Part shown: in pieces, positions 1-64,000 of the stretch
How positions within the stretch are numbered: position 1 is the stretch's first letter
Layout of the letters: every line of letters begins with the position of its first letter
NCBI GenBank assembly: GCA_003725745.1
Contig: RHDP01000001.1
Span: 5,118,501 to 5,182,500 of the forward strand
Direction of reading: 5' to 3'
Source of the DNA: Streptomyces sp. I6
Lineage (GTDB): Bacteria; Actinomycetota; Actinomycetes; Streptomycetales; Streptomycetaceae
Length of the DNA: 64,000 nucleotides
The notes under the pieces: generated by a model
Seen by the model: only the letters and a program-made list of their open reading frames with translations
Database searches by the model: none
Told to the model about the DNA's origin: nothing
Made by a program: the position numbers and the translations under genes

Positions 1-1245
1 ACCGCCTTCGTCGTCGAGGCTGGCGCCGAGGGCATCACGGTCGAGAACCGCAACGCCTTCATGGGCCTGCGCGGCATCGAGAACGGCGTGACCCGCTTCC
101 ACCGGGTCCGGGTGCCCGCGGCGAACCGCATCGGCCCCGAGGGCGCCGGGCTGAAGATCGCCCTGACCACACTGAACACCGGCCGGCTGTCGCTGCCCGC
201 GATGTGCGTCGGCGCCGGCAAGTGGTGTCTGAAGATCGCCCGCGAGTGGTCCGCCGTCCGCGAGCAGTGGGGCAAGCCGGTCGCCGGCCACGAGGCCGTC
301 GGCGCGAAGATCTCCTTCATCGCGGCGACCACCTTCGCCATGGAGGCCGTCGTCGACCTCGCGTCCCAGATGGCCGACGAGGACCGCAACGACATCCGCA
401 TCGAGGCGGCCCTGGCCAAGCTCTACGGCTCCGAGATGTCCTGTCTCATCGCCGACGAACTGGTCCAGATCCGCGGCGGACGAGGCTTCGAGACCGCGGA
501 GTCCCTGGCCGCCCGCGGCGAACGGGCCGTCCCCGCCGAACAGTTGCTGCGCGACCTGCGCATCAACCGCATCTTCGAAGGCTCCACCGAGATCATGCAC
601 CTGCTGATCGCGCGCGAGGCGGTGGACGCCCACCTCTCCGTGGCCGGCGACATCATCGACCCCGACAAGTCCTTCGGCGACAAGGCCAGGGCGGGCGCGG
701 CGGCCACCGCGTTCTACGCCCGCTGGCTGCCCAAACTGGTCGCGGGCCCGGGTCAGCTGCCCCGCTCCTACGCGGAGTTCCACCCGCGCGGGCACACGGA
801 CCTCTCCACGCACCTGCGGTACGTGGAGCGCACCTCGCGCCGGCTCGCCCGCTCCACCTTCTACGCCATGTCCCGCTGGCAGGGCCGGATGGAGACCAAG
901 CAGGGCTTCCTCGGCCGCGTCGTCGACATCGGAGCCGAGCTGTTCGCGATGAGCGCCGCCTGTGTGCGGGCCGAACTCCTGCGCAGGACCGGGGAGCACG
1001 GCCGGGAGGCGTACCGGCTTGCGGACGCCTTCTGCCGGCAGTCCCGCATCCGGGTCGAGGAGCTCTTCGGGCGGCTGTGGACCAACACCGACGACCTCGA
1101 CGGGTCGGTGGTGAAGGACGTCCTCGCCGGCTCCTACACCTGGCTCGAGGAGGGCGTCCTCGACCCGAGCGGCGACGGCCCCTGGATCGCGGACGCGTCC
1201 CCCGGCCCGTCGACACGGGAGAACGTCCACCGCCCGTTCCGCTGA
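1..1245 (+). CDS. acyl-CoA dehydrogenase, C-terminal part (5' truncated by window edge)
   Basis: The reading frame is open from base 1, so the gene starts upstream of the window; about 414 C-terminal residues are present. The product is a flavin-dependent acyl-CoA dehydrogenase, which introduces the alpha-beta double bond in fatty acyl-CoA degradation. The segment [19 protein letters not shown] is the typical end of the ACAD C-terminal helical domain, and the Glu of FEGS lies where many family members carry the catalytic base. The preceding RGGRGFE is the family's conserved Gly-rich turn. About 200 residues follow this domain, as in the longer VLCAD/FadE-like members. The next gene is 103 bp away behind a hairpin, so it is probably a separate unit. 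Substrate chain length cannot be inferred. Confidence 0.9.
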
Positions 1246-1256
1246 CCGGCCCTCCG

Positions 1257-1290
1257 GTGCGGGGCCCCGCCGGGAGGCGGCGCCCCGCAC
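1257..1290 (+). terminator. putative hairpin terminator after acyl-CoA dehydrogenase
   Basis: Perfect 9-bp arms (GTGCGGGGC at 1257-1265 and GCCCCGCAC at 1282-1290) enclose a 16-nt loop just after the stop codon. No T-tract follows, as is common for Streptomyces terminators. Confidence 0.5.
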
Positions 1291-1348
1291 CCGCGGCCCG
1301 CGGGGACGCGCTGTCGGGACCGGCGGGGACTGCGGCCACAATGGGGGC

Positions 1349-2611
1349 ATGAGCGACAGCCCATCCCCCCTCGCCGATCCGCACATCGCCTTCGATCCGT
1401 CCGAAGGCCGCCGGGACATCGTCGTCCTCGGCTCCACCGGGTCCATCGGCACGCAGGCCATCGACCTGGTCCTGCGCAATCCCGACCGCTTCCGCGTCAC
1501 CGCGCTCGCCGCCTCCGGAGGGCGGGCCGCCCTGCTCGCCGAGCAGGCCCACCGGCTGCGGGTCCGCTCGGTCGCCGTCGCCCGCGAGGACGCCGTCCCC
1601 GCGCTCCGGGAGGCCCTGGACGCACGGTACGGAACGGGCGAGCCGCTCCCCGAGATCCTCGCCGGGCCCGACGCGGCGACCCGCCTCGCCGCCTCCGAGT
1701 GCCACACCGTCCTCAACGGCATCACCGGATCCATCGGCCTCGCTCCCACCCTCGCCGCGCTCGAGGCGGGACGCACCCTCGCGCTCGCCAACAAGGAATC
1801 GCTGATCGTCGGCGGCCCGCTGGTCAGGGCGCTCGCGAAGCCCGGCCAGATCATCCCCGTCGACTCCGAGCACGCGGCGCTGTTCCAGGCCCTGGCCGCC
1901 GGCACCCGCGCCGATGTGCGCAAGCTCGTCGTCACCGCGTCCGGCGGGCCGTTCCGCGGCCGCTCCCGGGCCGAGCTCTCCCGGGTCACCCCCGAGGACG
2001 CCCTGGCCCACCCCACCTGGGCGATGGGGCCGGTGATCACGGTCAACAGCGCCACCCTGGTCAACAAGGGCCTGGAGGTCATCGAGGCGCACCTCCTCTA
2101 CGACATCCCCTTCGACCGCATCGAGGTCGTGGTCCACCCCCAGTCCTACGTTCACTCGATGGTGGAGTTCACCGACGGCTCCACGCTCGCCCAGGCCACT
2201 CCGCCGGACATGCGAGGCCCCATCGCCCTCGGCATCGGCTGGCCCCAGCGGGTGCCGGACGCCTCACCCGCCTTCGACTGGTCGACCGCCTCCACCTGGG
2301 AGTTCTTCCCCCTCGATGACGAGGCCTTCCCGTCCGTGGCCCTGGCCCGGCACGTGGGGGAGCTGGGCGGCACCGCCCCGGCGGTGTTCAACGCCGCGAA
2401 CGAGGAATGCGTCGACGCGTTCCTCGCGGGACGGCTGCCGTTCAACGGAATCATGGATACGGTCACTGCAGTCGTCGGCGAACACGGCACTCCCCGCGGG
2501 GGAACCTCGCTGACGGTCCAGGACGTCCTGGAGGCGGAGACCTGGGCGCGCGCCCGCGCCCGGGAACTGTCCGCACCGGCAGAGAAGGCGACAGCGGAGG
2601 CTCGCGCATGA
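1349..2611 (+). CDS. dxr: 1-deoxy-D-xylulose 5-phosphate reductoisomerase
   Basis: This enzyme converts DXP to MEP with NADPH, the first committed step of the non-mevalonate isoprenoid pathway. At 420 aa it is close to family length. The NADPH-binding [10 protein letters not shown] lies near residue 25, followed by [10 protein letters not shown], the metal-binding [11 protein letters not shown], and the substrate/loop motifs [17 protein letters not shown] and [12 protein letters not shown]. The start is ATG 1349; an in-frame ATG at 1340 is closed at once by a TGA that overlaps this start. The stop overlaps the next gene's ATG by four bases (ATGA), implying translational coupling with the membrane protease. 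ispG lies just beyond, so two MEP-pathway genes flank the protease. Confidence 0.97.
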
Positions 2612-3909
2612 CGATTCTGTTGACGGTCCTCGGCATAGCGCTCTTCGCCGTCGGGCTGCTCTTCTCCATCGCCTGGCACGAGCTCGGGCATCTCTCCACC
2701 GCCAAGCTCTTCGGCATCCGCGTGCCGCAGTACATGGTCGGCTTCGGCCCCACGATCTGGTCGCGCCGCAAGGGCGAGACCGAGTACGGGATCAAGGCGA
2801 TCCCGGCCGGCGGCTACATCCGCATGATCGGGATGTTCCCGCCCGGCCCCGACGGGCGGCTCGAGGCCCGCTCCACCTCCCCCTGGCGGGGCATGATCGA
2901 GGACGCCCGCACGGCGGCCTTCGAGGAGCTCAGGCCGGGCGACGAGACCCGGCTCTTCTACACGCGCAAGCCGTGGAAACGCGTCATCGTGATGTTCGCG
3001 GGCCCCTTCATGAACCTGGTGCTCGCCGTCGCGATCTTCCTCGGCGTCTCGATGTCGTTCGGTTTCGCCACCCAGACCACCCAGGTCGCCGGCGTGCAGC
3101 AGTGCGTCATCCCGCAGAGCGAGGAACGCAGCACCTGCACGTCCACGGACCCCGAATCGCCGGCGGCGGCCGCGGGGCTGCTCAAGGGCGACCGGATCGT
3201 CGCCTTCGACGGGGTGCCGGTCAGCGACTGGGGCGACCTGTCCAACCGCATCCGCGAGACCATCGGCCCCGCCGCCATCACGGTCGACCGCGGCGGTGAG
3301 GAGAAGGTCCTCCAGGCCACCCTGCTGAAGAACATGGTGGCCAAGAAGGACGCGGACGGCCAGGTCGTCCCCGGCGAGTTCGTGCCGGCCGGCTACCTCG
3401 GCTTCGCGGCGCGGACGGAGATCGTCCCCCAGACCTTCGGGCAGTCCATGGACCGCATGGGCGACATGTTCGAGAACGGGGCCCGGGCGATCGTCTCGCT
3501 CCCCGCGAAGGTGCCCGACCTGTGGGCTGCGGCCTTCAACGACGGCGAGCGCAAGGACGACTCCCCGGTCGGCGTGGTCGGGGCGGCCCGGATCAGCGGC
3601 GAGGTGCTCAACCTCGACGCCCCCACCCAGAACATCGTCGCCACGTTCCTGATGCTGCTCGCCGGCTTCAACCTCTCGCTCTTCCTGTTCAACATGCTGC
3701 CGCTGCTGCCGCTGGACGGCGGTCACATCGCGGGAGCGCTCTGGGAGTCCGTGCGGCGCAACCTCGCCCGGCTCTTCCGCCGGCCCGACCCGGGTCCCTT
3801 CGACGTGGCGAAGCTGATGCCGGTGGCCTACGTCGTCGCGGGGATCTTCATCTGCTTCACCCTGCTCGTGCTGGTGGCGGACATCGTGAACCCGGTGAAG
3901 ATCACTTAG
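2608..3909 (+). CDS. M50 site-2-type membrane zinc metalloprotease (RseP/Rip1-like)
   Basis: This intramembrane protease of 433 aa starts at ATG 2608, overlapping the dxr stop. The N-terminal membrane segment carries the zinc motif HELGH at residues 24-28. A PDZ-like domain occupies the middle ([19 protein letters not shown]). The second active-site segment [17 protein letters not shown], with its LDG motif, lies in the C-terminal membrane region, followed by a last hydrophobic helix. In other bacteria homologues cleave anti-sigma factors or other single-pass membrane proteins; the substrate here is unknown. Its place between dxr and ispG is a conserved actinobacterial arrangement as I recall it, and is probably not functional coupling to isoprenoid synthesis. 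Confidence 0.93.
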
Positions 3910-4381
3910 GGGCTGCCGGTGGCTCCCCGGCGGTTTCGGGGGCCGGGCCGAGCAGAACGAGGCGTGCCCCGGGTGACACGGCGCGGACCCCGCCGGGCCC
4001 GCGCCGTACCCCGCCGGGCCGTGTCCGGAACCGGCCCGGCCCGCGTGGGACCTCGGCGTTTCGCCGGTCCGAGCCGGGGGCCGGAACCGGTTTGCGGGCG
4101 TCCGGCCGGCTCGTGGTCCGTGTCCGGAACCCGCTCGGAACCGCTGCGCCTCAGCGTGGTCTCGCCGGGAACCGGCCCGGCCCGCGCCGGGCACGCGTCC
4201 GCCCCCGCCCGGCCCCCGCCGGGACCGGGCGAACCGCGGCCGGACACCGTGTGGCGTCCGGCCGCGTCCCTTCGGGTGGTTCACCGCCGCGGTGTGCCGG
4301 GCCGCGGGCCCGTGGCGTAATCTCGAAGGCTGGAGCCCGCCCTGTCAGGGCCTCGATCCACACCTTGGGGTTGCACAGCAG
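3910..4381. other. 472-bp non-coding gap with dispersed CCGGAACC-type repeats
   Basis: No credible gene was found. The region is extremely G/C-rich. A 19-bp direct repeat (GGAACCGGCCCGGCCCGCG) occurs at 4027-4045 and 4168-4186, and the related motif GTGTCCGGAACC occurs at about 4021 and 4121. It must contain the end of the dxr-protease unit and the promoter of ispG, but no promoter is convincing by eye. Confidence 0.6.
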
Positions 4382-5536
4382 ATGACCGCGATTTCTCTCG
4401 GAATGCCGTCCGTTCCGACCAAGCTCGCCGACCGAAGGGTCAGCCGCAAGATCCAGGTCGGCTCGGTCGCCGTCGGCGGCGACGCGCCCGTCTCGGTGCA
4501 GTCGATGACGACGACGCGGACCTCCGACGTCGGTGCCACGCTGCAGCAGATCGCCGAGCTGACCGCGTCCGGCTGCCAGATCGTCCGCGTCGCGTGCCCC
4601 ACGCAGGACGACGCCGACGCGCTCCCCACCATCGCCCGGAAGTCGCAGATCCCGGTGATCGCGGACATCCACTTCCAGCCCAAGTACGTCTTCGCGGCCA
4701 TCGACGCGGGCTGTGCCGCGGTCCGCGTCAACCCCGGCAACATCAAGCAGTTCGACGACAAGGTCAAGGAGATCGCCAAGGCGGCCGGGGACGCCGGCAC
4801 CCCCATCCGGATCGGTGTGAACGCGGGCTCGCTCGACCGCCGGCTGCTTCAGAAGTACGGCAAGGCCACCCCCGAGGCACTCGTCGAGTCCGCGCTGTGG
4901 GAGGCCTCGCTCTTCGAGGAGCACGGCTTCCGCGACATCAAGATCTCGGTCAAGCACAACGACCCGGTCGTCATGGTCAACGCCTACCGCCAGCTGGCCG
5001 CCCAGTGCGACTACCCGCTCCACCTCGGCGTGACCGAGGCCGGCCCGGCCTTCCAGGGCACCATCAAGTCCGCCGTCGCCTTCGGCGCACTGCTCAGCGA
5101 GGGCATCGGCGACACCATCCGGGTGTCGCTGTCCGCGCCGCCGGTCGAGGAGGTCAAGGTCGGCATCCAGATCCTGGAGTCGCTCAACCTGCGCCAGCGC
5201 CGGCTGGAGATCGTCTCGTGCCCGTCCTGCGGACGCGCCCAGGTCGACGTCTACAAGCTGGCCGACGAGGTCACCGCGGGCCTCGAGGGCATGGAAGTAC
5301 CCCTGCGCGTCGCCGTCATGGGCTGCGTGGTCAACGGCCCCGGCGAGGCCCGCGAGGCCGACCTCGGTGTCGCCTCCGGCAACGGCAAGGGCCAGATCTT
5401 CGTCAAGGGCGAGGTCATCAAGACGGTGCCCGAGTCGAAGATCGTCGAGACCCTGATCGAGGAGGCACTGAAGATCGCCGAGCAGATGGAGAAGGACGGC
5501 GTGGCCTCCGGCGAGCCCGAGGTCTCCGTCAGCTGA
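4382..5536 (+). CDS. ispG: 4-hydroxy-3-methylbut-2-en-1-yl diphosphate synthase (flavodoxin-dependent type)
   Basis: IspG (GcpE) converts MEcPP to HMBPP, the penultimate MEP-pathway step, using a [4Fe-4S] cluster. The 384-aa length is typical for the short bacterial form. The N-terminal TIM-barrel shows [18 protein letters not shown] and later VRVNPGNI. The three cluster cysteines are visible in SCPSCGRAQ and in [10 protein letters not shown], followed by the usual Glu-rich stretch. The start was set at ATG 4382 (MTAISLG) because the upstream extension of the frame is unlike any IspG; the ribosome site there is weak. A hairpin terminator follows, so it appears monocistronic. Confidence 0.96.
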
Positions 5537-5548
5537 CAACCCGCCTGA

Positions 5549-5580
5549 GGGCCGGGTCCGCGCGGGCGGCCCGGCCCTTT
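5549..5580 (+). terminator. rho-independent-like terminator of ispG
   Basis: GGGCCGGG (5549-5556) pairs perfectly with CCCGGCCC (5570-5577) and is followed directly by TTT. Confidence 0.7.
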
Positions 5581-5717
5581 CGGGTGAGGGGCCCGGACCA
5601 GGGTATGCAGGTAAAGTGCACAGACCGGCAGGCCGTACACCACCACGGGTACGCGCAGGGCCGGGCCGACCGAGCGGCACCTGTCGTTGCCCGCAAGGAG
5701 TGATGGAGGGCCCTCTC

Positions 5718-6563
5718 GTGTTGACGCAGACGACCAGCCGGGTCCTCGGCCCCGACGACCTCGGGGCCGCCCTCGCGGTCCTGGAGAGCGAGCCCGTCGC
5801 CAACGCGTTCGTCACCGCCCGCGTCCAGGTCGCCGGACTCGACCCCTGGCGCCTCGGCGGCGAGATGTGGGGCTGGTACGAGGGCGGCCGGCTGCGCTCG
5901 CTCTGCTACTCGGGCGCCAACCTGGTCCCCATCTGCGCCACCCCCGAGGCCGTCCGGGCCTTCGCCGACCGCGCCCGCAGGGCCGGCCGCCGCTGCTCGT
6001 CCGTCGTCGGCCCGGCGGAGGCCACCTCCCTGCTGTGGAAGCTGCTGGAGCCGAGCTGGGGCCCGGCCCGCGAAGTCCGCGCCCACCAGCCGCTCATGGC
6101 CACCGAGTCGGTCCCCCCGGACATCGAGCCCGATCCGTATGTGCGGCGCATCCGCAAGGACGAGATGGAGGTGATCATGCCCGCCTGCGTGGCCATGTTC
6201 ACCGAGGAGGTCGGCGTCTCCCCGATGGCCGGCGACGGCGGGCTGCTCTACCAGGCCCGCATCGCCGAACTCGTCGGCACGGGACGCTCCTTCGCGCGCA
6301 TCGACGACGGCAAGGTCGTCTTCAAGGCCGAGATCGGCGCCGCCACCCCGCTGGCCTGCCAGGTGCAGGGCGTCTGGGTCGCCCCCGAGTACCGCGGGCG
6401 GGGGCTGTCCGAGACCGGGATGGCGGCCGTGATCCGCTACGCCCTCGCCGATGTCGCACCGGTCGTCAGCCTGTACGTGAACGACTACAACACCGCGGCC
6501 CGCGCGGCGTACCGCAGGGTGGGGTTCCGTGAGGTCGGTGCGTTCATGAGCGTGCTGTTCTGA
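5718..6563 (+). CDS. GNAT-family N-acetyltransferase, two-domain
   Basis: The 281-aa protein has a C-terminal GNAT fold. The acetyl-CoA-binding signature appears as GVWVAPEYRGRGLSETGM, followed by VSLYVNDYNTAARAAYRRVG, the usual beta-5 and last-helix region. The N-terminal half (LGPDDLGAALAVLESEP...) resembles the DUF4081-type domain found with such acetyltransferases. GTG 5718 was chosen because GGAGGG lies 7 nt upstream; the in-frame ATG 5703 has its purine-rich site only 2 nt away. The acceptor substrate is unknown. It is followed 28 bp later by a second GNAT gene. Confidence 0.88.
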   Translation: MLTQTTSRVLGPDDLGAALAVLESEPVANAFVTARVQVAGLDPWRLGGEMWGWYEGGRLRSLCYSGANLVPICATPEAVRAFADRARRAGRRCSSVVGPAEATSLLWKLLEPSWGPAREVRAHQPLMATESVPPDIEPDPYVRRIRKDEMEVIMPACVAMFTEEVGVSPMAGDGGLLYQARIAELVGTGRSFARIDDGKVVFKAEIGAATPLACQVQGVWVAPEYRGRGLSETGMAAVIRYALADVAPVVSLYVNDYNTAARAAYRRVGFREVGAFMSVLF

Positions 6564-6591
6564 GCGGTCGGCGGAGAAGTAGGGTTCCCGC

Positions 6592-7133
6592 ATGGAACAC
6601 GATGTCGAGGTGGCGCCGGTCAACCTCGCGGCGCGCGTGGACGACGCCCTCTCCGTGCAGGCCCTCGCCTTCGGCCTGACCGAGGAGGAGGTCGGGATCC
6701 GCCGCCACATCGTGCTCCGGCACCTGCTCTGCCCCGGCGCCCACGCCCTCGGCGCGACGACCCCGGGGGCCGTCTGGTGGGCTTCGTGTACGGGATGCCG
6801 AACGACCGCACCCACTGGTGGTCCACGGTCGTGGAGCCGTACCTGCGCAGCAACGGCGTCGACGACTGGCTGGACGACTCCTTCGTGATCACCGAACTCC
6901 ATGTCCATCCCGCCTACCAGGGACGCGGCATCGGCCGGCGGCTGATCACCACCATCACCGACGGCGCCGCGCAGTCCCGCTCCATCCTGTCCGCGATCGA
7001 CACGGAGAGCCCGGCCCGCGGGCTGTACCGCGCCCTGGGCTACCGGGACCTCGCCCGCCGGGTCCTCTTCCCCAGCGCCCCGAAACCCTACGCGGTGATG
7101 GGGGCCCCGCTGCCGCTGCTGCGCGGCGCGTGA
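6592..7133 (+). pseudogene. GNAT-family N-acetyltransferase, interrupted by an apparent one-base deletion
   Basis: The N-terminal half runs from ATG 6592 (MEHDVEVAPVNLAARVDD) to ALGATTPG, then the frame changes. The remainder is in the next frame as VGFVYGMPNDRTHWWS through the acetyl-CoA motif VHPAYQGRGIGRRL to the stop at 7133. One additional G in the G-run 6765-6769 would give ATTPGGRLVGFVYG and a continuous 180-aa protein of normal GNAT length. The downstream half has every expected GNAT element, so the gene is probably intact in the organism. The substrate is unknown. It overlaps no neighbour and ends 121 bp before proS. Confidence 0.8.
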
Positions 7134-7254
7134 GGGCCCTGCCGTACGCACGGGGGCCGCCCGGGGCGGAGCTGATTTCCGCCCGCCGGTGCCACCCGGC
7201 TAACCTCCTGGGCATCACCCTTTCTTGTACGCACGTGTACGCAGGAGACAATCC

Positions 7255-8949
7255 ATGGCAGCCCAGGTCCAGCGCATGTCCCGTCTGATGGTCAAGACAC
7301 TGCGCGACGACCCGGCGGACGCCGAGACCCTCAGCCACAAGCTGCTGGTGCGCGCCGGCTACGTCCGGCGGAACGCGGCGGGCATCTGGAGCTGGCTGCC
7401 CCTCGGCATGCGGGTCCTGGAGAACGTCGCCCGGGTCGTCCGCGAGGAGATGGACGCCATCGGCGCCCAGGAGGTGCTGCTGCCGGCGCTGCTGCCCAAG
7501 GAGCCGTACGAGGCGACCGGGCGCTGGGACGAGTACGGTGCCGAGCTGTTCCGCCTGAAGGACCGCAAGGGTGCGGACTACCTGCTCGGGCCGACGCACG
7601 AGGAGATCTTCACCCTGCTGGTGAAGGACCAGTGCACCTCGTACAAGGACCTCCCGGTCATCCTCTACCAGATTCAGACGAAGTACCGCGACGAGGCCCG
7701 TCCGCGCTCGGGAATCCTGCGCGGCCGCGAGTTCCAGATGAAGGACTCCTACTCCTTCGACACCACCGACGAGGGGCTGGCGGAGTCGTACCGGCTGCAC
7801 CGCGAGGCCTACATCAAGATCTTCCGGCGCCTCGGTCTGGAGCACCGCATCGTCTCCGCCGTCTCCGGCGCGATGGGCGGCTCGGCCTCCGAGGAGTTCC
7901 TGGCCCCGGCCCCCGCGGGCGAGGACACCTTCGTCCACTGCCCCTCCTGCCACTACGCGGCGAACACCGAGGCCGTCACCTTCGCGGTCGCGCCGGCCAC
8001 CGGGGAGCACGGTCCCGTCGAGGAACTGGACACCCCCGACACCCCGACCATCGAGACGCTCGCCGACCACCTGGGGGTGCCGGCGTCCGCCACGCTCAAG
8101 AACCTGCTCGTGAAGGTCGACGGAGAGATCGTCGCCGTCGGCGTGCCCGGTGACCGCGAGGTCGACCTCGGCAAGCTCACGGACCACCTGGCCCCGGCGG
8201 CCGTCGACCTGGTCACCGCCGAGGACTTCACCGGCCGCCCCGACCTGGTGCGCGGATACGTCGGCCCGCAGGGCCTGGAGAAGGTCCGCTACCTCGCCGA
8301 CCCGCGCGTCGCCCCGGGCACCGCCTGGATCACCGGTGCCAACAAGCAGGACAAGCACGCCCGGAACGTCGTCGCCGGCCGCGACTTCGAGGTCGACGAG
8401 TACCTGGACGTGGTCGTCGTCGAGGACGGGGACCCGTGCCCCGCCTGTGGCGCCGGACTGAAGCTGGACCGCGCGATCGAGATCGGCCACATCTTCCAGC
8501 TGGGCCGCAAGTACACGGACGCCTTCCAGCTCGACGTCCTGGGCCAGAACGGCAAGCCGGTCCGCGTGACCATGGGCTCGTACGGCATCGGCGTCTCCCG
8601 TGCGGTGGCCGCCCTCGCCGAGCAGCACGCCGACGAGCAGGGCCTGTGCTGGCCCGCCGAGATCGCCCCGGCGGACGTGCACGTCGTCGCCGCGGGCAAG
8701 GCGCTGCAGACCGAGCTCGCGCTCGACGTGGCGGAGAAGCTCGGCGCGGCGGGTGCGCGGGTGCTCGTGGACGACCGGGCTGGTGTCTCCCCCGGCGTGA
8801 AGTTCACCGACGCCGAGCTGATCGGTGTACCGAAGATCCTGGTGGCGGGCCGCCGTTCCGGCGAGGGCGTCCTGGAGCTGAAGGACCGCCGCACGGGCGA
8901 GCGCGAGGAGCTGACGGCCGAGGAGGCCATCGCGCGCCTCACCGCCTGA
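7255..8949 (+). CDS. proS: prolyl-tRNA synthetase (bacterial type with editing insert)
   Basis: This class II synthetase charges tRNA-Pro in the cytoplasm. At 564 aa it matches the bacterial ProS with the INS editing domain between motifs 2 and 3. That domain is visible around residues 235-390 ([21 protein letters not shown] and [17 protein letters not shown]). The catalytic core includes [11 protein letters not shown], the motif 2 region [20 protein letters not shown] and motif 3 [18 protein letters not shown]; an anticodon-binding domain ends the protein. The ATG 7255 start is supported by AGGAGA 8 nt upstream. It converges with the minus-strand kinase-like gene across a strong bidirectional hairpin. 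Confidence 0.97.
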
Positions 8950-9066
8950 GCGAGACCGAGGTCCCGGCCCGGCCCGGGTCAGCGGCGGGGGTCCCCTCCC
9001 GGCCCGGGGCAGCGGTGAAGAGGTTCGGGAGGTTCCGTCCGGCACGGGGTGAGACCCCCGTCCCGA

Positions 9067-9118
9067 GACGGGAAGCGGGACGGAACCGGTGCCCACCGGT
9101 CCCGTCCCGCTTCCCGTC
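9067..9118. terminator. bidirectional terminator between proS and the kinase-like gene
   Basis: Fifteen-bp perfect arms (GACGGGAAGCGGGAC at 9067-9081 and its complement at 9104-9118) enclose a second small palindromic pair (ACCGGT twice). It sits in the convergent gap. Confidence 0.8.
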
Positions 9119-9211
9119 GCCCTCCGGGTCTCCGGGTCTCCGCGGGAGCTTCCGTGCCGCCGGGTGACGGCCGGGGCCCCCGGCGTAGGCCACGGGTGCC
9201 TTGCGGGCCGG

Positions 9212-10084
9212 TCACAGCCAGTCGGCGAACTCCAGCGACAGCTCGCCCTCGGAGTGCCGGCCCGCGGCGATCGCCCGTGTGCCCGACTCCACCGCGCGGA
9301 ACAGCGTCCAGCCGCGCAGCCGGTCGCGGTCGACGTCCAGCGAGTCCGCGAGCCGGTTCACCCGGCGGCGGGCCGCGGAGGCGCCCGAGGCGGCGGCGAC
9401 CAGGTCCTCCACCCGGTCCCGGGCCAGCCTCGCCAGGTCGTACGCCCGCTCGCCCACCAGGGGCTCCGGCCCGACGGCCAGCCATGGAGCGCGGTCGCCG
9501 GCGAGCACCTTGCTCTGGCGGAAGTTCCCGTGCAGCAGCAGCGACTCGGGGGAGTCCGCGAGCAGTTCCCCGCGCGCGGCGAGTGCCTCGTCCAGCAGCG
9601 CCCGAGGCGCCGTTCCCGCGCGGTCCGACAGCGCGGACACCTGACGTGCCGTGCGCTCGGCCACGGTCTCGAAGGCATGGCCGGGGGGCGGCTCCACCCA
9701 CAGCCGCCGGACCGTGCCCGCCGCCTCCAGCAGCGCCTTGGCCTCCGGGAGCGAGCGCAGGGACTGCTCGGGGTGCAGCCGCTCCAGCAGCAGCGCGTCT
9801 CCGGAGCCGCCCAGCAACCGCACCGCCCCGAACCCGTCCCAGTGCACGAGGGCCGCCCGCTCCAGCTCCGGCGCCGCGAGGGGCGGCACCAGCTTGAGCG
9901 CCGCCGGGGTGCCGTCCGGCCGCCTCACGAGGACGACCAGGCTGCTGCGGCCGCCGGGCACCATCACCCGCTCGACCTCCAGGCCGCCGCGGGCGGCCCT
10001 CTGCTCCACGAGTTCCGGAAGCCGCCCGGTCCACTCGTCGTCGCCCAGCGCCCGCACCAGACGCTGGGGCGGTTCGAAACCCAT
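9212..10084 (-). CDS. aminoglycoside/hydroxyurea phosphotransferase-fold protein, probable pseudokinase
   Basis: The 290-aa protein has the APH fold. A kinase N-lobe with VVLVRRPDGTPAALKLV is followed by LLLHGNFRQSKVLAGDRAPW and VGPEPLVGERAYDLARL. In the active APH(6)/hydroxyurea-type family these two segments normally read HGD...N and IDPKP...GD. Here the catalytic Asp is Asn (HGN) and the metal-binding Asp is Gly (VGPEP). It is therefore probably not a competent kinase, or uses other residues. ATG 10084 follows an AAGGGA element. The gene lies 17 bp downstream of the ferritin-like gene on the same strand, so the three minus-strand genes may be one transcript. Resistance function is unlikely. 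Confidence 0.85.
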   Translation of the reverse strand: MGFEPPQRLVRALGDDEWTGRLPELVEQRAARGGLEVERVMVPGGRSSLVVLVRRPDGTPAALKLVPPLAAPELERAALVHWDGFGAVRLLGGSGDALLLERLHPEQSLRSLPEAKALLEAAGTVRRLWVEPPPGHAFETVAERTARQVSALSDRAGTAPRALLDEALAARGELLADSPESLLLHGNFRQSKVLAGDRAPWLAVGPEPLVGERAYDLARLARDRVEDLVAAASGASAARRRVNRLADSLDVDRDRLRGWTLFRAVESGTRAIAAGRHSEGELSLEFADWL

Positions 10085-10101
10085 GCGTGCATCGTTCCCT
10101 T

Positions 10102-10530
10102 TCACTGAGTCGCGGCTCGCTCGACCAGGCCGGGGAAGGCCACGCCGGTGCCGCGCCATCGCGCCGCCCGCACCGCCGCCTCACGCAGCGCGGCCGCGGC
10201 GTCCTGCCGCAGCGGGCCCCGCGCGGCCCGCACCAGATCGGAGTAGACGGCCGCGACCCGGTCCTCCAGTACCGCGGCGAGGCGCGCTGCGGCCGCCGGG
10301 TCGGGTACCGCGAACGGCAGAGTGTAGGCGGCCTGCGCGGCGGCGGGCCTTCCGCCGAGATCCCGGACCGTGCGCTCCAGGGCGTCCCGGCGGGCCCGGT
10401 GCGCCGCGAGGGCCGCCAGGGCATCGGGGCGGCGGGCCTCGCCGGCCCGGCCTCCGACCACGCCGTAGCCGTACACGGCGGCGTGCTCCGCCGCCAGGGC
10501 GGCCTGCGTCGCGACCAGCGCGTCGCTCAT
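10102..10530 (-). CDS. ferritin-like domain protein (DUF4439 type)
   Basis: A small 142-aa, almost entirely helical protein begins [21 protein letters not shown]. The pattern of long Ala-rich helices with Glu/His/Tyr at regular spacing (EHAAVYGYG, HRARRDALERTV, YTLPFAV) fits the DUF4439 ferritin-like fold. The start is ATG 10530, which shares its A with the TGA of the preceding lipoprotein gene (TGATG). The two are therefore translationally coupled and probably act together at the membrane, but no substrate or metal is known. A complete di-iron ligand set is not obvious. Confidence 0.8.
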   Translation of the reverse strand: MSDALVATQAALAAEHAAVYGYGVVGGRAGEARRPDALAALAAHRARRDALERTVRDLGGRPAAAQAAYTLPFAVPDPAAAARLAAVLEDRVAAVYSDLVRAARGPLRQDAAAALREAAVRAARWRGTGVAFPGLVERAATQ

Positions 10531-11147
10531 CAGCGGGACCCTTCCGTCAGCAGATAGGCGTGGACCGCGCCGGCGGCGGCGACCGACGCCAGCAGCCGGG
10601 CGTACTCCGGTGGGGCAGCGCTCAGCGCGGCGGTGTGCCCGTCGGCGGTCCTGCGCTCGGCCGTGGCAAGTTCGCGCACGGCCGCCCCGGCGTCGGCGGG
10701 CACCGGGGGTGCCGCGGGGGCCGTCGGGGACGAGGCCGTGGGGCGCTCCGGCCCGGACGCGGCCGGCGCGAGGGAGGCCTGGACGGGGGAGACCTGCGCG
10801 GGGGAGGCGGGCGACGGCGGCCGGGACGCCGAGGGGGCCGGCCGGGTCCGGGGCGGGAGCCGCGACCCGGTCGGCGCGAGCGCCTCGACATGCCGCACGA
10901 CCTCGGCGCGCAGCGGCGACAGGCGCGCCGCCAGGGCGGGATGCGCCGTCAGCACCGCGTCGTACCGCAGCAGCAGGGCGCCGCTCAGCTCGGCACCGCG
11001 CTCGCGCAGCACGGTCTCCGCCGACTCGCTGCGGAGCGCCGCGCGCCGCGGGCCGGGCTCGTTCGGCGAACACCCGGTCAGCGCCGCGGCGGTGGCCGCC
11101 CCGGCGGCCAGGAGCACACGTCTGGCCGTCGTACCCGTGCGGTCCAC
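10530..11147 (-). CDS. putative lipoprotein, Ala/Pro-rich
   Basis: The 205-aa protein starts at GTG 11147, with GAGGAG 7 nt upstream. The N-terminus [21 protein letters not shown] is a lipoprotein signal with the lipobox LTGC; the twin arginines make Tat export possible. A helical region follows, then a low-complexity Pro/Ser/Ala linker (about residues 95-140), then a second helical segment resembling the helices of the downstream ferritin-like protein. It is the first gene of a three-gene minus-strand group and diverges from rimP. Its function is unknown; an extracytoplasmic partner of the DUF4439 protein is an inference from coupling. Confidence 0.8.
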
Positions 11148-11187
11148 CTGGTCTCTCCTCGGGCCGTGGGGCGCGATCACCCGATCG

Positions 11188-11254
11188 GGTGGACGGCGCC
11201 TTGATGTGATCACCGCAGGCGAGCGTACCTGCGGGTCATCGGCGGGTGGACGGC
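11188..11254. promoter_or_regulatory. divergent intergenic region with 12-bp direct repeats
   Basis: CGGGTGGACGGC occurs at 11186-11197 and again at 11243-11254. Between them lies the inverted repeat CCGCAGG/CCTGCGG (11213-11219 and 11228-11234). The region separates the lipoprotein gene (minus) from rimP (plus) and must hold both promoters. The regulator is unknown. Confidence 0.4.
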
Positions 11255-11335
11255 AACACCCCCCGCGACCGGTTACCCTTTGTGCTGACACACGACGAAA
11301 CCCACAACAGCACACGCGGCCGAGGAGTCACCCGG

Positions 11336-11860
11336 ATGAGCACCACCCAGAGCGAGAGGCTGCGCGGACTGCTCGAACCGCTCGTCAGCGCCGCGGACCT
11401 GGATCTGGAAGAGATCGAACTGTCCCGGGCCGGCCGCCGCCGTGTGCTCCGTGTCGTCGTGGATTCCGAGCAGGGTGTCGATCTCGACGCGTGCGCCGAG
11501 CTCAGCCGCGTCATCTCCGACCGGCTCGACGAGAGCGACGCCATGGGGGAGGGCGAGTACCAGCTCGAGGTCACCTCCCCCGGGGCCGAGCGCCCGCTCA
11601 AGGAGCACCGTCACTATGTGCGCGCCACGGGCCGGCTCGCCCGGTTCCACCTGACCGCCCCGGAGGGCGGCCCCGGCGGGGAACTGGTCGCCCGGATCCT
11701 CGACGTCGACGACGAGGGCCTCGACCTGGAGGTGCCGGGTGTGAAGGGGCGCAAGCCCACCTCCCGCAGACTCGCCTTCGGCGAGATCGCCAGGGCGCGC
11801 GTGGAGCTGGAGTTCAACCGCAAGGACACCGACGGCATTCAGGAAGAAGAGGAGGCGTAG
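11336..11860 (+). CDS. rimP: ribosome maturation factor RimP
   Basis: RimP assists 30S subunit maturation in the cytoplasm. The 174-aa protein shows the N-terminal alpha/beta domain ([19 protein letters not shown]) and the [18 protein letters not shown] and [12 protein letters not shown] segments typical of the family. It has a C-terminal SH3-like domain and a Glu-rich tail. ATG 11336 was chosen because GAGGAG lies 8 nt upstream. It begins the conserved rimP-nusA-ylxR-infB operon; nusA starts 2 bp after its stop. Confidence 0.95.
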
Positions 11861-11862
11861 CC

Positions 11863-12858
11863 GTGGACATCGACGTGAAGCTCCTGAGGGGCTTGGCGCA
11901 GGAGAAGGAGATTGCCTTCGACCTGCTGGTCGACGCCATCGAGTCGGCCCTCCTCATCGCGTACCACCGCACCGAGGGCAGCCGCCGGCACGCCCGGGTC
12001 GAGCTGAACCGCCAGACCGGGCACGTGACGGTGTGGGCGAAGGAGGACCCGTCGGAACTCGAGGAGGGCCAGGAGCCGCGCGAGTTCGACGACACCCCGC
12101 ACGACTTCGGCCGGATCGCGGCCTCCACCGCCCGCCAGGTGATCCAGCAGCGGCTGCGCGACGCCGAGAACGACGTCACCTTCGGTGAGTACGCCCGCCG
12201 CGAGGGCGACATCGTGGCGGGCCAGGTCCAGCAGGGCAAGGACCCCAAGAACGTGCTGGTCAAGCTGGACGACAAGCTGGAGGCCATCCTGCCGGTGCAG
12301 GAGCAGGTGCCGGGTGAGGAGTACTCCCACGGCCTGCGGCTGCGCACCTACGTCGTACGGGTGGCCAAGGGGGTGCGCGGTCCTTCCGTCACCCTGTCGA
12401 GGACCCACCCCAATCTGGTGAAGAAGCTCTTCGCGCTCGAGGTGCCGGAGATCGCCGACGGTTCGGTCGAGATCGCGGCCATCGCCCGCGAGGCCGGGCA
12501 CCGGACCAAGATCGCCGTGCGGTCCACCCGCAGCGGCCTGAACGCCAAGGGCGCGTGCATCGGCCCGATGGGCGGTCGGGTGCGCAATGTCATGGCCGAG
12601 CTGCACGGCGAGAAGATCGACATCGTGGACTGGTCGGACGACCCGGCGGAGATGGTCGCCAACGCGCTGTCCCCGGCCAGGGTCTCCAAGGTCGAGGTCG
12701 TCGACCTCGGCGCCCGGTCCGCCCGGGTGACGGTCCCCGACTACCAGCTGTCACTGGCCATCGGCAAGGAGGGGCAGAACGCCCGGCTCGCCGCCCGGCT
12801 CACCGGCTGGCGGATCGACATCCGGCCGGACACCGAGCAGCCCGCCGGGCAGAGCTGA
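11863..12858 (+). CDS. nusA: transcription termination/antitermination factor NusA
   Basis: NusA binds RNA polymerase and nascent RNA and modulates pausing, termination and rRNA antitermination. The 331-aa protein has the N-terminal RNAP-binding domain, an S1 domain (about residues 105-180, [21 protein letters not shown]) and two KH domains. The KH signatures are [20 protein letters not shown] and [17 protein letters not shown]. It lacks the C-terminal acidic repeats of the E. coli protein, as actinobacterial NusA usually does. GTG 11863 lies two bases after the rimP stop, so translation is coupled. Confidence 0.97.
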
Positions 12859-12960
12859 TCCGGACCCGGGCGTCCGGGGCGGAGCGAGGTGCTCCCTCCC
12901 CGGCCCGGCGTGCCGGGGAACGGATCCGCGCGCAGACTCGGTTCCGTAGCCGGGGGATGG

Positions 12961-13010
12961 CCGAGAGTTTTGAGCCATCAAATGTTCGATTCTTGCCCCA
13001 AAGGGGTGAG
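12961..13010 (+). promoter_or_regulatory. A/T-rich leader element upstream of ylxR
   Basis: A run of about 40 bp (12965-13005) is unusually A/T-rich for this genome and ends in the palindrome CCCCAAAGGGG (12996-13006). It may be an internal promoter or processing element in the nusA-infB operon. No standard -35/-10 pair is convincing. Confidence 0.35.
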
Positions 13011-13036
13011 GTCGGTACGGGGAGGTAGACTTGGAC

Positions 13037-13324
13037 GTGTCTGGTCGGACGCATGCCCGCGCATGCCCTGAGCGAACCTGCGTGGGGTGTCGGGAGCGAG
13101 CGGCCAAGCGCGATCTACTGCGCATCGTGGCGGTCGAGGGTGTGTGCGTCCCCGATCATCGCGGTACGCTGCCCGGCCGGGGTGCTTATGTGCACCCCGC
13201 CTCGGTCTGTCTCGACCTGGCGGTTCGCCGTCGGGCGTTCCCGAGGGCCCTCAGGGCCCAGGGGCCGCTCGACACCGCGGACGTACGCCGTGCCGTCGAG
13301 GCGGCGGCTCAGGCCGCACCGTAA
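13037..13324 (+). CDS. ylxR: YlxR-family RNA-binding protein (DUF448)
   Basis: This small basic protein of about 95 aa contains the family signatures RTCVGCRERAAKRDLLRIV and GRGAYVHP. It is encoded between nusA and infB as in most Gram-positive bacteria. In other organisms YlxR binds RNA and has been linked to RNase P. GTG 13037 (MSGRTHARAC) is preferred by family precedent as I recall it. TTG 13031 is an alternative and sits 5 nt after GGAGG, so the exact start is uncertain by two codons. Confidence 0.9.
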   Translation: MSGRTHARACPERTCVGCRERAAKRDLLRIVAVEGVCVPDHRGTLPGRGAYVHPASVCLDLAVRRRAFPRALRAQGPLDTADVRRAVEAAAQAAP

Positions 13325-13400
13325 GAAGCACGGAAGAAGCAGCACCGCACGGATCCCCGTTCGGTCAGGTACCTCGCGAGTCGGAAGTAGGTCGAGATTG

Positions 13401-13433
13401 CGATGAGCACTCGATGAGTACGCGATGAGTACG
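13401..13433 (+). repeat. three tandem copies of an 11-bp repeat upstream of infB
   Basis: Copies are at 13401-13411 (CGATGAGCACT), 13412-13422 and 13423-13433 (both CGATGAGTACG). They lie in the 159-bp ylxR-infB gap, about 50 bp before the infB start. Confidence 0.85.
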
Positions 13434-13483
13434 CCCATGAAGTAGCGACGGTCCGGCGGTAACCCGGACCTAAAAGGAGCGAA

Positions 13484-16400
13484 GTGGCTAAGGTCCGGGT
13501 ATACGAACTCGCCAAGGAGTTCGGTGTGGAGAGCAAGGTCGTCATGGCCAAGCTCCAGGAACTCGGTGAATTCGTCCGTTCGGCGTCCTCGACGATCGAG
13601 GCGCCGGTTGTACGCAAACTGACTGACGCTTTCCAGCAGGGTTCCGGGGCCGCCCCGCGAAGCGCTCTGCCGGGAAGCCCGCGGCGCCGCGCAAGTCCGC
13701 ACCCGCGAAGCCCGCCCCGGCGGTGGAGGGCCGCGCGGGCGGTGCCCCGGCGCCCTCCCCGGCGCAGGCGGCGCGCCCCGCCGCCCCGAAGCCCGGCGCA
13801 CCGGCCCCCAAGCCGGCGGCGGCCGAGGCTCCCAGGAGTGTTCCCGCGGCACCGACCCCCGGCCCGCGGCCGACGCCGGGCCCCAAGCCCGCGGCGGCCC
13901 CGAAGCCGGCTCCGGCCGCTCCGGCCGCCCCGGAGTTCACCGCGCCCCCGGCCGCCCCGGCTGCCGGTCCCCGGCCCGGTGCCACTCCCGGCCCGCGTCC
14001 GGCCGCACGTCCCGGCCAGGGCCAGGGCGGCGGCGGTGCCCGTCCCGGCGCCCCGCGCCCCGGTGGCGAGCGCCAGGCTCCGCGTCCCGGTGCCCGCCCC
14101 GCGGGCCCGCGTCCGGGCAACAACCCCTTCACCTCCGGTGGCTCGACCGGTATGGCGCGCCCGCAGGCGCCCCGTCCGGGCGGTGCCCCGCGTCCCGGCG
14201 GTCCGGGTGCCCCGGTGGCCCCCGTCCGCAGGGCGCCGGCCAGGGCGGTCCCCGTCCGCAGGCTCCCGGTGGCTCCCGTCCCACCCCGGCGGCATGCCGC
14301 GTCCGCAGGCTCCGCGTGGAGCCGGCGGCCCCGGCGGCACCGGCGGTCCCGGCGGTAACCGTCCGAACCCGGGCATGATGCCGCAGCGTCCCGCTGCCGG
14401 CCCGCGTCCCGGTCCGGGCGGCCGCGGCCCCGGTGGCCCCGGCGGCCGTCCCGGTGGCGGCGGCGGCGCCGGCCGTCCCGGCTTCGCCGGCCGTCCCGGT
14501 GGCGGCGGCGGTGGCGGTGGCCGTCCCGGTGGCGGCGGTGGCGGCTTCGGCGGCCCCCGTCCCGGTGGCGGCGGCTTCGGCGGTGGCGGCGGTGGCCGTC
14601 CCGGCTTCGGCGGCCGTCCCGGCGGCCCCGGCGGCCGCGGTGGCACGCAGGGTGCGTTCGGCCGCCCCGGCGGCCCGGCGCGCCGCGGCCGCAAGTCGAA
14701 GCGGCAGAGGCGCCAGGAGTACGAGGCCATGCAGGCCCCGTCGGTCGGCGGTGTGATGCTGCCCCGCGGCAACGGCGAGACCGTCCGTCTGTCGCGCGGT
14801 GCCTCCCTGACCGACTTCGCGGAGAAGATCAACGCCAACCCGGCGTCGCTCGTCGCCGTGATGATGAACCTCGGCGAGATGGTCACCGCCACGCAGTCCG
14901 TCTCCGACGAGACGCTGCAACTCCTGGCCGGCGAGATGAACTACACGGTTCAGATCGTCAGCCCGGAGGAGGAGGACCGCGAGCTGCTGGAGTCGTTCGA
15001 CATCGAGTTCGGCGAGGACGAGGGCGGCGAGGAGTTCCTGGTCGCGCGTCCGCCGGTGGTGACCGTCATGGGTCACGTCGACCACGGCAAGACCCGGCTG
15101 CTGGACGCGATCCGCAAGACGAACGTCGTCGCGGGCGAGGCCGGCGGTATCACCCAGCACATCGGTGCGTACCAGGTCTCGACCGAGGTCAACAACGAAG
15201 AGCGCCGCATCACCTTCATCGACACCCCGGGTCACGAGGCGTTCACCGCCATGCGTGCCCGCGGTGCCAAGTCGACCGACATCGCGATCCTCGTGGTGGC
15301 GGCCAACGACGGTGTGATGCCCCAGACGATCGAGGCGCTGAACCACGCCAAGGCGGCCGACGTGCCGATCGTGGTCGCGGTCAACAAGATCGACGTCGAG
15401 GGCGCCGACCCGACGAAGGTGCGCGGTCAGCTGACCGAGTACGGCCTGGTGGCCGAGGAGTACGGCGGCGACACCATGTTCGTCGACATCTCCGCCAAGC
15501 AGGGCCTGAACATCGAGAACCTGCTGGAGGCCGTGGTCCTGACGGCGGACGCCGCCCTGGACCTGCGGGCCAACCCGGAGCAGGACGCGCAGGGCATCGC
15601 GATCGAGTCCCACCTCGACCGCGGCCGCGGTGCCGTCTCGACCGTCCTGGTCCAGCGGGGCACCCTGCGCATCGGTGACACCATGGTCGTCGGCGACGCG
15701 TACGGCCGTGTCCGCGCGATGCTCGACGACAAGGGCAACAACGTCGACGAGGCGACCCCGTCGACTCCCGTCCTGGTCCTGGGTCTCACCAACGTCCCGG
15801 GCGCCGGCGACAACTTCCTGGTCGTCGACGAGGACCGCACGGCCCGCCAGATCGCCGAGAAGCGTGCCGCCCGTGAGCGCAACGCCGCGTTCGCCAAGCG
15901 CACCCGCCGGGTGTCCCTCGAGGACCTCGACAAGGTGCTCAAGGCGGGCGAGGTCCAGCAGCTCAACCTCATCATCAAGGGCGACGCGTCCGGTTCGGTC
16001 GAGGCCCTCGAGTCCTCGCTGCTCCAGCTGGACGTCGGCGAAGAGGTCGACATCCGCGTGCTGCACCGCGGTGTCGGTGCGGTCACCGAGTCGGACATCG
16101 ACCTGGCGACCGGCTCCGACGCCATCGTGATCGGCTTCAACGTGCGCGCCGCCGGGCGCGCCACGCAGATGGCCGAGCGCGAGGGCGTGGACGTCCGCTA
16201 CTACTCGGTCATCTACCAGGCGATCGAGGAGATCGAGGCGGCCCTCAAGGGCATGCTCAAGCCGGAGTACGAAGAGGTCGAGCTCGGCACGGCGGAGATC
16301 CGCGAGGTCTTCCGCTCGTCCAAGCTGGGCAACATCGCGGGTGTGCTCATCCGCTCCGGCGAGGTACGGCGCAACACCAAGGCGCGCCTCATCCGCGACG

Positions 16401-16570
16401 GCAAGGTCGTCGCGGAGAACCTCACCATCGAGGGTCTGCGCCGCTTCAAGGACGACGTCACCGAGATCCGCGAAGGCTTCGAGGGCGGTATCAACCTCGG
16501 AAACTTCAACGACATCAAGGTCGACGACGTCATCGCGACGTACGAGATGCGCGAGAAGCCCCGCGGCTGA
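13484..16570 (+). CDS. infB: translation initiation factor IF-2, with three compensating apparent -1 frameshifts in the linker
   Basis: IF-2 is the GTPase that recruits fMet-tRNA to the 30S subunit. GTG 13484 follows AAAGGAG. The N-terminal [18 protein letters not shown] and the C-terminal G domain are standard (GHVDHGKT for P-loop, [12 protein letters not shown]), and the protein reads 1028 aa. Between about 13650 and 14290 the translated linker is Arg-rich nonsense; the usual Ala/Pro/Gly-rich linker is found in the other two frames in turn. Adding one G at 13646-13649, one C at 14210-14213 and one C at 14284-14287 gives a continuous family-like linker (for example [19 protein letters not shown] and [19 protein letters not shown]). 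Three losses sum to -3, so the C-terminal frame is retained. Confidence 0.95.
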
Positions 16571-16585
16571 CGCGGTTCGGCTGAC

Positions 16586-16651
16586 CACGCACACCGTGCT
16601 CGGGGCCGGTCGGCGGGAGGTAATCCCGTCGATCGGCCCCGGCCGTGCGTG
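16586..16651 (+). terminator. structured terminator candidate after infB
   Basis: The outer arms CACGCAC (16586-16592) and GTGCGTG (16645-16651) enclose an 11-bp stem, GGGGCCGGTCG with CGATCGGCCCC (one mismatch). Confidence 0.5.
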
Positions 16652-16727
16652 TACGGTTCCTTGATGTACCTGCCAAGAGCGGGCAGGGCGCATACCGAAC
16701 CCGTACCGGCGGGACATCCGGACATAC

Positions 16728-17021
16728 ATGTTTGTGGGGACGCTGTCCTTCGACCTGCTTCTCGGCGACGTCCACTCGCTGAAGGAGAAGCGCTCCGTCG
16801 TCCGCCCGATCGTGGCCGAGCTCCAGCGCAAGTACGCGGTGGCGGTGGCCGAGGTGGGAGGGCAGAACCTGCACCGCAGGGCCGAGATCGGCCTTGCGGC
16901 GGTGTCCGGGGATCCGGGACACCTCACAGAGGTACTGGACCGGTGCGAGCGCCTGGTCGCCGCCCGGCCCGAAGTGGAGCTGCTGTCGGTGCGACGGCGG
17001 CTGCACGGAGACGATGATTGA
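16728..17021 (+). CDS. DUF503 domain protein (YlxP-like)
   Basis: A 97-aa protein begins [23 protein letters not shown], the signature of DUF503/YlxP, and continues [26 protein letters not shown]. YlxP-family genes lie between infB and rbfA in many Gram-positive bacteria, exactly as here. A role in ribosome assembly or RNA metabolism has been suggested for the group but is not established. The start may be ATG 16728 or GTG 16734. It ends 55 bp before rbfA, which has its own strong ribosome site. Confidence 0.9.
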
Positions 17022-17076
17022 GACTGCACCGTCCGGGGGCTGCCCCGGACCACCGCACGAAAGAGGAGAAGGACCG

Positions 17077-17553
17077 GTGGCCGACAACGCGCGGGCCCGC
17101 AAGCTGGCCGATCGCATCCAGGTCGTGGTCGCGGAGACCCTGGATCGGCGAATCAAGGATCCGCGGCTGGGCTTCGTCACGATCACGGACGCCCGGGTCA
17201 CCGGCGACCTGCGGGAGGCCACGGTCTTCTACACGGTGTACGGGGACGACGAGGAGCGCGCGGCGTCCGCCGCGGCGCTGGAGTCCGCCAAGGGCGTCCT
17301 GCGGTCCGAGGTGGGCCGTCAGACGGGGGTCCGCTTCACGCCGAGCCTGACGTTCGTCCCGGACGCCCTCCCGGACAACGCCCGGACCATCGACGACCTG
17401 CTCGACAAGGCGCGGGCGAAGGACGCCGAGGTCCGCCAGGCGTCCACGGGCAAGACGTACGCGGGCGGGGCCGACCCCTACCGCAAGCCGGAGGACGAGG
17501 ACGACGACGAGGGCCGCGACGAGGGCAGGGACGAGGACACGGCCTCCGCATGA
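17077..17553 (+). CDS. rbfA: 30S ribosome-binding factor RbfA
   Basis: RbfA is a cold-shock-associated 30S maturation factor that acts near the 16S rRNA 5' helix. The 158-aa protein has the single KH-like domain ([56 protein letters not shown]). A strongly acidic tail ([16 protein letters not shown]) follows. GTG 17077 lies after AAGAGGAGAAGG. Its stop overlaps the truB ATG by four bases. Confidence 0.96.
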
Positions 17554-18479
17554 GCCAGCACAGCAACGCCGCCCCGGCCGCCGGCGGGGGCGGCACCCCG
17601 GACGGCCTGATCATCGTCGACAAGCCGGCCGGCTTCACCTCGCACGACGTCGTCGCCAAGATGCGGGGCATCGCGCGGACCCGCCGCGTCGGTCACGCGG
17701 GCACGCTGGACCCGATGGCGACCGGAGTACTGGTCCTGGGCGTCCAGAAGGCCACCAAGCTGCTCGGCCATCTGGCGCTCACCGAGAAGGAGTACCTCGG
17801 CACGGTCCGGCTCGGCCAGACCACGGTCACCGACGACGCGGAGGGCGAGGTCACCTCGTCCGCCGACGCATCCGGCATCCCCCGGGACGCCGTCGACGCC
17901 GGGGTCGCCGAACTGACCGGCGACATCATGCAGGTGCCGTCGAAGGTCAGCGCCATCAAGATCGACGGCAGGCGGTCCTACGCCCGGGTCCGCGGCGGCG
18001 AGGAGTTCGACATCCCCGCCCGTCCGGTGACCGTGTCGCAGTTCACCGTCCACGACGTCCGCGAGGCCGTCGCCGAGGACGGCACACCCGTGACCGACCT
18101 CGTGGTCTCGGTGGTCTGCTCCTCCGGCACCTACGTCCGCGCCCTCGCCCGCGACCTCGGCGCCGGGCTCGGCGTCGGGGGGCACCTGACCGCACTGCGC
18201 CGCACCCGCGTCGGGCCGTACCGGCTCGAGGCGGCCAGGACCATCGACCAGCTCCAGGAGGAGCTGACGGTCATGCCGATCGGTGAGGCCGCCGTAGCGG
18301 CGTTCGCCCGCTGGGACGTCGACGAAAGGCGCGCCCGGCTGCTGCTCAACGGCGTACGCCTGGACATGCCGGAGTACGGCGGACGGGGGCCGGTGGCCGT
18401 CTTCGGGCCCGAGGAGCGGTTCCTGGCACTCGTCGAGGAGCACCGGGGCAAGGCGAAGAGCCTCGCGGTCTTCGGCTGA
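17550..18479 (+). CDS. truB: tRNA pseudouridine-55 synthase TruB
   Basis: TruB converts U55 in the T-loop of tRNAs to pseudouridine. The 309-aa protein has the catalytic motif [11 protein letters not shown] (active-site Asp), preceded by [15 protein letters not shown] and followed by [11 protein letters not shown], all family landmarks. Its ATG overlaps the rbfA stop (ATGA). A very stable hairpin follows 55 bp after the stop, ending the rimP-truB unit. Confidence 0.96.
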
Positions 18480-18533
18480 CGCCCGCGGGCGAAGGCCCCG
18501 CGGGCCTGCCCGCCGGGCCGTGCGGGGAGTTCC

Positions 18534-18570
18534 ATCGTGGAGCGGGCAGGGCCGCTGCCCGCTCCACGAT
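18534..18570 (+). terminator. strong terminator of the truB operon
   Basis: A perfect 16-bp inverted repeat (ATCGTGGAGCGGGCAG at 18534-18549, complement at 18555-18570) with a 5-nt loop. Confidence 0.85.
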
Positions 18571-18712
18571 CCCCCTCGGAGGGTGTCTATCCGTCCCGCA
18601 CCATGGATTCACCCCAACGGGCAGGCGCTCGGAGTGCACCGGGGGTGCACTCGGGGGCGCGTTCGTCCGGCGCTCTTCTCCCCGTGATCAACTCCGGCCT
18701 ACCGTCGGAGCC

Positions 18713-21700
18713 ATGGGACGCGAGGACCTGGCGACGCTGGTGCGCATCTGTGATCCGGCGGGCCGGCCGCGCGGGACCGGCTTCGCCGTCGACGACCGGG
18801 GCACGGTCGTGACCAGCCATGAAGCAGTCGGCGGGCTCGACCGGATCGTGCTGAGCGTGCCCGGCGGCGGAACCTGCGCCGCCGACGGCGTCACCCTCCT
18901 GCCGGAGGCCGATCTCGCGCTCGTCCGCACCAGCGGGCTCGCCCTGACACCCCTGCCGGTCGCCGTCCGGGACCGGCCGGGGGACGGCGCGTACGTACGC
19001 ATCCCGGCCGGTGGCTGGCGCGAGGCCCGCGTCCTCGGCGAGATCCCGGCCACCTACACCGCCGACGGCCGCGCACACCACCTCCACGGCGCCCTCGAGC
19101 TGGCCGTCGGCACCGGGGGAAGCGACGCCCTGGGGCCGGGCGGCACGGCCGGCGGTGGTCCGGTCGTGGACAGCGCAACCGGATCCGTGGTGGCGGTCCT
19201 CACGGGCACCGCGCCGGACACCGCGCACCCCGCGGCGGGCCTCGCCGTACCCCTGCGTACGGCGGCCGCGCGCGACCCCGGCGGGCCGCTCGGGGCACTG
19301 CTGCGGCGCAACGCCCGCACCGTCCCCGGTTTCGGGGCCGATCTCAACCTCGCCGGAGCCCGGTGGCTGGCCGCGGTGTCCCTCGGCCCCGCCGGGCCGG
19401 CCCGCGGCGCCGGCACCCGTACCGAACCCGTCGAACGCCCGCATGTGGTCCGGGAGTTCGCGGAGTTCGAGGCATCCCCCGCACATGTCCTCACCCTCAC
19501 CGGAGCCCTCGGGAGCGGCCGTACCACCGAACTCGCCGCGCTCGCCGCCCGGCGGGCCCAAGGCGCCGAGGCGGGCGTCTCGATCTGGCTGCGCGGCGCC
19601 GACCTCGCGGCGGGCGACCGCGGCCTGGCGGACGCCGTCGCCCGCGTTCTGGCGCGCTCCGGCCGGGTCGTCGCCGGGATCACGGCCCACCGCGGCGGCC
19701 CGTGGACCGTCCCGGCGGCCGGCACGGAGGCCGCTCCGGAGCACGTGGCACGCGTCGCCCGCGAGGCCGGCCGGCCGCTGTTCGTCCTCCTCGACGGCCC
19801 CGAGGAGATGCCCGCCGCCCTGGCCGCACGGCTCCCCGACTGGACGGCGGAGACGGCGCGCTGGCTGCGCGACCACGGCGTACGGCTCGTGGTCGCCTGC
19901 CGGCCCGCGTACGGGGAGCGGGCCGCGGCACTCTACCCCGAGGCCGCCGTGCACCGGCCGGCGCTGCACCTCGGCCCGCTGACCGCGCGGGAGGCCGAGC
20001 AGGCCAGGGCGCGCCTCGGACTCCCGGCCGGTGCGACGGCCGCGGCGGACGCCCGCCATCCGCTGGCCCTCGGACTCCTGGCGGAAGTGCGGGACGCACT
20101 GTCCGGCGAGGTGCCCGGCCGGCCGTCGCGCGAGGAGATCCTCACGGCGTACACGGACCTGATGTGCCTGCGTGCCGCGACGCGGCTCGCCGAGACCGCG
20201 GGGCACGGGCATGACGGGCCCCGGGTGCGCCTGCTGGCGGCCCGGGTGGCCGGACGGGTCCACGAGGCGGCGCGGCGCTGCCTCGGCCCGGGTGAGGCAG
20301 GTCTCGACCGGGAGACCTTCGGGGACGTCTTCCCCTGGCGGACCGGATGGGCGTCCGCGGTGCTCGCCACGGGGCTGCTGGTGCCCGCGGGCGGCGGCTA
20401 CCGCTTCGCCCACGAGGAGGTCGCCGAATGGCTGCAGGCCGCGCACCTCGACGTGGACACGGTCCTGCATCCGCTGCTGCACCGTGAGGACGACTCGGCG
20501 GTGGACGGGGGTACGCCGGCGCTGCCCCGGCACCGGATGGGCACGGTCGTCGGGGCGCTGCTCCTGCTGGACCGCCGCTCCGGGGAGTCCGCGCTGGCAC
20601 CCCGGCTCACCGCGCTGGTCGACGTCCTCGACGGCATGGGTGCGCTCGGCGGTCTCGAAGTGCCCGACGGCCGGCACGGTTTGGGCGGTCCGGCCGGCTT
20701 CGGCGGGCCGGACGGCCGGCATGCTTTCGGAGGCTCGGACGGCCCTCCTGGTTTCGGCGGCTCGGACGACTCGCACGGTTCCGGCGGTCCTGCCGGCATC
20801 GGCGCACCCGGCGCGGGTCAGGCAGCGGGTGCGGACATCCACTGGTGGGCCGCAGGGCTCCTCCGGGAGACGCTGCTGCGCGTGCCGCGTACTCGCAGAT
20901 ACCTCGGTGTGCTCCGCACCCTCGCCGACCGCATCACCCTGCGCGCACTGCGGCCGGGCGGGCCGCGCCGGACGCCCGGTCCCGGCGAGTTCGGCCCCTC
21001 CTTCTGGCAGGCGCTGCACATCGGCGAAGCGGAGCGCATGGACCTGCTGCGCCGCCTCGTCCCGGCGGACGGGCCGCCCGAGCGCACCGGGACCGGCCGA
21101 TGCGGCGCGCGGAGTGCCCCGGTACCTCGGCCGCAGGCCGCTGCCCGGAGGATCCCGGCGCACGCCGGCCGCCCCGCTATCTGGACGCGGTCGCCGAACG
21201 GCTGGCCCGGTCACCACGAGCCGTACAGCCGCTGCTCTGCCGCTGGTTCACCGACGACAGGCCGCTGCCCGCGGCGCCCGGCGCGGCCATCCGGCCCACC
21301 GTCGCCGCCGCGGCCCAGGCCCTCCTGCACACCCACCGGGACGGGCCGTCGACGATCTCTGCGAGGCGCTCGTCAGCACCGCCCACCCCGTGCCCGGGAG
21401 CTGCTGACCGCGCTCACCGAGGACGAGCCGTCCGCCGTCTGCCGGGCCGTCGACCGCTGGGCCCACGACGACACCCGCCCGGCGCGCCGGCTCGCCGCCG
21501 CCGCGTACGCGCCTGCCGTGGCGGCGCATGTCACCACCCGGGCCGATCGCGACCTGCTGAGATACGCGGCGCTGGCGCTCCTCGCCCGGCCCGCCGACAC
21601 CGCCCTGCACGGCGCCGCGCTCGCCGTCCTCGTCCGCGACCCGCGGACCCGTCCGAGCTACCTCGCGCGCGCCGTGGAGGCGTACCGCGACGATGATCCG

Positions 21701-22447
21701 GGAGTGCCCGCCGAGGTCCTCGCCGCCGCGGCACCGACCCACCCGGAGCCGGTGTTCGCGGCGTTCCGCGCCGCGCTGCGCCGCCCGGGCGGCGGGGCGG
21801 GCGACGTGCTGCGGGCGCTCGCGGGACTCGACACACCCGCGCTGGCCCGCCGCGCGGCCGCCCTGGTGGGCGAGTACGTGGGACTGCGGCCCTCGGGCGG
21901 CGCGCACGCGGCGGCCTTCGTCGCGCTCCGGCTGCGGCACGGCGTGCCGGCGCGGGCCGTGCTGCTGCCGCTCGTGGTGGACCTGCTGCGCGGCCGGCCC
22001 GCGACGGTGCGGTGTGCGCTGGCCGCCGTGCTCGGGGCACCGGGGAGCCCGGCTTGCGAGCCGCTGCGCACCGAGCTGCTGGACGTCCTCCTGGAGTACG
22101 AGCGGTACGAGGGCGGCGACCCGGAGGTCCTGGACACGGTGCTCCAGGCCGCCGTGCGCGCCCCGGGGGTGCGGTCCTCTGATCCCCGCGTCCGCGAACT
22201 GGTCCACCGCGTCGGCCTCCTCCTCGTACGCACCCCGCAGGGCGCGAACCGCTTCGACCGCCGCCTGGTCGAGCTGGCCCGCCAGGTGCCCGGATTCGCG
22301 GCCGACGCGGTGTCGTGGCAGGCGGAGGCGCCCCGGGAGTGGGCGGTGGTGATCGGCCCCAGCACACGCCGGACGCTGGAGGCGCTGGGCAGCCAGGTGC
22401 CGATGCCCACGACGCTGCGCGGGCATGGCAGTCTTAGACCTGCGTAA
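18713..22447 (+). CDS. degenerate trypsin-like domain fused to STAND/NACHT-type P-loop NTPase (three apparent -1 frameshifts)
   Basis: The protein is large, about 1244 aa. Residues 1-200 resemble a trypsin fold (GTGFAVDDRGTVVTSHEAV near 34 with a His, ADLALV near 66 with an Asp). The nucleophile segment near 143 reads GTAGGGPVVD where GxSGGP is expected, so Ser is Gly. A P-loop (LTGALGSGRTTELAALAARR, about residue 262) and Walker B (LFVLLDGPEEM, about 356) indicate a STAND-type ATPase, followed by helical C-terminal repeats. Near 20676-20815 a Gly-rich linker contains imperfect GGPDGRHAFGGSDG-type repeats. The frame between about 21172 and 21389 is broken: one extra C at 21172-21175, one G at 21343-21345 and one C at 21386-21389 restore it. 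Signalling or defence is plausible; no partner is evident. Confidence 0.75.
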   Translation: MGREDLATLVRICDPAGRPRGTGFAVDDRGTVVTSHEAVGGLDRIVLSVPGGGTCAADGVTLLPEADLALVRTSGLALTPLPVAVRDRPGDGAYVRIPAGGWREARVLGEIPATYTADGRAHHLHGALELAVGTGGSDALGPGGTAGGGPVVDSATGSVVAVLTGTAPDTAHPAAGLAVPLRTAAARDPGGPLGALLRRNARTVPGFGADLNLAGARWLAAVSLGPAGPARGAGTRTEPVERPHVVREFAEFEASPAHVLTLTGALGSGRTTELAALAARRAQGAEAGVSIWLRGADLAAGDRGLADAVARVLARSGRVVAGITAHRGGPWTVPAAGTEAAPEHVARVAREAGRPLFVLLDGPEEMPAALAARLPDWTAETARWLRDHGVRLVVACRPAYGERAAALYPEAAVHRPALHLGPLTAREAEQARARLGLPAGATAAADARHPLALGLLAEVRDALSGEVPGRPSREEILTAYTDLMCLRAATRLAETAGHGHDGPRVRLLAARVAGRVHEAARRCLGPGEAGLDRETFGDVFPWRTGWASAVLATGLLVPAGGGYRFAHEEVAEWLQAAHLDVDTVLHPLLHREDDSAVDGGTPALPRHRMGTVVGALLLLDRRSGESALAPRLTALVDVLDGMGALGGLEVPDGRHGLGGPAGFGGPDGRHAFGGSDGPPGFGGSDDSHGSGGPAGIGAPGAGQAAGADIHWWAAGLLRETLLRVPRTRRYLGVLRTLADRITLRALRPGGPRRTPGPGEFGPSFWQALHIGEAERMDLLRRLVPADGPPERTGTGRCGARSAPVPRPQAAARRIPAHAGRPAIWTRSPNGWPGHHEPYSRCSAAGSPTTGRCPRRPARPSGPPSPPRPRPSCTPTGTGRRRSLRGARQHRPPRARELLTALTEDEPSAVCRAVDRWAHDDTRPARRLAAAAYAPAVAAHVTTRADRDLLRYAALALLARPADTALHGAALAVLVRDPRTRPSYLARAVEAYRDDDPGVPAEVLAAAAPTHPEPVFAAFRAALRRPGGGAGDVLRALAGLDTPALARRAAALVGEYVGLRPSGGAHAAAFVALRLRHGVPARAVLLPLVVDLLRGRPATVRCALAAVLGAPGSPACEPLRTELLDVLLEYERYEGGDPEVLDTVLQAAVRAPGVRSSDPRVRELVHRVGLLLVRTPQGANRFDRRLVELARQVPGFAADAVSWQAEAPREWAVVIGPSTRRTLEALGSQVPMPTTLRGHGSLRPA
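20676..20815 (+). repeat. degenerate Gly/Asp-rich coding repeats in the STAND protein
   Basis: Imperfect units of roughly 30-36 bp encode GFGGPDGRHAFGGSDGPPG-like peptide, forming a flexible linker between the NTPase part and the C-terminal helical region. Confidence 0.6.
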
Positions 22448-22505
22448 GGAGTCATCATTGCGCACGCAGGTTCGATGTTTCGGGTTCGGGCGAGGAGCGG
22501 TCACA

Positions 22506-23456
22506 GTGCAGCGCTGGCGTGGCTTGGAGGACATCCCCCAGGACTGGGGGCGCAGCGTCGTCACCATCGGTTCCTACGACGGCGTGCACCGCGGCCACCA
22601 GCTGATCATCGGGCGGGCCGTGGATCGGGCGCGGGAGCTCGGCGTGCCGTCGGTCGTGGTCACGTTCGATCCGCACCCGAGCGAGGTCGTCCGCCCCGGC
22701 AGCCACCCGCCGCTGCTCGCCCCGCACCACCGGCGCGCGGAGCTGATGGCGGAACTCGGCGTGGACGCGGTGCTGATCCTGCCGTTCACCTCCGAGTTCT
22801 CCAAGCTGTCGCCGGCCGACTTCATCGTGAAGGTGCTGGTGGACAAGCTGCACGCCCGTGCGGTGATCGAGGGCCCCAACTTCCGCTTCGGCCACCGGGC
22901 GGCGGGCAATGTCGACTTCCTGACCGAACTCGGCCGCACCTACGACTACGAGGTAGAGGTCGTCGACCTCTTCGTGCGCGGCGCTGCGGGCGGCGGCGAG
23001 CCCTTCTCGTCCACGCTGGCCCGGCGGCTGATCGCGGAGGGCGACGTGGAGGGGGCGGCGGAGATCCTCGGCCGGCCGCACCGGGTCGAGGGCGTGGTCG
23101 TCCGCGGTGCCCAGCGGGGCCGCGAGCTGGGCTACCCGACGGCCAACGTGGAGACCCTGCCGCACACCGCCATCCCCGCGGACGGCGTCTACGCGGGCTG
23201 GCTCACCGCCGGCGGGGAGCGCATGCCCGCCGCGATCTCCGTGGGCACCAACCCGCAGTTCGACGGCACCGAGCGGACGGTCGAGGCGTACGCCATCGAC
23301 CGCGTCGGCCTCGACCTGTACGGGCTGCACGTGGCGGTCGACTTCCTCGCCTATGTGCGCGGCATGGCCCGGTTCGAGTCCGTCGAGGCCCTTCTCGACG
23401 CCATCGCCACCGATGTGAAGCGCGCGCGTGAACTGACGGCGGAGTACGACGCCTAA
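22506..23456 (+). CDS. ribF: bifunctional riboflavin kinase / FAD synthetase
   Basis: RibF makes FMN and then FAD from riboflavin. The 316-aa protein has the nucleotidyltransferase signature TIGSYDGVHRGHQ near the start, VVTFDPHPSEVV, and GPNFRFGHRAAGNVDFL. The C-terminal flavokinase domain shows RGRELGYPTANVE and ISVGTNPQFDGTERTVEAY. In the first signature Tyr replaces the more common Phe. GTG 22506 is preceded by GAGGAG 8 nt upstream; the longer frame from 22425 has no family-like N-terminus. It converges with the ABC transporter operon. Confidence 0.95.
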   Translation: MQRWRGLEDIPQDWGRSVVTIGSYDGVHRGHQLIIGRAVDRARELGVPSVVVTFDPHPSEVVRPGSHPPLLAPHHRRAELMAELGVDAVLILPFTSEFSKLSPADFIVKVLVDKLHARAVIEGPNFRFGHRAAGNVDFLTELGRTYDYEVEVVDLFVRGAAGGGEPFSSTLARRLIAEGDVEGAAEILGRPHRVEGVVVRGAQRGRELGYPTANVETLPHTAIPADGVYAGWLTAGGERMPAAISVGTNPQFDGTERTVEAYAIDRVGLDLYGLHVAVDFLAYVRGMARFESVEALLDAIATDVKRARELTAEYDA

Positions 23457-23468
23457 GGGCTGTCCCGT

Positions 23469-23501
23469 TGTCCCCGGTGGATCAGCTGTCCCCGGTGGAT
23501 C
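23469..23501. repeat. 15-bp direct repeat in the ribF/ABC convergent gap
   Basis: TGTCCCCGGTGGATC occurs at 23469-23483 and 23487-23501 (18-bp period), 13 bp after the ribF stop. The rest of the gap to 23715 shows nothing recognisable. Confidence 0.8.
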
Positions 23502-23715
23502 GGCGCGCGGCGTCGGATCCGGTGCATCGCCAGGCGGAGGGTCGTCCTCGTGCCGGGTGTATGCGGGCGATCCGGCACGCGGTGAGGTGCCGTAGCCGTC
23601 GTCGTGCGCCCGCCGGGGAGTGCGGGACGGGCCTCGGCCTGGGCCGCGGCGGCGCCGTGCCCGGGCCGCCGGGCCGCCCGGGCGCGACCGCGCGCGGGGT
23701 GTCCCCTCGGGTGCC

Positions 23716-24853
23716 TTACGTCCCCGAGGGTCCCGCCGTGGCCTCCGGGTCCTCGCCCCGGCCGCCCCGGCCTCCGTGCCGTTGCCGCCCCCGGCCTCCG
23801 TGCCCTTGCCGCGGCCGTCCGCGGAAGCCGTGCCGGTCCGCGCCGCCCAGTGGCAGGCCACCGCACCCGTAGAGCCCCCGGCGAGGACCGGCGGGTCCTC
23901 CGTACGGCATCGGCCGGCGACACCGTCGGCAGCGCCCGAGGCGAGGACCTGGCAGCGGGGGTGGAACCGGCAGCCGGGCGGTACGCGCGAGGGGTCCGGC
24001 GGCTCGCCCGCCAGGACCACCGGCGGCACCGCCGACTCCGGCAGCACCGACAGCATCGCCTGTGTGTAGGGGTGCTGAGGGCGTGTCAGCACCTCCTCCA
24101 CCGTTCCCGTCTCCACGACGCGGCCCAGGTACATCACGGCCACCCGGTCCGCGATGTTCCACGCCAGGCCCAGGTCGTGGGTCACCACCAGTGCGGAGAG
24201 GCCCAGCTCGTCGCGCAGCCGCAGCAGCAGGGCCAGGATCTCGCCGCGCACCGAGGCGTCCAGGGAGGCCACCGGCTCGTCGGCCACGATGAGTTCGGGC
24301 CGCAGCACCAGCGCCCCGCGATCACCACGCGCTGGCGCTGCCCGCCGGACAGTTCGTGCGGGTAGCGCAGGAAGAACCGCTCTGGCGGCCGCAGACCCGC
24401 GCGCGAGAGCGCCTCCGCGACCGCCTCCTCCTCGCCGCCCCCGTAGCCGTGGATCCGCAGCCCCTCCGACACCGCGTCGTACACGGTGTGCCGGGGGTTG
24501 AGCGAGCCGCCCGGGTCCTGCAGCACCAGCTGCACCCGCCTGCGGTGCCCCTTCAGCGCCCGCGAGCCGTAGCCGAGCGGCACGCCCCCGAACGACACCC
24601 GCCCCTCCTCCGGCCGCACCAGACCGAGCAGCGCCCGGGCCAGGGACGTCTTCCCGCAGCCGGACTCGCCGACCAGCGCGACGATCTCCCCGGCGCCGAT
24701 GTCCAGATCCACGCCGTCCACGGCACGGGCCGGTGCGGCGCCGCGCCGGCCCGGGTAGGACACCCGCACACCGGTGGCCGACAGCAGGGGGACGGCGGCG
24801 GCATCGGGGGAGGCCTCGCTCCGGTCCGTGCCGGTCTCGTCGACGGCGCTCAC
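23716..24853 (-). pseudogene. oligopeptide-type ABC transporter ATPase (second), frame broken
   Basis: This is a DppF/OppF-like ATPase for peptide uptake. From GTG 24853 the frame gives Walker A (GESGCGKTSLARALLG), the Q-loop and the signature HELSGGQRQRVVIAG. It then switches frame and continues as LVLRPELIVADEPVASLD (Walker B), the H-loop VVTHDLGLAW and the C-terminal oligopeptide-ATPase Cys region (GCRFHPRCQV, CHW). One more base in the run 24314-24317 joins the two. The last part has no stop in its own frame; one more missing base near 23760-23800 would end it at TAA 23716, so the 3' end is uncertain. The start overlaps the previous gene (GTGA). Confidence 0.75.
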
Positions 24854-25821
24854 GCTTCCTCCCGCACACCCACGTGCACACAGGCCGCGAGCCGGTCCGG
24901 CCCGGCCTCGCGCAGTTCCTGGTCGTCCCGGCCGCACACCTCCAGCGCCACGGGGCAGCGCGGACGGAACGCACAACCGCCCGGCAGTGCCGACGGGTCC
25001 GGAGGATCACCGGGCAGCCCGCGCGGGGACCGCCGCGAGGCAGGGTCCCCGACCCGCAGGAACGCCGCCGACAGCGCCCGGCCGTACGGGTGCTCCGCCG
25101 CGTCGTACACCGCCCGGGCCGGTCCCTCCTCCACCACCCTGCCCGCGTACATCACGGCGAGGCGGTCGCAGGTGTCGGCCAGCACCGCCAGATCGTGGCT
25201 GATCATCAGCAGCGCGATGTCCTGCCCGGACACCAGCCGTTCGATCAGCCGCAGGATCTGCGCCTGGATCATCACGTCCAGCGCCGTCGTCGGCTCGTCG
25301 GCGATCAGCAGCCGCGGTTCGCAGGCCAGTGCCATCGCGATCATCACGCGCTGGCGCTGGCCGCCGGACAGCTCGTGCGGGTACGCCGCCGCGCGCGACG
25401 CCGGCAGCCCCACCTGCTCCAGCAGCTCACCGGCCCGCCGCTGCGCGGCCGCGGGCGTCGCCCGACCGTGCACGAGCACCGGCTCCGCGATCTGGTCGCC
25501 GATGCGGTGCACCGCGTTCAGGGCGTGCATGGCCCCCTGGAAGACGACGGACGCACCCGCCCACCGCACCGCCCGCAGCCGGCCCCACGTCATGGCGAGC
25601 ACGTCCTCGCCGTCCAGCAGGATCTCGCCCGACAGCCGCGCCGACGCGGGCAGCAGCCGCAGCAGGGCCAGGGCCAGCGTCGACTTCCCGCAGCCCGACT
25701 CGCCCGCCACCCCCAGCTTCCGCCCGGCGCCGAGCGTGAGGTCGACCCCGCGCACGGCCGGGACGGCGGACGCCCCTGACCCGTACGTCACCCGCAGTCC
25801 CCTGATCTCCAGCAGAGTCAA
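24850..25821 (-). CDS. oligopeptide-type ABC transporter ATPase (first)
   Basis: A DppD/OppD-like ATPase of 323 aa. Walker A is GVAGESGCGKSTLALALL, the signature is HELSGGQRQRVMIAMALA, Walker B is LLIADEPTTALDV and the H-loop is LMISHDLAVLA. The C-terminal peptide-transporter extension (GCAFRPRCPVALEVCG) supplies the usual Cys residues. TTG 25821 is inferred as start because it overlaps the upstream permease stop as TTGA, matching the ATGA and GTGA overlaps elsewhere in this operon; the protein then begins with LLEIRGLRVTYG as expected. Confidence 0.88.
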   Translation of the reverse strand: MTLLEIRGLRVTYGSGASAVPAVRGVDLTLGAGRKLGVAGESGCGKSTLALALLRLLPASARLSGEILLDGEDVLAMTWGRLRAVRWAGASVVFQGAMHALNAVHRIGDQIAEPVLVHGRATPAAAQRRAGELLEQVGLPASRAAAYPHELSGGQRQRVMIAMALACEPRLLIADEPTTALDVMIQAQILRLIERLVSGQDIALLMISHDLAVLADTCDRLAVMYAGRVVEEGPARAVYDAAEHPYGRALSAAFLRVGDPASRRSPRGLPGDPPDPSALPGGCAFRPRCPVALEVCGRDDQELREAGPDRLAACVHVGVREEA

Positions 25822-26795
25822 CGGGACACCCCCAGACGGGGGTTGAGGACGGACTCGACGGCCCGCCCGCACAGCGTGAACGCCAGTGCCACCAGTGCGA
25901 CGGCGATCCCGGGCGGCGCGAGGTACCACCAGTGGCCCGAGGACACCGCGCCCGCCTCCCGTGCGTCCTGGAGCATGCCGCCCCAGGACACCACCGACGG
26001 GTCGCCGAGCCCCAGGAAGGCCAGCGTCGCCTCGGTGAGGATGGCGGCGGAGATGCCGAGCGTCGTCTGGGCCAGCACCAGCGGCATCACCTGGGGCAGC
26101 ACATGGCGGGTCATGATGTGCCGGTGACCGCCGCCGAGGGCTCTCGCGCGCTCGATGTACGGCCGCGACTCGACCGCGATCGTCTGCGCGCGCACCAGCC
26201 GCGCAGTCGTCGGCCAGGTCGTGACGCCGATGGCCAGGATCACCGTCCACACGCTGCGCGACAGCACGGTGGCCAGCACGATCGCCAGGACCAGGGTCGG
26301 CATCACGAGGAACCAGTCGGTGATCCTCATGACGGCCGTGGAGAGCCAGCCGCGGTAGTGCCCCGCGACGATGCCCACGAGCGTGCCGATGGCCACCGAC
26401 AGCGCGGCCGCCAGCAGCCCCACGGTGAGCGAGATCCTGGAGCCCCAGACCAGCAGGCCGAGCAGGGAGCGGCCGAACTGGTCCGTGCCCAGGGGGAAGG
26501 CGCCGCTCGGCGGCTCCAGTGCCCTGCCGGGCGCCTGGGTGACGCTCTGGACGTCACCGCCGACCAGCCACGGCGCGGCCAGGGCGATCAGGGCGAGCAG
26601 CGCGAGGCCCGCGAGGCCCACGACCCCGGCGCGATGGGTGCGGTACCGCCGCCAGAAGCGCGCGACGGAGGCACGCCGGCGTGCCCAGCGCAGTGACCTC
26701 GTCGACCTCGTCGACCTCGTTGGCCTCGACAACTTGGTCGACCTGGTAGATCTGGTCAACCTGGACGGCCTCGTTGGCCTCGGTGGCCTCGTCAT
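25818..26795 (-). CDS. oligopeptide-type ABC transporter permease (DppC-like)
   Basis: A 325-aa inner-membrane permease. It carries the DppC-type N-terminal helix (AGVVGLAGLALLALIALAAPW), the LGTDQFGRSLLGLLVWGSRIS motif region, and the EAA loop ERARALGGGHRHIMTRHVLP that contacts the ATPases. About six membrane segments are apparent. Before the first helix is an unusual basic stretch of repeated Thr-Arg-Ser units, encoded by a degenerate short tandem repeat at 26697-26795. ATG 26795 overlaps the DppB-like stop (ATGA), and its own stop overlaps the first ATPase. Confidence 0.92.
   Translation of the reverse strand: MTRPPRPTRPSRLTRSTRSTKLSRPTRSTRSTRSLRWARRRASVARFWRRYRTHRAGVVGLAGLALLALIALAAPWLVGGDVQSVTQAPGRALEPPSGAFPLGTDQFGRSLLGLLVWGSRISLTVGLLAAALSVAIGTLVGIVAGHYRGWLSTAVMRITDWFLVMPTLVLAIVLATVLSRSVWTVILAIGVTTWPTTARLVRAQTIAVESRPYIERARALGGGHRHIMTRHVLPQVMPLVLAQTTLGISAAILTEATLAFLGLGDPSVVSWGGMLQDAREAGAVSSGHWWYLAPPGIAVALVALAFTLCGRAVESVLNPRLGVSR
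26697..26795 (-). repeat. degenerate short tandem repeat encoding the (Thr-Arg-Ser)n leader of the permease
   Basis: On the plus strand GTCGACCTC-like 6- and 9-bp units recur through 26697-26795. They encode Arg/Thr/Ser-rich sequence before the first membrane helix of the DppC-like protein. Confidence 0.7.
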
Positions 26796-27850
26796 CGGCC
26801 CACCCTCGGGTCGAGCAGCGGATAGAGCAGGTCGGCCAGCAGGTTCATCAGGATCATCGCCCCCGCGAACACCACGAACAGCCCCTGTACCAGCGGCAGA
26901 TCGGGAACGCTGAGGGCCTGGTAGAACAGCCCGCCGAGCCCCGGCCAGGAGAACACCGTCTCGACGAGGATCGACCCGGCCGCCACATGGCCGAGGTTGA
27001 TGAAGACCATCGTCACCGTCGGCAGCAGGGCGTTGGGGACCGCGTGCCGGCGTCGTACGTCGTCGTCCCGCAGCCCCTTCGCCCGGGCCGTCGTCAGATA
27101 GTCGCCGCCCATCTCTTCGAGCAGCGAGGAGCGCATCACCAGCAGCGTCTGCGCGTAGCCGACGGCCACCAGGGTCAGCACCGGCAGCACCATGTGGTGC
27201 GCGACGTCCAGGACGTACGCGACGCCGGACGTGCCGCCCGACTCCATCCCACCGGTCGGGAACATGCCGGGCACCGGCCCGATCCCCACCGAGAAGGTGA
27301 TGATCAGCAGCAGGCCCAGCCAGAACGACGGCACCGACCACAGCGTCAGCGCCACCCCCGTGTTCAGCCGGTCGCCGAGTCCGCCGTGCCGCCATGCCGA
27401 ACGGGTACCGAGCCAGAGCCCGAGCGCCGAGTAGAGCCCCACGGCCACACCGGTGAGGAGCAGGGTCGCCGGGAGCTTCTGGGCGATGAGTTCCCCGACC
27501 GGCGCCCGGAACTGGTACGACATGCCGAGATCGCCGGTCAGCGCTCCGGCGCAGTAGTCGGAGAACTGCCGCCACAGGGGCAGGTCGAGACCGAACTGCC
27601 TCCGCAGCGTCGCCAGTTGCTCCGCGCTGGTCGGCATACCGTGCGTCATCGCCCTGACCGGGTCACCGGGGATGATCCGGAAGAGGAAGAAGCTGGTCAC
27701 GAGGACGGCGAACAGCGACACCAGGGCGCCGCCGAGTCTGCCGGCCACATAGACCGGATAGGCCGGGGAGGCCGGGTACGCCGCCTTCGCGCCGGCCGTC
27801 CGGCCCGGCCGGGCGCCGGGGGAGCCGGGAGACGGGGCAGCGGCCTTCAT
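26792..27850 (-). CDS. oligopeptide-type ABC transporter permease (DppB-like)
   Basis: A 352-aa inner-membrane permease. Its first helix (LGGALVSLFAVLVTSFFLFRIIPGDPV) carries the RxxPGDP segment typical of DppB/OppB. QFGLDLPLWRQFSDY follows, then several membrane helices and the EAA loop TARAKGLRDDDVRRRHAVPNALLP. ATG 27850 (MKAAAPSPG) is the likely start, 92 bp after the binding-protein stop. It is the second gene of the operon. Confidence 0.9.
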   Translation of the reverse strand: MKAAAPSPGSPGARPGRTAGAKAAYPASPAYPVYVAGRLGGALVSLFAVLVTSFFLFRIIPGDPVRAMTHGMPTSAEQLATLRRQFGLDLPLWRQFSDYCAGALTGDLGMSYQFRAPVGELIAQKLPATLLLTGVAVGLYSALGLWLGTRSAWRHGGLGDRLNTGVALTLWSVPSFWLGLLLIITFSVGIGPVPGMFPTGGMESGGTSGVAYVLDVAHHMVLPVLTLVAVGYAQTLLVMRSSLLEEMGGDYLTTARAKGLRDDDVRRRHAVPNALLPTVTMVFINLGHVAAGSILVETVFSWPGLGGLFYQALSVPDLPLVQGLFVVFAGAMILMNLLADLLYPLLDPRVGR

Positions 27851-27942
27851 CTCGATCCCGGAGGCCCCGGGCGGGTCGGTGCCCCCGGGGCGTCCGGCAC
27901 GTCGGGTGAGGAGCCGGAGGGCCTCGTGGTTCTGCTCATCGG

Positions 27943-29945
<2,003 letters not shown>

Positions 29946-30097
29946 AGGACGTTGACCTCGCGTCGTAGCTCGCTTGGAGGAGGCACGTGGATCTTCTGGG
30001 CGCCAACTGGTGATGCGAAGGTCTATCAGCGTGGTCCAGACGAGTCAACGATGCAGTGACGCCGCGTCAAAACGCCTGTGGGCTGCGCGAACACCGA

Positions 30098-30130
30098 AGG
30101 GCTCGCACCGTGGAGCACGGTGCGAGCCCT
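30098..30130 (-). terminator. terminator of the EspI-like gene
   Basis: A perfect 15-bp stem (AGGGCTCGCACCGTG at 30098-30112, complement at 30116-30130) with a 3-nt loop lies 24 bp beyond the inferred end of the minus-strand ATPase gene. Confidence 0.85.
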
Positions 30131-30153
30131 CATTGGTCTGAACCGCTGACGCC

Positions 30154-33100
30154 CTACTGCTGAGAGGCCGGCGGTGCCTCCGGCGGCTGCGGCCGCGGAT
30201 GGCCGTAGCCGTGGCCGCCTGGGGCACACGGCCCTGGGGTCCGCCCTGATCCGGCTGAGCGGGCGCCCCGTCCTGCGCCGGCGGCTGACCCGGTTGCGCC
30301 GGCTGACCCGGGTGTGCGCCCGGCTGCGCGGGTTGTTGCGGGAAGCCGGCGCCACCCGGCTGCGCAGGCGGCGGACCGGCCGGGTGCGGCACCGACGGCG
30401 CCTGGGGCGGGGGCGCTTGCTGCCACTGCTGCTGCACGCCCGGCATCGGTCCGCCGTACGGCTGCGGACCGCCGAAGCCGGCCCGTCCCCCGAACGGGGG
30501 CTGACCACCCGGCTGATGAGGCTGACCGTAGTGCTGCGGGGGCTGGACTCCCTGCTGCGGCGGGCCGCCCGGCTGACCGGGGTGGTACGGAGGGTGGCCG
30601 GGGTGCTGCGGCTGCCCGGGGCCCGGCGCGTACGCCGGCCCGGGCTGCGGCTGCCCCCGTACGGCTGGTGGGGCATCGGCGGCGCCATGTGCGGCGGCTG
30701 GTGACCCTGGCCCGCGGACGTCCACAGGCCCTGCGCCTGCTGGGCCCGGGCGAAGTCCTCGGCGACCATCGCCGACAGGTTGAAGTACGCCTCGCGCGTC
30801 TTCGGGCGCATCATGTCCAGGTCGACCTCCGCGCCCGCGGACAGGTGCTCGTCGAACGGCACGACCACCACACCGCGGCAGCGGGTCTCGAAGTGCTGCA
30901 CGATGTCCTCGACCTTGATCATCTTGCCGGTCTCCCGGACCCCGGAGATCACGGTGATGGACCGCTGCACCAGCTCCGCGTAGCCGTGCGCCGACAGCCA
31001 GTCGAGCGTCGTGCTCGCGCTGCTGGCGCCGTCCACGGACGGCGTGGAGATGATGATCAGCTGATCGGCGAGGTCCAGCACACCGCGCATCGCGCTGTAG
31101 AGCAGACCCGTACCGGAGTCGGTGAGGATGACCGGGTACTGCCTGCCCAGTACGTCGATCGCCCGGCGGTAGTCCTCGTCGCTGAACGCCGTCGACACGG
31201 CGGGGTCCACGTCATTGGCGATGATCTCCAGACCGGAGGGCGCCTGCGAGGTGAACCGGCGGATGTCCATGTACGAGTTGAGGTACGGGATCGCCTGGAC
31301 CAGGTCGCGGATGGTCGCACCGGTCTCCCGCCGCACCCGCCGCCCGAGCGTGCCCGCGTCCGGGTTGGCGTCGATCGCCAGGATCTTGTCCTGGCGCTCG
31401 GTGGCCAGGGTGGCGCCGAGCGCGGTGGTGGTCGTCGTCTTGCCGACGCCGCCCTTGAGGCTGATCACCGCGATCCGGTAGCAGGACAGCACCGGGGTGC
31501 GGATCAGTTCGAGCTTGCGCTGCCGCTCGGCCTCCTCCTTCTTGCCGCCGATCCTGAACCGGCCCGAGCCGGAGGGGTTGCGGCTCGACCTGGCCTTGGG
31601 CTTGGTGTTGCGCAGCAGGCGGTCGGAGGACAGTTCCACCGCCGCCGTGTAGCCGAGCGGCGCGCCCGGTACCGAGCGCTCGCGCTGGTCGTGCGCGACC
31701 GGCTGGGGCCAGCCCGCACCCGTGCGGGGGTCGACCGGGGCGGCCGGGGGCTGCTGAGCCTGCCCATGGGGGTGCGGCTGTCCCTGCGTCCGGGCCTGCT
31801 GGGCCGGCTGCCGAGGAGCGGCCGGGCCGGGGACGTGCGGTGGCTGCCCGCCCGGGGGTGCCTGGGGCGGTATCGGCCCGGGCCGCCGGGTTGCCGGGTC
31901 GCCTGGGGAAGCCGTAGCCGCTCTGCGGAGGCAGGGGCTCGGGGGCCGGCGCGGCCGGTGGCAGCGGAGCACCGGGCTGCCGCTCCCGGGACGGGCCCGG
32001 GCCGTACGCCGGCGGAGGGAACCCGTAACCGGCCGGGGGTGCGGCCGGGTCGGGATTCCGAGCGCCTGGCTGGGGCTGCTGGGGCTGCTGGGGCTGCTGG
32101 GGCTGCTGGGGCTGCCGGGGTGCGGGGGCTCGGGGAACCCGTGACCGCCCTGCGGGCCCGCGGGCTGCTGGTGCTGGACGCCCGGCGGAGGAAAGCCGTG
32201 GCCGGTGGGCTGCTCCGGTACCCCCGAGGGGGACGCCTGCTGCCCGGGAGCCGCGGCCGCGGGACGATCCGCGGGCTGCGCCTGTACGGGCCACTGGGGC
32301 GCGGCCGTCGGCGTGGCGGGCGGGAAGGCAGGCGGCAGCGGGGGCAGAGCGCCGCCGGCGTCCCGAGAGGCTCCGGGCGCCGGAGCCCAGGGGTGTGCGG
32401 CGGCCGGCAGCGGGTGAGTGCCCTGCGGCGCGGCCGCGGGGCTGTCGTCCTGCGGCAGCGCGGCTTCGGGGACGGAGCCTGCGGGTCCGGGTCCTGCGGG
32501 TCCGGACCCGGCCGGAGTCGAACCGGCCGGGTCGGCGAACGGCGCGGTGTCTGCCGGTTCGGCGCCGGGCGCGGTCTCGGACGGTGGGGCGGCGGGCAGG
32601 GTGCCGTCCGCATCGGCGCCGTGCGCGGTGCCGTACGGTTCGTCCGTCTCGCGCTCGCCGTGGGTGGCGTCCGCCGTCTCGCGCTCGCCCTGGGCGGCGC
32701 CCTCGTACTCGCCCGCGACCGCCGGGCCGGCCTGGGCGGTGCCCCCGTCGCCGTGCTGTTGCCCGGCAGTGGGAGCCTCCTGAGCGGCGCCGGACGCGGA
32801 GCCCTCGCCGCTGCCCTCGGCACTGGGCCCGTCCGCGTCCGAAGGCCCTCCGGGCGCCGCGGGTCCGTGCACGGCCGCCGGCTCGTCCACGCGGTCGGCC
32901 CCAGCGGCCGGGGGCGGAGTCCCAGCGGCCGGACCGGTCTCCTCCTGCGAGGCCGAGGCGGCGGCCGCCGCCTCGCGCTCGGCGAACTCACGCCTGAGAG
33001 CGGCCGGGGAAAACCGCATCGTCGCGCCGCTCTCGACGTCGCCGCCGCCGAACGGCTGCGCCGCCGCGCCGTCCGGGGCGTCGGGAGCCGGGCCGTCCGG

Positions 33101-33514
33101 GGCGTCCCCTGCCGGGTGAGCGGGATCGTGAACCGGACCCAGCGCCGCGACCGGTCCGGGCCCGTGGGCCGGCCCCGGCTCGGCGGACGGCGCGTTCGTC
33201 CGGGGATGCGCCGGGGTGGGCGGCACGTTCGCCTCGTGGTGCGCCGGGCCGGGCGCCGACGACGGCCGGCCCGGCTCGAGTCCACCGTCCTGCGCAACAC
33301 CGGGCACGGCGACCGGGGCCCCGGACGGCGGCGGGGGCGTCGCGCCCTGCACGGCGGAGCCCCCCGATGTATCCCCCGACGCGTTCTGCGTGTACCAGGC
33401 GGGCGGGGTGTAGTCGATGGTGAACTCACCCGTCATCTCTGCGGGCTCCGCGTCGGACTGATCGTCGACGGGTGTGCTCCAGCCCCCGCGGATCTCGTCC
33501 CGATCGCCGTTCAC
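30154..33514 (-). CDS. EspI-like ESX-associated ATPase (MinD/ParA-type) with long Pro/Ala-rich N-terminus; several apparent frameshifts
   Basis: The C-terminal ATPase has a deviant Walker A ([18 protein letters not shown]), [15 protein letters not shown] and a conserved [19 protein letters not shown] segment. The first ~600 residues are a disordered Pro/Ala/Gln-rich region starting [18 protein letters not shown] at GTG 33514 (AGGAGG upstream). It matches the layout of mycobacterial EspI. Frame changes occur at 32124-32128, 31905-31908 and about 31875 (these three compensate), then at 30654-30658 and 30221-30224. Adding one base at each yields a GQPxxP/PQQ-rich tail ending PEAPPASQQ with stop at 30154. 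The ATPase core is unaffected. Family precedent suggests regulation of ESX secretion. Confidence 0.82.
32072..32120 (-). repeat. 9-bp tandem repeat in the EspI-like gene
   Basis: GGGGCTGCT occurs four times in tandem from 32072 and is followed by a variant. On the minus strand it encodes Pro-Gln-Gln units, or Ser-Pro-Ser in the uncorrected frame. The run adjoins an apparent frameshift. Confidence 0.85.
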
Positions 33515-33996
33515 TTTGCCTCCTGTGGTCGAGCACCCTCGTGCCGTGGTGGGTAGGGGCGACCGTCTCCGCCGTCGGCCCGCCCGGCTCTCCCCCGTAC
33601 GGCGCCGCGCACCTGCCCGCAGGTTCCCCGCTGCGCCCCGACCCACCCTAATCGCCGACACCGACGGTACGGCAGGCCGGAGCGCGCCCGGTGCCCGTCC
33701 GCTGCGTCACCCTCCGCCGCGGCGCTGTCCCAAGTGACGGACGGGAGGCCCGGCGTGACGGGCGAAACCGGAGTATCCGTGGGCGACAGGGCTGTCGGGA
33801 CTTCACAGGATCGGCAACTGCCGCGGGCCCCCGGCCACCCGTACCGCCGACGACCGTGAGCCGACGACCGTGAGAGGACCACCGCCGCGCCGGGCGCACT
33901 TCGCCCGCACCGGCCCCGGCCGGCCCCGGACCCCGGCACCGTCCGACACGCCGTCTCCGGCGGCCGGCCCGCGGATCGCCCCGGCCCGGCAGGAGC
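33515..33996. other. 482-bp gap between EspI-like and DUF397 genes
   Basis: No supported gene. It contains a 14-bp exact tandem duplication (CCGACGACCGTGAG at 33847-33860 and 33861-33874) and presumably the promoter of the EspI-like gene. Nothing else is recognisable. Confidence 0.6.
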
Positions 33997-34230
33997 TCAG
34001 CGCAGGTCGAACTCCCCGTCGCGGGCGCCGAGTACAAAGGCCCGCCACTCGGCCTCCGTGTAACGCAGCACGGTCTCCGGGTCCAGCGACGACCTCATCG
34101 CGACGGCGCCGCCGGGCAGATGAGCGATCTCGACCCGCTCCTCGTCCGGGCTGGTGCCGGGCGCACCATGCCACTCGACGCCGGAGATGTCGAGGGCGTA
34201 CAGCTCTTCCTTCTCCTGGGCGCTCCCCAT
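33997..34230 (-). CDS. DUF397 domain protein, orphan
   Basis: A 77-aa protein beginning MGSAQEKEELYALDISGVEW with the DUF397 hallmarks WHGAPGTSPDEERVEIAHLPGG, VAMRSSLDPE and LRYTEAEWRAFVLGARDGEFD. DUF397 proteins are very numerous in Streptomyces and are usually encoded next to an XRE-type regulator, sometimes as an antitoxin-like or regulatory partner. No such regulator is adjacent here; the neighbours are ESX genes. ATG 34230 has AAGGAAG upstream. Its connection to the secretion system is only positional. Confidence 0.88.
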   Translation of the reverse strand: MGSAQEKEELYALDISGVEWHGAPGTSPDEERVEIAHLPGGAVAMRSSLDPETVLRYTEAEWRAFVLGARDGEFDLR

Positions 34231-34248
34231 GCGTCATGCTTCCTTTCG

Positions 34249-34305
34249 GTGGTACCGAGTCGAAGTGACCCGAAGCCGGTGGTGCCGAGTCGAGGTGAAC
34301 CGAGG
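34249..34305 (-). repeat. 30-bp-period imperfect direct repeat upstream of the DUF397 gene
   Basis: GTGGTACCGAGTCGAAGTGA at about 34249 recurs as GTGGTGCCGAGTCGAGGTGA at about 34279, both continuing with a CCGAGG-like tail. They lie immediately upstream of the DUF397 start and could be an operator. Confidence 0.6.
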
Positions 34306-34471
34306 GGCCAGGCCGTGGGCCTGTTCCCCGCGAGATCCCCGGAGAGGGCCGCACCTGCGGATGTTGCCCGGGTCACACGGGCATCCTAGCGAGCGCTGTT
34401 CAGGTCCACAGCCGTCTGCGGACCGGCCACACGATCGCCCACGCACGGCCGCCCCCCGGGGGGCGGCGACG

Positions 34472-35194
34472 TCAGTCGACCCGGCGGGCCACACCCAGCA
34501 GGCCCGTCTCGGCGTCCGTCCCGCTCGTCATCACCCAGTGGCGCTCACGTCCCGAGACCCACAGGGTCACCCCGTCGGCGAGGGTCGGCAGGGCGTCGCT
34601 CTCCGCCCGGCCGAGCCCGAGGATCCGGCCGATCTGCCCGGCCTCCTGCGGCGACACCCGCTGCACTCCGACCAGCGTGGCGTCCCGCAGCAGGCGCGGT
34701 GCCACGGGGCTCAGGTAAGGGAGCAGCGTCAGCACCGACTGCCACGGCGACGACACCACGCGCCCCCGCGGGGGCCGCATGCCGCAGTCCCGGACGACCA
34801 CCACCGGACTGCCCACCGTGGCGCCCATCGGCGGCACGCGCCCCACGTCATGGAGCGTGACGCACTCCAGGCCCGCCCCCGCCGCCTGCGCCAGTGCCGT
34901 CCACGCCTGCGCCCGGCCGGTCTCCACCGCCACCCGGGCACCCGTACCGGCCGCGCGCAGCGCCAGCACCTGCGCCGTCCAGAGGCCGCCGATCAGCAGC
35001 ACCTCGTACGGAGCCGAACGGTGGAAACCCACCATCTGGGGCCGGCCCTCGGCGTCGTCGCCGATCACCACGCCGTCGTCGCCCACCGGCAGGAACAGGG
35101 CACCCAGGTCCTCCGCCGCCATGGTGTGACCCGGGTGCCGGGGGCCGAACAGCCCCCTCAGCACACGAGGGGAACCCGTACCCGTACCCGTCAC
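34472..35194 (-). CDS. ESX-locus cytoplasmic protein of unknown function
   Basis: A 240-aa protein from GTG 35194 (GGGAGG upstream), whose start overlaps the EccE stop as GTGA. It begins TGTGTGSPRVLRGLFGPRHP and contains EDLGALFLPVGDDGVVIGD and EVLLIGGLWTAQVLALRAA. I know of no functional domain. The mixed hydrophobic segment near residue 80 is too short to call membrane-spanning with confidence. Tight coupling to eccE suggests a component or regulator specific to the streptomycete type VII machine. Confidence 0.8.
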   Translation of the reverse strand: MTGTGTGSPRVLRGLFGPRHPGHTMAAEDLGALFLPVGDDGVVIGDDAEGRPQMVGFHRSAPYEVLLIGGLWTAQVLALRAAGTGARVAVETGRAQAWTALAQAAGAGLECVTLHDVGRVPPMGATVGSPVVVVRDCGMRPPRGRVVSSPWQSVLTLLPYLSPVAPRLLRDATLVGVQRVSPQEAGQIGRILGLGRAESDALPTLADGVTLWVSGRERHWVMTSGTDAETGLLGVARRVD

Positions 35195-36524
35195 CGCGTA
35201 CCTCCCAGCGGCATCGTCGCCAGCGCCCCGGGCAGCTGCTCGCGGTCCAGCCGCAGCAGACCGACCCTGGCCGACCGTGCGGCGTGCTCCAGTTCCCTTC
35301 GCACCCCGACCAGTTCGGTGTCCGAGCCGCCGGTGATCCGCACGTGCCCGCGCATCACCAGCGCTCCCTGCCGCGCACCGCGCCGCAGGGCGAGGCTGAA
35401 GGTGGTCGCGTAGGCCGGGGCCGAGGTCAGCGTCGACACCAGCGCGGGCAGCGGCTGCGCACCGCGTCCCAACTCGGGCCAGCGGCCCACGGCGTACGTC
35501 GTGTGCCAGCGGTCGTCGCAGCGCCAGACCCGCGAGGTCTCGGCGGTGCGGCGCTGGGCCGCCCCACCGGTCCGGCCCGCGAGGGCCGCGGCCCTCGGGC
35601 TGGCACAGACCGCGGTCGCGATCGCGGAGTTGAACTCCTCCTGGTCGAGGACCACCGACTGGAACCCGGCTCCGGTGAGCCGGCTCGCCACATGGTCGAC
35701 GACCCGCACCAGACAGCGCTGCGCGCCCTCGACGCCGCCGCCCCGGGCCTCGACGGCCTCCCGGCAGAGTTCCGGGTCCAGCCTGACGGCCACCCACGTC
35801 ATCCTCAGCGCGGGGCGCCCGTGCGCTCCTGCAACGGGCCGTAGGAGAGCCGGGCGACCGCCTGCTGCGGCAGATGCGGCGCGGGCGCGGAGCGCACCTG
35901 CTGGACCAACTGCACCGATTCCACGGTGATGTCGTCGACCCGCAGCGCACCGCCCAGCAGCGCCATCGGCAGGGCCCGAGCCCCGAAGGCGGGCCGCAGC
36001 CCGGAGCCACTCGCCTCGACCCGTACGACGGCCGTGAGGAACGAGCCGTCCCCGAGCATCCCGACCGTGCGGCGATCACGGTCCACGTAGGTGAACGGGC
36101 GCACACCGGGCGCGGCTTCCGCGAGAGGCGCCAGAGAGGGATCCACGTCCGGGCCCGCGGGCCCGGCGGCCCGGCGGCGTGCCCGCAGCCCGAAGGCCGT
36201 GGACAGCCAGTCCGGCAGTGCGTGACCACGCCGCCGCAGCACCGCGAGCAGCAGCAGGGCCGCGGCGACGGCACAGAAGGGGACCAGCCACAGACCGCCC
36301 AGCGCGACGCCCACCAGCACCAGCGCGAGCGCCAGCTCCACGAGCACCAACTGCCGCAACGGGAAGGGGCCGATACGGCCGGCACCGGCGAGGGGCCGCG
36401 GAGTGGTCGCGGCCGGAGCGGTCGGGGGAGCGTCGCCGGACAGGGCGTTGCTGCGTTGCCGCCGGGAAGTCTCCGGGGCCCCTCCGGAAGTCCGCCCCCG
36501 TCGCGAGCGAGTCGCCGTACCCAT
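35191..36524 (-). pseudogene. eccE: type VII secretion protein EccE, interrupted by an apparent one-base deletion
   Basis: EccE is a membrane component of the T7SSa complex. ATG 36524 starts an N-terminal cytoplasmic tail followed by two adjacent membrane helices (LVLVELALALVLVGVALGGLW and FCAVAAALLLLAVL), the EccE pattern. The first half ends prematurely at 35805 with QERTGAPR; the second half runs from MTWVAVRLDPELCREAVEARGGG to 35191. One more C at about 35811 gives QERTGAPALRMTWVAVRLD and a single protein of about 445 aa. Stop and start codons are separated by only two bases, so the break is clearly within one gene. It diverges from eccB. Confidence 0.85.
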
Positions 36525-36703
36525 CGCCGCGTTGCCCCTCGTGTCCGTATGTGCCGATCTCGCACGGGCGTTGACCGGGCGATCACCCTACCTGAGCGTT
36601 GGGGCACCGGTACCGGCAGGCATAGTAGGGGGCTGTGCGGCGGCGGGCCCCGGCACGGGGGGTGGCAACCCGGCCGCCCGGCGGGGAGAGGGGCAGCGGA
36701 CAG

Positions 36704-38224
36704 ATGGCATCACGTCGGGACGAACTCAACGCATACACCTTCGCGAAGCGGAGACTGGTCGCGCAGTTCGTGCAGCCGAACACGACGGGGTCGGAGGAGG
36801 CTGCGCCCCGCCCGCTGCGCGCGGTGGTTCCCGGAGCCATCGTGGCCGTGGTGATCCTGGCCGTCTTCGGAGCGTGGGGCATGTTCAAGCCGGTGGCCCC
36901 GCAGAACTGGGACACCCCCAACGAGAACGTCATCATCGCCAGCAAGTCGACCACCCGCTACGTCGTGCTGAGGACCAACGGGAAGAAGCAGCTCCACCCG
37001 GTGCTCAACATGTCGTCCGCGAAACTGCTCCTCGACCCCGACAAGGGCAAGGTCGTCAACGTCGACGAGTCCGTGCTCGACAACGGCACGATCCCGCACG
37101 GCGCCACCCTCGGCATCCCCTACGCCCCCGACCGGCTTCCCGACGCCAAGGAGGCCGGATCCGCCAAGCGCTGGGCGGTCTGCGAACGGCCGGGCGAAGG
37201 CGGCCGCGCCATCCAGAAGGCCGCCTTCGTCCTCGCCGAGCGCGAGGAGGGGAAGACCGAGGGCGCCGGCCGGCTGCGCGGCGGAGAACTGCTCTACGTC
37301 GAGGGCCCCGACGCGACCCGCTACGTCGTCGACGCCGCAGGCACGGCCTACCCCGTGGACGAGGACGAACTGCTCCTGCGGGTGCTCGTCGGCCTCGGGC
37401 GGGCGCCCCAGCGCGTCTCCGGCGCCTGGCTGGACACCCTGCACAAGGGCGACAGGATCAGGTTCCCGGCGGTGCCGGGCGCCGGCGTGGACGCCGGGGT
37501 CCCCGGCGGACTCCCGGACGCGGTGAACAAGGTCGGCATGGTCCTGAAGGCCACCGACGGCACCCGGGTCCAGCAGTACGTCGTACTCAGCGGCCGGGTG
37601 GCGCCCGTGACCGACTTCACGGCCAAACTGCTGCTCGGCAGCCGCGACGTGATCGGCCTCGACCAGGACGGCCGCGCCGAGTCCGTCAGCCCCGCCGCCA
37701 TCCGGCCGGGCCGGGCCTTCGGCAAGGACAGGAAGTGGCCCGAGCACGCCCCCGAGCCCGTCAACTCGGCCGGCACGGACGAGGGAAGCCGCAACACCGT
37801 GTGCAACGTCCTCCGCGAGGTGGACGGCGACGGCTCGACCACCCTCAGCACCTGGGCGGGCACCGGGTTCCCCGCCACGCTTCCCACCGGTTCCAGCAGC
37901 GCCTACGTCACCCCCGGCTCCGGTCAGCTCTTCCGCCAGTTCAAGGGCTCCCGTACGGACTCCGGCTTCCTCTTCCTCGTCACGGACACCGGACTGCGCT
38001 ACGCCATGCAGTCCAACGGCGACAGCGCGGCGGACGACTCCGGAATCGGGGCCTCCGGCTCCGGTAAGGAGCGGGAGGCCCGCCGGCAGGAGGCGCAGCA
38101 GGCCCAGAACCGGCTCGGCTACCAGGACGTCGAGCCCGTGCCGGTACCGGCCGCCTGGTCCGCCTTCCTGCCGACCGGGCCCCGTCTGTCCACCGGCGCC
38201 GCGCGCCAGCCGCAGGGCTCCTGA
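36704..38224 (+). CDS. eccB: type VII secretion protein EccB
   Basis: EccB of 506 aa is an ESX core membrane protein. A short cytoplasmic N-terminus (MASRRDELNAYTFAKRRLVAQFV, the EccB signature) is followed by one membrane helix (VVPGAIVAVVILAVFGAWGMF) and a large extracytoplasmic domain. Two cysteines (RWAVCERPG and NTVCNVLRE) probably form the conserved disulphide. The tail (AFLPTGPRLSTGAA) is standard. ATG 36704 was chosen for the signature; the frame extends upstream without resemblance. It is followed 19 bp later by the mycosin gene. Confidence 0.94.
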   Translation: MASRRDELNAYTFAKRRLVAQFVQPNTTGSEEAAPRPLRAVVPGAIVAVVILAVFGAWGMFKPVAPQNWDTPNENVIIASKSTTRYVVLRTNGKKQLHPVLNMSSAKLLLDPDKGKVVNVDESVLDNGTIPHGATLGIPYAPDRLPDAKEAGSAKRWAVCERPGEGGRAIQKAAFVLAEREEGKTEGAGRLRGGELLYVEGPDATRYVVDAAGTAYPVDEDELLLRVLVGLGRAPQRVSGAWLDTLHKGDRIRFPAVPGAGVDAGVPGGLPDAVNKVGMVLKATDGTRVQQYVVLSGRVAPVTDFTAKLLLGSRDVIGLDQDGRAESVSPAAIRPGRAFGKDRKWPEHAPEPVNSAGTDEGSRNTVCNVLREVDGDGSTTLSTWAGTGFPATLPTGSSSAYVTPGSGQLFRQFKGSRTDSGFLFLVTDTGLRYAMQSNGDSAADDSGIGASGSGKEREARRQEAQQAQNRLGYQDVEPVPVPAAWSAFLPTGPRLSTGAARQPQGS

Positions 38225-38243
38225 GGCAGGGACCCGATCTGAC

Positions 38244-39521
38244 ATGACGCATACGCACCGGCGCCTCCTCGCCGCCCCGGCGGCCGCCGCACTCGCCCTC
38301 GTCGCCGTCGCGGCCGTCCCCGCGGCGGCGGACGGTACCGACCAGTGCACCTACCCGGGCAGGACGTACGAGGGCCGTCCCTGGGCGCTGCAGCGCGTCC
38401 TGCTGGACGAGCTGTGGGCGCAGTCCACCGGAAAGGGCGTGCGGGTCGCCGTCATCGACACCGGTGTCGACGCCGGGCACCCGCAGCTCGGCCCGGCGGT
38501 CGACGTCGCGAGCGGCAGGAACCTCCTCGACCGGGACCTGAAGGACGCCGACGGCAACGCACTCGAACGCGGCAGCGAGAACGGCACCACCGACACCGTC
38601 GGCCACGGCACCAAGGTCGCCGGCATCATCGCCGCGCGTCCGGCCGAGGGCACCGGATTCGTCGGCCTCGCCCCCGACGCCACCATCATCCCGATCCAGC
38701 AGAACGACGCCGAGGGGCACGGAACCGCCGAGACGCTCGCACGGGCCATCGACCACGCGGTGGCCGAGGGAGCCGGGGTCATCAACATCTCCCAGGACAC
38801 CGCCGACGCCGTGGAACCCACACCCCTGCTGAAGCAGGCCATCGACAAGGCACTGGACAGGGAGATCGTGGTCGTCGCCTCTGCGGGCAACGACGGCATG
38901 GGCGGCAACGTCAAGAAGACCTACCCGGCCTCCTACGAGGGCGTCCTCGCCGTCGCCTCGTCGGACCGCAACAACGAGCGGGCGGCGTTCTCCCAGTCCG
39001 GGGACTTCGTCGGCATCGCGGCCCCCGGTGTGGACGTCGTCTCCACGGTCCCCGGAGGCGGCCACTGCGCCGACAACGGAACCAGTTTCTCCGCTCCCTA
39101 TGTGGCGGCCGTCGCGGCGCTCATCAGGAGCAAGCACGAGGAATGGACGCAGGAGCAGATCGTCGCCCAGATCCAGCAGACCGCGGAACGCTCCGTCGCG
39201 GGCCACGACCGCCTGGTCGGCTGGGGCGTCGTCGACCCGGTCCGGGCCCTCACCGAGGACGACGAGCCGGTCTCGAAACCCGTCGCCCGGGAGGGCCTCA
39301 CCCGCGCCGAGGCCCCGACCCCCGCCGAACTCCACCTCGGCGAGACCCCGGACGAACGCAACGCGCGGCTCGCGACGTACGTCATGGTAGGCGGCGCGGT
39401 CCTGGTCGCCGCGATCGCCGGCGGAGCGGTGACGGTCCGCGACGCCCGGCGCCGGGCCGACGGCCCGGAACCGGGCGCGGGGACCGGACGAGGAGCCGGG
39501 CGAGGGTCAGGCCGGGTCTGA
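38244..39521 (+). CDS. mycP: type VII secretion-associated serine protease, mycosin 1
   Basis: A subtilisin-family mycosin of 425 aa with an N-terminal signal peptide. The catalytic triad is visible: Asp in VAVIDTGVDAGHP, His in VGHGTKVAGIIAA, Ser in NGTSFSAPYVAAVAAL, with oxyanion Asn in SAGNDG. A C-terminal membrane helix (YVMVGGAVLVAAIAGGAVTV) and basic tail anchor it. Mycosins stabilise the ESX membrane complex and process some substrates. It follows eccB directly, so this is probably the system's core mycosin. Confidence 0.93.
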   Translation: MTHTHRRLLAAPAAAALALVAVAAVPAAADGTDQCTYPGRTYEGRPWALQRVLLDELWAQSTGKGVRVAVIDTGVDAGHPQLGPAVDVASGRNLLDRDLKDADGNALERGSENGTTDTVGHGTKVAGIIAARPAEGTGFVGLAPDATIIPIQQNDAEGHGTAETLARAIDHAVAEGAGVINISQDTADAVEPTPLLKQAIDKALDREIVVVASAGNDGMGGNVKKTYPASYEGVLAVASSDRNNERAAFSQSGDFVGIAAPGVDVVSTVPGGGHCADNGTSFSAPYVAAVAALIRSKHEEWTQEQIVAQIQQTAERSVAGHDRLVGWGVVDPVRALTEDDEPVSKPVAREGLTRAEAPTPAELHLGETPDERNARLATYVMVGGAVLVAAIAGGAVTVRDARRRADGPEPGAGTGRGAGRGSGRV

Positions 39522-39753
39522 GTATCTCTACGGATGCGTCCCCTCGTTGCGGTCGCATAGGGTCCCCATGCGTCCGGCGGTACCGCGGGCCGGGCAAGTC
39601 GGGTCACAGATAAGCCACTTGGGGCTGTCAGTGGCGGTGGCTACAGTGACCTGTGCGTATGAGTGAATGACAGTTGGGTGACGAGTCACCACGATCCACG
39701 ACCGCACGGTGTGAATTTCTTGTGATGACGGTAAACGGGGAGGATCGGTCGTA

Positions 39754-40223
39754 ATGCTGCCAGCGGACGGTGGCGGGGGCGGCGCCGCAAGCGATCTCGA
39801 GCGTGGTGTGGGTGCGCTGAAGCGCTTCCAGAAGCACGTGGACAACCTGCTCACGGAACTGGAGAGCGGGGCTGGCGGCGCGAAGAGGGTCGCCGCGCAG
39901 GCGATATCCCGGGTTCTTTCAGCGGTGCCGGCATGCCCTTCGCGGAGGCGGACGGCTTCTTCAGCCAGTACAACCGCGTTCACAAGGAGCTCACTTCGCT
40001 GTCCAGGTCGCTGGGCGATCAGATCGAGCTGCTGAGGATCGGGGTGCACGCGGCGGACGTCGGTTTCGACAATGTGGAAGAAGATCTGCGGTCTCGCTTC
40101 CACCGGATCCAGACGCGCCTGGGTCACGAGCGCCAGGAGCACGAGAAGCGCGACAAGCCCCATGGTGACCTACCCGGCCAGAACTCAGACGTCAAGGACA
40201 TCGACATCCAGGACATGGGGTGA
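39754..40223 (+). pseudogene. WXG100/EspC-like small ESX-associated protein, frame broken
   Basis: ATG 39754 (GGGGAGGA upstream) begins a helical protein, SDLERGVGALKRFQKHVDNL. The frame changes after AQAISR, and the rest is GMPFAEADGFFSQYNRVHKE through to the stop at 40223. One extra base at the GGG 39911-39913 gives one protein of about 156 aa, all helical with a central turn. The layout and position, before a WXG-type substrate and between two mycosins, suggest an ESX-secreted helical-hairpin protein, although no canonical WXG triplet is seen. It ends 6 bp before the next start. Confidence 0.65.
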
Positions 40224-40229
40224 CACCCG

Positions 40230-41993
40230 ATGAGTGACGACACGATCCCGGAACTTACCCCTGAGCAGCAAGCGTCCCAGGTGACCGAGCAGCAGACCGA
40301 GGACTCGGCCCGGATCGAGTCGGTGTTCGGCGCCACCGACGCCTATCAACGCATGACTGCGGTGATGGACGACATTGGATTCGGTATACGGGGCAGCCTT
40401 TTCGGGAGGACCGACTTCGAGGGCGTTGACCTCAACGCGATGCTTGACCTGCTGGAGGGTTCCAACCCCTCCGACCTGGAGAATGCGGGTAAGGAGCTCG
40501 GCAAGGCGAGGGACGCACTCAATGCCGCGGCACAGGAACTCGACGATTACGTCAAGCGGGTTCACTGGGAGGGCGAATCCGGCGGGGAGTTCCGCAGATA
40601 CGGCACTGAGCTGGCCAAGTACGCGTGGTCCCTGGGGTCGTTCGCCAACAGTGTCAGCACTCAGATGGAGGTCGCCAGCACCGGCCTGACATCCGTGCGC
40701 AGCGCGAAGCCTCCACGAGACGGAAGACTCGTTCGGAAGAGGGTCGAGGATTTCGCGATGCCCGAGCGCCGGGCGGACAACCCCGAGTATGCCGAGGCGG
40801 TGAGGGTCGAGGAGCACCGCCAGGAGGCCATCAACCAGATGAACCGCCTAGCGTCGTTCTACGCGGTGTCGGAGGAGTCCCTGTCGGCCCAGGAACCTCC
40901 GAGGATGCCGAAGATGCTGCAGGCGGACGTACCTCGGCCGATTGGAGGAGCCAGGGATGCGGCGGCCGGTGCCGGCCCTTCAGGCGCAGAGGCCCCGGGA
41001 ACCGTTGCCCAGCACTCCGACCGTAACCAGGCACGCGGGCATGGCGTAGATGGTGTACTCCGCCCCGAAGTGCCCGGTGCGACTTCGGTGGCGCTTGAGC
41101 GGAACACGTCGATGGAGATCGACAGTGCCACTGCGCTGCAGGTTGCTCCGACCACGTCTCCCGCCCCCTCGACGCCGACGGCGACGGGAGCATCCGGCAC
41201 TCCGTCAGGTGTGGTGGGATCTCTCCCGCCCAGCTTCGGTGCTCCCGTCCGAAACAGCACGCCGCGGGTAGGTACCTCTGGTATCCCCAGGGCCGGCGGC
41301 GGAGCTGGCGCTAATACCCTCGGGCGCCCGGTCACACCGGGAGGTAGTGCCTCCTCAGGTCGCGCCGGCGCGGTGGGCAGAGCAGGCGTATTCGGGGCCA
41401 CTCCTGCCGGATCCGGCGGCCAGGGGGTGGCCGGACGTACTTCGAGCCCCACGGCATCAGGTGCAGCTCCAGGTCGCGCCGGCGCCACGGGTGCGACGGG
41501 CCGCCACGGTGAAGCCGCTGGGCGACAGGCCGTCTCTGGCCGTAACGGGGCGGGGCTCCCGGGTGGCAGCTCGTCACCTGGGGCACGCACAGGGCGAGGC
41601 GACGGCGTCGTCGGGGGCACACCGCAGCGCTCCGCCGCAGGGTCGTCGGGGGCACGCATTCCTCGCGGCACCGTCATCGGTGTCGAAGGGCCAGTGCCCG
41701 GTAACTCCTCGGCAGGACGGTCTCCACAGGCCGGGGTAGCCGGGGCGACCAGTGGCACCGCTCCTCAGCGACGTACGAGCAGGGGCACGCAGGGTGGCAA
41801 TGACGTCATGGGGGCACCGCGTGACGGGGCTCAGCCCCTCAGGCCGGGCGGCGCCTCGGGTGGCGTTGGGCAACGGCGGTCGCGTGAAAGGAATGGGGAG
41901 CGTGCCGAGTCTTCCCGTCCCGATTACCTCACCGAAGACGAAGAGACGTGGACGGCTCGACGGCGCGGTGCTGTTCCTCCGGTGGTCGACTAG
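40230..41993 (+). CDS. long WXG-type putative ESX substrate with C-terminal YxxxD tag
   Basis: A 587-aa protein. Residues 80-160 are helical with a WEG triplet (VKRVHWEGESGGEFRRYG), as in WXG100/PPE-like hairpins. Residues about 230-560 are Gly/Ala/Ser/Pro low complexity. The C-terminus is RPDYLTEDEETWTARR, containing YLTED (YxxxD), the form of the ESX secretion signal. I recall DYL-ED-ETW tails in other streptomycete ESX-linked proteins, but this was not searched. It lies 6 bp after the preceding helical gene and 24 bp before the second mycosin, suggesting one cargo operon. No enzymatic domain is visible. Confidence 0.78.
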   Translation: MSDDTIPELTPEQQASQVTEQQTEDSARIESVFGATDAYQRMTAVMDDIGFGIRGSLFGRTDFEGVDLNAMLDLLEGSNPSDLENAGKELGKARDALNAAAQELDDYVKRVHWEGESGGEFRRYGTELAKYAWSLGSFANSVSTQMEVASTGLTSVRSAKPPRDGRLVRKRVEDFAMPERRADNPEYAEAVRVEEHRQEAINQMNRLASFYAVSEESLSAQEPPRMPKMLQADVPRPIGGARDAAAGAGPSGAEAPGTVAQHSDRNQARGHGVDGVLRPEVPGATSVALERNTSMEIDSATALQVAPTTSPAPSTPTATGASGTPSGVVGSLPPSFGAPVRNSTPRVGTSGIPRAGGGAGANTLGRPVTPGGSASSGRAGAVGRAGVFGATPAGSGGQGVAGRTSSPTASGAAPGRAGATGATGRHGEAAGRQAVSGRNGAGLPGGSSSPGARTGRGDGVVGGTPQRSAAGSSGARIPRGTVIGVEGPVPGNSSAGRSPQAGVAGATSGTAPQRRTSRGTQGGNDVMGAPRDGAQPLRPGGASGGVGQRRSRERNGERAESSRPDYLTEDEETWTARRRGAVPPVVD

Positions 41994-42017
41994 GCGTAGG
42001 AAGGTACGGAAGACGGG

Positions 42018-43259
42018 ATGACAGCAGGATTGAGTCGTGCGTCAAGGAGAACCGGGTGGCGGGCCTTTGCGTGCGTTGTTGCCCTGGTCGTTGCGTATCC
42101 ACTCGTTTCAGCGCCGATCGCCCATGCGGCAGAGATACCGTCGGAACAATGGTATCTGGACCTCATGCGTGCTGAGGAGACTTGGAAGAAGAGCACAGGC
42201 GAGGGCATCAAGGTCGCTGTCATCGACACAGGCGTGAATTCCTCGACACCATCTCTAAGGGGACAGGTCGTGAAGGGACTGGACGCCACGGACGCGGCAG
42301 GCGAGGCCACGGACGACTACGACGGCCACGGCACCACGATGGCAGAACTGATTGCCGGCACTGGAGCAGGTGGAGGCCTGCGTGGCTTGGCGCCCGGCGC
42401 CAAGATCATTCCGTTTCGAATCGCAACCGATTCTTTCCCGAAAGACGTCAAGGTGAACGCGTGGGCGGACGCCGTCGCGATGAGGGCTGCTGCTGACAGC
42501 GACGCACATATCATCAGCGTATCGATTGGCAACGAGTTCCTTGAGGCCCGCGAAATGGAGGCGGTGAAGTACGCGCACAGTAAAGGAAAATTGGTCTTCG
42601 CTGCTGTAGGCAATACCGGAAACAAGGCAAATAAGCCTGAGTATCCCGCCGCCTACGACGAAGTCGTGGGGGTTGCGGCAATCGGCCGCGACGGCAAGGT
42701 CGCTGAATACTCCCAGCACGGTGACTTCGTGGATATCGCGGCTCCGGGCGCAGATGTTCCCCGATGGTGCGATTCCAGCTTCACCAGGTATTGCGAGGGC
42801 GGCGGAACCAGCGCCGCTACCGCTCTTGCCTCCGCCTCCGCTGCGTTGATCTGGTCAGCCCACCCGGACTGGACCGCCAACCAGGTTCTGCGTGTCATGT
42901 TCGACAGCGCGGGGCGCGGCGATGCGTGGAAGGACGACTCGAAGAGCCAGTACCTCGGCCACGGAGTTGTGCGCCCCAACGCACACATCACCCGCGGTAT
43001 CGGCAAGCCCGGTCCTCCAGACGTCAGCCCTCTGACCCACGCGGAAAACGGCGATGGCGCCTCCGCGGGCCCGGCTTCGCCTTCTGCGCCTACTGAGTCC
43101 CAGGAACCCAAGGGCGGCGGGGAGTCGAGCCCCGAGACGACGGGCTCTGGCAAGACCGCAGACGGCAGGTACCAGTTGGTCCTCATCGTCGGAACCGGTG
43201 TGGCTGTGGCGATCGCGGGCACGGCCTTCGCGGTAGTCCGACGACGGCGCGCCACCTGA
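42018..43259 (+). CDS. second mycosin-type subtilase (accessory)
   Basis: A 413-aa secreted subtilase with signal peptide (FACVVALVVAYPLVSAPIAHA). The triad residues are present: Asp in VAVIDTGVNSSTP, His in YDGHGTTMAELIAG, Ser in GGGTSAATALASASAALI, plus oxyanion Asn in VGNTGNKAN. A linker rich in Pro/Ser/Glu precedes a C-terminal helix (LVLIVGTGVAVAIAGTAFAV) and RRRR. Only moderately similar to the first mycosin by eye, it has visibly more A/T at third codon positions (for example 42400-42660). It may process the adjacent long substrate; the pairing is inferred. Confidence 0.9.
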   Translation: MTAGLSRASRRTGWRAFACVVALVVAYPLVSAPIAHAAEIPSEQWYLDLMRAEETWKKSTGEGIKVAVIDTGVNSSTPSLRGQVVKGLDATDAAGEATDDYDGHGTTMAELIAGTGAGGGLRGLAPGAKIIPFRIATDSFPKDVKVNAWADAVAMRAAADSDAHIISVSIGNEFLEAREMEAVKYAHSKGKLVFAAVGNTGNKANKPEYPAAYDEVVGVAAIGRDGKVAEYSQHGDFVDIAAPGADVPRWCDSSFTRYCEGGGTSAATALASASAALIWSAHPDWTANQVLRVMFDSAGRGDAWKDDSKSQYLGHGVVRPNAHITRGIGKPGPPDVSPLTHAENGDGASAGPASPSAPTESQEPKGGGESSPETTGSGKTADGRYQLVLIVGTGVAVAIAGTAFAVVRRRRAT

Positions 43260-43377
43260 CCGACTGGCTGAGCGACGAGTCCGTCGTGCAGCCCACTCTC
43301 CTTGAGCTTCGCCTTGCCGCTGCCAGGTGAGGCGTAGTACATCCAGCTACACACATACTTCAGAAGGGAACACAACT

Positions 43378-43731
43378 GTGTCACAGGGCCAGCGGCTTTC
43401 AGATCAGCAAGTCATTCAGCTCGAGAAGCAGCTCTCCGAGAAATTCAACTCGATCAAGGGTCAGTTGCAGCAGATTCAGGGCACGATCGACAGCCTTGAG
43501 GGCCAGTGGAAGGGTATCGGTGCCGGGGCCTTCAACGCGAAGCAGCAGGAGATCAACACCTCAATGGTGCGTCTCGGTAACATCCTCGCGAAGTTCATCG
43601 AGGCCATGAGCACTTCGAGGAGGATCAAGGACGGCACCGAGGACGACGTCCGCGCCGCCGTGCAGGCGATCAACGTCGACCTCGGTGCCGGTGGCAGCGC
43701 CGCCCCCAGGTCGGGCCTCGCCGGTCTCTAG
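43378..43731 (+). CDS. WXG100-family ESX substrate (EsxA-like)
   Basis: A 117-aa helical-hairpin protein. GTG 43378 follows AGAAGGGA. The first helix (QQVIQLEKQLSEKFNSIKGQ) leads to the turn GQWKGIGAGAF, whose WKG is the WXG motif. A second helix follows (INTSMVRLGNILAKFIEAM). It precedes a second WXG gene by 66 bp; such pairs are normally co-secreted heterodimers. No YxxxD signal is visible in this partner, consistent with the signal being on the other subunit. Confidence 0.92.
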   Translation: MSQGQRLSDQQVIQLEKQLSEKFNSIKGQLQQIQGTIDSLEGQWKGIGAGAFNAKQQEINTSMVRLGNILAKFIEAMSTSRRIKDGTEDDVRAAVQAINVDLGAGGSAAPRSGLAGL

Positions 43732-43797
43732 ACACCCTGAACTGCTTGACTTCGGCTGTCAGGGCCGAATCACCATCAAACGTGAGATGAGGGAATC

Positions 43798-44100
43798 ATG
43801 GGCATGAACTCGGGAGACGAGCTCGTCGTCAGGTACGGCGGCCTCGACTTGGCGGCGACCACACTCGGCAACCAGGCCAAGAAGCTCGAGGAAGACCTGC
43901 GAGAGATCAAAACGGCCATGGCCACCGTAGCCGCCGGCTGGGAGGGCGAGGCCCACAACGCCTACGTCCAAGAACAGGTGAAGTGGGACAAGGAGGCCGC
44001 GGACATCCACCGCGCGCTCATGCAGATCGGCCAGGTCGTGGCGAACGCGGGCGGCGACTACATGGGTGGCGACAAGAAGGCCGCCGGCTACTTCGCCTGA
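43798..44100 (+). CDS. WXG100-family ESX substrate (EsxB-like) with YxxxD signal
   Basis: A 100-aa helical hairpin, MGMNSGDELVVRYGGLDLAA, with the turn AGWEGEAHNAY supplying WEG. The tail GGDYMGGDKKAAGYFA contains YMGGD, matching the YxxxD/E ESX signal that in mycobacteria follows the second helix. As the partner of the preceding gene it probably carries the pair to EccC. A hairpin terminator lies 34 bp after the stop, ending the plus-strand substrate unit. Confidence 0.93.
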   Translation: MGMNSGDELVVRYGGLDLAATTLGNQAKKLEEDLREIKTAMATVAAGWEGEAHNAYVQEQVKWDKEAADIHRALMQIGQVVANAGGDYMGGDKKAAGYFA

Positions 44101-44133
44101 GGCGAGAGACCTTGACCGGGGACTCAGGACGCT

Positions 44134-44174
44134 GATCAGGGGTGGGTACGCGCGAGGGGTGCCCACCTCTGATC
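44134..44174 (+). terminator. terminator of the esx pair
   Basis: GATCAGGGGTGGGTAC (44134-44149) pairs with GTGCCCACCTCTGATC (44159-44174) at 14 of 16 positions and is followed by TTCTT. Confidence 0.75.
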
Positions 44175-44309
44175 TTCTTGCGTCAGCGCAGTAACCTGCC
44201 GACGCGGATGTCCTTTTCTCCGTGCGGTTTCACCGACTTCTTCAAGAACGGGAGAAAGTCCTGCTGTTTGCGGGCTCGCGCTCGCTGATCACTTCCCCCG
44301 TGGTGACGT

Positions 44310-44580
44310 TCAGTGCGGCGGCAGGTTCGTTGTGGCGTACGCTCTTAGACCGTCTTCTCTATGGTGAGGCGGACCGGCGATGCGCACGTCGATGAGTTTG
44401 CCGCGTAGCCGTTTCCGCGGGTGGAGCACGTCGTAGGCTGTGTCGGCGTGCAGGCGTTGGATGGGCTCGAAATGGCGGCCGCGGTGGGGGTCGTGTCTCG
44501 TTCGGTGGCCGGTGACCATGGGCTCCAGGGCTTCGTTGTCGTGGACGTTGGCGCCAAGAGCCGACGGACGAGGCGAGTAG
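44310..44580 (-). pseudogene. relict IS5-like transposase fragment
   Basis: In one minus-strand frame the translation reads ALGANVHDNEALEPMVTGH and then QRLHADTAYDVLHPRKRLRG and KLIDVRIAG. This resembles the DDE core of streptomycete IS5-type transposases (an ANxHDSxxLEP-like segment, then LHADKAYD.xHLRxWLR, then IxPRIAR). The expected continuation, with the final catalytic Glu in a GRHRWxxERT-like segment, is absent and the frame ends at 44310. Upstream coding is also lost and no terminal inverted repeats were found. It lies between the esx genes and the three-gene cargo group. The match is from memory of the family. Confidence 0.6.
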
Positions 44581-44694
44581 GCGCATTCCTGCTGCCCGTC
44601 AACTCCTGCACCGCAGGCACCTGTTCAGTAGAAGACTCCATGTCAGGAGACCCTGCCAAGTAGGATCAGGTAGGGCTGACGGAACCGTGAGACG

Positions 44695-45342
44695 CTAGCC
44701 GGACAACTTGGAGGGAAGGTCGCACTTCGCCTTCGCATGGGAGAATCCCGCCGCGCTGGTCGCCAGATCGATCAACTCCTGGCGAATGTTGGGTTCACTC
44801 GATTCAGCCTGGCTCTTCAAGTCGACAATGACGCTAAGACTGTACACCCCGCCCGGAATCCGTCCAGGCGATGCGCAAGGCACCAGGACGGCTGCCTTGC
44901 CAGCCGCGGTCGCGCCTGCGGTGCCTGCGTTGAAGCTCTTGATGTGGGATTCCCGAGCGTCGAGCGCTGTCGTCGCCCAGTTGCGGACGTCGGAAGGCGT
45001 ACTTTCTAGTGTCTCCGTGAGGATCATCTCGGTCCTGGCGGTGAGCAGAAGATGGTCCTCGCCCCAAACGAGACAGTCGGCGGTGTAACTCGAACTCTCC
45101 GACATGATGTCCCTGCCGCTCAACCTGTCATCGAATCTGTACACGGGATCGCTCGGTAGCGAGGCCTTCAGCGCGGGGATCACCTTTGCTGATCTGCCGA
45201 GGGATTCGCAGACGTCACTCGCTCTGATTTCTCCGCGCCGCTCAAACGGCGGAAGTCCGAACGCGTAAACTGCGACCGCAGACGAGGCGACGGCCAGCAG
45301 TGCCGCGAGTGGGATCACGACTTTTTTTGGTGTGGCAATCAC
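44695..45342 (-). CDS. secreted or membrane-anchored protein of unknown function, ESX cargo region
   Basis: A 215-aa protein with a single N-terminal hydrophobic segment (VVIPLAALLAVASSAVAVYAFG), either a signal peptide or an anchor. The extracytoplasmic part has a few Cys residues (DVCESLGR, DCLVWGED, VPCASPGR, AKCDLPSK), possibly disulphides. No known domain is recognised; the pattern resembles many small streptomycete exported proteins encoded near ESX cargo. ATG 45342 lies 3 bp after the stop of the 771-aa protein gene, so it is co-transcribed as the last of three genes. Confidence 0.8.
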   Translation of the reverse strand: MIATPKKVVIPLAALLAVASSAVAVYAFGLPPFERRGEIRASDVCESLGRSAKVIPALKASLPSDPVYRFDDRLSGRDIMSESSSYTADCLVWGEDHLLLTARTEMILTETLESTPSDVRNWATTALDARESHIKSFNAGTAGATAAGKAAVLVPCASPGRIPGGVYSLSVIVDLKSQAESSEPNIRQELIDLATSAAGFSHAKAKCDLPSKLSG

Positions 45343-45345
45343 GAG

Positions 45346-47661
45346 TCATTCCTCCTTGGTGTCGAGTTGCCGAGGAACGCCCTGACCTTCGATGAAACTA
45401 TCGAGGTTACTCTGGGCGTTGTTGAAGCCCTCTTCTGCCGCGGTTGCGGCTGCGGACACAATGTGGGGCGAAGGGTTCGCAGTGCTCTCGCCGGCCTTTT
45501 GGGCAGCAGTCTCCACGAGCATGTAGGTGGAGTTCCTGGTATTTTCAATCTCTTGCCCGTTGCCGTAGATGACTTCGCCCGAACTGTCCCTCAAGAGCCC
45601 CTCGGTGATGCTGCCGAGGATTTCATCTGCAGCAGTGCCAGCCACATCTCCGGCCACAACACCACCTGGCCCGACCAAGGGTGCGGTACCGAGCCCGACT
45701 CCGATGCCGATGCCCGTCCCGATCCATGTGCTTGTTGTTTGGATGGCGTCATTGAACTCCTGGTCCTTGGCGCCTCCGTCCAGCTCGTTGGCGTAGGCGC
45801 GTCCGGCCCCGATAGTCCCTTCGATTTCCCCTGCGATTCTTCCGATATCCTCGATCGTCTTCTTCAGATTCTCGCTCTCGGCGAAATTCTTGTCGGGAAG
45901 GTATGCGTCCGGATGAGCGAAGTGATACTCCATCAGGGATGTGGTGTAGATCGCTAGTCCTGCGTTAACGGCCGCGTACCCGTCCGGTTTTTGGCCGACC
46001 GTGTAGAGGAATCGAGTGACATCCACTTCATCCAGCTTTGCAACAGATCCGGCCACAGGGAAGAGGTCTGCTTCCCGTCTCTCGCCCGGATGCAGCCCTC
46101 TATGGACGTCAGGCATGTACTCGGCGGCAATCTGACCAAGGCTGTCTGACATGTATCCGTACTTAGTCAGGCGCTCGGGATTCTCCGAAACCGAAGTGAA
46201 GAGCCTCTCCACCAGCTTAGCCTGTCCGGAATTATGGGCCGGCGTGTCCTGAGTGGGCATTTCGCCGGCTGGATGGCCAGTCGTAGCCGCCTCCAAGGCG
46301 AGCGCCAAGTTGTTGCGGCCCGCGATGCTTTCCTCGCCTCTGTCGTCCCTCTCCAGCGGCCAGTCACGTTCTTCGAACAGGTAATTGAAGTTGCTGAGGC
46401 CGACCTTGCCCTTGTTGCCGTCGCCGTCCGTGTCACGTAGGAATTCGTGATCCTCGTCCTTTGTGACGAAGGAATCGTTGAAGAAGTCGGTTGCAGCGCG
46501 GGGGCTGTTGGAGAGTGCTTTCATGAAGCCGATCATCGGATCCGAGCCGGAGTCCGTACCGGTCCGGTTGAGGTCTGGGTCCATGCCCATCTGCACCCAC
46601 ATCGCCGGCATGCGGCTTCCATTGGCACTGACCTTTTTCTCAGTCTCTATGAGCGCTGAGCCGTAGTCCTTCAAGAATTGGTCCTCAAAGTTCCCCCAAC
46701 GCATGAGGTTGCTCATGACCTGGAAGCCCATAATTCCGTGCCTGCCGACGGTCTGGCTGCCCAGATCGGTCACCTCGTGTTTCCACCGGGACATCTCGGG
46801 TGTGTCTGCCTGAGTTGCCGTGGCCAGTGTGAGGCTGAGATGCTTCTGCAGTTCGTCGTACTGCTCGCGCCTGTCCAAGAAGAGTTCCCTGTTCTGGTAG
46901 GGTGCGTTGATTCCTGCCCAGAACTCCAAGGTCCCTTTGGCGTCGAGTGTCTTGGCGAAGTGCTCGGCGAACATCTCGTCACCGACGTATTTCTCGAGTC
47001 CAGCGTTCAGTTCATCGAACTCCTTAACCGTCAAGTCCTCCGTGCTCTTCTTGGCAAGCGAGGCAAGTCGCTCCGCATCTTCGAGGGATGCGATCGCGGA
47101 GTCCCGATCCTTTTGGTTTACGCCAGCGAATCCGTAGTCGGTGAGGTCGACGAGTGCCGTCAGAACCCTGGTCGCGGAACTGTCGCTCTGGGTCGCGCCG
47201 TCGAGGATTCTCTGCACCTCATCCCGCAGTGCCGCCACATCCGCGTCGGTGTGACGGGGGAGGCTTGTCCCCTGCGCGGCCCGGTCGGGATGGATGTTCA
47301 TGCTCACCGTGAAGCCGCCGCCGGCTGTGGAGACGACGGTGAGGTTCTTCTCGAGCCCCCGCTCGATCGCGTTGTTCAGCTTGGTCTGGTAGTCCTTGAG
47401 TTCGCCGCAGGTGTCCCTCAGGATGTTGCGGATCGACATGGCCTGGGCGTGGGCGTCCGCGAACTCACCTGCTGTTCTTCCGATGAACAGCTTGGAAATC
47501 TTCTCGTTCTCACCGGCCCAGTTCGCCTTGTTCGCCTGTTTGCGCAGCCCGTCGTCGGCGTCCCTCTTCAGGATCGCAAGCTTGCTTGTCAGGGTCGTCC
47601 AGTCGGCGACGGATTCTTCGAGCAGGCCGAACCTGGCGAAACGCAGAGTCTCGAGATCCAT
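45346..47661 (-). CDS. large ESX-associated protein (DUF6571-like)
   Basis: A 771-aa protein beginning MDLETLRFARFGLLEESVAD. The first ~110 residues are helical with a WAG turn (ANKANWAGENEKISKLF) and FADAHAQAMSIRNILRDT, an LXG/WXG-like hairpin. TVSMNIHPDRAAQGT follows, then a long helical body. Near residues 650-700 a Gly-rich hydrophobic stretch (STWIGTGIGIGVGLGTAPLV) could insert into membranes. I recognise it from memory as resembling DUF6571, annotated without function in Streptomyces. Its codon use is less GC-biased than the core ESX genes. It is two bases downstream of the small helical gene and 3 bp upstream of the exported-protein gene. A secreted effector is plausible, but no enzymatic or toxin motif is visible. 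Confidence 0.78.
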   Translation of the reverse strand: MDLETLRFARFGLLEESVADWTTLTSKLAILKRDADDGLRKQANKANWAGENEKISKLFIGRTAGEFADAHAQAMSIRNILRDTCGELKDYQTKLNNAIERGLEKNLTVVSTAGGGFTVSMNIHPDRAAQGTSLPRHTDADVAALRDEVQRILDGATQSDSSATRVLTALVDLTDYGFAGVNQKDRDSAIASLEDAERLASLAKKSTEDLTVKEFDELNAGLEKYVGDEMFAEHFAKTLDAKGTLEFWAGINAPYQNRELFLDRREQYDELQKHLSLTLATATQADTPEMSRWKHEVTDLGSQTVGRHGIMGFQVMSNLMRWGNFEDQFLKDYGSALIETEKKVSANGSRMPAMWVQMGMDPDLNRTGTDSGSDPMIGFMKALSNSPRAATDFFNDSFVTKDEDHEFLRDTDGDGNKGKVGLSNFNYLFEERDWPLERDDRGEESIAGRNNLALALEAATTGHPAGEMPTQDTPAHNSGQAKLVERLFTSVSENPERLTKYGYMSDSLGQIAAEYMPDVHRGLHPGERREADLFPVAGSVAKLDEVDVTRFLYTVGQKPDGYAAVNAGLAIYTTSLMEYHFAHPDAYLPDKNFAESENLKKTIEDIGRIAGEIEGTIGAGRAYANELDGGAKDQEFNDAIQTTSTWIGTGIGIGVGLGTAPLVGPGGVVAGDVAGTAADEILGSITEGLLRDSSGEVIYGNGQEIENTRNSTYMLVETAAQKAGESTANPSPHIVSAAATAAEEGFNNAQSNLDSFIEGQGVPRQLDTKEE

Positions 47662-47663
47662 GG

Positions 47664-48170
47664 CTAGTCCTCGCCCTTCTCGTTCTTCTTGTTGTCGCCG
47701 TAGATCGTGTTCTTCTCGCCCGGCTCCCCGACGCGTTCGTCGAATCCGCCGTCCAGGGTGGCGATGCTGCTCAGCTGCCCGGTGATGTGGTGCTCGTCGT
47801 CCTGGTGGATCCTCTGCGTCACTCGCATGTGGTTCGAGATATGGGAGCAGGCGTCCCGGAGCGAGCCGAGCTGTTCGTCCCAGCGCTTGGCCACGTGGGC
47901 GAGCCCGGCCCCGAGGTCGAAGCCCTGGCGCTTGAGGTCCTCAGCGGCCTGGGAACTGCTGGGGCCGGCCACACGCGCCTCGTCCCACAAGCGGTTGAAC
48001 AGCGTGAACGCGTTGGTGCCGATCTTCGCGAGATCGGTTTCGGAGACGGCGAGGTCGCCGTAGGTGCCACCGCCCCCGCCTCCCTCGTCGGGCACCCGGT
48101 TCAGCTGCATCTGCTCCGGATGACGCCCGGCTGCCTGCGTCTTCAACCGCTCCCACTCATCCCATGCCAT
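47664..48170 (-). CDS. small helical ESX-associated protein, possible export partner
   Basis: A 168-aa protein, MAWDEWERLKTQAAGRHPEQ, with a Gly run followed by a helical bundle (TDLAKIGTNAFTLFNRLWDE, FDLGAGLAHVAKRWDEQLGS, SHISNHMRVTQRIHQDDE). This resembles EspC/WXG-like partner proteins. It is first in the three-gene minus-strand group. By analogy with LXG systems it could chaperone or pair with the 771-aa protein encoded two bases downstream. Neither a WXG nor a clear YxxxD tag is present. Confidence 0.78.
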   Translation of the reverse strand: MAWDEWERLKTQAAGRHPEQMQLNRVPDEGGGGGGTYGDLAVSETDLAKIGTNAFTLFNRLWDEARVAGPSSSQAAEDLKRQGFDLGAGLAHVAKRWDEQLGSLRDACSHISNHMRVTQRIHQDDEHHITGQLSSIATLDGGFDERVGEPGEKNTIYGDNKKNEKGED

Positions 48171-48800
48171 CGAGTGGCTCCTTTCCCCCGTGCGGCGCCG
48201 GCCGCAGCGTTCGTTGCCTCAACCTATTGAGCGTGCGCGATCACCTGCAAGAACCGTCCGAGACGCCAGTTGTGACGCGGTACGTGAAATGCCCGATCGC
48301 GTGGGCCATTTCGGACTGGCTGGGCAGCGGTGCCGCGGTGACCGGGACACATTCCGTTCACCCGTAGCGCTCCACGTCTCCAGGCTCGGAAACCAGGTAC
48401 ACCGAGGAGTCCACTCCCGGCCCCTTCGTGCAGTGGATCGAGGAGATCACGTCACGAACCCACCCGGCCGGGCACGTTGTCACGGCCGTCGGTCCCGCTC
48501 GTCTCGCGGACGCGCACCGCGGACTCGAGGTGGACGAGTGTCTCCGGGTGGTCCGGCCCGGTTTCGGGGACTCCTGCGAGGTGCAGCGGGCCGACCGCCG
48601 GCCGGCCCGGGGACGCTGCCCCGCATGCCCTGACCACCCGGCACGCCGCGGGCCGTGCAGGAGGCCGTCCACGGCTCATGGGCCTCCGGGTGTGCGACGT
48701 GCGGTGCCCTGAACCGCCACCGGAGCTTGCGGGGGGTGATGAACTCCGCGGAGGCGAGCAACGCCACCGCGAAGAAGCCGACGAAGACAGCTGCACCCGA
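48171..48800. other. 630-bp region with a possible decayed or frameshifted small gene
   Basis: Between the small helical gene and the EccC stop no intact gene is supported. On the minus strand 48767-48640 reads MALLASAEFITPRKLRWRFR and PHVAHPEAHEPWTAS. A different frame nearer 48452 reads ETGPDHPETLVHLESAVRV with normal codon bias, ending at 48452. They may be parts of one gene after eccC but cannot be joined by a single change, so no CDS is called. The remainder (48171-48450) shows nothing recognisable. Confidence 0.4.
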
Positions 48801-51800
48801 TCACTGCGCCTCCCCGTGGACATCCGGCATGAGCCCCGTCTGCACCAGCGGCTTCCCGCGCTGGCGGGAGACGAAGATGCCCCGCCCCGGAGGCATGGGC
48901 CGCATACGGGCGCCGAGCACCTCGCCCTCCGCCGGATCACCGGACAGCAGGAGCCCCTGTGCGCCGAGTTCCATCATCCGCTGCAGGAAGGGCTCGTACG
49001 CCGCGCGGCTCGCTCCCGCAGAGTTGCGCGCGATGATGAACCGGACACCGACGTCGCGCGCGAAGGGCAGTTGCTCGGTGAGCTTGGCCAGCGGGTTGCC
49101 GCTCGACGTGGACACGAGGTCGTAGTCGTCGACGACCACGAAGACGTCGGGTCCCTGCCACCAGCTCCGGTCGCGCAGTTGCCGTGCCGTCACCTCGGCG
49201 GACGGCGCACGGCGCTGCATCAGATCCGCCAGGGCGTCGACATGGTGATCCATGCCGTTGGACATCGGCACGTACTCGGCCAGGTGCGTGGCCGGGGTGA
49301 CGTCGAGCAGCGCGCGCCGATTGTCGATCACGAAGAACTTGGCGGCGTCGCCGTCGTACCGCTCCGTCAACTGCTTGATGAACAGGCGCAGCAGGTTCGA
49401 CTTGCCGGACTCGCTCTCACCGAACACCAGGAAGAAGGGGTCACGGCCGAAGTCGGCGAACACCGGCTCCAGATCGTCCTCGTCGATCGCGAACGACACA
49501 CCGCGCCGTGGTTCGGCGAATCCCGCGGGGAGCTCGTGGCCCGGCAGCTCGCGGGGGAGCAGGCGTACCTTCGGGGCGGAAGCGCCTGGCCAGTGGCGGC
49601 CGACCTCCCGCACCATCGCGGTGGTCGCCTCCGACAGGTCGCTGTCGGAGTTGATGCCGTCGATGCGCGGCACCGCGGCCATGAAGTGCAGCTTCTCCGG
49701 CGTCAGACCGCGCCCCGGCACCCCGGGGGGCACGTTCACCGCGGCCTTGCGGTCCAGTTCGGAGTCCATGGTGTCGCCGAGCCGCAACTCCAGCCGGTTC
49801 ACCAGCTGGTCCTTGACGTTGGACCGCACATCCATCGACCGGGACGCGGTGAGGATCACATGGATCCCGTAGCCCAGTCCGCGTACCGCCATGTCGACGA
49901 CCGCCGACTCCAGCCCCTCGTAGTCGGAGCGGAAGTTCCCCCAGCCGTCGACGACCAGGAACACGTCGCCCCACGGCTGCTCCGTCACGGAGATCTCCCC
50001 GCGAGCCCGGAGCCTGCGGTAGGTGGCGATGGAGTCGACCCCCGTGCTGCGGAAGTACTCCTCCCGGCGCGTCATGATGCCGTGGACCTCGGCCACCGTC
50101 CGCCGCACCTTCTCGGGGTCGAGACGTGAGGCGACACCGCCCACGTGCGGCAGGCCGGCGACCGACGACAGACCGCCGCCGCCGAAGTCGAGTCCGTAGA
50201 ACTGGACCTCGTGCGGGGTGTGGGTGAGCGCGAAGCCCGAGATGATCGTCCGCAGGAGTGTCGACTTGCCGGACTGCGGGCCGCCGATGATCTGCATATG
50301 GCCGGCCGCTCCGGAGAAGTCCCGGTAGAGGGTGTCCCGGCGCTGCTCGTACGGCTTGTCGACGACGCCGAGCGGGACGACGAGCCGCCCCGCGCCCTCG
50401 AATCCCGGCTGCGTCAGTCCCCGGTCCTCCACCGGTGACAGACCGGGCAGGAGCTCGTCCAGCGGCGGGGGTTGTCCAGCGGCGGCAGCCATACCCGGTG
50501 GGCTTCCGCGCCGCGGCCTTCGAGCCGCCGCACGATCACGTCGAGCACCGAGTCGGCGAGTGCGTCGTCCTCGGGCTTGCGCGCCTCGGGAACCGGGGCC
50601 CGTACCGCCGACTCGACGTACCGTACCGGCACCGGTGCGGCCGTGAACGGCACCGGTCGGCGGTCCACCGGCAGCGGGCCGCCCGGTGCGACCGCGTGCC
50701 GCCCGGTCGCCCGGTACACCCCGGAGACGTATGCCGCCTTGAACCGCACCATCTCGTCGGTGCCGAACTTCAGATAGCCCGAACCGGGGACGTTGGGCAG
50801 GTGGTACGCGTCCGGGACGCCGATCGCCGCACGCGACTCGGCCGCCGAGAACGTGCGCAGACCGACCCGGTACGACAGATACGTCTCCAGTCCGCGCAGC
50901 CTCCCCTCCTCCAGACGCTGCGAGGCCAGCAGCAGATGGACGCCGAGGGACCGGCCGATGCGGCCGATCTGCACGAACATCTCGATGAAGTCCGGTTTGG
51001 CGGTCAGCAGTTCGCTGAACTCGTCGATGACGAGCACCAGCGACGGGATGGGCTGCAGCGGGGCGCCCGCCGCCCGTGCCTTCTCGTAGTCGTGGATGTT
51101 GGCGTAGTTGCCGGCGTCACGGAGCAGCTCCTGGCGGCGGTTCAGCTCGCCGCGGATCGAGTCGCCCATCCGGTCGACCAGGGTGAGGTCGTCCGCCAGG
51201 TTGGTGATCACGGCTGCGACGTGCGGCATCCGGGACATTCCGGCGAAGGTCGCGCCGCCCTTGAAGTCCGCGAGGACGAAGTTGAGCGTCTCCGAGGAGT
51301 GGGTCACGGCGAGTCCGAGCACCAGGGTGCGCAGCAGCTCGGACTTGCCGGAACCGGTCGCGCCGACGCACAGGCCGTGCGGGCCCATGCCCTCCTGCGC
51401 GGCCTCCTTCAGATCGAGCATGACCGGCGAGCCGTCCTCGCCTACACCGATCGGCACCCGGAGCCGCTCGGCCTGTGAGCGGGGCCGCCAGCTGCGGCTG
51501 ACGTCCACGGAAGCGGCGTCGCCGAGGCCGAGCAGATCGGTGAACTCGAGATTGGCCAGGAGCGGTTCGTCCTCGTTCGCGCCCACGGCGACGCGCAGCG
51601 GCGCGAGCTGCCGTGCGAGGGCCTCGGCTGCCTCGATGCTCAGCCGGTCCGGTGTGCCGTCGTACACCAGGCCGTGCCCCGACTCCAGTCGCAGGGAGTC
51701 CGGGTGCACCACCACGGACAGTCCGCCGCGCGGGGCGCCCATGTCACCGGGGACGATCTCGACCAGCGTCACTCCCTGCAGGCCCTCGGCCGCGGCGAGC

Positions 51801-52780
51801 GGCGACATCGGCGGCACGGACCGGCCGTCGAGTACGACGACGAGGTGGGGCTGGTCGAGCAGCGGGTTCTGGGGGCCCTGGAAACGCGGCCGTCCCTCCA
51901 GGCGGCTCGTGAGCATGTCCTGCAGATCGCGGGCGTCGGTGGTGATCAGACGCCGGCTTCCCGCGCCGTCGCCCGGGCCCTGCGCCTGCACGTGCGGCAG
52001 CCACTTCGCCCACTCCCAGTGCCCCGCGGCGGCGGGCTCGGCCGCGATCGCGACGACCAGGTCCTCGGGGGAGTGCAGCGAGGCGAGCGAACCGATCACG
52101 GCCCGCGCGGCGGACCGGACCGACTCCGGCTCGCCGCTCACCGTCAGGTGGTAGAAGGCCCGCAGGGACAGTGCCATCGGCAGGCCGTCGAGCGTGCTGT
52201 GGGCCGTGACGAACTTCTGCATCGCGCCCGCGGTCAGCGGCTCCAGCTCGTCCACGGGTGCCGTCTCGGGCGCCACCAGCGGAGTAGCCAGCTGCTGGCT
52301 GCCGAGCCCGATGCGCACCTGCCCGAAGTCCTCGTCGGCGACCCGGCGCTCCCACACCCGGCTTCCCTCGGCCACCAGCGCCCACAGCTGCTCGGGCGAC
52401 GGGTGCAGATAGAACTGGGCGTCGCGCTGCACCCGGGCGGTCCTGAGGACCGTACGCCGGGTCTGCGTCAGGTACTTGAGGTAGTCGCGGCGCAGCCCGG
52501 CGAGCTCTCCCTGGGTGCCTCGCCGGTAGCGCACCAGCATGGCGATCGCCATCGCGACGGTGGACGCGATCATCACCATGCCCATGATCCGCATGATGGG
52601 GTTCGGCGTCATGAAGAAGAAGACGACGGAACCGCCCATGCCGAGCATCGGAAGCAACTGCATGAGCGCGCCCTCCTGCTGGCCTCTCGGCAGCTCGGGC
52701 GGTGGTTGCAGATGCACCGGTTCGCCGGGCACTTCGGACGGCAGGACCCGTGGTGGGCGCTTGACGACGATCTGACTCAC
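48801..52780 (-). pseudogene. eccC: type VII secretion ATPase EccC, split by an apparent one-base deletion
   Basis: EccC is the FtsK/SpoIIIE-type motor that recognises ESX substrates. From GTG 52780 there is a cytoplasmic tail, two membrane helices (MLGMGGSVVFFFMT and MRIMGMVMIASTVAMAIAML) and ATPase domain 1 (GATGSGKSELLRTLVLGL; Walker B LVLVIDEF). The frame ends at 50414 just after VWLPPLDNP. The second part from about 50470 reads PPPLDELLPGLSPVEDRGL and contains domain 2 (IGGPQSGKSTLLRTII; VFLVVDGW) and domain 3 (FGESESGKSNLLRLFI; VFVVVDDYD). One extra base in the run 50467-50471 fuses them into one protein of about 1,325 aa. Only domain 1 has the canonical Walker B Glu. Confidence 0.92.
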
Positions 52781-53001
52781 AGCTCACCAATTCCCTTGCC
52801 GGACGGAAATGTTCCTATCGGCGCCCCCGTGGCGACGGGTTCCATCCGCGGGGAGGGATCCTACTTGCGCGGGGTGGCGAGGCGGGCGGTAGGGTGGGTG
52901 TCCCGACGTGTTTGCGCACGCGTGAACTACCGCAAAAGGAGGGCCATTCGGAACGTGGTTCCGGCCCGATGGTCCAGGCGACCCACGAGGGGATGCAGCA
53001 G

Positions 53002-54506
53002 GTGAGTATGACGGCCCCAGCGGCGGCCACCGGGGCGGGCCGGCCGGCTCCCACGACTCCGTCCGGCGGCGGAACCGGCTTCTGCCGGATCACGGTCGTC
53101 GCGCCCGACGGCCGCGTGGACGTGGCGCTGCCCGAGGACGTCCCCCTCGCCGACCTCCACCCCGAGATCCTGAGGCTGTCGGGGCAGAGCCCGGCGGAGG
53201 GCGCTCCGGTCGGGTACCACCTGGTGCGCCGTGACGGCACCGTGCTCGACGGCGCGCGCTCCCTCCTCTCCCAGCGCATCCTCGACGGGGAGCTGCTGTC
53301 GCTGCGGCCCTTCGCCGAATCGCTGCCCCCGGCCGTTTTCGACGACGTGTCCGACGCCGTGGCGTCCGCGGTCGCCCGTGACCGCACGCTGTGGACCGAC
53401 AGCCTGATGCGCGGCGCCGGACTCGCCGGCGGCTCGGTGCTGCTCGTGCTGCTCGCCTTCGTGCTGTGGTCCGCCGACCCCCGCCGCGACACCCACGGCC
53501 TGCCCGGTGTCCTGGCCGGCGTCGCCGGTGCCCTGCTCCTCGCGCTCGCGTGTGTGCGTGCCCGGGTGTACACCGACCGCGGGTCGGCCGTCGCCCTCGG
53601 TGCCGGAGCGATGGCGAACGCCGCCGTCGCGGGGGCCGGGCTGCTGCCCGTGGCGTCGGGCCAGGGCGTCGGCCGGTTGCAGTTCCTGCTCGCCTGCGCC
53701 GCCGTGCTGGTGGTCTCGGTGATCCTGATGACGGTCGCCCCCGGCGGGGACGGGCCGTTCGTGGCGTTCGCCTTCGCCGCGGCCATCGGCATGGTCGTCA
53801 CCTTCGTCGCGATCACGACCGGGATGGAGCCCTCCGAGACCGCGGCCGTGTGCTCCCCGCTCGCCGTCGGGGCCCTCGCCTTCCTGCCGGGGCTGTCCAC
53901 CCGCTTCGCCCGCCTCCCCGTCGGCTTCGAGCCTCCCCGCACCGCGGTCGGCGGCTACGGCGCCGACCAGGCGCCCCAGGGCCCCGTCGACGCCGAGCGC
54001 ATCGCCGCGCAGGCCCGCCGGGGACACGAACTGCTCGTCGGCCTCGTCGGCGGCTGCGCCCTGCTGGCCGTCGGCTCGGCCGCCGTGCTCGGGTTCTCCG
54101 AGGACGTCTGGGGCCGGCTGCTCGCCCTGGCCACCGGCGTCGCCATGCTGATGCGCGCCCATCTCTTCCGCTACACGGCCCAGGTCGGCTGCGCCCTCGC
54201 GGCCGGCCTGGTCTCGCTCGTCCTGCTGGGGCTCGGACTGAGCCTGAACCCGCCCGCGGAACTCCTCGCCGCGGCCCTGGAGGGCGACGGCACGGGCCTC
54301 GACGTCCGGACGGTGTGGCTGTCCGCCGCGGTCGCCGCCGTCGGTGCGGTGATCATCACCATCGGGTTGATCGTCCCGCGCAAGGGCGTCACCCCCTTCT
54401 GGGGCGCTTCCTGGAGGTCGCGGAGACGTTCGTGCTGCTCACGCTCGTACCGCTGTGCCTGGCGGTCTTCGGCGTGTACCACTCGATCCGGGCGCTGACG
54501 TCCTGA
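53002..54506 (+). CDS. eccD: type VII secretion channel protein EccD (3' end frameshifted as read)
   Basis: EccD is the polytopic ESX membrane protein. An N-terminal ubiquitin-like domain (FCRITVVAPDGRVDVALPED, GYHLVRRDGTVLDGARSL) is followed by about ten to eleven hydrophobic helices. GTG 53002 was chosen because GAGGGG lies 9 nt upstream. As read, the last ~30 residues become Arg/Ser-rich after FWGAS. One extra G in 54401-54404 gives FWGRFLEVAETFVLLTLVP and GVYHSIRALTS with stop at 54506, a normal final helix. It diverges from eccC across 220 bp. Confidence 0.9.
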
Positions 54507-54746
54507 CCGGCCGGTACGCCGGCCCGTGCGCGGACCGGACCCGCGCCGGCCCCGCCCGGGGTCCGCGACCGGACGGGGTGCGGGGAGCTGGTACTCTGTG
54601 TAACGGCCGTTTGTGTACGCGCACCCGGAGCCTCGCAGGCTCTGGGAGCAGCGCCCATCGAGCCTTCGCCTCCGAGTCACGGAAGCTCCCCTGAGACCAA
54701 GACCAGGGGCACTCGCAGGCGCATCGAACACCAAGAGGAGTACCGA

Positions 54747-55034
54747 GTGTCTCTCGACGCCGCCACGAAGAAGCAGATCATGTCCGAGTTCGGCACCAAG
54801 GAGGGCGACACCGGCTCCCCCGAGGTCCAGGTCGCGCTGCTCTCCCGCCGCATCTCGGACCTGACCGAGCACCTCAAGACCCACAAGCACGACCACCACT
54901 CCCGCCGTGGTCTGCTGATCCTGGTCGGCCAGCGCCGCCGGCTGCTGCAGTACCTGGCCAAGAAGGACATCCAGCGCTTCCGTACGCTGGTCGAGCGCCT
55001 GGGCATCCGCCGCGGTGCCGCGGGCGCCAGGTAA
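54747..55034 (+). CDS. rpsO: 30S ribosomal protein S15
   Basis: S15 binds 16S rRNA early in 30S assembly. The 95-aa product ([60 protein letters not shown]) matches the family throughout. GTG 54747 follows AGGAG. The 240-bp upstream gap must contain its promoter and leader. It is followed by a terminator and then pnp, the widespread rpsO-pnp arrangement. Confidence 0.98.
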
Positions 55035-55043
55035 GACGCGGTG

Positions 55044-55080
55044 AAGGGAGCGGTTCCCACTTCCAGGGGCCGCTCCCTTT
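55044..55080 (+). terminator. rpsO-pnp intergenic terminator/attenuator
   Basis: AAGGGAGCGG (55044-55053) pairs perfectly with CCGCTCCCTT (55070-55079), ending in TTT. Read-through to pnp and RNase processing here are known in other bacteria. Confidence 0.85.
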
Positions 55081-55313
55081 GCCGTACGTGCGGAGTGTCA
55101 CGGACGCTTTGTAGTCTGGTCGCACAACGCCATACCGGAAACGAAACACCGAACGAGGAGGAGCGCCCCTCCGCCGCCGGTCCTCGGTAGTGGCCCCCGG
55201 AAGCCTGACGACCGGGTGCTTCGATCGAAGACCGGCCCGCACGCAAGGCGCGCTTCTCCGCCACCGTCCTCCCGCCACGCGGGCCGGAGGACGCAGACGA
55301 GGAGATATCGCTG

Positions 55314-57539
55314 GTGGAGAACGAGACCCACTACGCCGAAGCCGTCATCGACAACGGCTCCTTCGGCACCCGTACGATCCGCTTCGAGACGGGCCGCCTG
55401 GCCAAGCAGGCCGCCGGCTCCGCCGTTGCGTACCTGGACGACGACACCATGGTGCTGTCGGCCACCACCGCGTCCAAGAACCCCAAGGACCAGCTGGACT
55501 TCTTCCCCCTGACGGTCGACGTCGAGGAGCGGATGTACGCCGCGGGCAAGATCCCCGGCTCCTTCTTCCGCCGCGAGGGCCGGCCGTCCGAGGACGCGAT
55601 CCTGACCTGCCGCCTGATCGACCGGCCGCTGCGCCCGTCCTTCAAGAAGGGCCTGCGCAACGAGATCCAGATCGTCGAGACGATCATGGCGCTCAACCCC
55701 GACCACCTGTACGACGTGGTCGCGATCAACGCCGCCTCCTGCTCCACGCAGCTGGCCGGCCTGCCCTTCTCCGGCCCGATCGGCGGCACCCGCGTCGCAC
55801 TGATCGACGGCCAGTGGGTCGCCTTCCCGACCCACTCGGAGCTGGAGAACGCCGTGTTCGACATGGTGGTCGCGGGGCGTGTCCTGGAGGACGGCGACGT
55901 CGCGATCATGATGGTCGAGGCCGAGGCCACCGAGAAGACGGTCGAGCTGGTCAAGGGCGGCACCGAGGCGCCGACCGAGGAGGTCGTCGCCGCCGGCCTC
56001 GAGGCCGCGAAGCCCTTCATCAAGGTCCTGTGCAAGGCCCAGGCGGACCTCGCCGCGAAGGCCGCCAAGCCGACCGGTGAGTTCCCCGTCTTCCTCGAGT
56101 ACCAGGACGACGTCCTGGAGGCCCTCACCGCCGCGGTCAAGAGCGAGCTCACCCAGGCGCTCACCGTCGCCGGCAAGCAGGAGCGCGAGGCCGAGCTGGA
56201 CCGCGTGAAGGCGCTCGCCGCCGAGAAGCTCCTGCCGGAGTTCGAGGGCCGCGAGAAGGAGATCTCCGCCGCGTACCGCTCGCTGACCAAGTCGCTGGTC
56301 CGTGAGCGCGTCATCAAGGAGAAGAAGCGCATCGACGGCCGCGGTGTCACGGACATCCGCACGCTCGCCGCCGAGGTCGAGGCCATCCCGCGGGTGCACG
56401 GCTCGGCCCTGTTCGAGCGCGGTGAGACCCAGATCCTGGGTGTCACCACCCTGAACATGCTCCGCATGGAGCAGCAGCTGGACACCCTTTCCCCGGTGAC
56501 CCGCAAGCGCTACATGCACAACTACAACTTCCCGCCGTACTCCGTCGGGGAGACGGGCCGCGTCGGCTCCCCGAAGCGCCGCGAGATCGGCCACGGCGCT
56601 CTCGCCGAGCGCGCCATCGTGCCGGTGCTCCCGAGCCGCGAGGAGTTCCCGTACGCGATCCGCCAGGTGTCCGAGGCCCTCGGCTCCAACGGCTCGACGT
56701 CCATGGGCTCCGTCTGCGCCTCCACCATGTCGCTGCTGAACGCCGGTGTGCCGCTGAAGGCCCCGGTCGCCGGTATCGCCATGGGCCTGATCTCCCAGGA
56801 GATCGACGGCCAGACGCACTACGTCGCCCTCACCGACATCCTCGGTGCGGAGGACGCCTTCGGCGACATGGACTTCAAGGTCGCCGGCACCAAGGAGTTC
56901 GTCACCGCCCTGCAGCTCGACACCAAGCTGGACGGCATCCCGGCCTCCGTCCTGGCCGCGGCCCTCAAGCAGGCCCGCGACGCGCGCCTCCACATCCTCG
57001 ACGTGATGATGGAAGCGATCGACACCCCGGACGAGATGTCCCCGAACGCCCCGCGGATCATCACCGTGAAGATCCCCGTGGACAAGATCGGCGAGGTCAT
57101 CGGCCCCAAGGGCAAGATGATCAACCAGATCCAGGAGGACACCGGCGCCGAGATCACGATCGAGGACGACGGCACCATCTACATCGGTGCCGCCGACGGC
57201 CCGGCCGCCGAGGCCGCCCGTGCCACGATCAACGGCATCGCCAACCCGACCATGCCGGAGGTCGGCGAGCGCTACCTGGGCACGGTCGTCAAGACCACCA
57301 CCTTCGGCGCGTTCGTCTCCCTGCTCCCGGGCAAGGACGGCCTGCTGCACATCTCGCAGATCCGCAAGCTCGCCGGCGGCAAGCGCGTGGAGAACGTCGA
57401 GGACGTCGTCGGCGTGGGCCAGAAGGTCCAGGTCGAGATCGCCGAGATCGACCAGCGCGGCAAGCTGTCCCTCATCCCCGTGATCGAGGGCGAGGACGGC
57501 GCCGGCGAAGGCGAGAAGAAGGACGACACCGACCAGTGA
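55314..57539 (+). CDS. pnp: polyribonucleotide nucleotidyltransferase / guanosine pentaphosphate synthetase
   Basis: PNPase degrades RNA phosphorolytically and can add 3' tails; the streptomycete enzyme was also described as GPSI. The 741-aa protein has two RNase PH domains (the first with [14 protein letters not shown], the second with [20 protein letters not shown] and [19 protein letters not shown]). A KH domain ([19 protein letters not shown]) and a C-terminal S1 domain ([20 protein letters not shown]) follow, then an acidic tail. GTG 55314 follows GAGGAGA. Its stop overlaps the next start (GTGA). Confidence 0.97.
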
Positions 57540-58915
57540 CGTCCCGTAGTGCCAGGACGACGGCCCGCACCTCCTCGGAGGCGCGGGCCGTCGCCCGTAC
57601 CCAAACACTCCTCAAGGGCGAGCACGGCATCGGCACGGTCCGCAAGACCACCCTCCCGGGCGGGCTGCGCATCGTCACCGAGACCCTGCCGTCCGTACGC
57701 TCCGCCACCTTCGGCATCTGGGCGCTGGTCGGCTCGCGCGACGAGACCCCCTCGCTGAACGGCGCCACCCACTATCTGGAGCACCTGCTCTTCAAGGGCA
57801 CGCAGAGGCGCTCCGCCCTCGACATCTCCGCCGCAGTCGACGCGGTCGGCGGGGAGATGAACGCCTTCACGGCGAAGGAGTACACCTGCTACTACGCGCG
57901 GGTGCTCGACACCGATCTGCCGCTGGCGATCGACGTCGTCTGCGACATGCTCACCGGCTCGCTGATCCTCGACGAGGACGTGGACGCCGAGCGCGGCGTC
58001 ATCCTCGAGGAGATCGCGATGACCGAGGACGACCCCGGTGACGTGGTGCACGACCTGTTCGCGCGCACCATGTTCGGCGACACCCCCCTGGGCCGCCCGG
58101 TGCTCGGCACCGTCGACACGATCAACGCGCTGAACCGTTCGCAGATCGCCCGCTTCTACCGCAAGCACTACGACCCGACCCATCTGGTCGTCGCCGCCGC
58201 CGGCAACGTCGACCACGCCACGGTGGTACGGCAGGTCCGCAAGGCCTTCGAACGGGCGGGCGCCCTGACCCGGACGGACGCCCGCCCGGTGGCCCCGCGC
58301 GACGGGCACCGCAAGCTGCGTGCCGCCGGCCGGGTGGACGTCCTCGACCGCCGGACCGAGCAGGCACACGTCGTCCTCGGCATGCCCGGCCTCGCCCGGA
58401 CGGACGACCGGCGCTGGGCGCTCGGCGTGCTGAACGCCGCCCTCGGCGGTGGCATGTCCTCGCGGCTGTTCCAGGAGGTCCGCGAGAAGCGCGGCCTCGC
58501 CTACAGCGTGTACTCGTACACCTCGGGCTTCGCCGACTGCGGTCTCTTCGGCGTCTACGCCGGCTGCCGCCCCAACCAGGTCCACGACGTGCTGAAGATC
58601 TGCCGCGACGAACTCGACCGGGTCGCCCGCGAGGGGCTGGCCGACGACGAGATCGACCGTGCCATCGGCCAGCTCTCCGGCTCGACCGTCCTCGGGCTGG
58701 AGGACACCGGCGCGCTCATGAACCGCATCGGCAAGGGCGAGCTGTGCTGGGGCGCACAGATGTCCGTCGACGACATGCTGGCGAACATAGCCGCGGTCAC
58801 CCCCGACGACGTGCGCGCCGTCGCCGGGGAGGTCCTGGGGCAGCGCCCCTCGCTGTCGGTGATCGGCCCGCTGAGGGACAAGCAGGCGAGCCGTCTGCAC
58901 GAAGCGGTCTCGTAG
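57536..58915 (+). CDS. M16-family zinc peptidase (pitrilysin-like)
   Basis: A 459-aa protein with the inverted zinc motif [11 protein letters not shown] (HxxEH) and the downstream Glu in the [11 protein letters not shown] region. The C-terminal half carries the substrate-binding [20 protein letters not shown] segment. The length fits a single-chain processing-peptidase-like M16 protein. GTG 57536 overlaps the pnp stop, so the two are co-translated. The physiological substrate is unknown. Confidence 0.94.
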
Positions 58916-58943
58916 TCGCGTGGTCCCGCCGTCTCCCGCTTGA

Positions 58944-59725
<782 letters not shown>

Positions 59726-59734
59726 GGACCCCCG

Positions 59735-60187
59735 GTGCGCGCCAAGATCTCCTATTTCGTCACCGCCGCCGCCCTGGTCGTGTACCTCGTCCTGGTCGGC
59801 AGCCGCGGGGTACTGCTCATCGAGCAGGGCACCCTGCTCACCGTGACCTTCGGAGCGGCGGTCCTGATCCTTCCGGTGATCGGCCTCTGGTTCCTGTGGA
59901 AGAACACCCGGTTCGTCAGGAAGGCCAACGCCCTGGCGGCGGAGCTCGACGCCGAGGGGGGACTGCCGGTGGACGACCTGCTCCGTACGCCCGGCGGGCG
60001 CATCGACCGCGACTGCGCGGACGCCGTCTTCGCCGAACGCCGTGCGGAGACCGAGGACTCGCCGGACGACTGGCGATGCTGGTTCCGGCTCGCCGTCGCC
60101 TACCACGACGCCCGGGACACCCCGCGGGCCCGCAAGGCGATGCAGCGGGCGATCGCGCTCCATGCGGGAAGACCGCCCGCGGCCTGA
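59735..60187 (+). CDS. small membrane protein of unknown function
   Basis: A 150-aa protein from GTG 59735, 9 bp after the dapB stop. It has two N-terminal membrane helices (YFVTAAALVVYLVLVG and LTVTFGAAVLILPVIGLWFLW) and a cytoplasmic helical tail. The tail's segment WRCWFRLAVAYHDARDTPRARKAMQRAIALH has the look of a single TPR unit. The function is unknown. It is convergent with the PH-like membrane protein gene. Confidence 0.85.
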   Translation: MRAKISYFVTAAALVVYLVLVGSRGVLLIEQGTLLTVTFGAAVLILPVIGLWFLWKNTRFVRKANALAAELDAEGGLPVDDLLRTPGGRIDRDCADAVFAERRAETEDSPDDWRCWFRLAVAYHDARDTPRARKAMQRAIALHAGRPPAA

Positions 60188-60203
60188 CGCGCTCTCCCGG
60201 GGC

Positions 60204-60235
60204 GGGCACGTGACGGCGCCGGGCACGTGACGGCG
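60204..60235. repeat. 15-bp direct repeat with CACGTG core
   Basis: GGGCACGTGACGGCG occurs at 60204-60218 and 60221-60235 in the convergent gap after the 150-aa gene. The rest of the 230-bp gap holds nothing recognisable. Confidence 0.75.
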
Positions 60236-60417
60236 TCTAAGCGTTCGGCCCGGGCCGCCCGCTCCGGGTGTGCGGCGGCGTGCGCCGGGGCGGGCCCGTG
60301 CGGTGGGGTGGCGGGGCCGGCGTCCGCGCGGTCCGGCCGTCGTGCCCCGTCCGGACGACGGGCCCCGCCTTGTGCGCCGCGGCCGGGGCGCCGACACACG
60401 GGGCGGTTGAGACCGCC

Positions 60418-60968
60418 TCAGCGCTGTGCGCCGTACTCCGCGCCCCACGCCTCGATGGTGTCAGCCGCGCGCTCGAACGCCTCGACGCGCGAGAGGAAGT
60501 CCCCGTTGTGATCGGTGAGCAGGGTGAGCGGCTCGTCACCCTCGCGTACGAGGACCAGCGCCTGCCCCTGGACCGTCCGCGGCAGCCCGAGCCACCGCAC
60601 CGGCTGCTGCGCGGTCCGCAGGGCCTTCACCTTCGCCCACGGCAGGGTGGTGGTCGAGAACAGGGCCACATGCCGCAGCCCGTGCCCGCTCACCCAGGCG
60701 CCCATGCGCAGGATCCGCAGCGCCCCGCAGATGAGCAGTGCGGCGATGCCGAAGCAGCCGGCCGCTCCGGCCAGCGCCCCGGCGAAGGCGATGACCATGG
60801 CCGCGAGCAGCACGAACGAGGCCAGCAGCAGAAGCAGTGCCGCACCTCCGACCCGCCAGGGCCCGGACGGTACGGACGCCGCCACAGATCGTGGTCATCG
60901 AACGGCAGTGCGACATCGTCGTCCGCAGCGTCAAAGGCGCGGTCCGCCGTCAGGAAGGGCAGGGGCAC
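60418..60968 (-). pseudogene. small membrane protein of unknown function (possible PH-like domain), frame broken
   Basis: GTG 60968 (GAGGA upstream) begins PLPFLTADRAFDAADDDVAL and FDDHDLWRRPYRPGP. One extra base in the GGG 60859-60861 then joins it to WRVGGAALLLLLASFVLLAAM, two membrane helices, and a C-terminal globular part with FSTTTLPWAKVKALRTAQQP and ALVLVREGDEPLTLLTDHNG. That part resembles the PH-like (YdbT-type) fold, though this is only a visual impression. The corrected protein is about 183 aa. It is on the minus strand downstream of another small membrane-protein gene. Confidence 0.7.
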
Positions 60969-61333
60969 GGCTGGTCCTCACTCGTCACCACGTCGGGGGT
61001 TGTGACCGGTGAGGCTACCGAGGCGACCTTCGACCAGCCACCCCAGGGGGCCATGGGGGTGCCTCCGTGTCCGCCGGCCGGGGGTGGGAGCGCGTCAGCG
61101 CCCCTCGGACTCCTGTGCCTGACTCGGGGCCTTGGGGAGACCGGGGCCTCCAGCGCCGGCAGCCCGAAGAGCAGGGACCCCACCAGCCCGGCCGTCACCG
61201 TCAGGCCGATCAGCGTCCGGCCGGCGAGCTGGGATGCGCTGGGCCGCTGTCGGGGCGGGGGTGCGACATTGCTGCGGAAGCGGTCGGCCTCGGCGACGAA
61301 CGCGAACGGAACGGCTTCTCGCCGGCGGAACAT
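60950..61333 (-). CDS. small single-pass membrane protein, hypothetical
   Basis: A 127-aa protein from ATG 61333: MFRRREAVPFAFVAEADRFR, then SQLAGRTLIGLTVTAGLVGS and LLFGLPALEAP, one membrane helix. The C-terminal ~60 residues are low-complexity and overlap the next gene by 19 bp, so the true stop may be earlier if another base is missing. It diverges from thyX. The N-terminal half has normal codon bias, which supports a real gene; the function is unknown. Confidence 0.5.
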   Translation of the reverse strand: MFRRREAVPFAFVAEADRFRSNVAPPPRQRPSASQLAGRTLIGLTVTAGLVGSLLFGLPALEAPVSPRPRVRHRSPRGADALPPPAGGHGGTPMAPWGGWSKVASVASPVTTPDVVTSEDQPCPCPS

Positions 61334-61366
61334 GGTGCGGGCCCCCTCGGGGTGTGAGACGAAACG

Positions 61367-61413
61367 CGGCTACCGGTACAGACGCGTGTAGCCGGGATTC
61401 GGTGCCCGAATCC
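61367..61413. promoter_or_regulatory. two adjacent palindromes in the thyX divergent promoter region
   Basis: CGGCTAC/GTAGCCG (61367-61373 and 61388-61394) is followed immediately by GGATTCGG-TGC-CCGAATCC (61395-61413). They are candidate operators or an attenuator for thyX or the divergent small gene. Confidence 0.45.
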
Positions 61414-61522
61414 AGCGAATCGGGAGGGGAGACCGGGACGGTCCGCCCCGCCGATCGTTGAAGCGGGCGACCGTTAGAGAATGGGCGCCGCCCGAGCGAC
61501 GCGACTGGAAGGACCCCCGCCG

Positions 61523-62260
61523 GTGACCCGGAACCCCGACGACATCAAGCCCAGCCTCCGCAGCGATGTCACCGTCGAGCTGGTGAAGCACACCGCCGGC
61601 GACTCCGACGTGCTGTGGGCTGCCCGGGTCTCCACCGCGGGCGAGCAGTCGCTGGACGAACTCGCCAAGGACCCGGAGCGGTCGAAGGGACTGATCAACT
61701 ACCTGATGAGGGACCGCCACGGCAGCCCCTTCGAGCACAACTCGATGACCTTCTTCATCAGCGCCCCGATCTTCGTCTTCCGCGAGTTCATGCGCCACCG
61801 CGTCGGCTGGTCCTACAACGAGGAGTCCGGCCGGTACCGGGAGCTCCAGCCGGTCTTCTACGTCCCGGACGAGTCGCGCAGGCTCGTGCAGGAGGGCCGT
61901 CCCGGCAAGTACGTGTTCGTGGAGGGCACCCGGGCCCAGCAGGAGCTGACCGGGCGGGTGATGGAGGACTCCTACCGCCATGCCTACGAGGCCTACCAGG
62001 AGATGCTCGACGCGGGTGTGGCCCGCGAGGTCGCCCGCTCGGTGCTGCCGGTCGGCCTCTACTCGTCGATGTACGCGACCTGCAACGCCCGCTCGCTGAT
62101 GCACTTCCTGGGCCTGCGTACCCAGCACGAGATGGCCAAGGTCCCGTCCTTCCCGCAGCGGGAGATCGAGATGGTCGGCGAGAAGATGGAGGAGCACTGG
62201 GCCGGGCTGATGCCGCTGACCCACGCGGCCTTCAACGCCAACGGCCGGGTGGCCCCGTAA
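61523..62260 (+). CDS. thyX: FAD-dependent thymidylate synthase
   Basis: ThyX methylates dUMP to dTMP using FAD and methylene-tetrahydrofolate. The ThyX motif RHRVGWSYNEESGRY (RHRxxSxNExSxRY form) is present. LPVGLYSSMYATCNARSLMHFLGLR follows, with the substrate-binding Arg and the family's C-terminal helix. GTG 61523 gives 245 aa, matching the family length; ATG 61481 would add 14 unconserved residues. The GGAAGGA upstream of 61523 supports the shorter form. It is followed by the dapA promoter region. Confidence 0.94.
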   Translation: MTRNPDDIKPSLRSDVTVELVKHTAGDSDVLWAARVSTAGEQSLDELAKDPERSKGLINYLMRDRHGSPFEHNSMTFFISAPIFVFREFMRHRVGWSYNEESGRYRELQPVFYVPDESRRLVQEGRPGKYVFVEGTRAQQELTGRVMEDSYRHAYEAYQEMLDAGVAREVARSVLPVGLYSSMYATCNARSLMHFLGLRTQHEMAKVPSFPQREIEMVGEKMEEHWAGLMPLTHAAFNANGRVAP

Positions 62261-62297
62261 GGGACAGATGTACGGTCAGCCTTACCAGGTGTCCGTA

Positions 62298-62327
62298 TTG
62301 CGGCGTTTCGAGAAGTTCATCTAGGCT
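62298..62327 (+). promoter_or_regulatory. putative sigma-HrdB-type promoter for dapA
   Basis: TTGCGG (62298-62303) and TAGGCT (62322-62327) are separated by 18 bp, close to the streptomycete vegetative consensus TTGACA-17/18-TAGGAT. It lies 122 bp before the dapA start. Confidence 0.5.
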
Positions 62328-62338
62328 GATCAAACGGA

Positions 62339-62376
62339 CCCGGCACTGCTTGAACCCCCGAGCAGGCAGTGCCGGG
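62339..62376 (+). promoter_or_regulatory. perfect 11-bp hairpin in the dapA leader
   Basis: CCCGGCACTGC (62339-62349) pairs with GCAGTGCCGGG (62366-62376). It is just downstream of the putative dapA promoter, so it is a terminator for thyX, an attenuator of dapA, or both. Confidence 0.6.
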
Positions 62377-62448
62377 CTCCACTGGGCAGGGATACGTCAC
62401 GTCCCCCAAGGGGACCCTCCGCGCAGAGCAGCGAGTAGCGTGTTACCC

Positions 62449-63348
62449 ATGGCACCGATCTCGACTCCGCAGACCCCCTTCGGGCGGGTCCTCACCGCCA
62501 TGGTCACGCCGTTCACGGCGGACGGCGCGCTCGACCTCGACGGCGCGCAGCGGCTCGCCACCCATCTGGTGGACTCAGGCAACGACGGCCTGATCATCAA
62601 CGGCACCACCGGTGAGTCCCCCACCACCAGCAACGCGGAGAAAGACCAGCTCGTCCGTGCCGTCCTCGAGGCCGTGGGCGACCGGGCGCATGTGGTCGCC
62701 GGGGTCGGGACCAACGACACCCGCCACAGCATCGAACTGGCACGTGCCGCCGAGCGCGCAGGCGCGCACGGGCTGCTGGCCGTCACCCCGTACTACAACA
62801 AGCCCCCTCAGGAGGGCCTGCACCGGCACTTCACGGCCATCGCCGACAGCACCGGACTCCCGGTGATGCTGTACGACATCCCCGGCCGCAGCGGCGTCCC
62901 GATCGACACCGAGACGATCGTGCGCCTCGCGGCCCACCCGCGGATCGTCGCGAACAAGGACGCCAAGGGCGACCTCGGCCGTGCGAGCTGGGCCATCGCC
63001 CGCAGCGGACTCGCCTGGTACTCGGGCGACGACATGCTCAACCTGCCGCTGCTGTCCGTGGGTGCCATCGGCTTCGTCTCCGTGGTCGGCCATGTCGTCA
63101 CCCCGGAGCTCCGTGCCCTGGTCGACGCCTACAGCGCGGGCGACGTGCAGAAGGCCACCGAGATCCACCAGAAGCTGCTTCCGGTCTTCACCGGCATGTT
63201 CCGCACCCAGGGTGTCATCACCAGCAAGGCCGCGCTCGCCCTCCAGGGCCTGCCCGCGGGCCCGCTCCGGCTCCCGCTGGTCGAGCTCAGCGAGGCCGAG
63301 ACCGCCCAGCTGAAGATCGATCTCGCGGCCGGCGGGGTACAGCTGTAG
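62449..63348 (+). CDS. dapA: 4-hydroxy-tetrahydrodipicolinate synthase
   Basis: DapA condenses pyruvate and aspartate semialdehyde, the first committed step of the lysine/DAP branch; dapB for the next step lies 3 kb upstream. The 299-aa TIM-barrel protein shows GLIINGTTGESPTTS (substrate loop), the conserved Tyr in TPYYNKPPQEGL, IPGRSGVP, and the Schiff-base Lys in the VANKDAKGDL segment. ATG 62449 (MAPISTPQTPFG) fits the family start. It is followed by rnj, a conserved streptomycete order as I recall it. Confidence 0.96.
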   Translation: MAPISTPQTPFGRVLTAMVTPFTADGALDLDGAQRLATHLVDSGNDGLIINGTTGESPTTSNAEKDQLVRAVLEAVGDRAHVVAGVGTNDTRHSIELARAAERAGAHGLLAVTPYYNKPPQEGLHRHFTAIADSTGLPVMLYDIPGRSGVPIDTETIVRLAAHPRIVANKDAKGDLGRASWAIARSGLAWYSGDDMLNLPLLSVGAIGFVSVVGHVVTPELRALVDAYSAGDVQKATEIHQKLLPVFTGMFRTQGVITSKAALALQGLPAGPLRLPLVELSEAETAQLKIDLAAGGVQL

Positions 63349-63424
63349 GCACAGACTTCACAACTGAATACGTTCGACTGAATACGAACGACCGGACGAC
63401 AACAGCAAGTGCACGAATGTCATG

Positions 63425-63455
63425 CGCGCCACGTGCCCAAGCGGTACGTGGCGCG
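63425..63455 (+). promoter_or_regulatory. hairpin directly upstream of the rnj ribosome-binding site
   Basis: CGCGCCACGT (63425-63434) pairs perfectly with ACGTGGCGCG (63446-63455), with an 11-nt loop. It ends 6 nt before the GAGGAG of rnj. It may terminate dapA transcripts or regulate rnj. Confidence 0.6.
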
Positions 63456-63473
63456 TGTAGTGAGGAGAGTCTT

Positions 63474-64000
63474 TTGAGTCATCCGCATCCCGAACTCGGC
63501 GCTCCGCCGAAGCTCCCCAAGGGTGGCCTGCGCGTCACACCGCTCGGCGGTCTCGGCGAGATCGGCCGCAACATGACCGTCTTCGAGTACGAGGGCCGGC
63601 TTCTGATCGTCGACTGCGGCGTCCTCTTCCCCGAGGAGGAGCAGCCCGGCGTCGACCTGATCCTGCCGGACTTCACCACCCTGGTGGACCGGCTCGACGA
63701 CGTCGAGGCGATCGTGCTCACGCACGGCCACGAGGACCACATCGGCGGGGTGCCGTATCTCCTCCGCCTCAAGCCCGACATCCCGCTGATCGGCTCCAAG
63801 CTGACCCTCGCCCTGATCGAGGCCAAGCTCCAGGAGCACCGCATCCGTCCGTACACCCTGGAGGTCGCGGAGGGGCGGCGCGAGGACGTCGGCCCCTTCG
63901 ACTGCGAGTTCGTCGCGGTCAACCACTCCATCCCGGACGCGCTCGCGGTCGCCATCCGCACCCCTGCGGGGCTGGCCGTGCACACGGGCGACTTCAAGAT
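63474..64000 (+). CDS. rnj: ribonuclease J (3' part beyond window)
   Basis: RNase J is a metallo-beta-lactamase-fold enzyme with endo- and 5'-exonuclease activity in RNA decay. TTG 63474 follows GAGGAG 6 nt upstream and gives SHPHPELGAPPKLPKGGLRV, TPLGGLGEIGRNMTVFEYEG and VDCGVLFPEEEQPGVDLILP. The zinc motif THGHEDHIGG is present, and the ORF then runs off the window near HTGDFK. The ORF is intact as far as it goes. Confidence 0.96.
   Translation, partial: MSHPHPELGAPPKLPKGGLRVTPLGGLGEIGRNMTVFEYEGRLLIVDCGVLFPEEEQPGVDLILPDFTTLVDRLDDVEAIVLTHGHEDHIGGVPYLLRLKPDIPLIGSKLTLALIEAKLQEHRIRPYTLEVAEGRREDVGPFDCEFVAVNHSIPDALAVAIRTPAGLAVHTGDFK

Follow-up and report, generated by a model that had tools for sequence, protein, structure and literature searches.

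The genome assembly of Streptomyces sp. I6 lacks single bases at many places in runs of G or C. These losses are almost certainly consensus errors of the assembly, caused by under-calling of G/C homopolymers, and do not belong to the organism itself. The apparently broken genes are probably whole in the living organism, and reads would be predicted to show the longer runs. The sign bias of the losses, their rise with run length, the disagreement between rRNA copies, the unchanged codon pattern and the lack of nonsense substitutions together speak strongly, at the level of sequence, for under-calling rather than gene decay or a mutator, and so bear out the original prediction that the losses do not reflect decay.

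The sequence under study (72% G+C) is a window of 64,000 nt, the whole stretch of DNA initially analysed, and a wider stretch of 270 kb was compared with Streptomyces pacificus and S. wuyuanensis in a three-way DNA alignment. S. pacificus was the closest relative among the best 80 loci and 100 genomes of the larger group, and a closer one may exist. Within the window, S. pacificus proteins were aligned to the DNA in a frame-aware manner, with S. wuyuanensis as the control. The assembly is probably a draft from long reads, its completeness (87.42%) and two contigs being only suggestive of this.

One-base losses in the window

All 20 losses listed in the original prediction were recovered as -1 steps at places where S. 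wuyuanensis has none (Table 1). Nineteen lie no more than 12 bases from the predicted coordinate; the exception, 21172, was placed at 21119, in a linker that aligns poorly. The prediction had been headed 'at least fifteen' and listed twenty; all twenty stood, and the list missed one further loss, near 36538 in eccE. As predicted, twelve genes are affected: among 37 scored gene models, 12 carry -1 steps of the listed kind and 25 have no step in this genome, two further models being left out because of too little coverage. The window total of 25 steps is made up of the 20 listed losses, the eccE loss at 36538 and four that were discounted, two of them common to S. wuyuanensis (18655, +1; 52988, -1) and two within unconserved gene ends (23756, -1; 60223, +1). 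The weakest sites are 21172, 32124 (seen only in the protein comparison), 30654 and 31905 (both in gap-rich columns) and 39911 (in a gene only 58% identical). The control is itself imperfect: in addition to the two steps it shares, S. wuyuanensis has one -2 in the 39838 gene, three in that at 60418 and, in the 25818 gene, a -1 at residue 7.

Table 1. Positions of one-base losses in the window and the evidence for each
Feature	Position	Strand	Evidence
GNAT acetyltransferase gene (6592-7133)	6763..6766	+	Frame switch 6762-6768, -1 step, DNA gap
infB (13484-16570), loss 1 of 3	13646..13653	+	-1 step, DNA gap, IF-2 domains
infB, loss 2 of 3	14203..14214	+	-1 step, DNA gap
infB, loss 3 of 3, then frame restored	14283..14288	+	-1 step, DNA gap
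Trypsin-like-domain gene (18713-22447), poorly placed loss	21119..21172	+	-1 step 21119; several gaps 21088-21119
Trypsin-like-domain gene, second loss	21337..21343	+	-1 step, DNA gap; relatives without long run
Trypsin-like-domain gene, third loss	21386..21390	+	-1 step, DNA gap; five C in both relatives, four here
Oligopeptide ABC transporter ATPase gene (23725-24976)	24314..24319	-	DNA gap, -1 step
Solute-binding protein gene (27943-29945)	29513..29527	-	Frame switch, -1 step, SBP_bac_5
MinD/ParA-like gene (about 30133-33514), near 3' end	30221..30224	-	DNA gap, -1 step
MinD/ParA-like gene, gap-rich columns	30652..30657	-	DNA gap, -1 step
MinD/ParA-like gene	31875..31884	-	DNA gap, -1 step
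MinD/ParA-like gene, gap-rich columns	31895..31906	-	DNA gap, -1 step
MinD/ParA-like gene	32119..32124	-	Protein-level -1 step only
Type VII secretion eccE (about 35191-36554)	35811..35816	-	DNA gap, -1 step; EccE in relative
eccE, near 5' end, not in original list	36535..36538	-	DNA gap, -1 step; five C in both relatives, four here
Small weakly conserved gene (39754-40223)	39911..39913	+	Frame analysis, -1 step
Putative eccC (48840-52780), split into two frames	50467..50473	-	DNA gap, frame switch, -1 step
eccD (about 53122-54506), near 3' end	54401..54406	+	DNA gap, frame analysis, -1 step
dapB (58974-59725)	59463..59468	+	DNA gap, frame analysis, -1 step
Hypothetical gene (60418-60968), near 5' end	60858..60859	-	DNA gap, -1 step
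Intergenic G run, between genes 54747-55034 (95 aa) and 55314-57539 (741 aa)	55070..55071	+	

Several of the affected genes could be assigned from domains matched in the relative's protein, namely the acetyltransferase (GNAT), the transporter ATPase (ABC_tran, oligo_HPY), the MinD/ParA-like protein (CbiA, AAA_31), eccD (EccD, YukD) and dapB (DapB_N, DapB_C). The name eccC is suggested by an FtsK/SpoIIIE domain and by the neighbouring genes, and no Pfam match was found for the small gene at 39754-40223. The infB and dapB genes are essential, and both carry -1 steps, as had been claimed. For infB, a full-length match gave 83.1%, versus 98.8% of matched residues when the alignment was frame-aware. 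Each under-called run would put a gene that is otherwise intact out of frame, and three under-calls in one gene would let the frame be regained, leaving the stretch between them locally garbled. The intergenic loss, seen as a gap in the DNA alignment, lies between genes which, by position, we take to be rpsO and pnp, so noncoding runs are affected too.

Sign of the events and dependence on run length

In the DNA of the window, this genome has 18 clean, isolated one-base losses and no gains, compared with 1 loss and 5 gains in S. pacificus and 7 of each in S. wuyuanensis. The bias extends beyond the window: over 270 kb there are 74 clean losses, those 18 included, and 5 gains. Single-base coding events over the same stretch comprise 51 deletions and 1 insertion (binomial p 2e-14), or 46 and 1 when gap-rich places are dropped, while the deletion to insertion ratio in similar amounts of coding sequence is 1:1 in S. 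pacificus and 2:1 in S. wuyuanensis. Similar numbers of gains, which would have spoken against under-calling, were thus not seen. The bias is less marked in columns outside the called coding sequence (59 losses, 26 gains; isolated, 43 and 9).

Nearly all clean losses (69 of 74) adjoin a G/C run of at least 3, as predicted; such positions make up 18.4% of the total. Among conserved G/C runs of 3, 4, 5, 6 and 7 in the 270 kb, losses occur in 3/4239, 7/787, 13/182, 6/23 and 1/1, that is, in 0.07, 0.9, 7.1 and 26% of runs of 3 to 6. The relatives are short in only 1/967 and 2/968 runs of at least 4 (together 3/1,935). The window alone has 2 short among 195 such runs in the strict table, too few to show a trend with length, and the length dependence therefore rests on the wider stretch. 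A run is lost from the table when a gap is placed at its left edge, so that gains are under-counted; the comparison of signs consequently rests on the separate clean, coding and isolated counts. Raw counts of G/C runs were considered as a signature and found uninformative, six-base runs numbering 83 here, 82 in S. wuyuanensis and 138 in S. pacificus.

These figures would fit a process in which the consensus drops one base from a G/C homopolymer, with odds that climb sharply as the real run gets longer. High-GC genomes assembled from Nanopore data alone, or from PacBio data with too little polishing, show this behaviour, a platform of this kind being presumed here. Some observations count against an artefact: 5 of the 74 clean losses have no adjoining G/C run of at least 3, neither relative has a long run across 21339 or 35815, and the events are spread unevenly along the contig (p 0.019). 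There is a slight chance that a minority of the losses, such as these two outside long runs, are real recent mutations and that a few genes are truly shifted.

Homopolymers are also the usual sites of slippage, and most of the losses lie in them, so programmed frameshifting or transcriptional slippage might yield working proteins from the shifted genes. We give this next to no credence, since the shift sites are not conserved, both closest relatives being in frame at the listed places, and the sites occur in unrelated genes, rRNA and intergenic DNA, settings in which such shifting plays no part. A mutator lineage slipping in G/C runs, for example after loss of the mismatch-repair nuclease NucS, is very improbable. 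Biological slippage likewise rises with run length, but it would be expected to add bases as well; a NucS domain is present in the genome in a frame without stop; and substitutions are not raised, this branch being the shortest of the three (4,791, versus 9,777 and 14,889 in the relatives, in 262,602 columns) with no excess of transitions (2,367 to 2,424).

Codon pattern and rRNA copies

Real pseudogenisation in a decaying genome would leave genes with true frameshifts, and the frames are indeed broken in the sequence as given. The genes with losses are on average also less constrained than those without, ahead of the loss as well as beyond it (third-position share 60% vs 65.6%; downstream of losses vs loss-free genes, p 3e-6). 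The codon-position pattern is nevertheless equal on the two sides of the losses, with 59.7% of substitutions at ancestral third positions in frame-shifted stretches and 59.8% upstream (p 0.56). This branch shows no nonsense substitution across 71,489 codons, the single coding gain among so many losses leaves no mixed lesions, and decay would have to reach essential genes and, by extrapolation, roughly 1,400 coding frameshifts genome-wide. It would also not account for rRNA runs that are short in some copies only, and we regard decay as scarcely credible.

In the unmasked 23S/5S part compared, two six-G rRNA runs are one base short in 4 of 11 readable copies of this genome, and the runs of four and five that it shares with another genome (G005) are complete in all readable copies. 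One rRNA operon is divergent, and copies could in principle truly differ. No 23S match was found for S. wuyuanensis, and searching this genome for 16S gave no match, its rRNA stretches being masked on the 16S side.

By gene model, 38 genes are affected, 27 of them once, 10 twice and 1 four times. This count omits infB, the low-complexity part of which had not been assigned to that gene, and it includes a doubtful gap among the four losses counted for the gene at 18713. Compensation by selection was considered for the three-loss genes and rejected, as multiples of three are not favoured. The idea that other genomes of low completeness in few contigs carry the same signature was followed in a sample of about 20 kb, too small for a conclusion: three frame switches were found here, one in genome G082, none in G079 and G010 (with fewer residues) and none in four near-complete genomes and S. 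wuyuanensis. G079 has a completeness of 78% in one contig, and its 2,854 residues held no frame switch, so low completeness alone is no proof of artefact.

Precedents and consequences

Under-calling of this sort is an artefact of an already known kind, with a precedent in Streptomyces. In S. albus SM254, also a high-GC Streptomyces, PacBio polishing failed to remove 205 indels, of which nearly all lay in homopolymers of G or C (PMC4832174). Those 205 indels in 7.17 Mb were corrected with Illumina data, whereas here some 1,400 coding errors would have been left in, and the likeness is limited to the place of the errors, their sign not being given in the available part of that report. In Nanopore reads, homopolymers of C and G fare worse than those of A and T, mostly by base loss, with deletions dominating longer runs and high-GC species worst (PMC8486125); that study concerns reads, and here the errors stand in the consensus of an assembly. 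In the description of Kastor, which deals with small genomes assembled from long reads, deletion errors most often follow runs of four to five, and in one example 23.3% of genes were false pseudogenes before correction (PMC12007338). Deletions at short runs and false pseudogenes are common to both cases, but those errors were mostly at A/T runs and the present ones are at G/C runs.

The expectation of many false pseudogenes and split genes is upheld: 33 of 200 well-covered gene models, about 1 in 6, carry at least one loss. Claims of lost, split or pseudogenised genes, or of unusual frames, should not be based on this assembly. Completeness scores and whole-protein searches based on this genome are probably affected too. 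Three-loss genes keep an open frame, infB being an example, and would bring a wrong internal segment into alignments unflagged.

Frame steps in the genes of the window

The genome that holds the window is 7.05 Mb long in two contigs, the window being bases 5118501-5182500 of contig 1, and has a completeness of 87.42%; among the genus genomes listed, this one included, 97 of 101 combine a completeness of at least 90% with contamination of at most 5%. The closest relatives among the matches listed (closer ones may exist) are Streptomyces pacificus CWH03 (locus L016, genome G102) and S. wuyuanensis CGMCC 4.7042 (locus L015, genome G101), both collinear with most of the window. Proteins of S. pacificus were aligned to the window with frame steps permitted, and S. 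wuyuanensis served as the control.

All 20 one-base losses named in the original prediction were recovered as -1 steps that are absent from S. wuyuanensis at those places, 19 of them placed at most 12 bases from the predicted position. An unlisted step was found in eccE, and 25 other gene models were free of steps in this genome (2 models had too little coverage). Two further steps were set aside as common to S. wuyuanensis, and are therefore attributable to S. pacificus or its start choice; another two, one of them a +1, were set aside as sited in unconserved gene ends. The control had five steps of its own: three in the hypothetical 60418 gene, a -2 in the small 39838 gene, and a -1 in the 25818 gene (residue 7).

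Translated searches made the frame switch directly visible in the GNAT, solute-binding, MinD/ParA-like, 39838, eccC, eccD and dapB genes; the ABC, eccE and 60418 genes gave a single part above the identity filter. Both infB and the long trypsin-like-domain gene starting at 18713 carry three losses and then return to frame; infB is 83.1% identical to its relative when read straight, and 98.8% of matched residues agree in the frame-aware alignment.

Sites, segments and loci with individual observations
Feature	Position	Observation
Listed loss	21172	Placed at 21119, inside a badly aligning linker (frame-aware alignment)
Listed loss	30654	Gap-rich columns, weaker ground
Listed loss	31905	Gap-rich columns, weaker ground
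Listed loss	32124	Supported by protein alignment only
Listed loss, 39838 gene	39911	Weaker ground, gene 58% identical
Unlisted step, eccE	36538	Frame-aware protein alignment
Segment of 216-237 bases	33995-34231	Has 81-85% matches in L019-L022, four other Streptomyces loci, where they lie near the eccC match; here eccC is about 15 kb away
Frame of 587 aa	40230-41993	No Pfam match
Low-G+C stretch among type VII secretion genes	42000-47999	G+C 58-64% vs about 72% for the whole window; S. pacificus aligns only piecewise (72-88%), S. wuyuanensis hardly; no Pfam match for the 771, 215 and 168 aa frames tested
rRNA operon L194	G000:C1:1141700-1147700	23S segment pair and 23S-5S spacer unlike the other readable copies (L193, L195-L198)
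eccC homologue L214	G082:C1:4793001-4813000	Frame switch; two-contig genome, completeness 94%

Excess of losses and its dependence on run length

The three-way alignment of the window comprises 58 blocks covering 55,551 bases, from base 13 to base 63576 with a break at about 40827-48839. Extending the comparison by 400 kb of this contig, with the corresponding stretches of both relatives, gave 270,221 aligned bases with 93.4% identity to S. pacificus and 91.6% to S. wuyuanensis. In coding sequence, a branch was scored only at places for which the two remaining genomes give the same gene, strand and phase. By this rule the genome has 51 losses and 1 gain (215,784 columns), vs 1 and 1 in S. pacificus (204,498 columns) and 2 and 1 in S. 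wuyuanensis (205,454 columns). Removing places with other gaps within 6 columns leaves 46/1, 1/0 and 2/1, respectively. The window itself contributes 13 losses (10 isolated) and no gains; infB is missed because the simple gene caller left its low-complexity part unassigned. Clean events, defined independently of gene models as flanked on both sides by 15 columns free of gaps, at an identity of 70% or more, number 74 losses and 5 gains here, 17 and 24 in S. pacificus, and 28 and 25 in S. wuyuanensis. Columns not called as coding hold 59 losses and 26 gains in this genome (43 and 9 when isolated).

Where the two relatives have the same G/C run between matching flanks, the share of runs that are one base short here rises with length, from 3/4,239 at three bases through 7/787 at four, 13/182 at five and 6/23 at six to 1/1 at seven. 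Short runs of four or more number 1/967 in S. pacificus and 2/968 in S. wuyuanensis, one of these two lacking three bases. The window on its own has just 2 short runs of this size in 195, so the length dependence rests on the wider stretch. Of the 74 clean losses, 69 lie next to a G/C run at least three bases long (18.4% of positions expected) and 55 next to one of at least four (5.7% expected). The raw count of six-base runs (83 here, 82 in S. wuyuanensis, 138 in S. pacificus) decides nothing by itself.

Of 200 well-covered gene models, 33 are hit at least once; by extrapolation from the coding rate, the whole genome would hold about 1,400 coding losses. Loss density along the contig varies beyond the expectation for a constant rate (p 0.019), which could reflect uneven read depth. 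About 20 kb compared in seven other Streptomyces genomes and S. wuyuanensis gave 1 frame switch (genome G082), possibly the same artefact, vs 3 in this genome.

Decay, mutator and rRNA copies

An ancient loss of frame would have erased the preference of downstream substitutions for the old third codon position. The share of substitutions at that position is 59.7% in 31,640 shifted bases and, upstream, 59.8% in 29,287 bases (p 0.56); it is 65.6% in unhit genes, so as a group the hit genes are under weaker constraint, equally before and after the loss. Polarised columns assign 4,791 substitutions to this branch, 9,777 to S. pacificus and 14,889 to S. wuyuanensis, and in-frame nonsense changes amount to 0 in 71,489 codons, 1 in 67,702 and 1 in 67,881, respectively. 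Long-standing decay is therefore rejected. A mutator is likewise rejected, given the low branch substitution count and the presence of a NucS domain without a stop in its frame. If a few genes had been lost only very recently, the third-position test would not show it.

The rRNA operons provide an internal control, with 23S matches at six places; the comparison covers the 23S/5S side, in partly masked stretches. S. wuyuanensis stands outside it, as no 23S match was found there. Of 5 readable copies here, 2 have six bases in the 23S six-G run and 3 have five; the S. pacificus copy and both copies of genome G005 have six. The 5S six-G run has five in 1 of 6 copies here and six in both G005 copies. 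Together, 4 of 11 are one base short, and no readable copy is short in the four- and five-base runs shared with G005. Beyond these runs, two operons have single-base differences within 23S, and one is divergent (L194), suggesting that this rRNA copy has a separate origin.

The PacBio-assembled and polished genome of S. albus SM254 still needed correction of 205 indels, nearly all in homopolymers of G or C (PMC4832174); in Nanopore reads longer homopolymers are under-called, those of C and G more severely than those of A and T (PMC8486125); and a comparative tool paper describes deletion errors as commonest after runs of four to five, with false pseudogenes (PMC12007338). The predicted losses are confirmed as an observation. 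Within what sequence comparison can test, the proposed homopolymer under-calling holds as well, on the excess of losses over gains, the rise with run length, the disagreement among rRNA copies and the unchanged third-position pattern. The losses are almost certainly an assembly artefact of a known kind, which the organism itself would not share.
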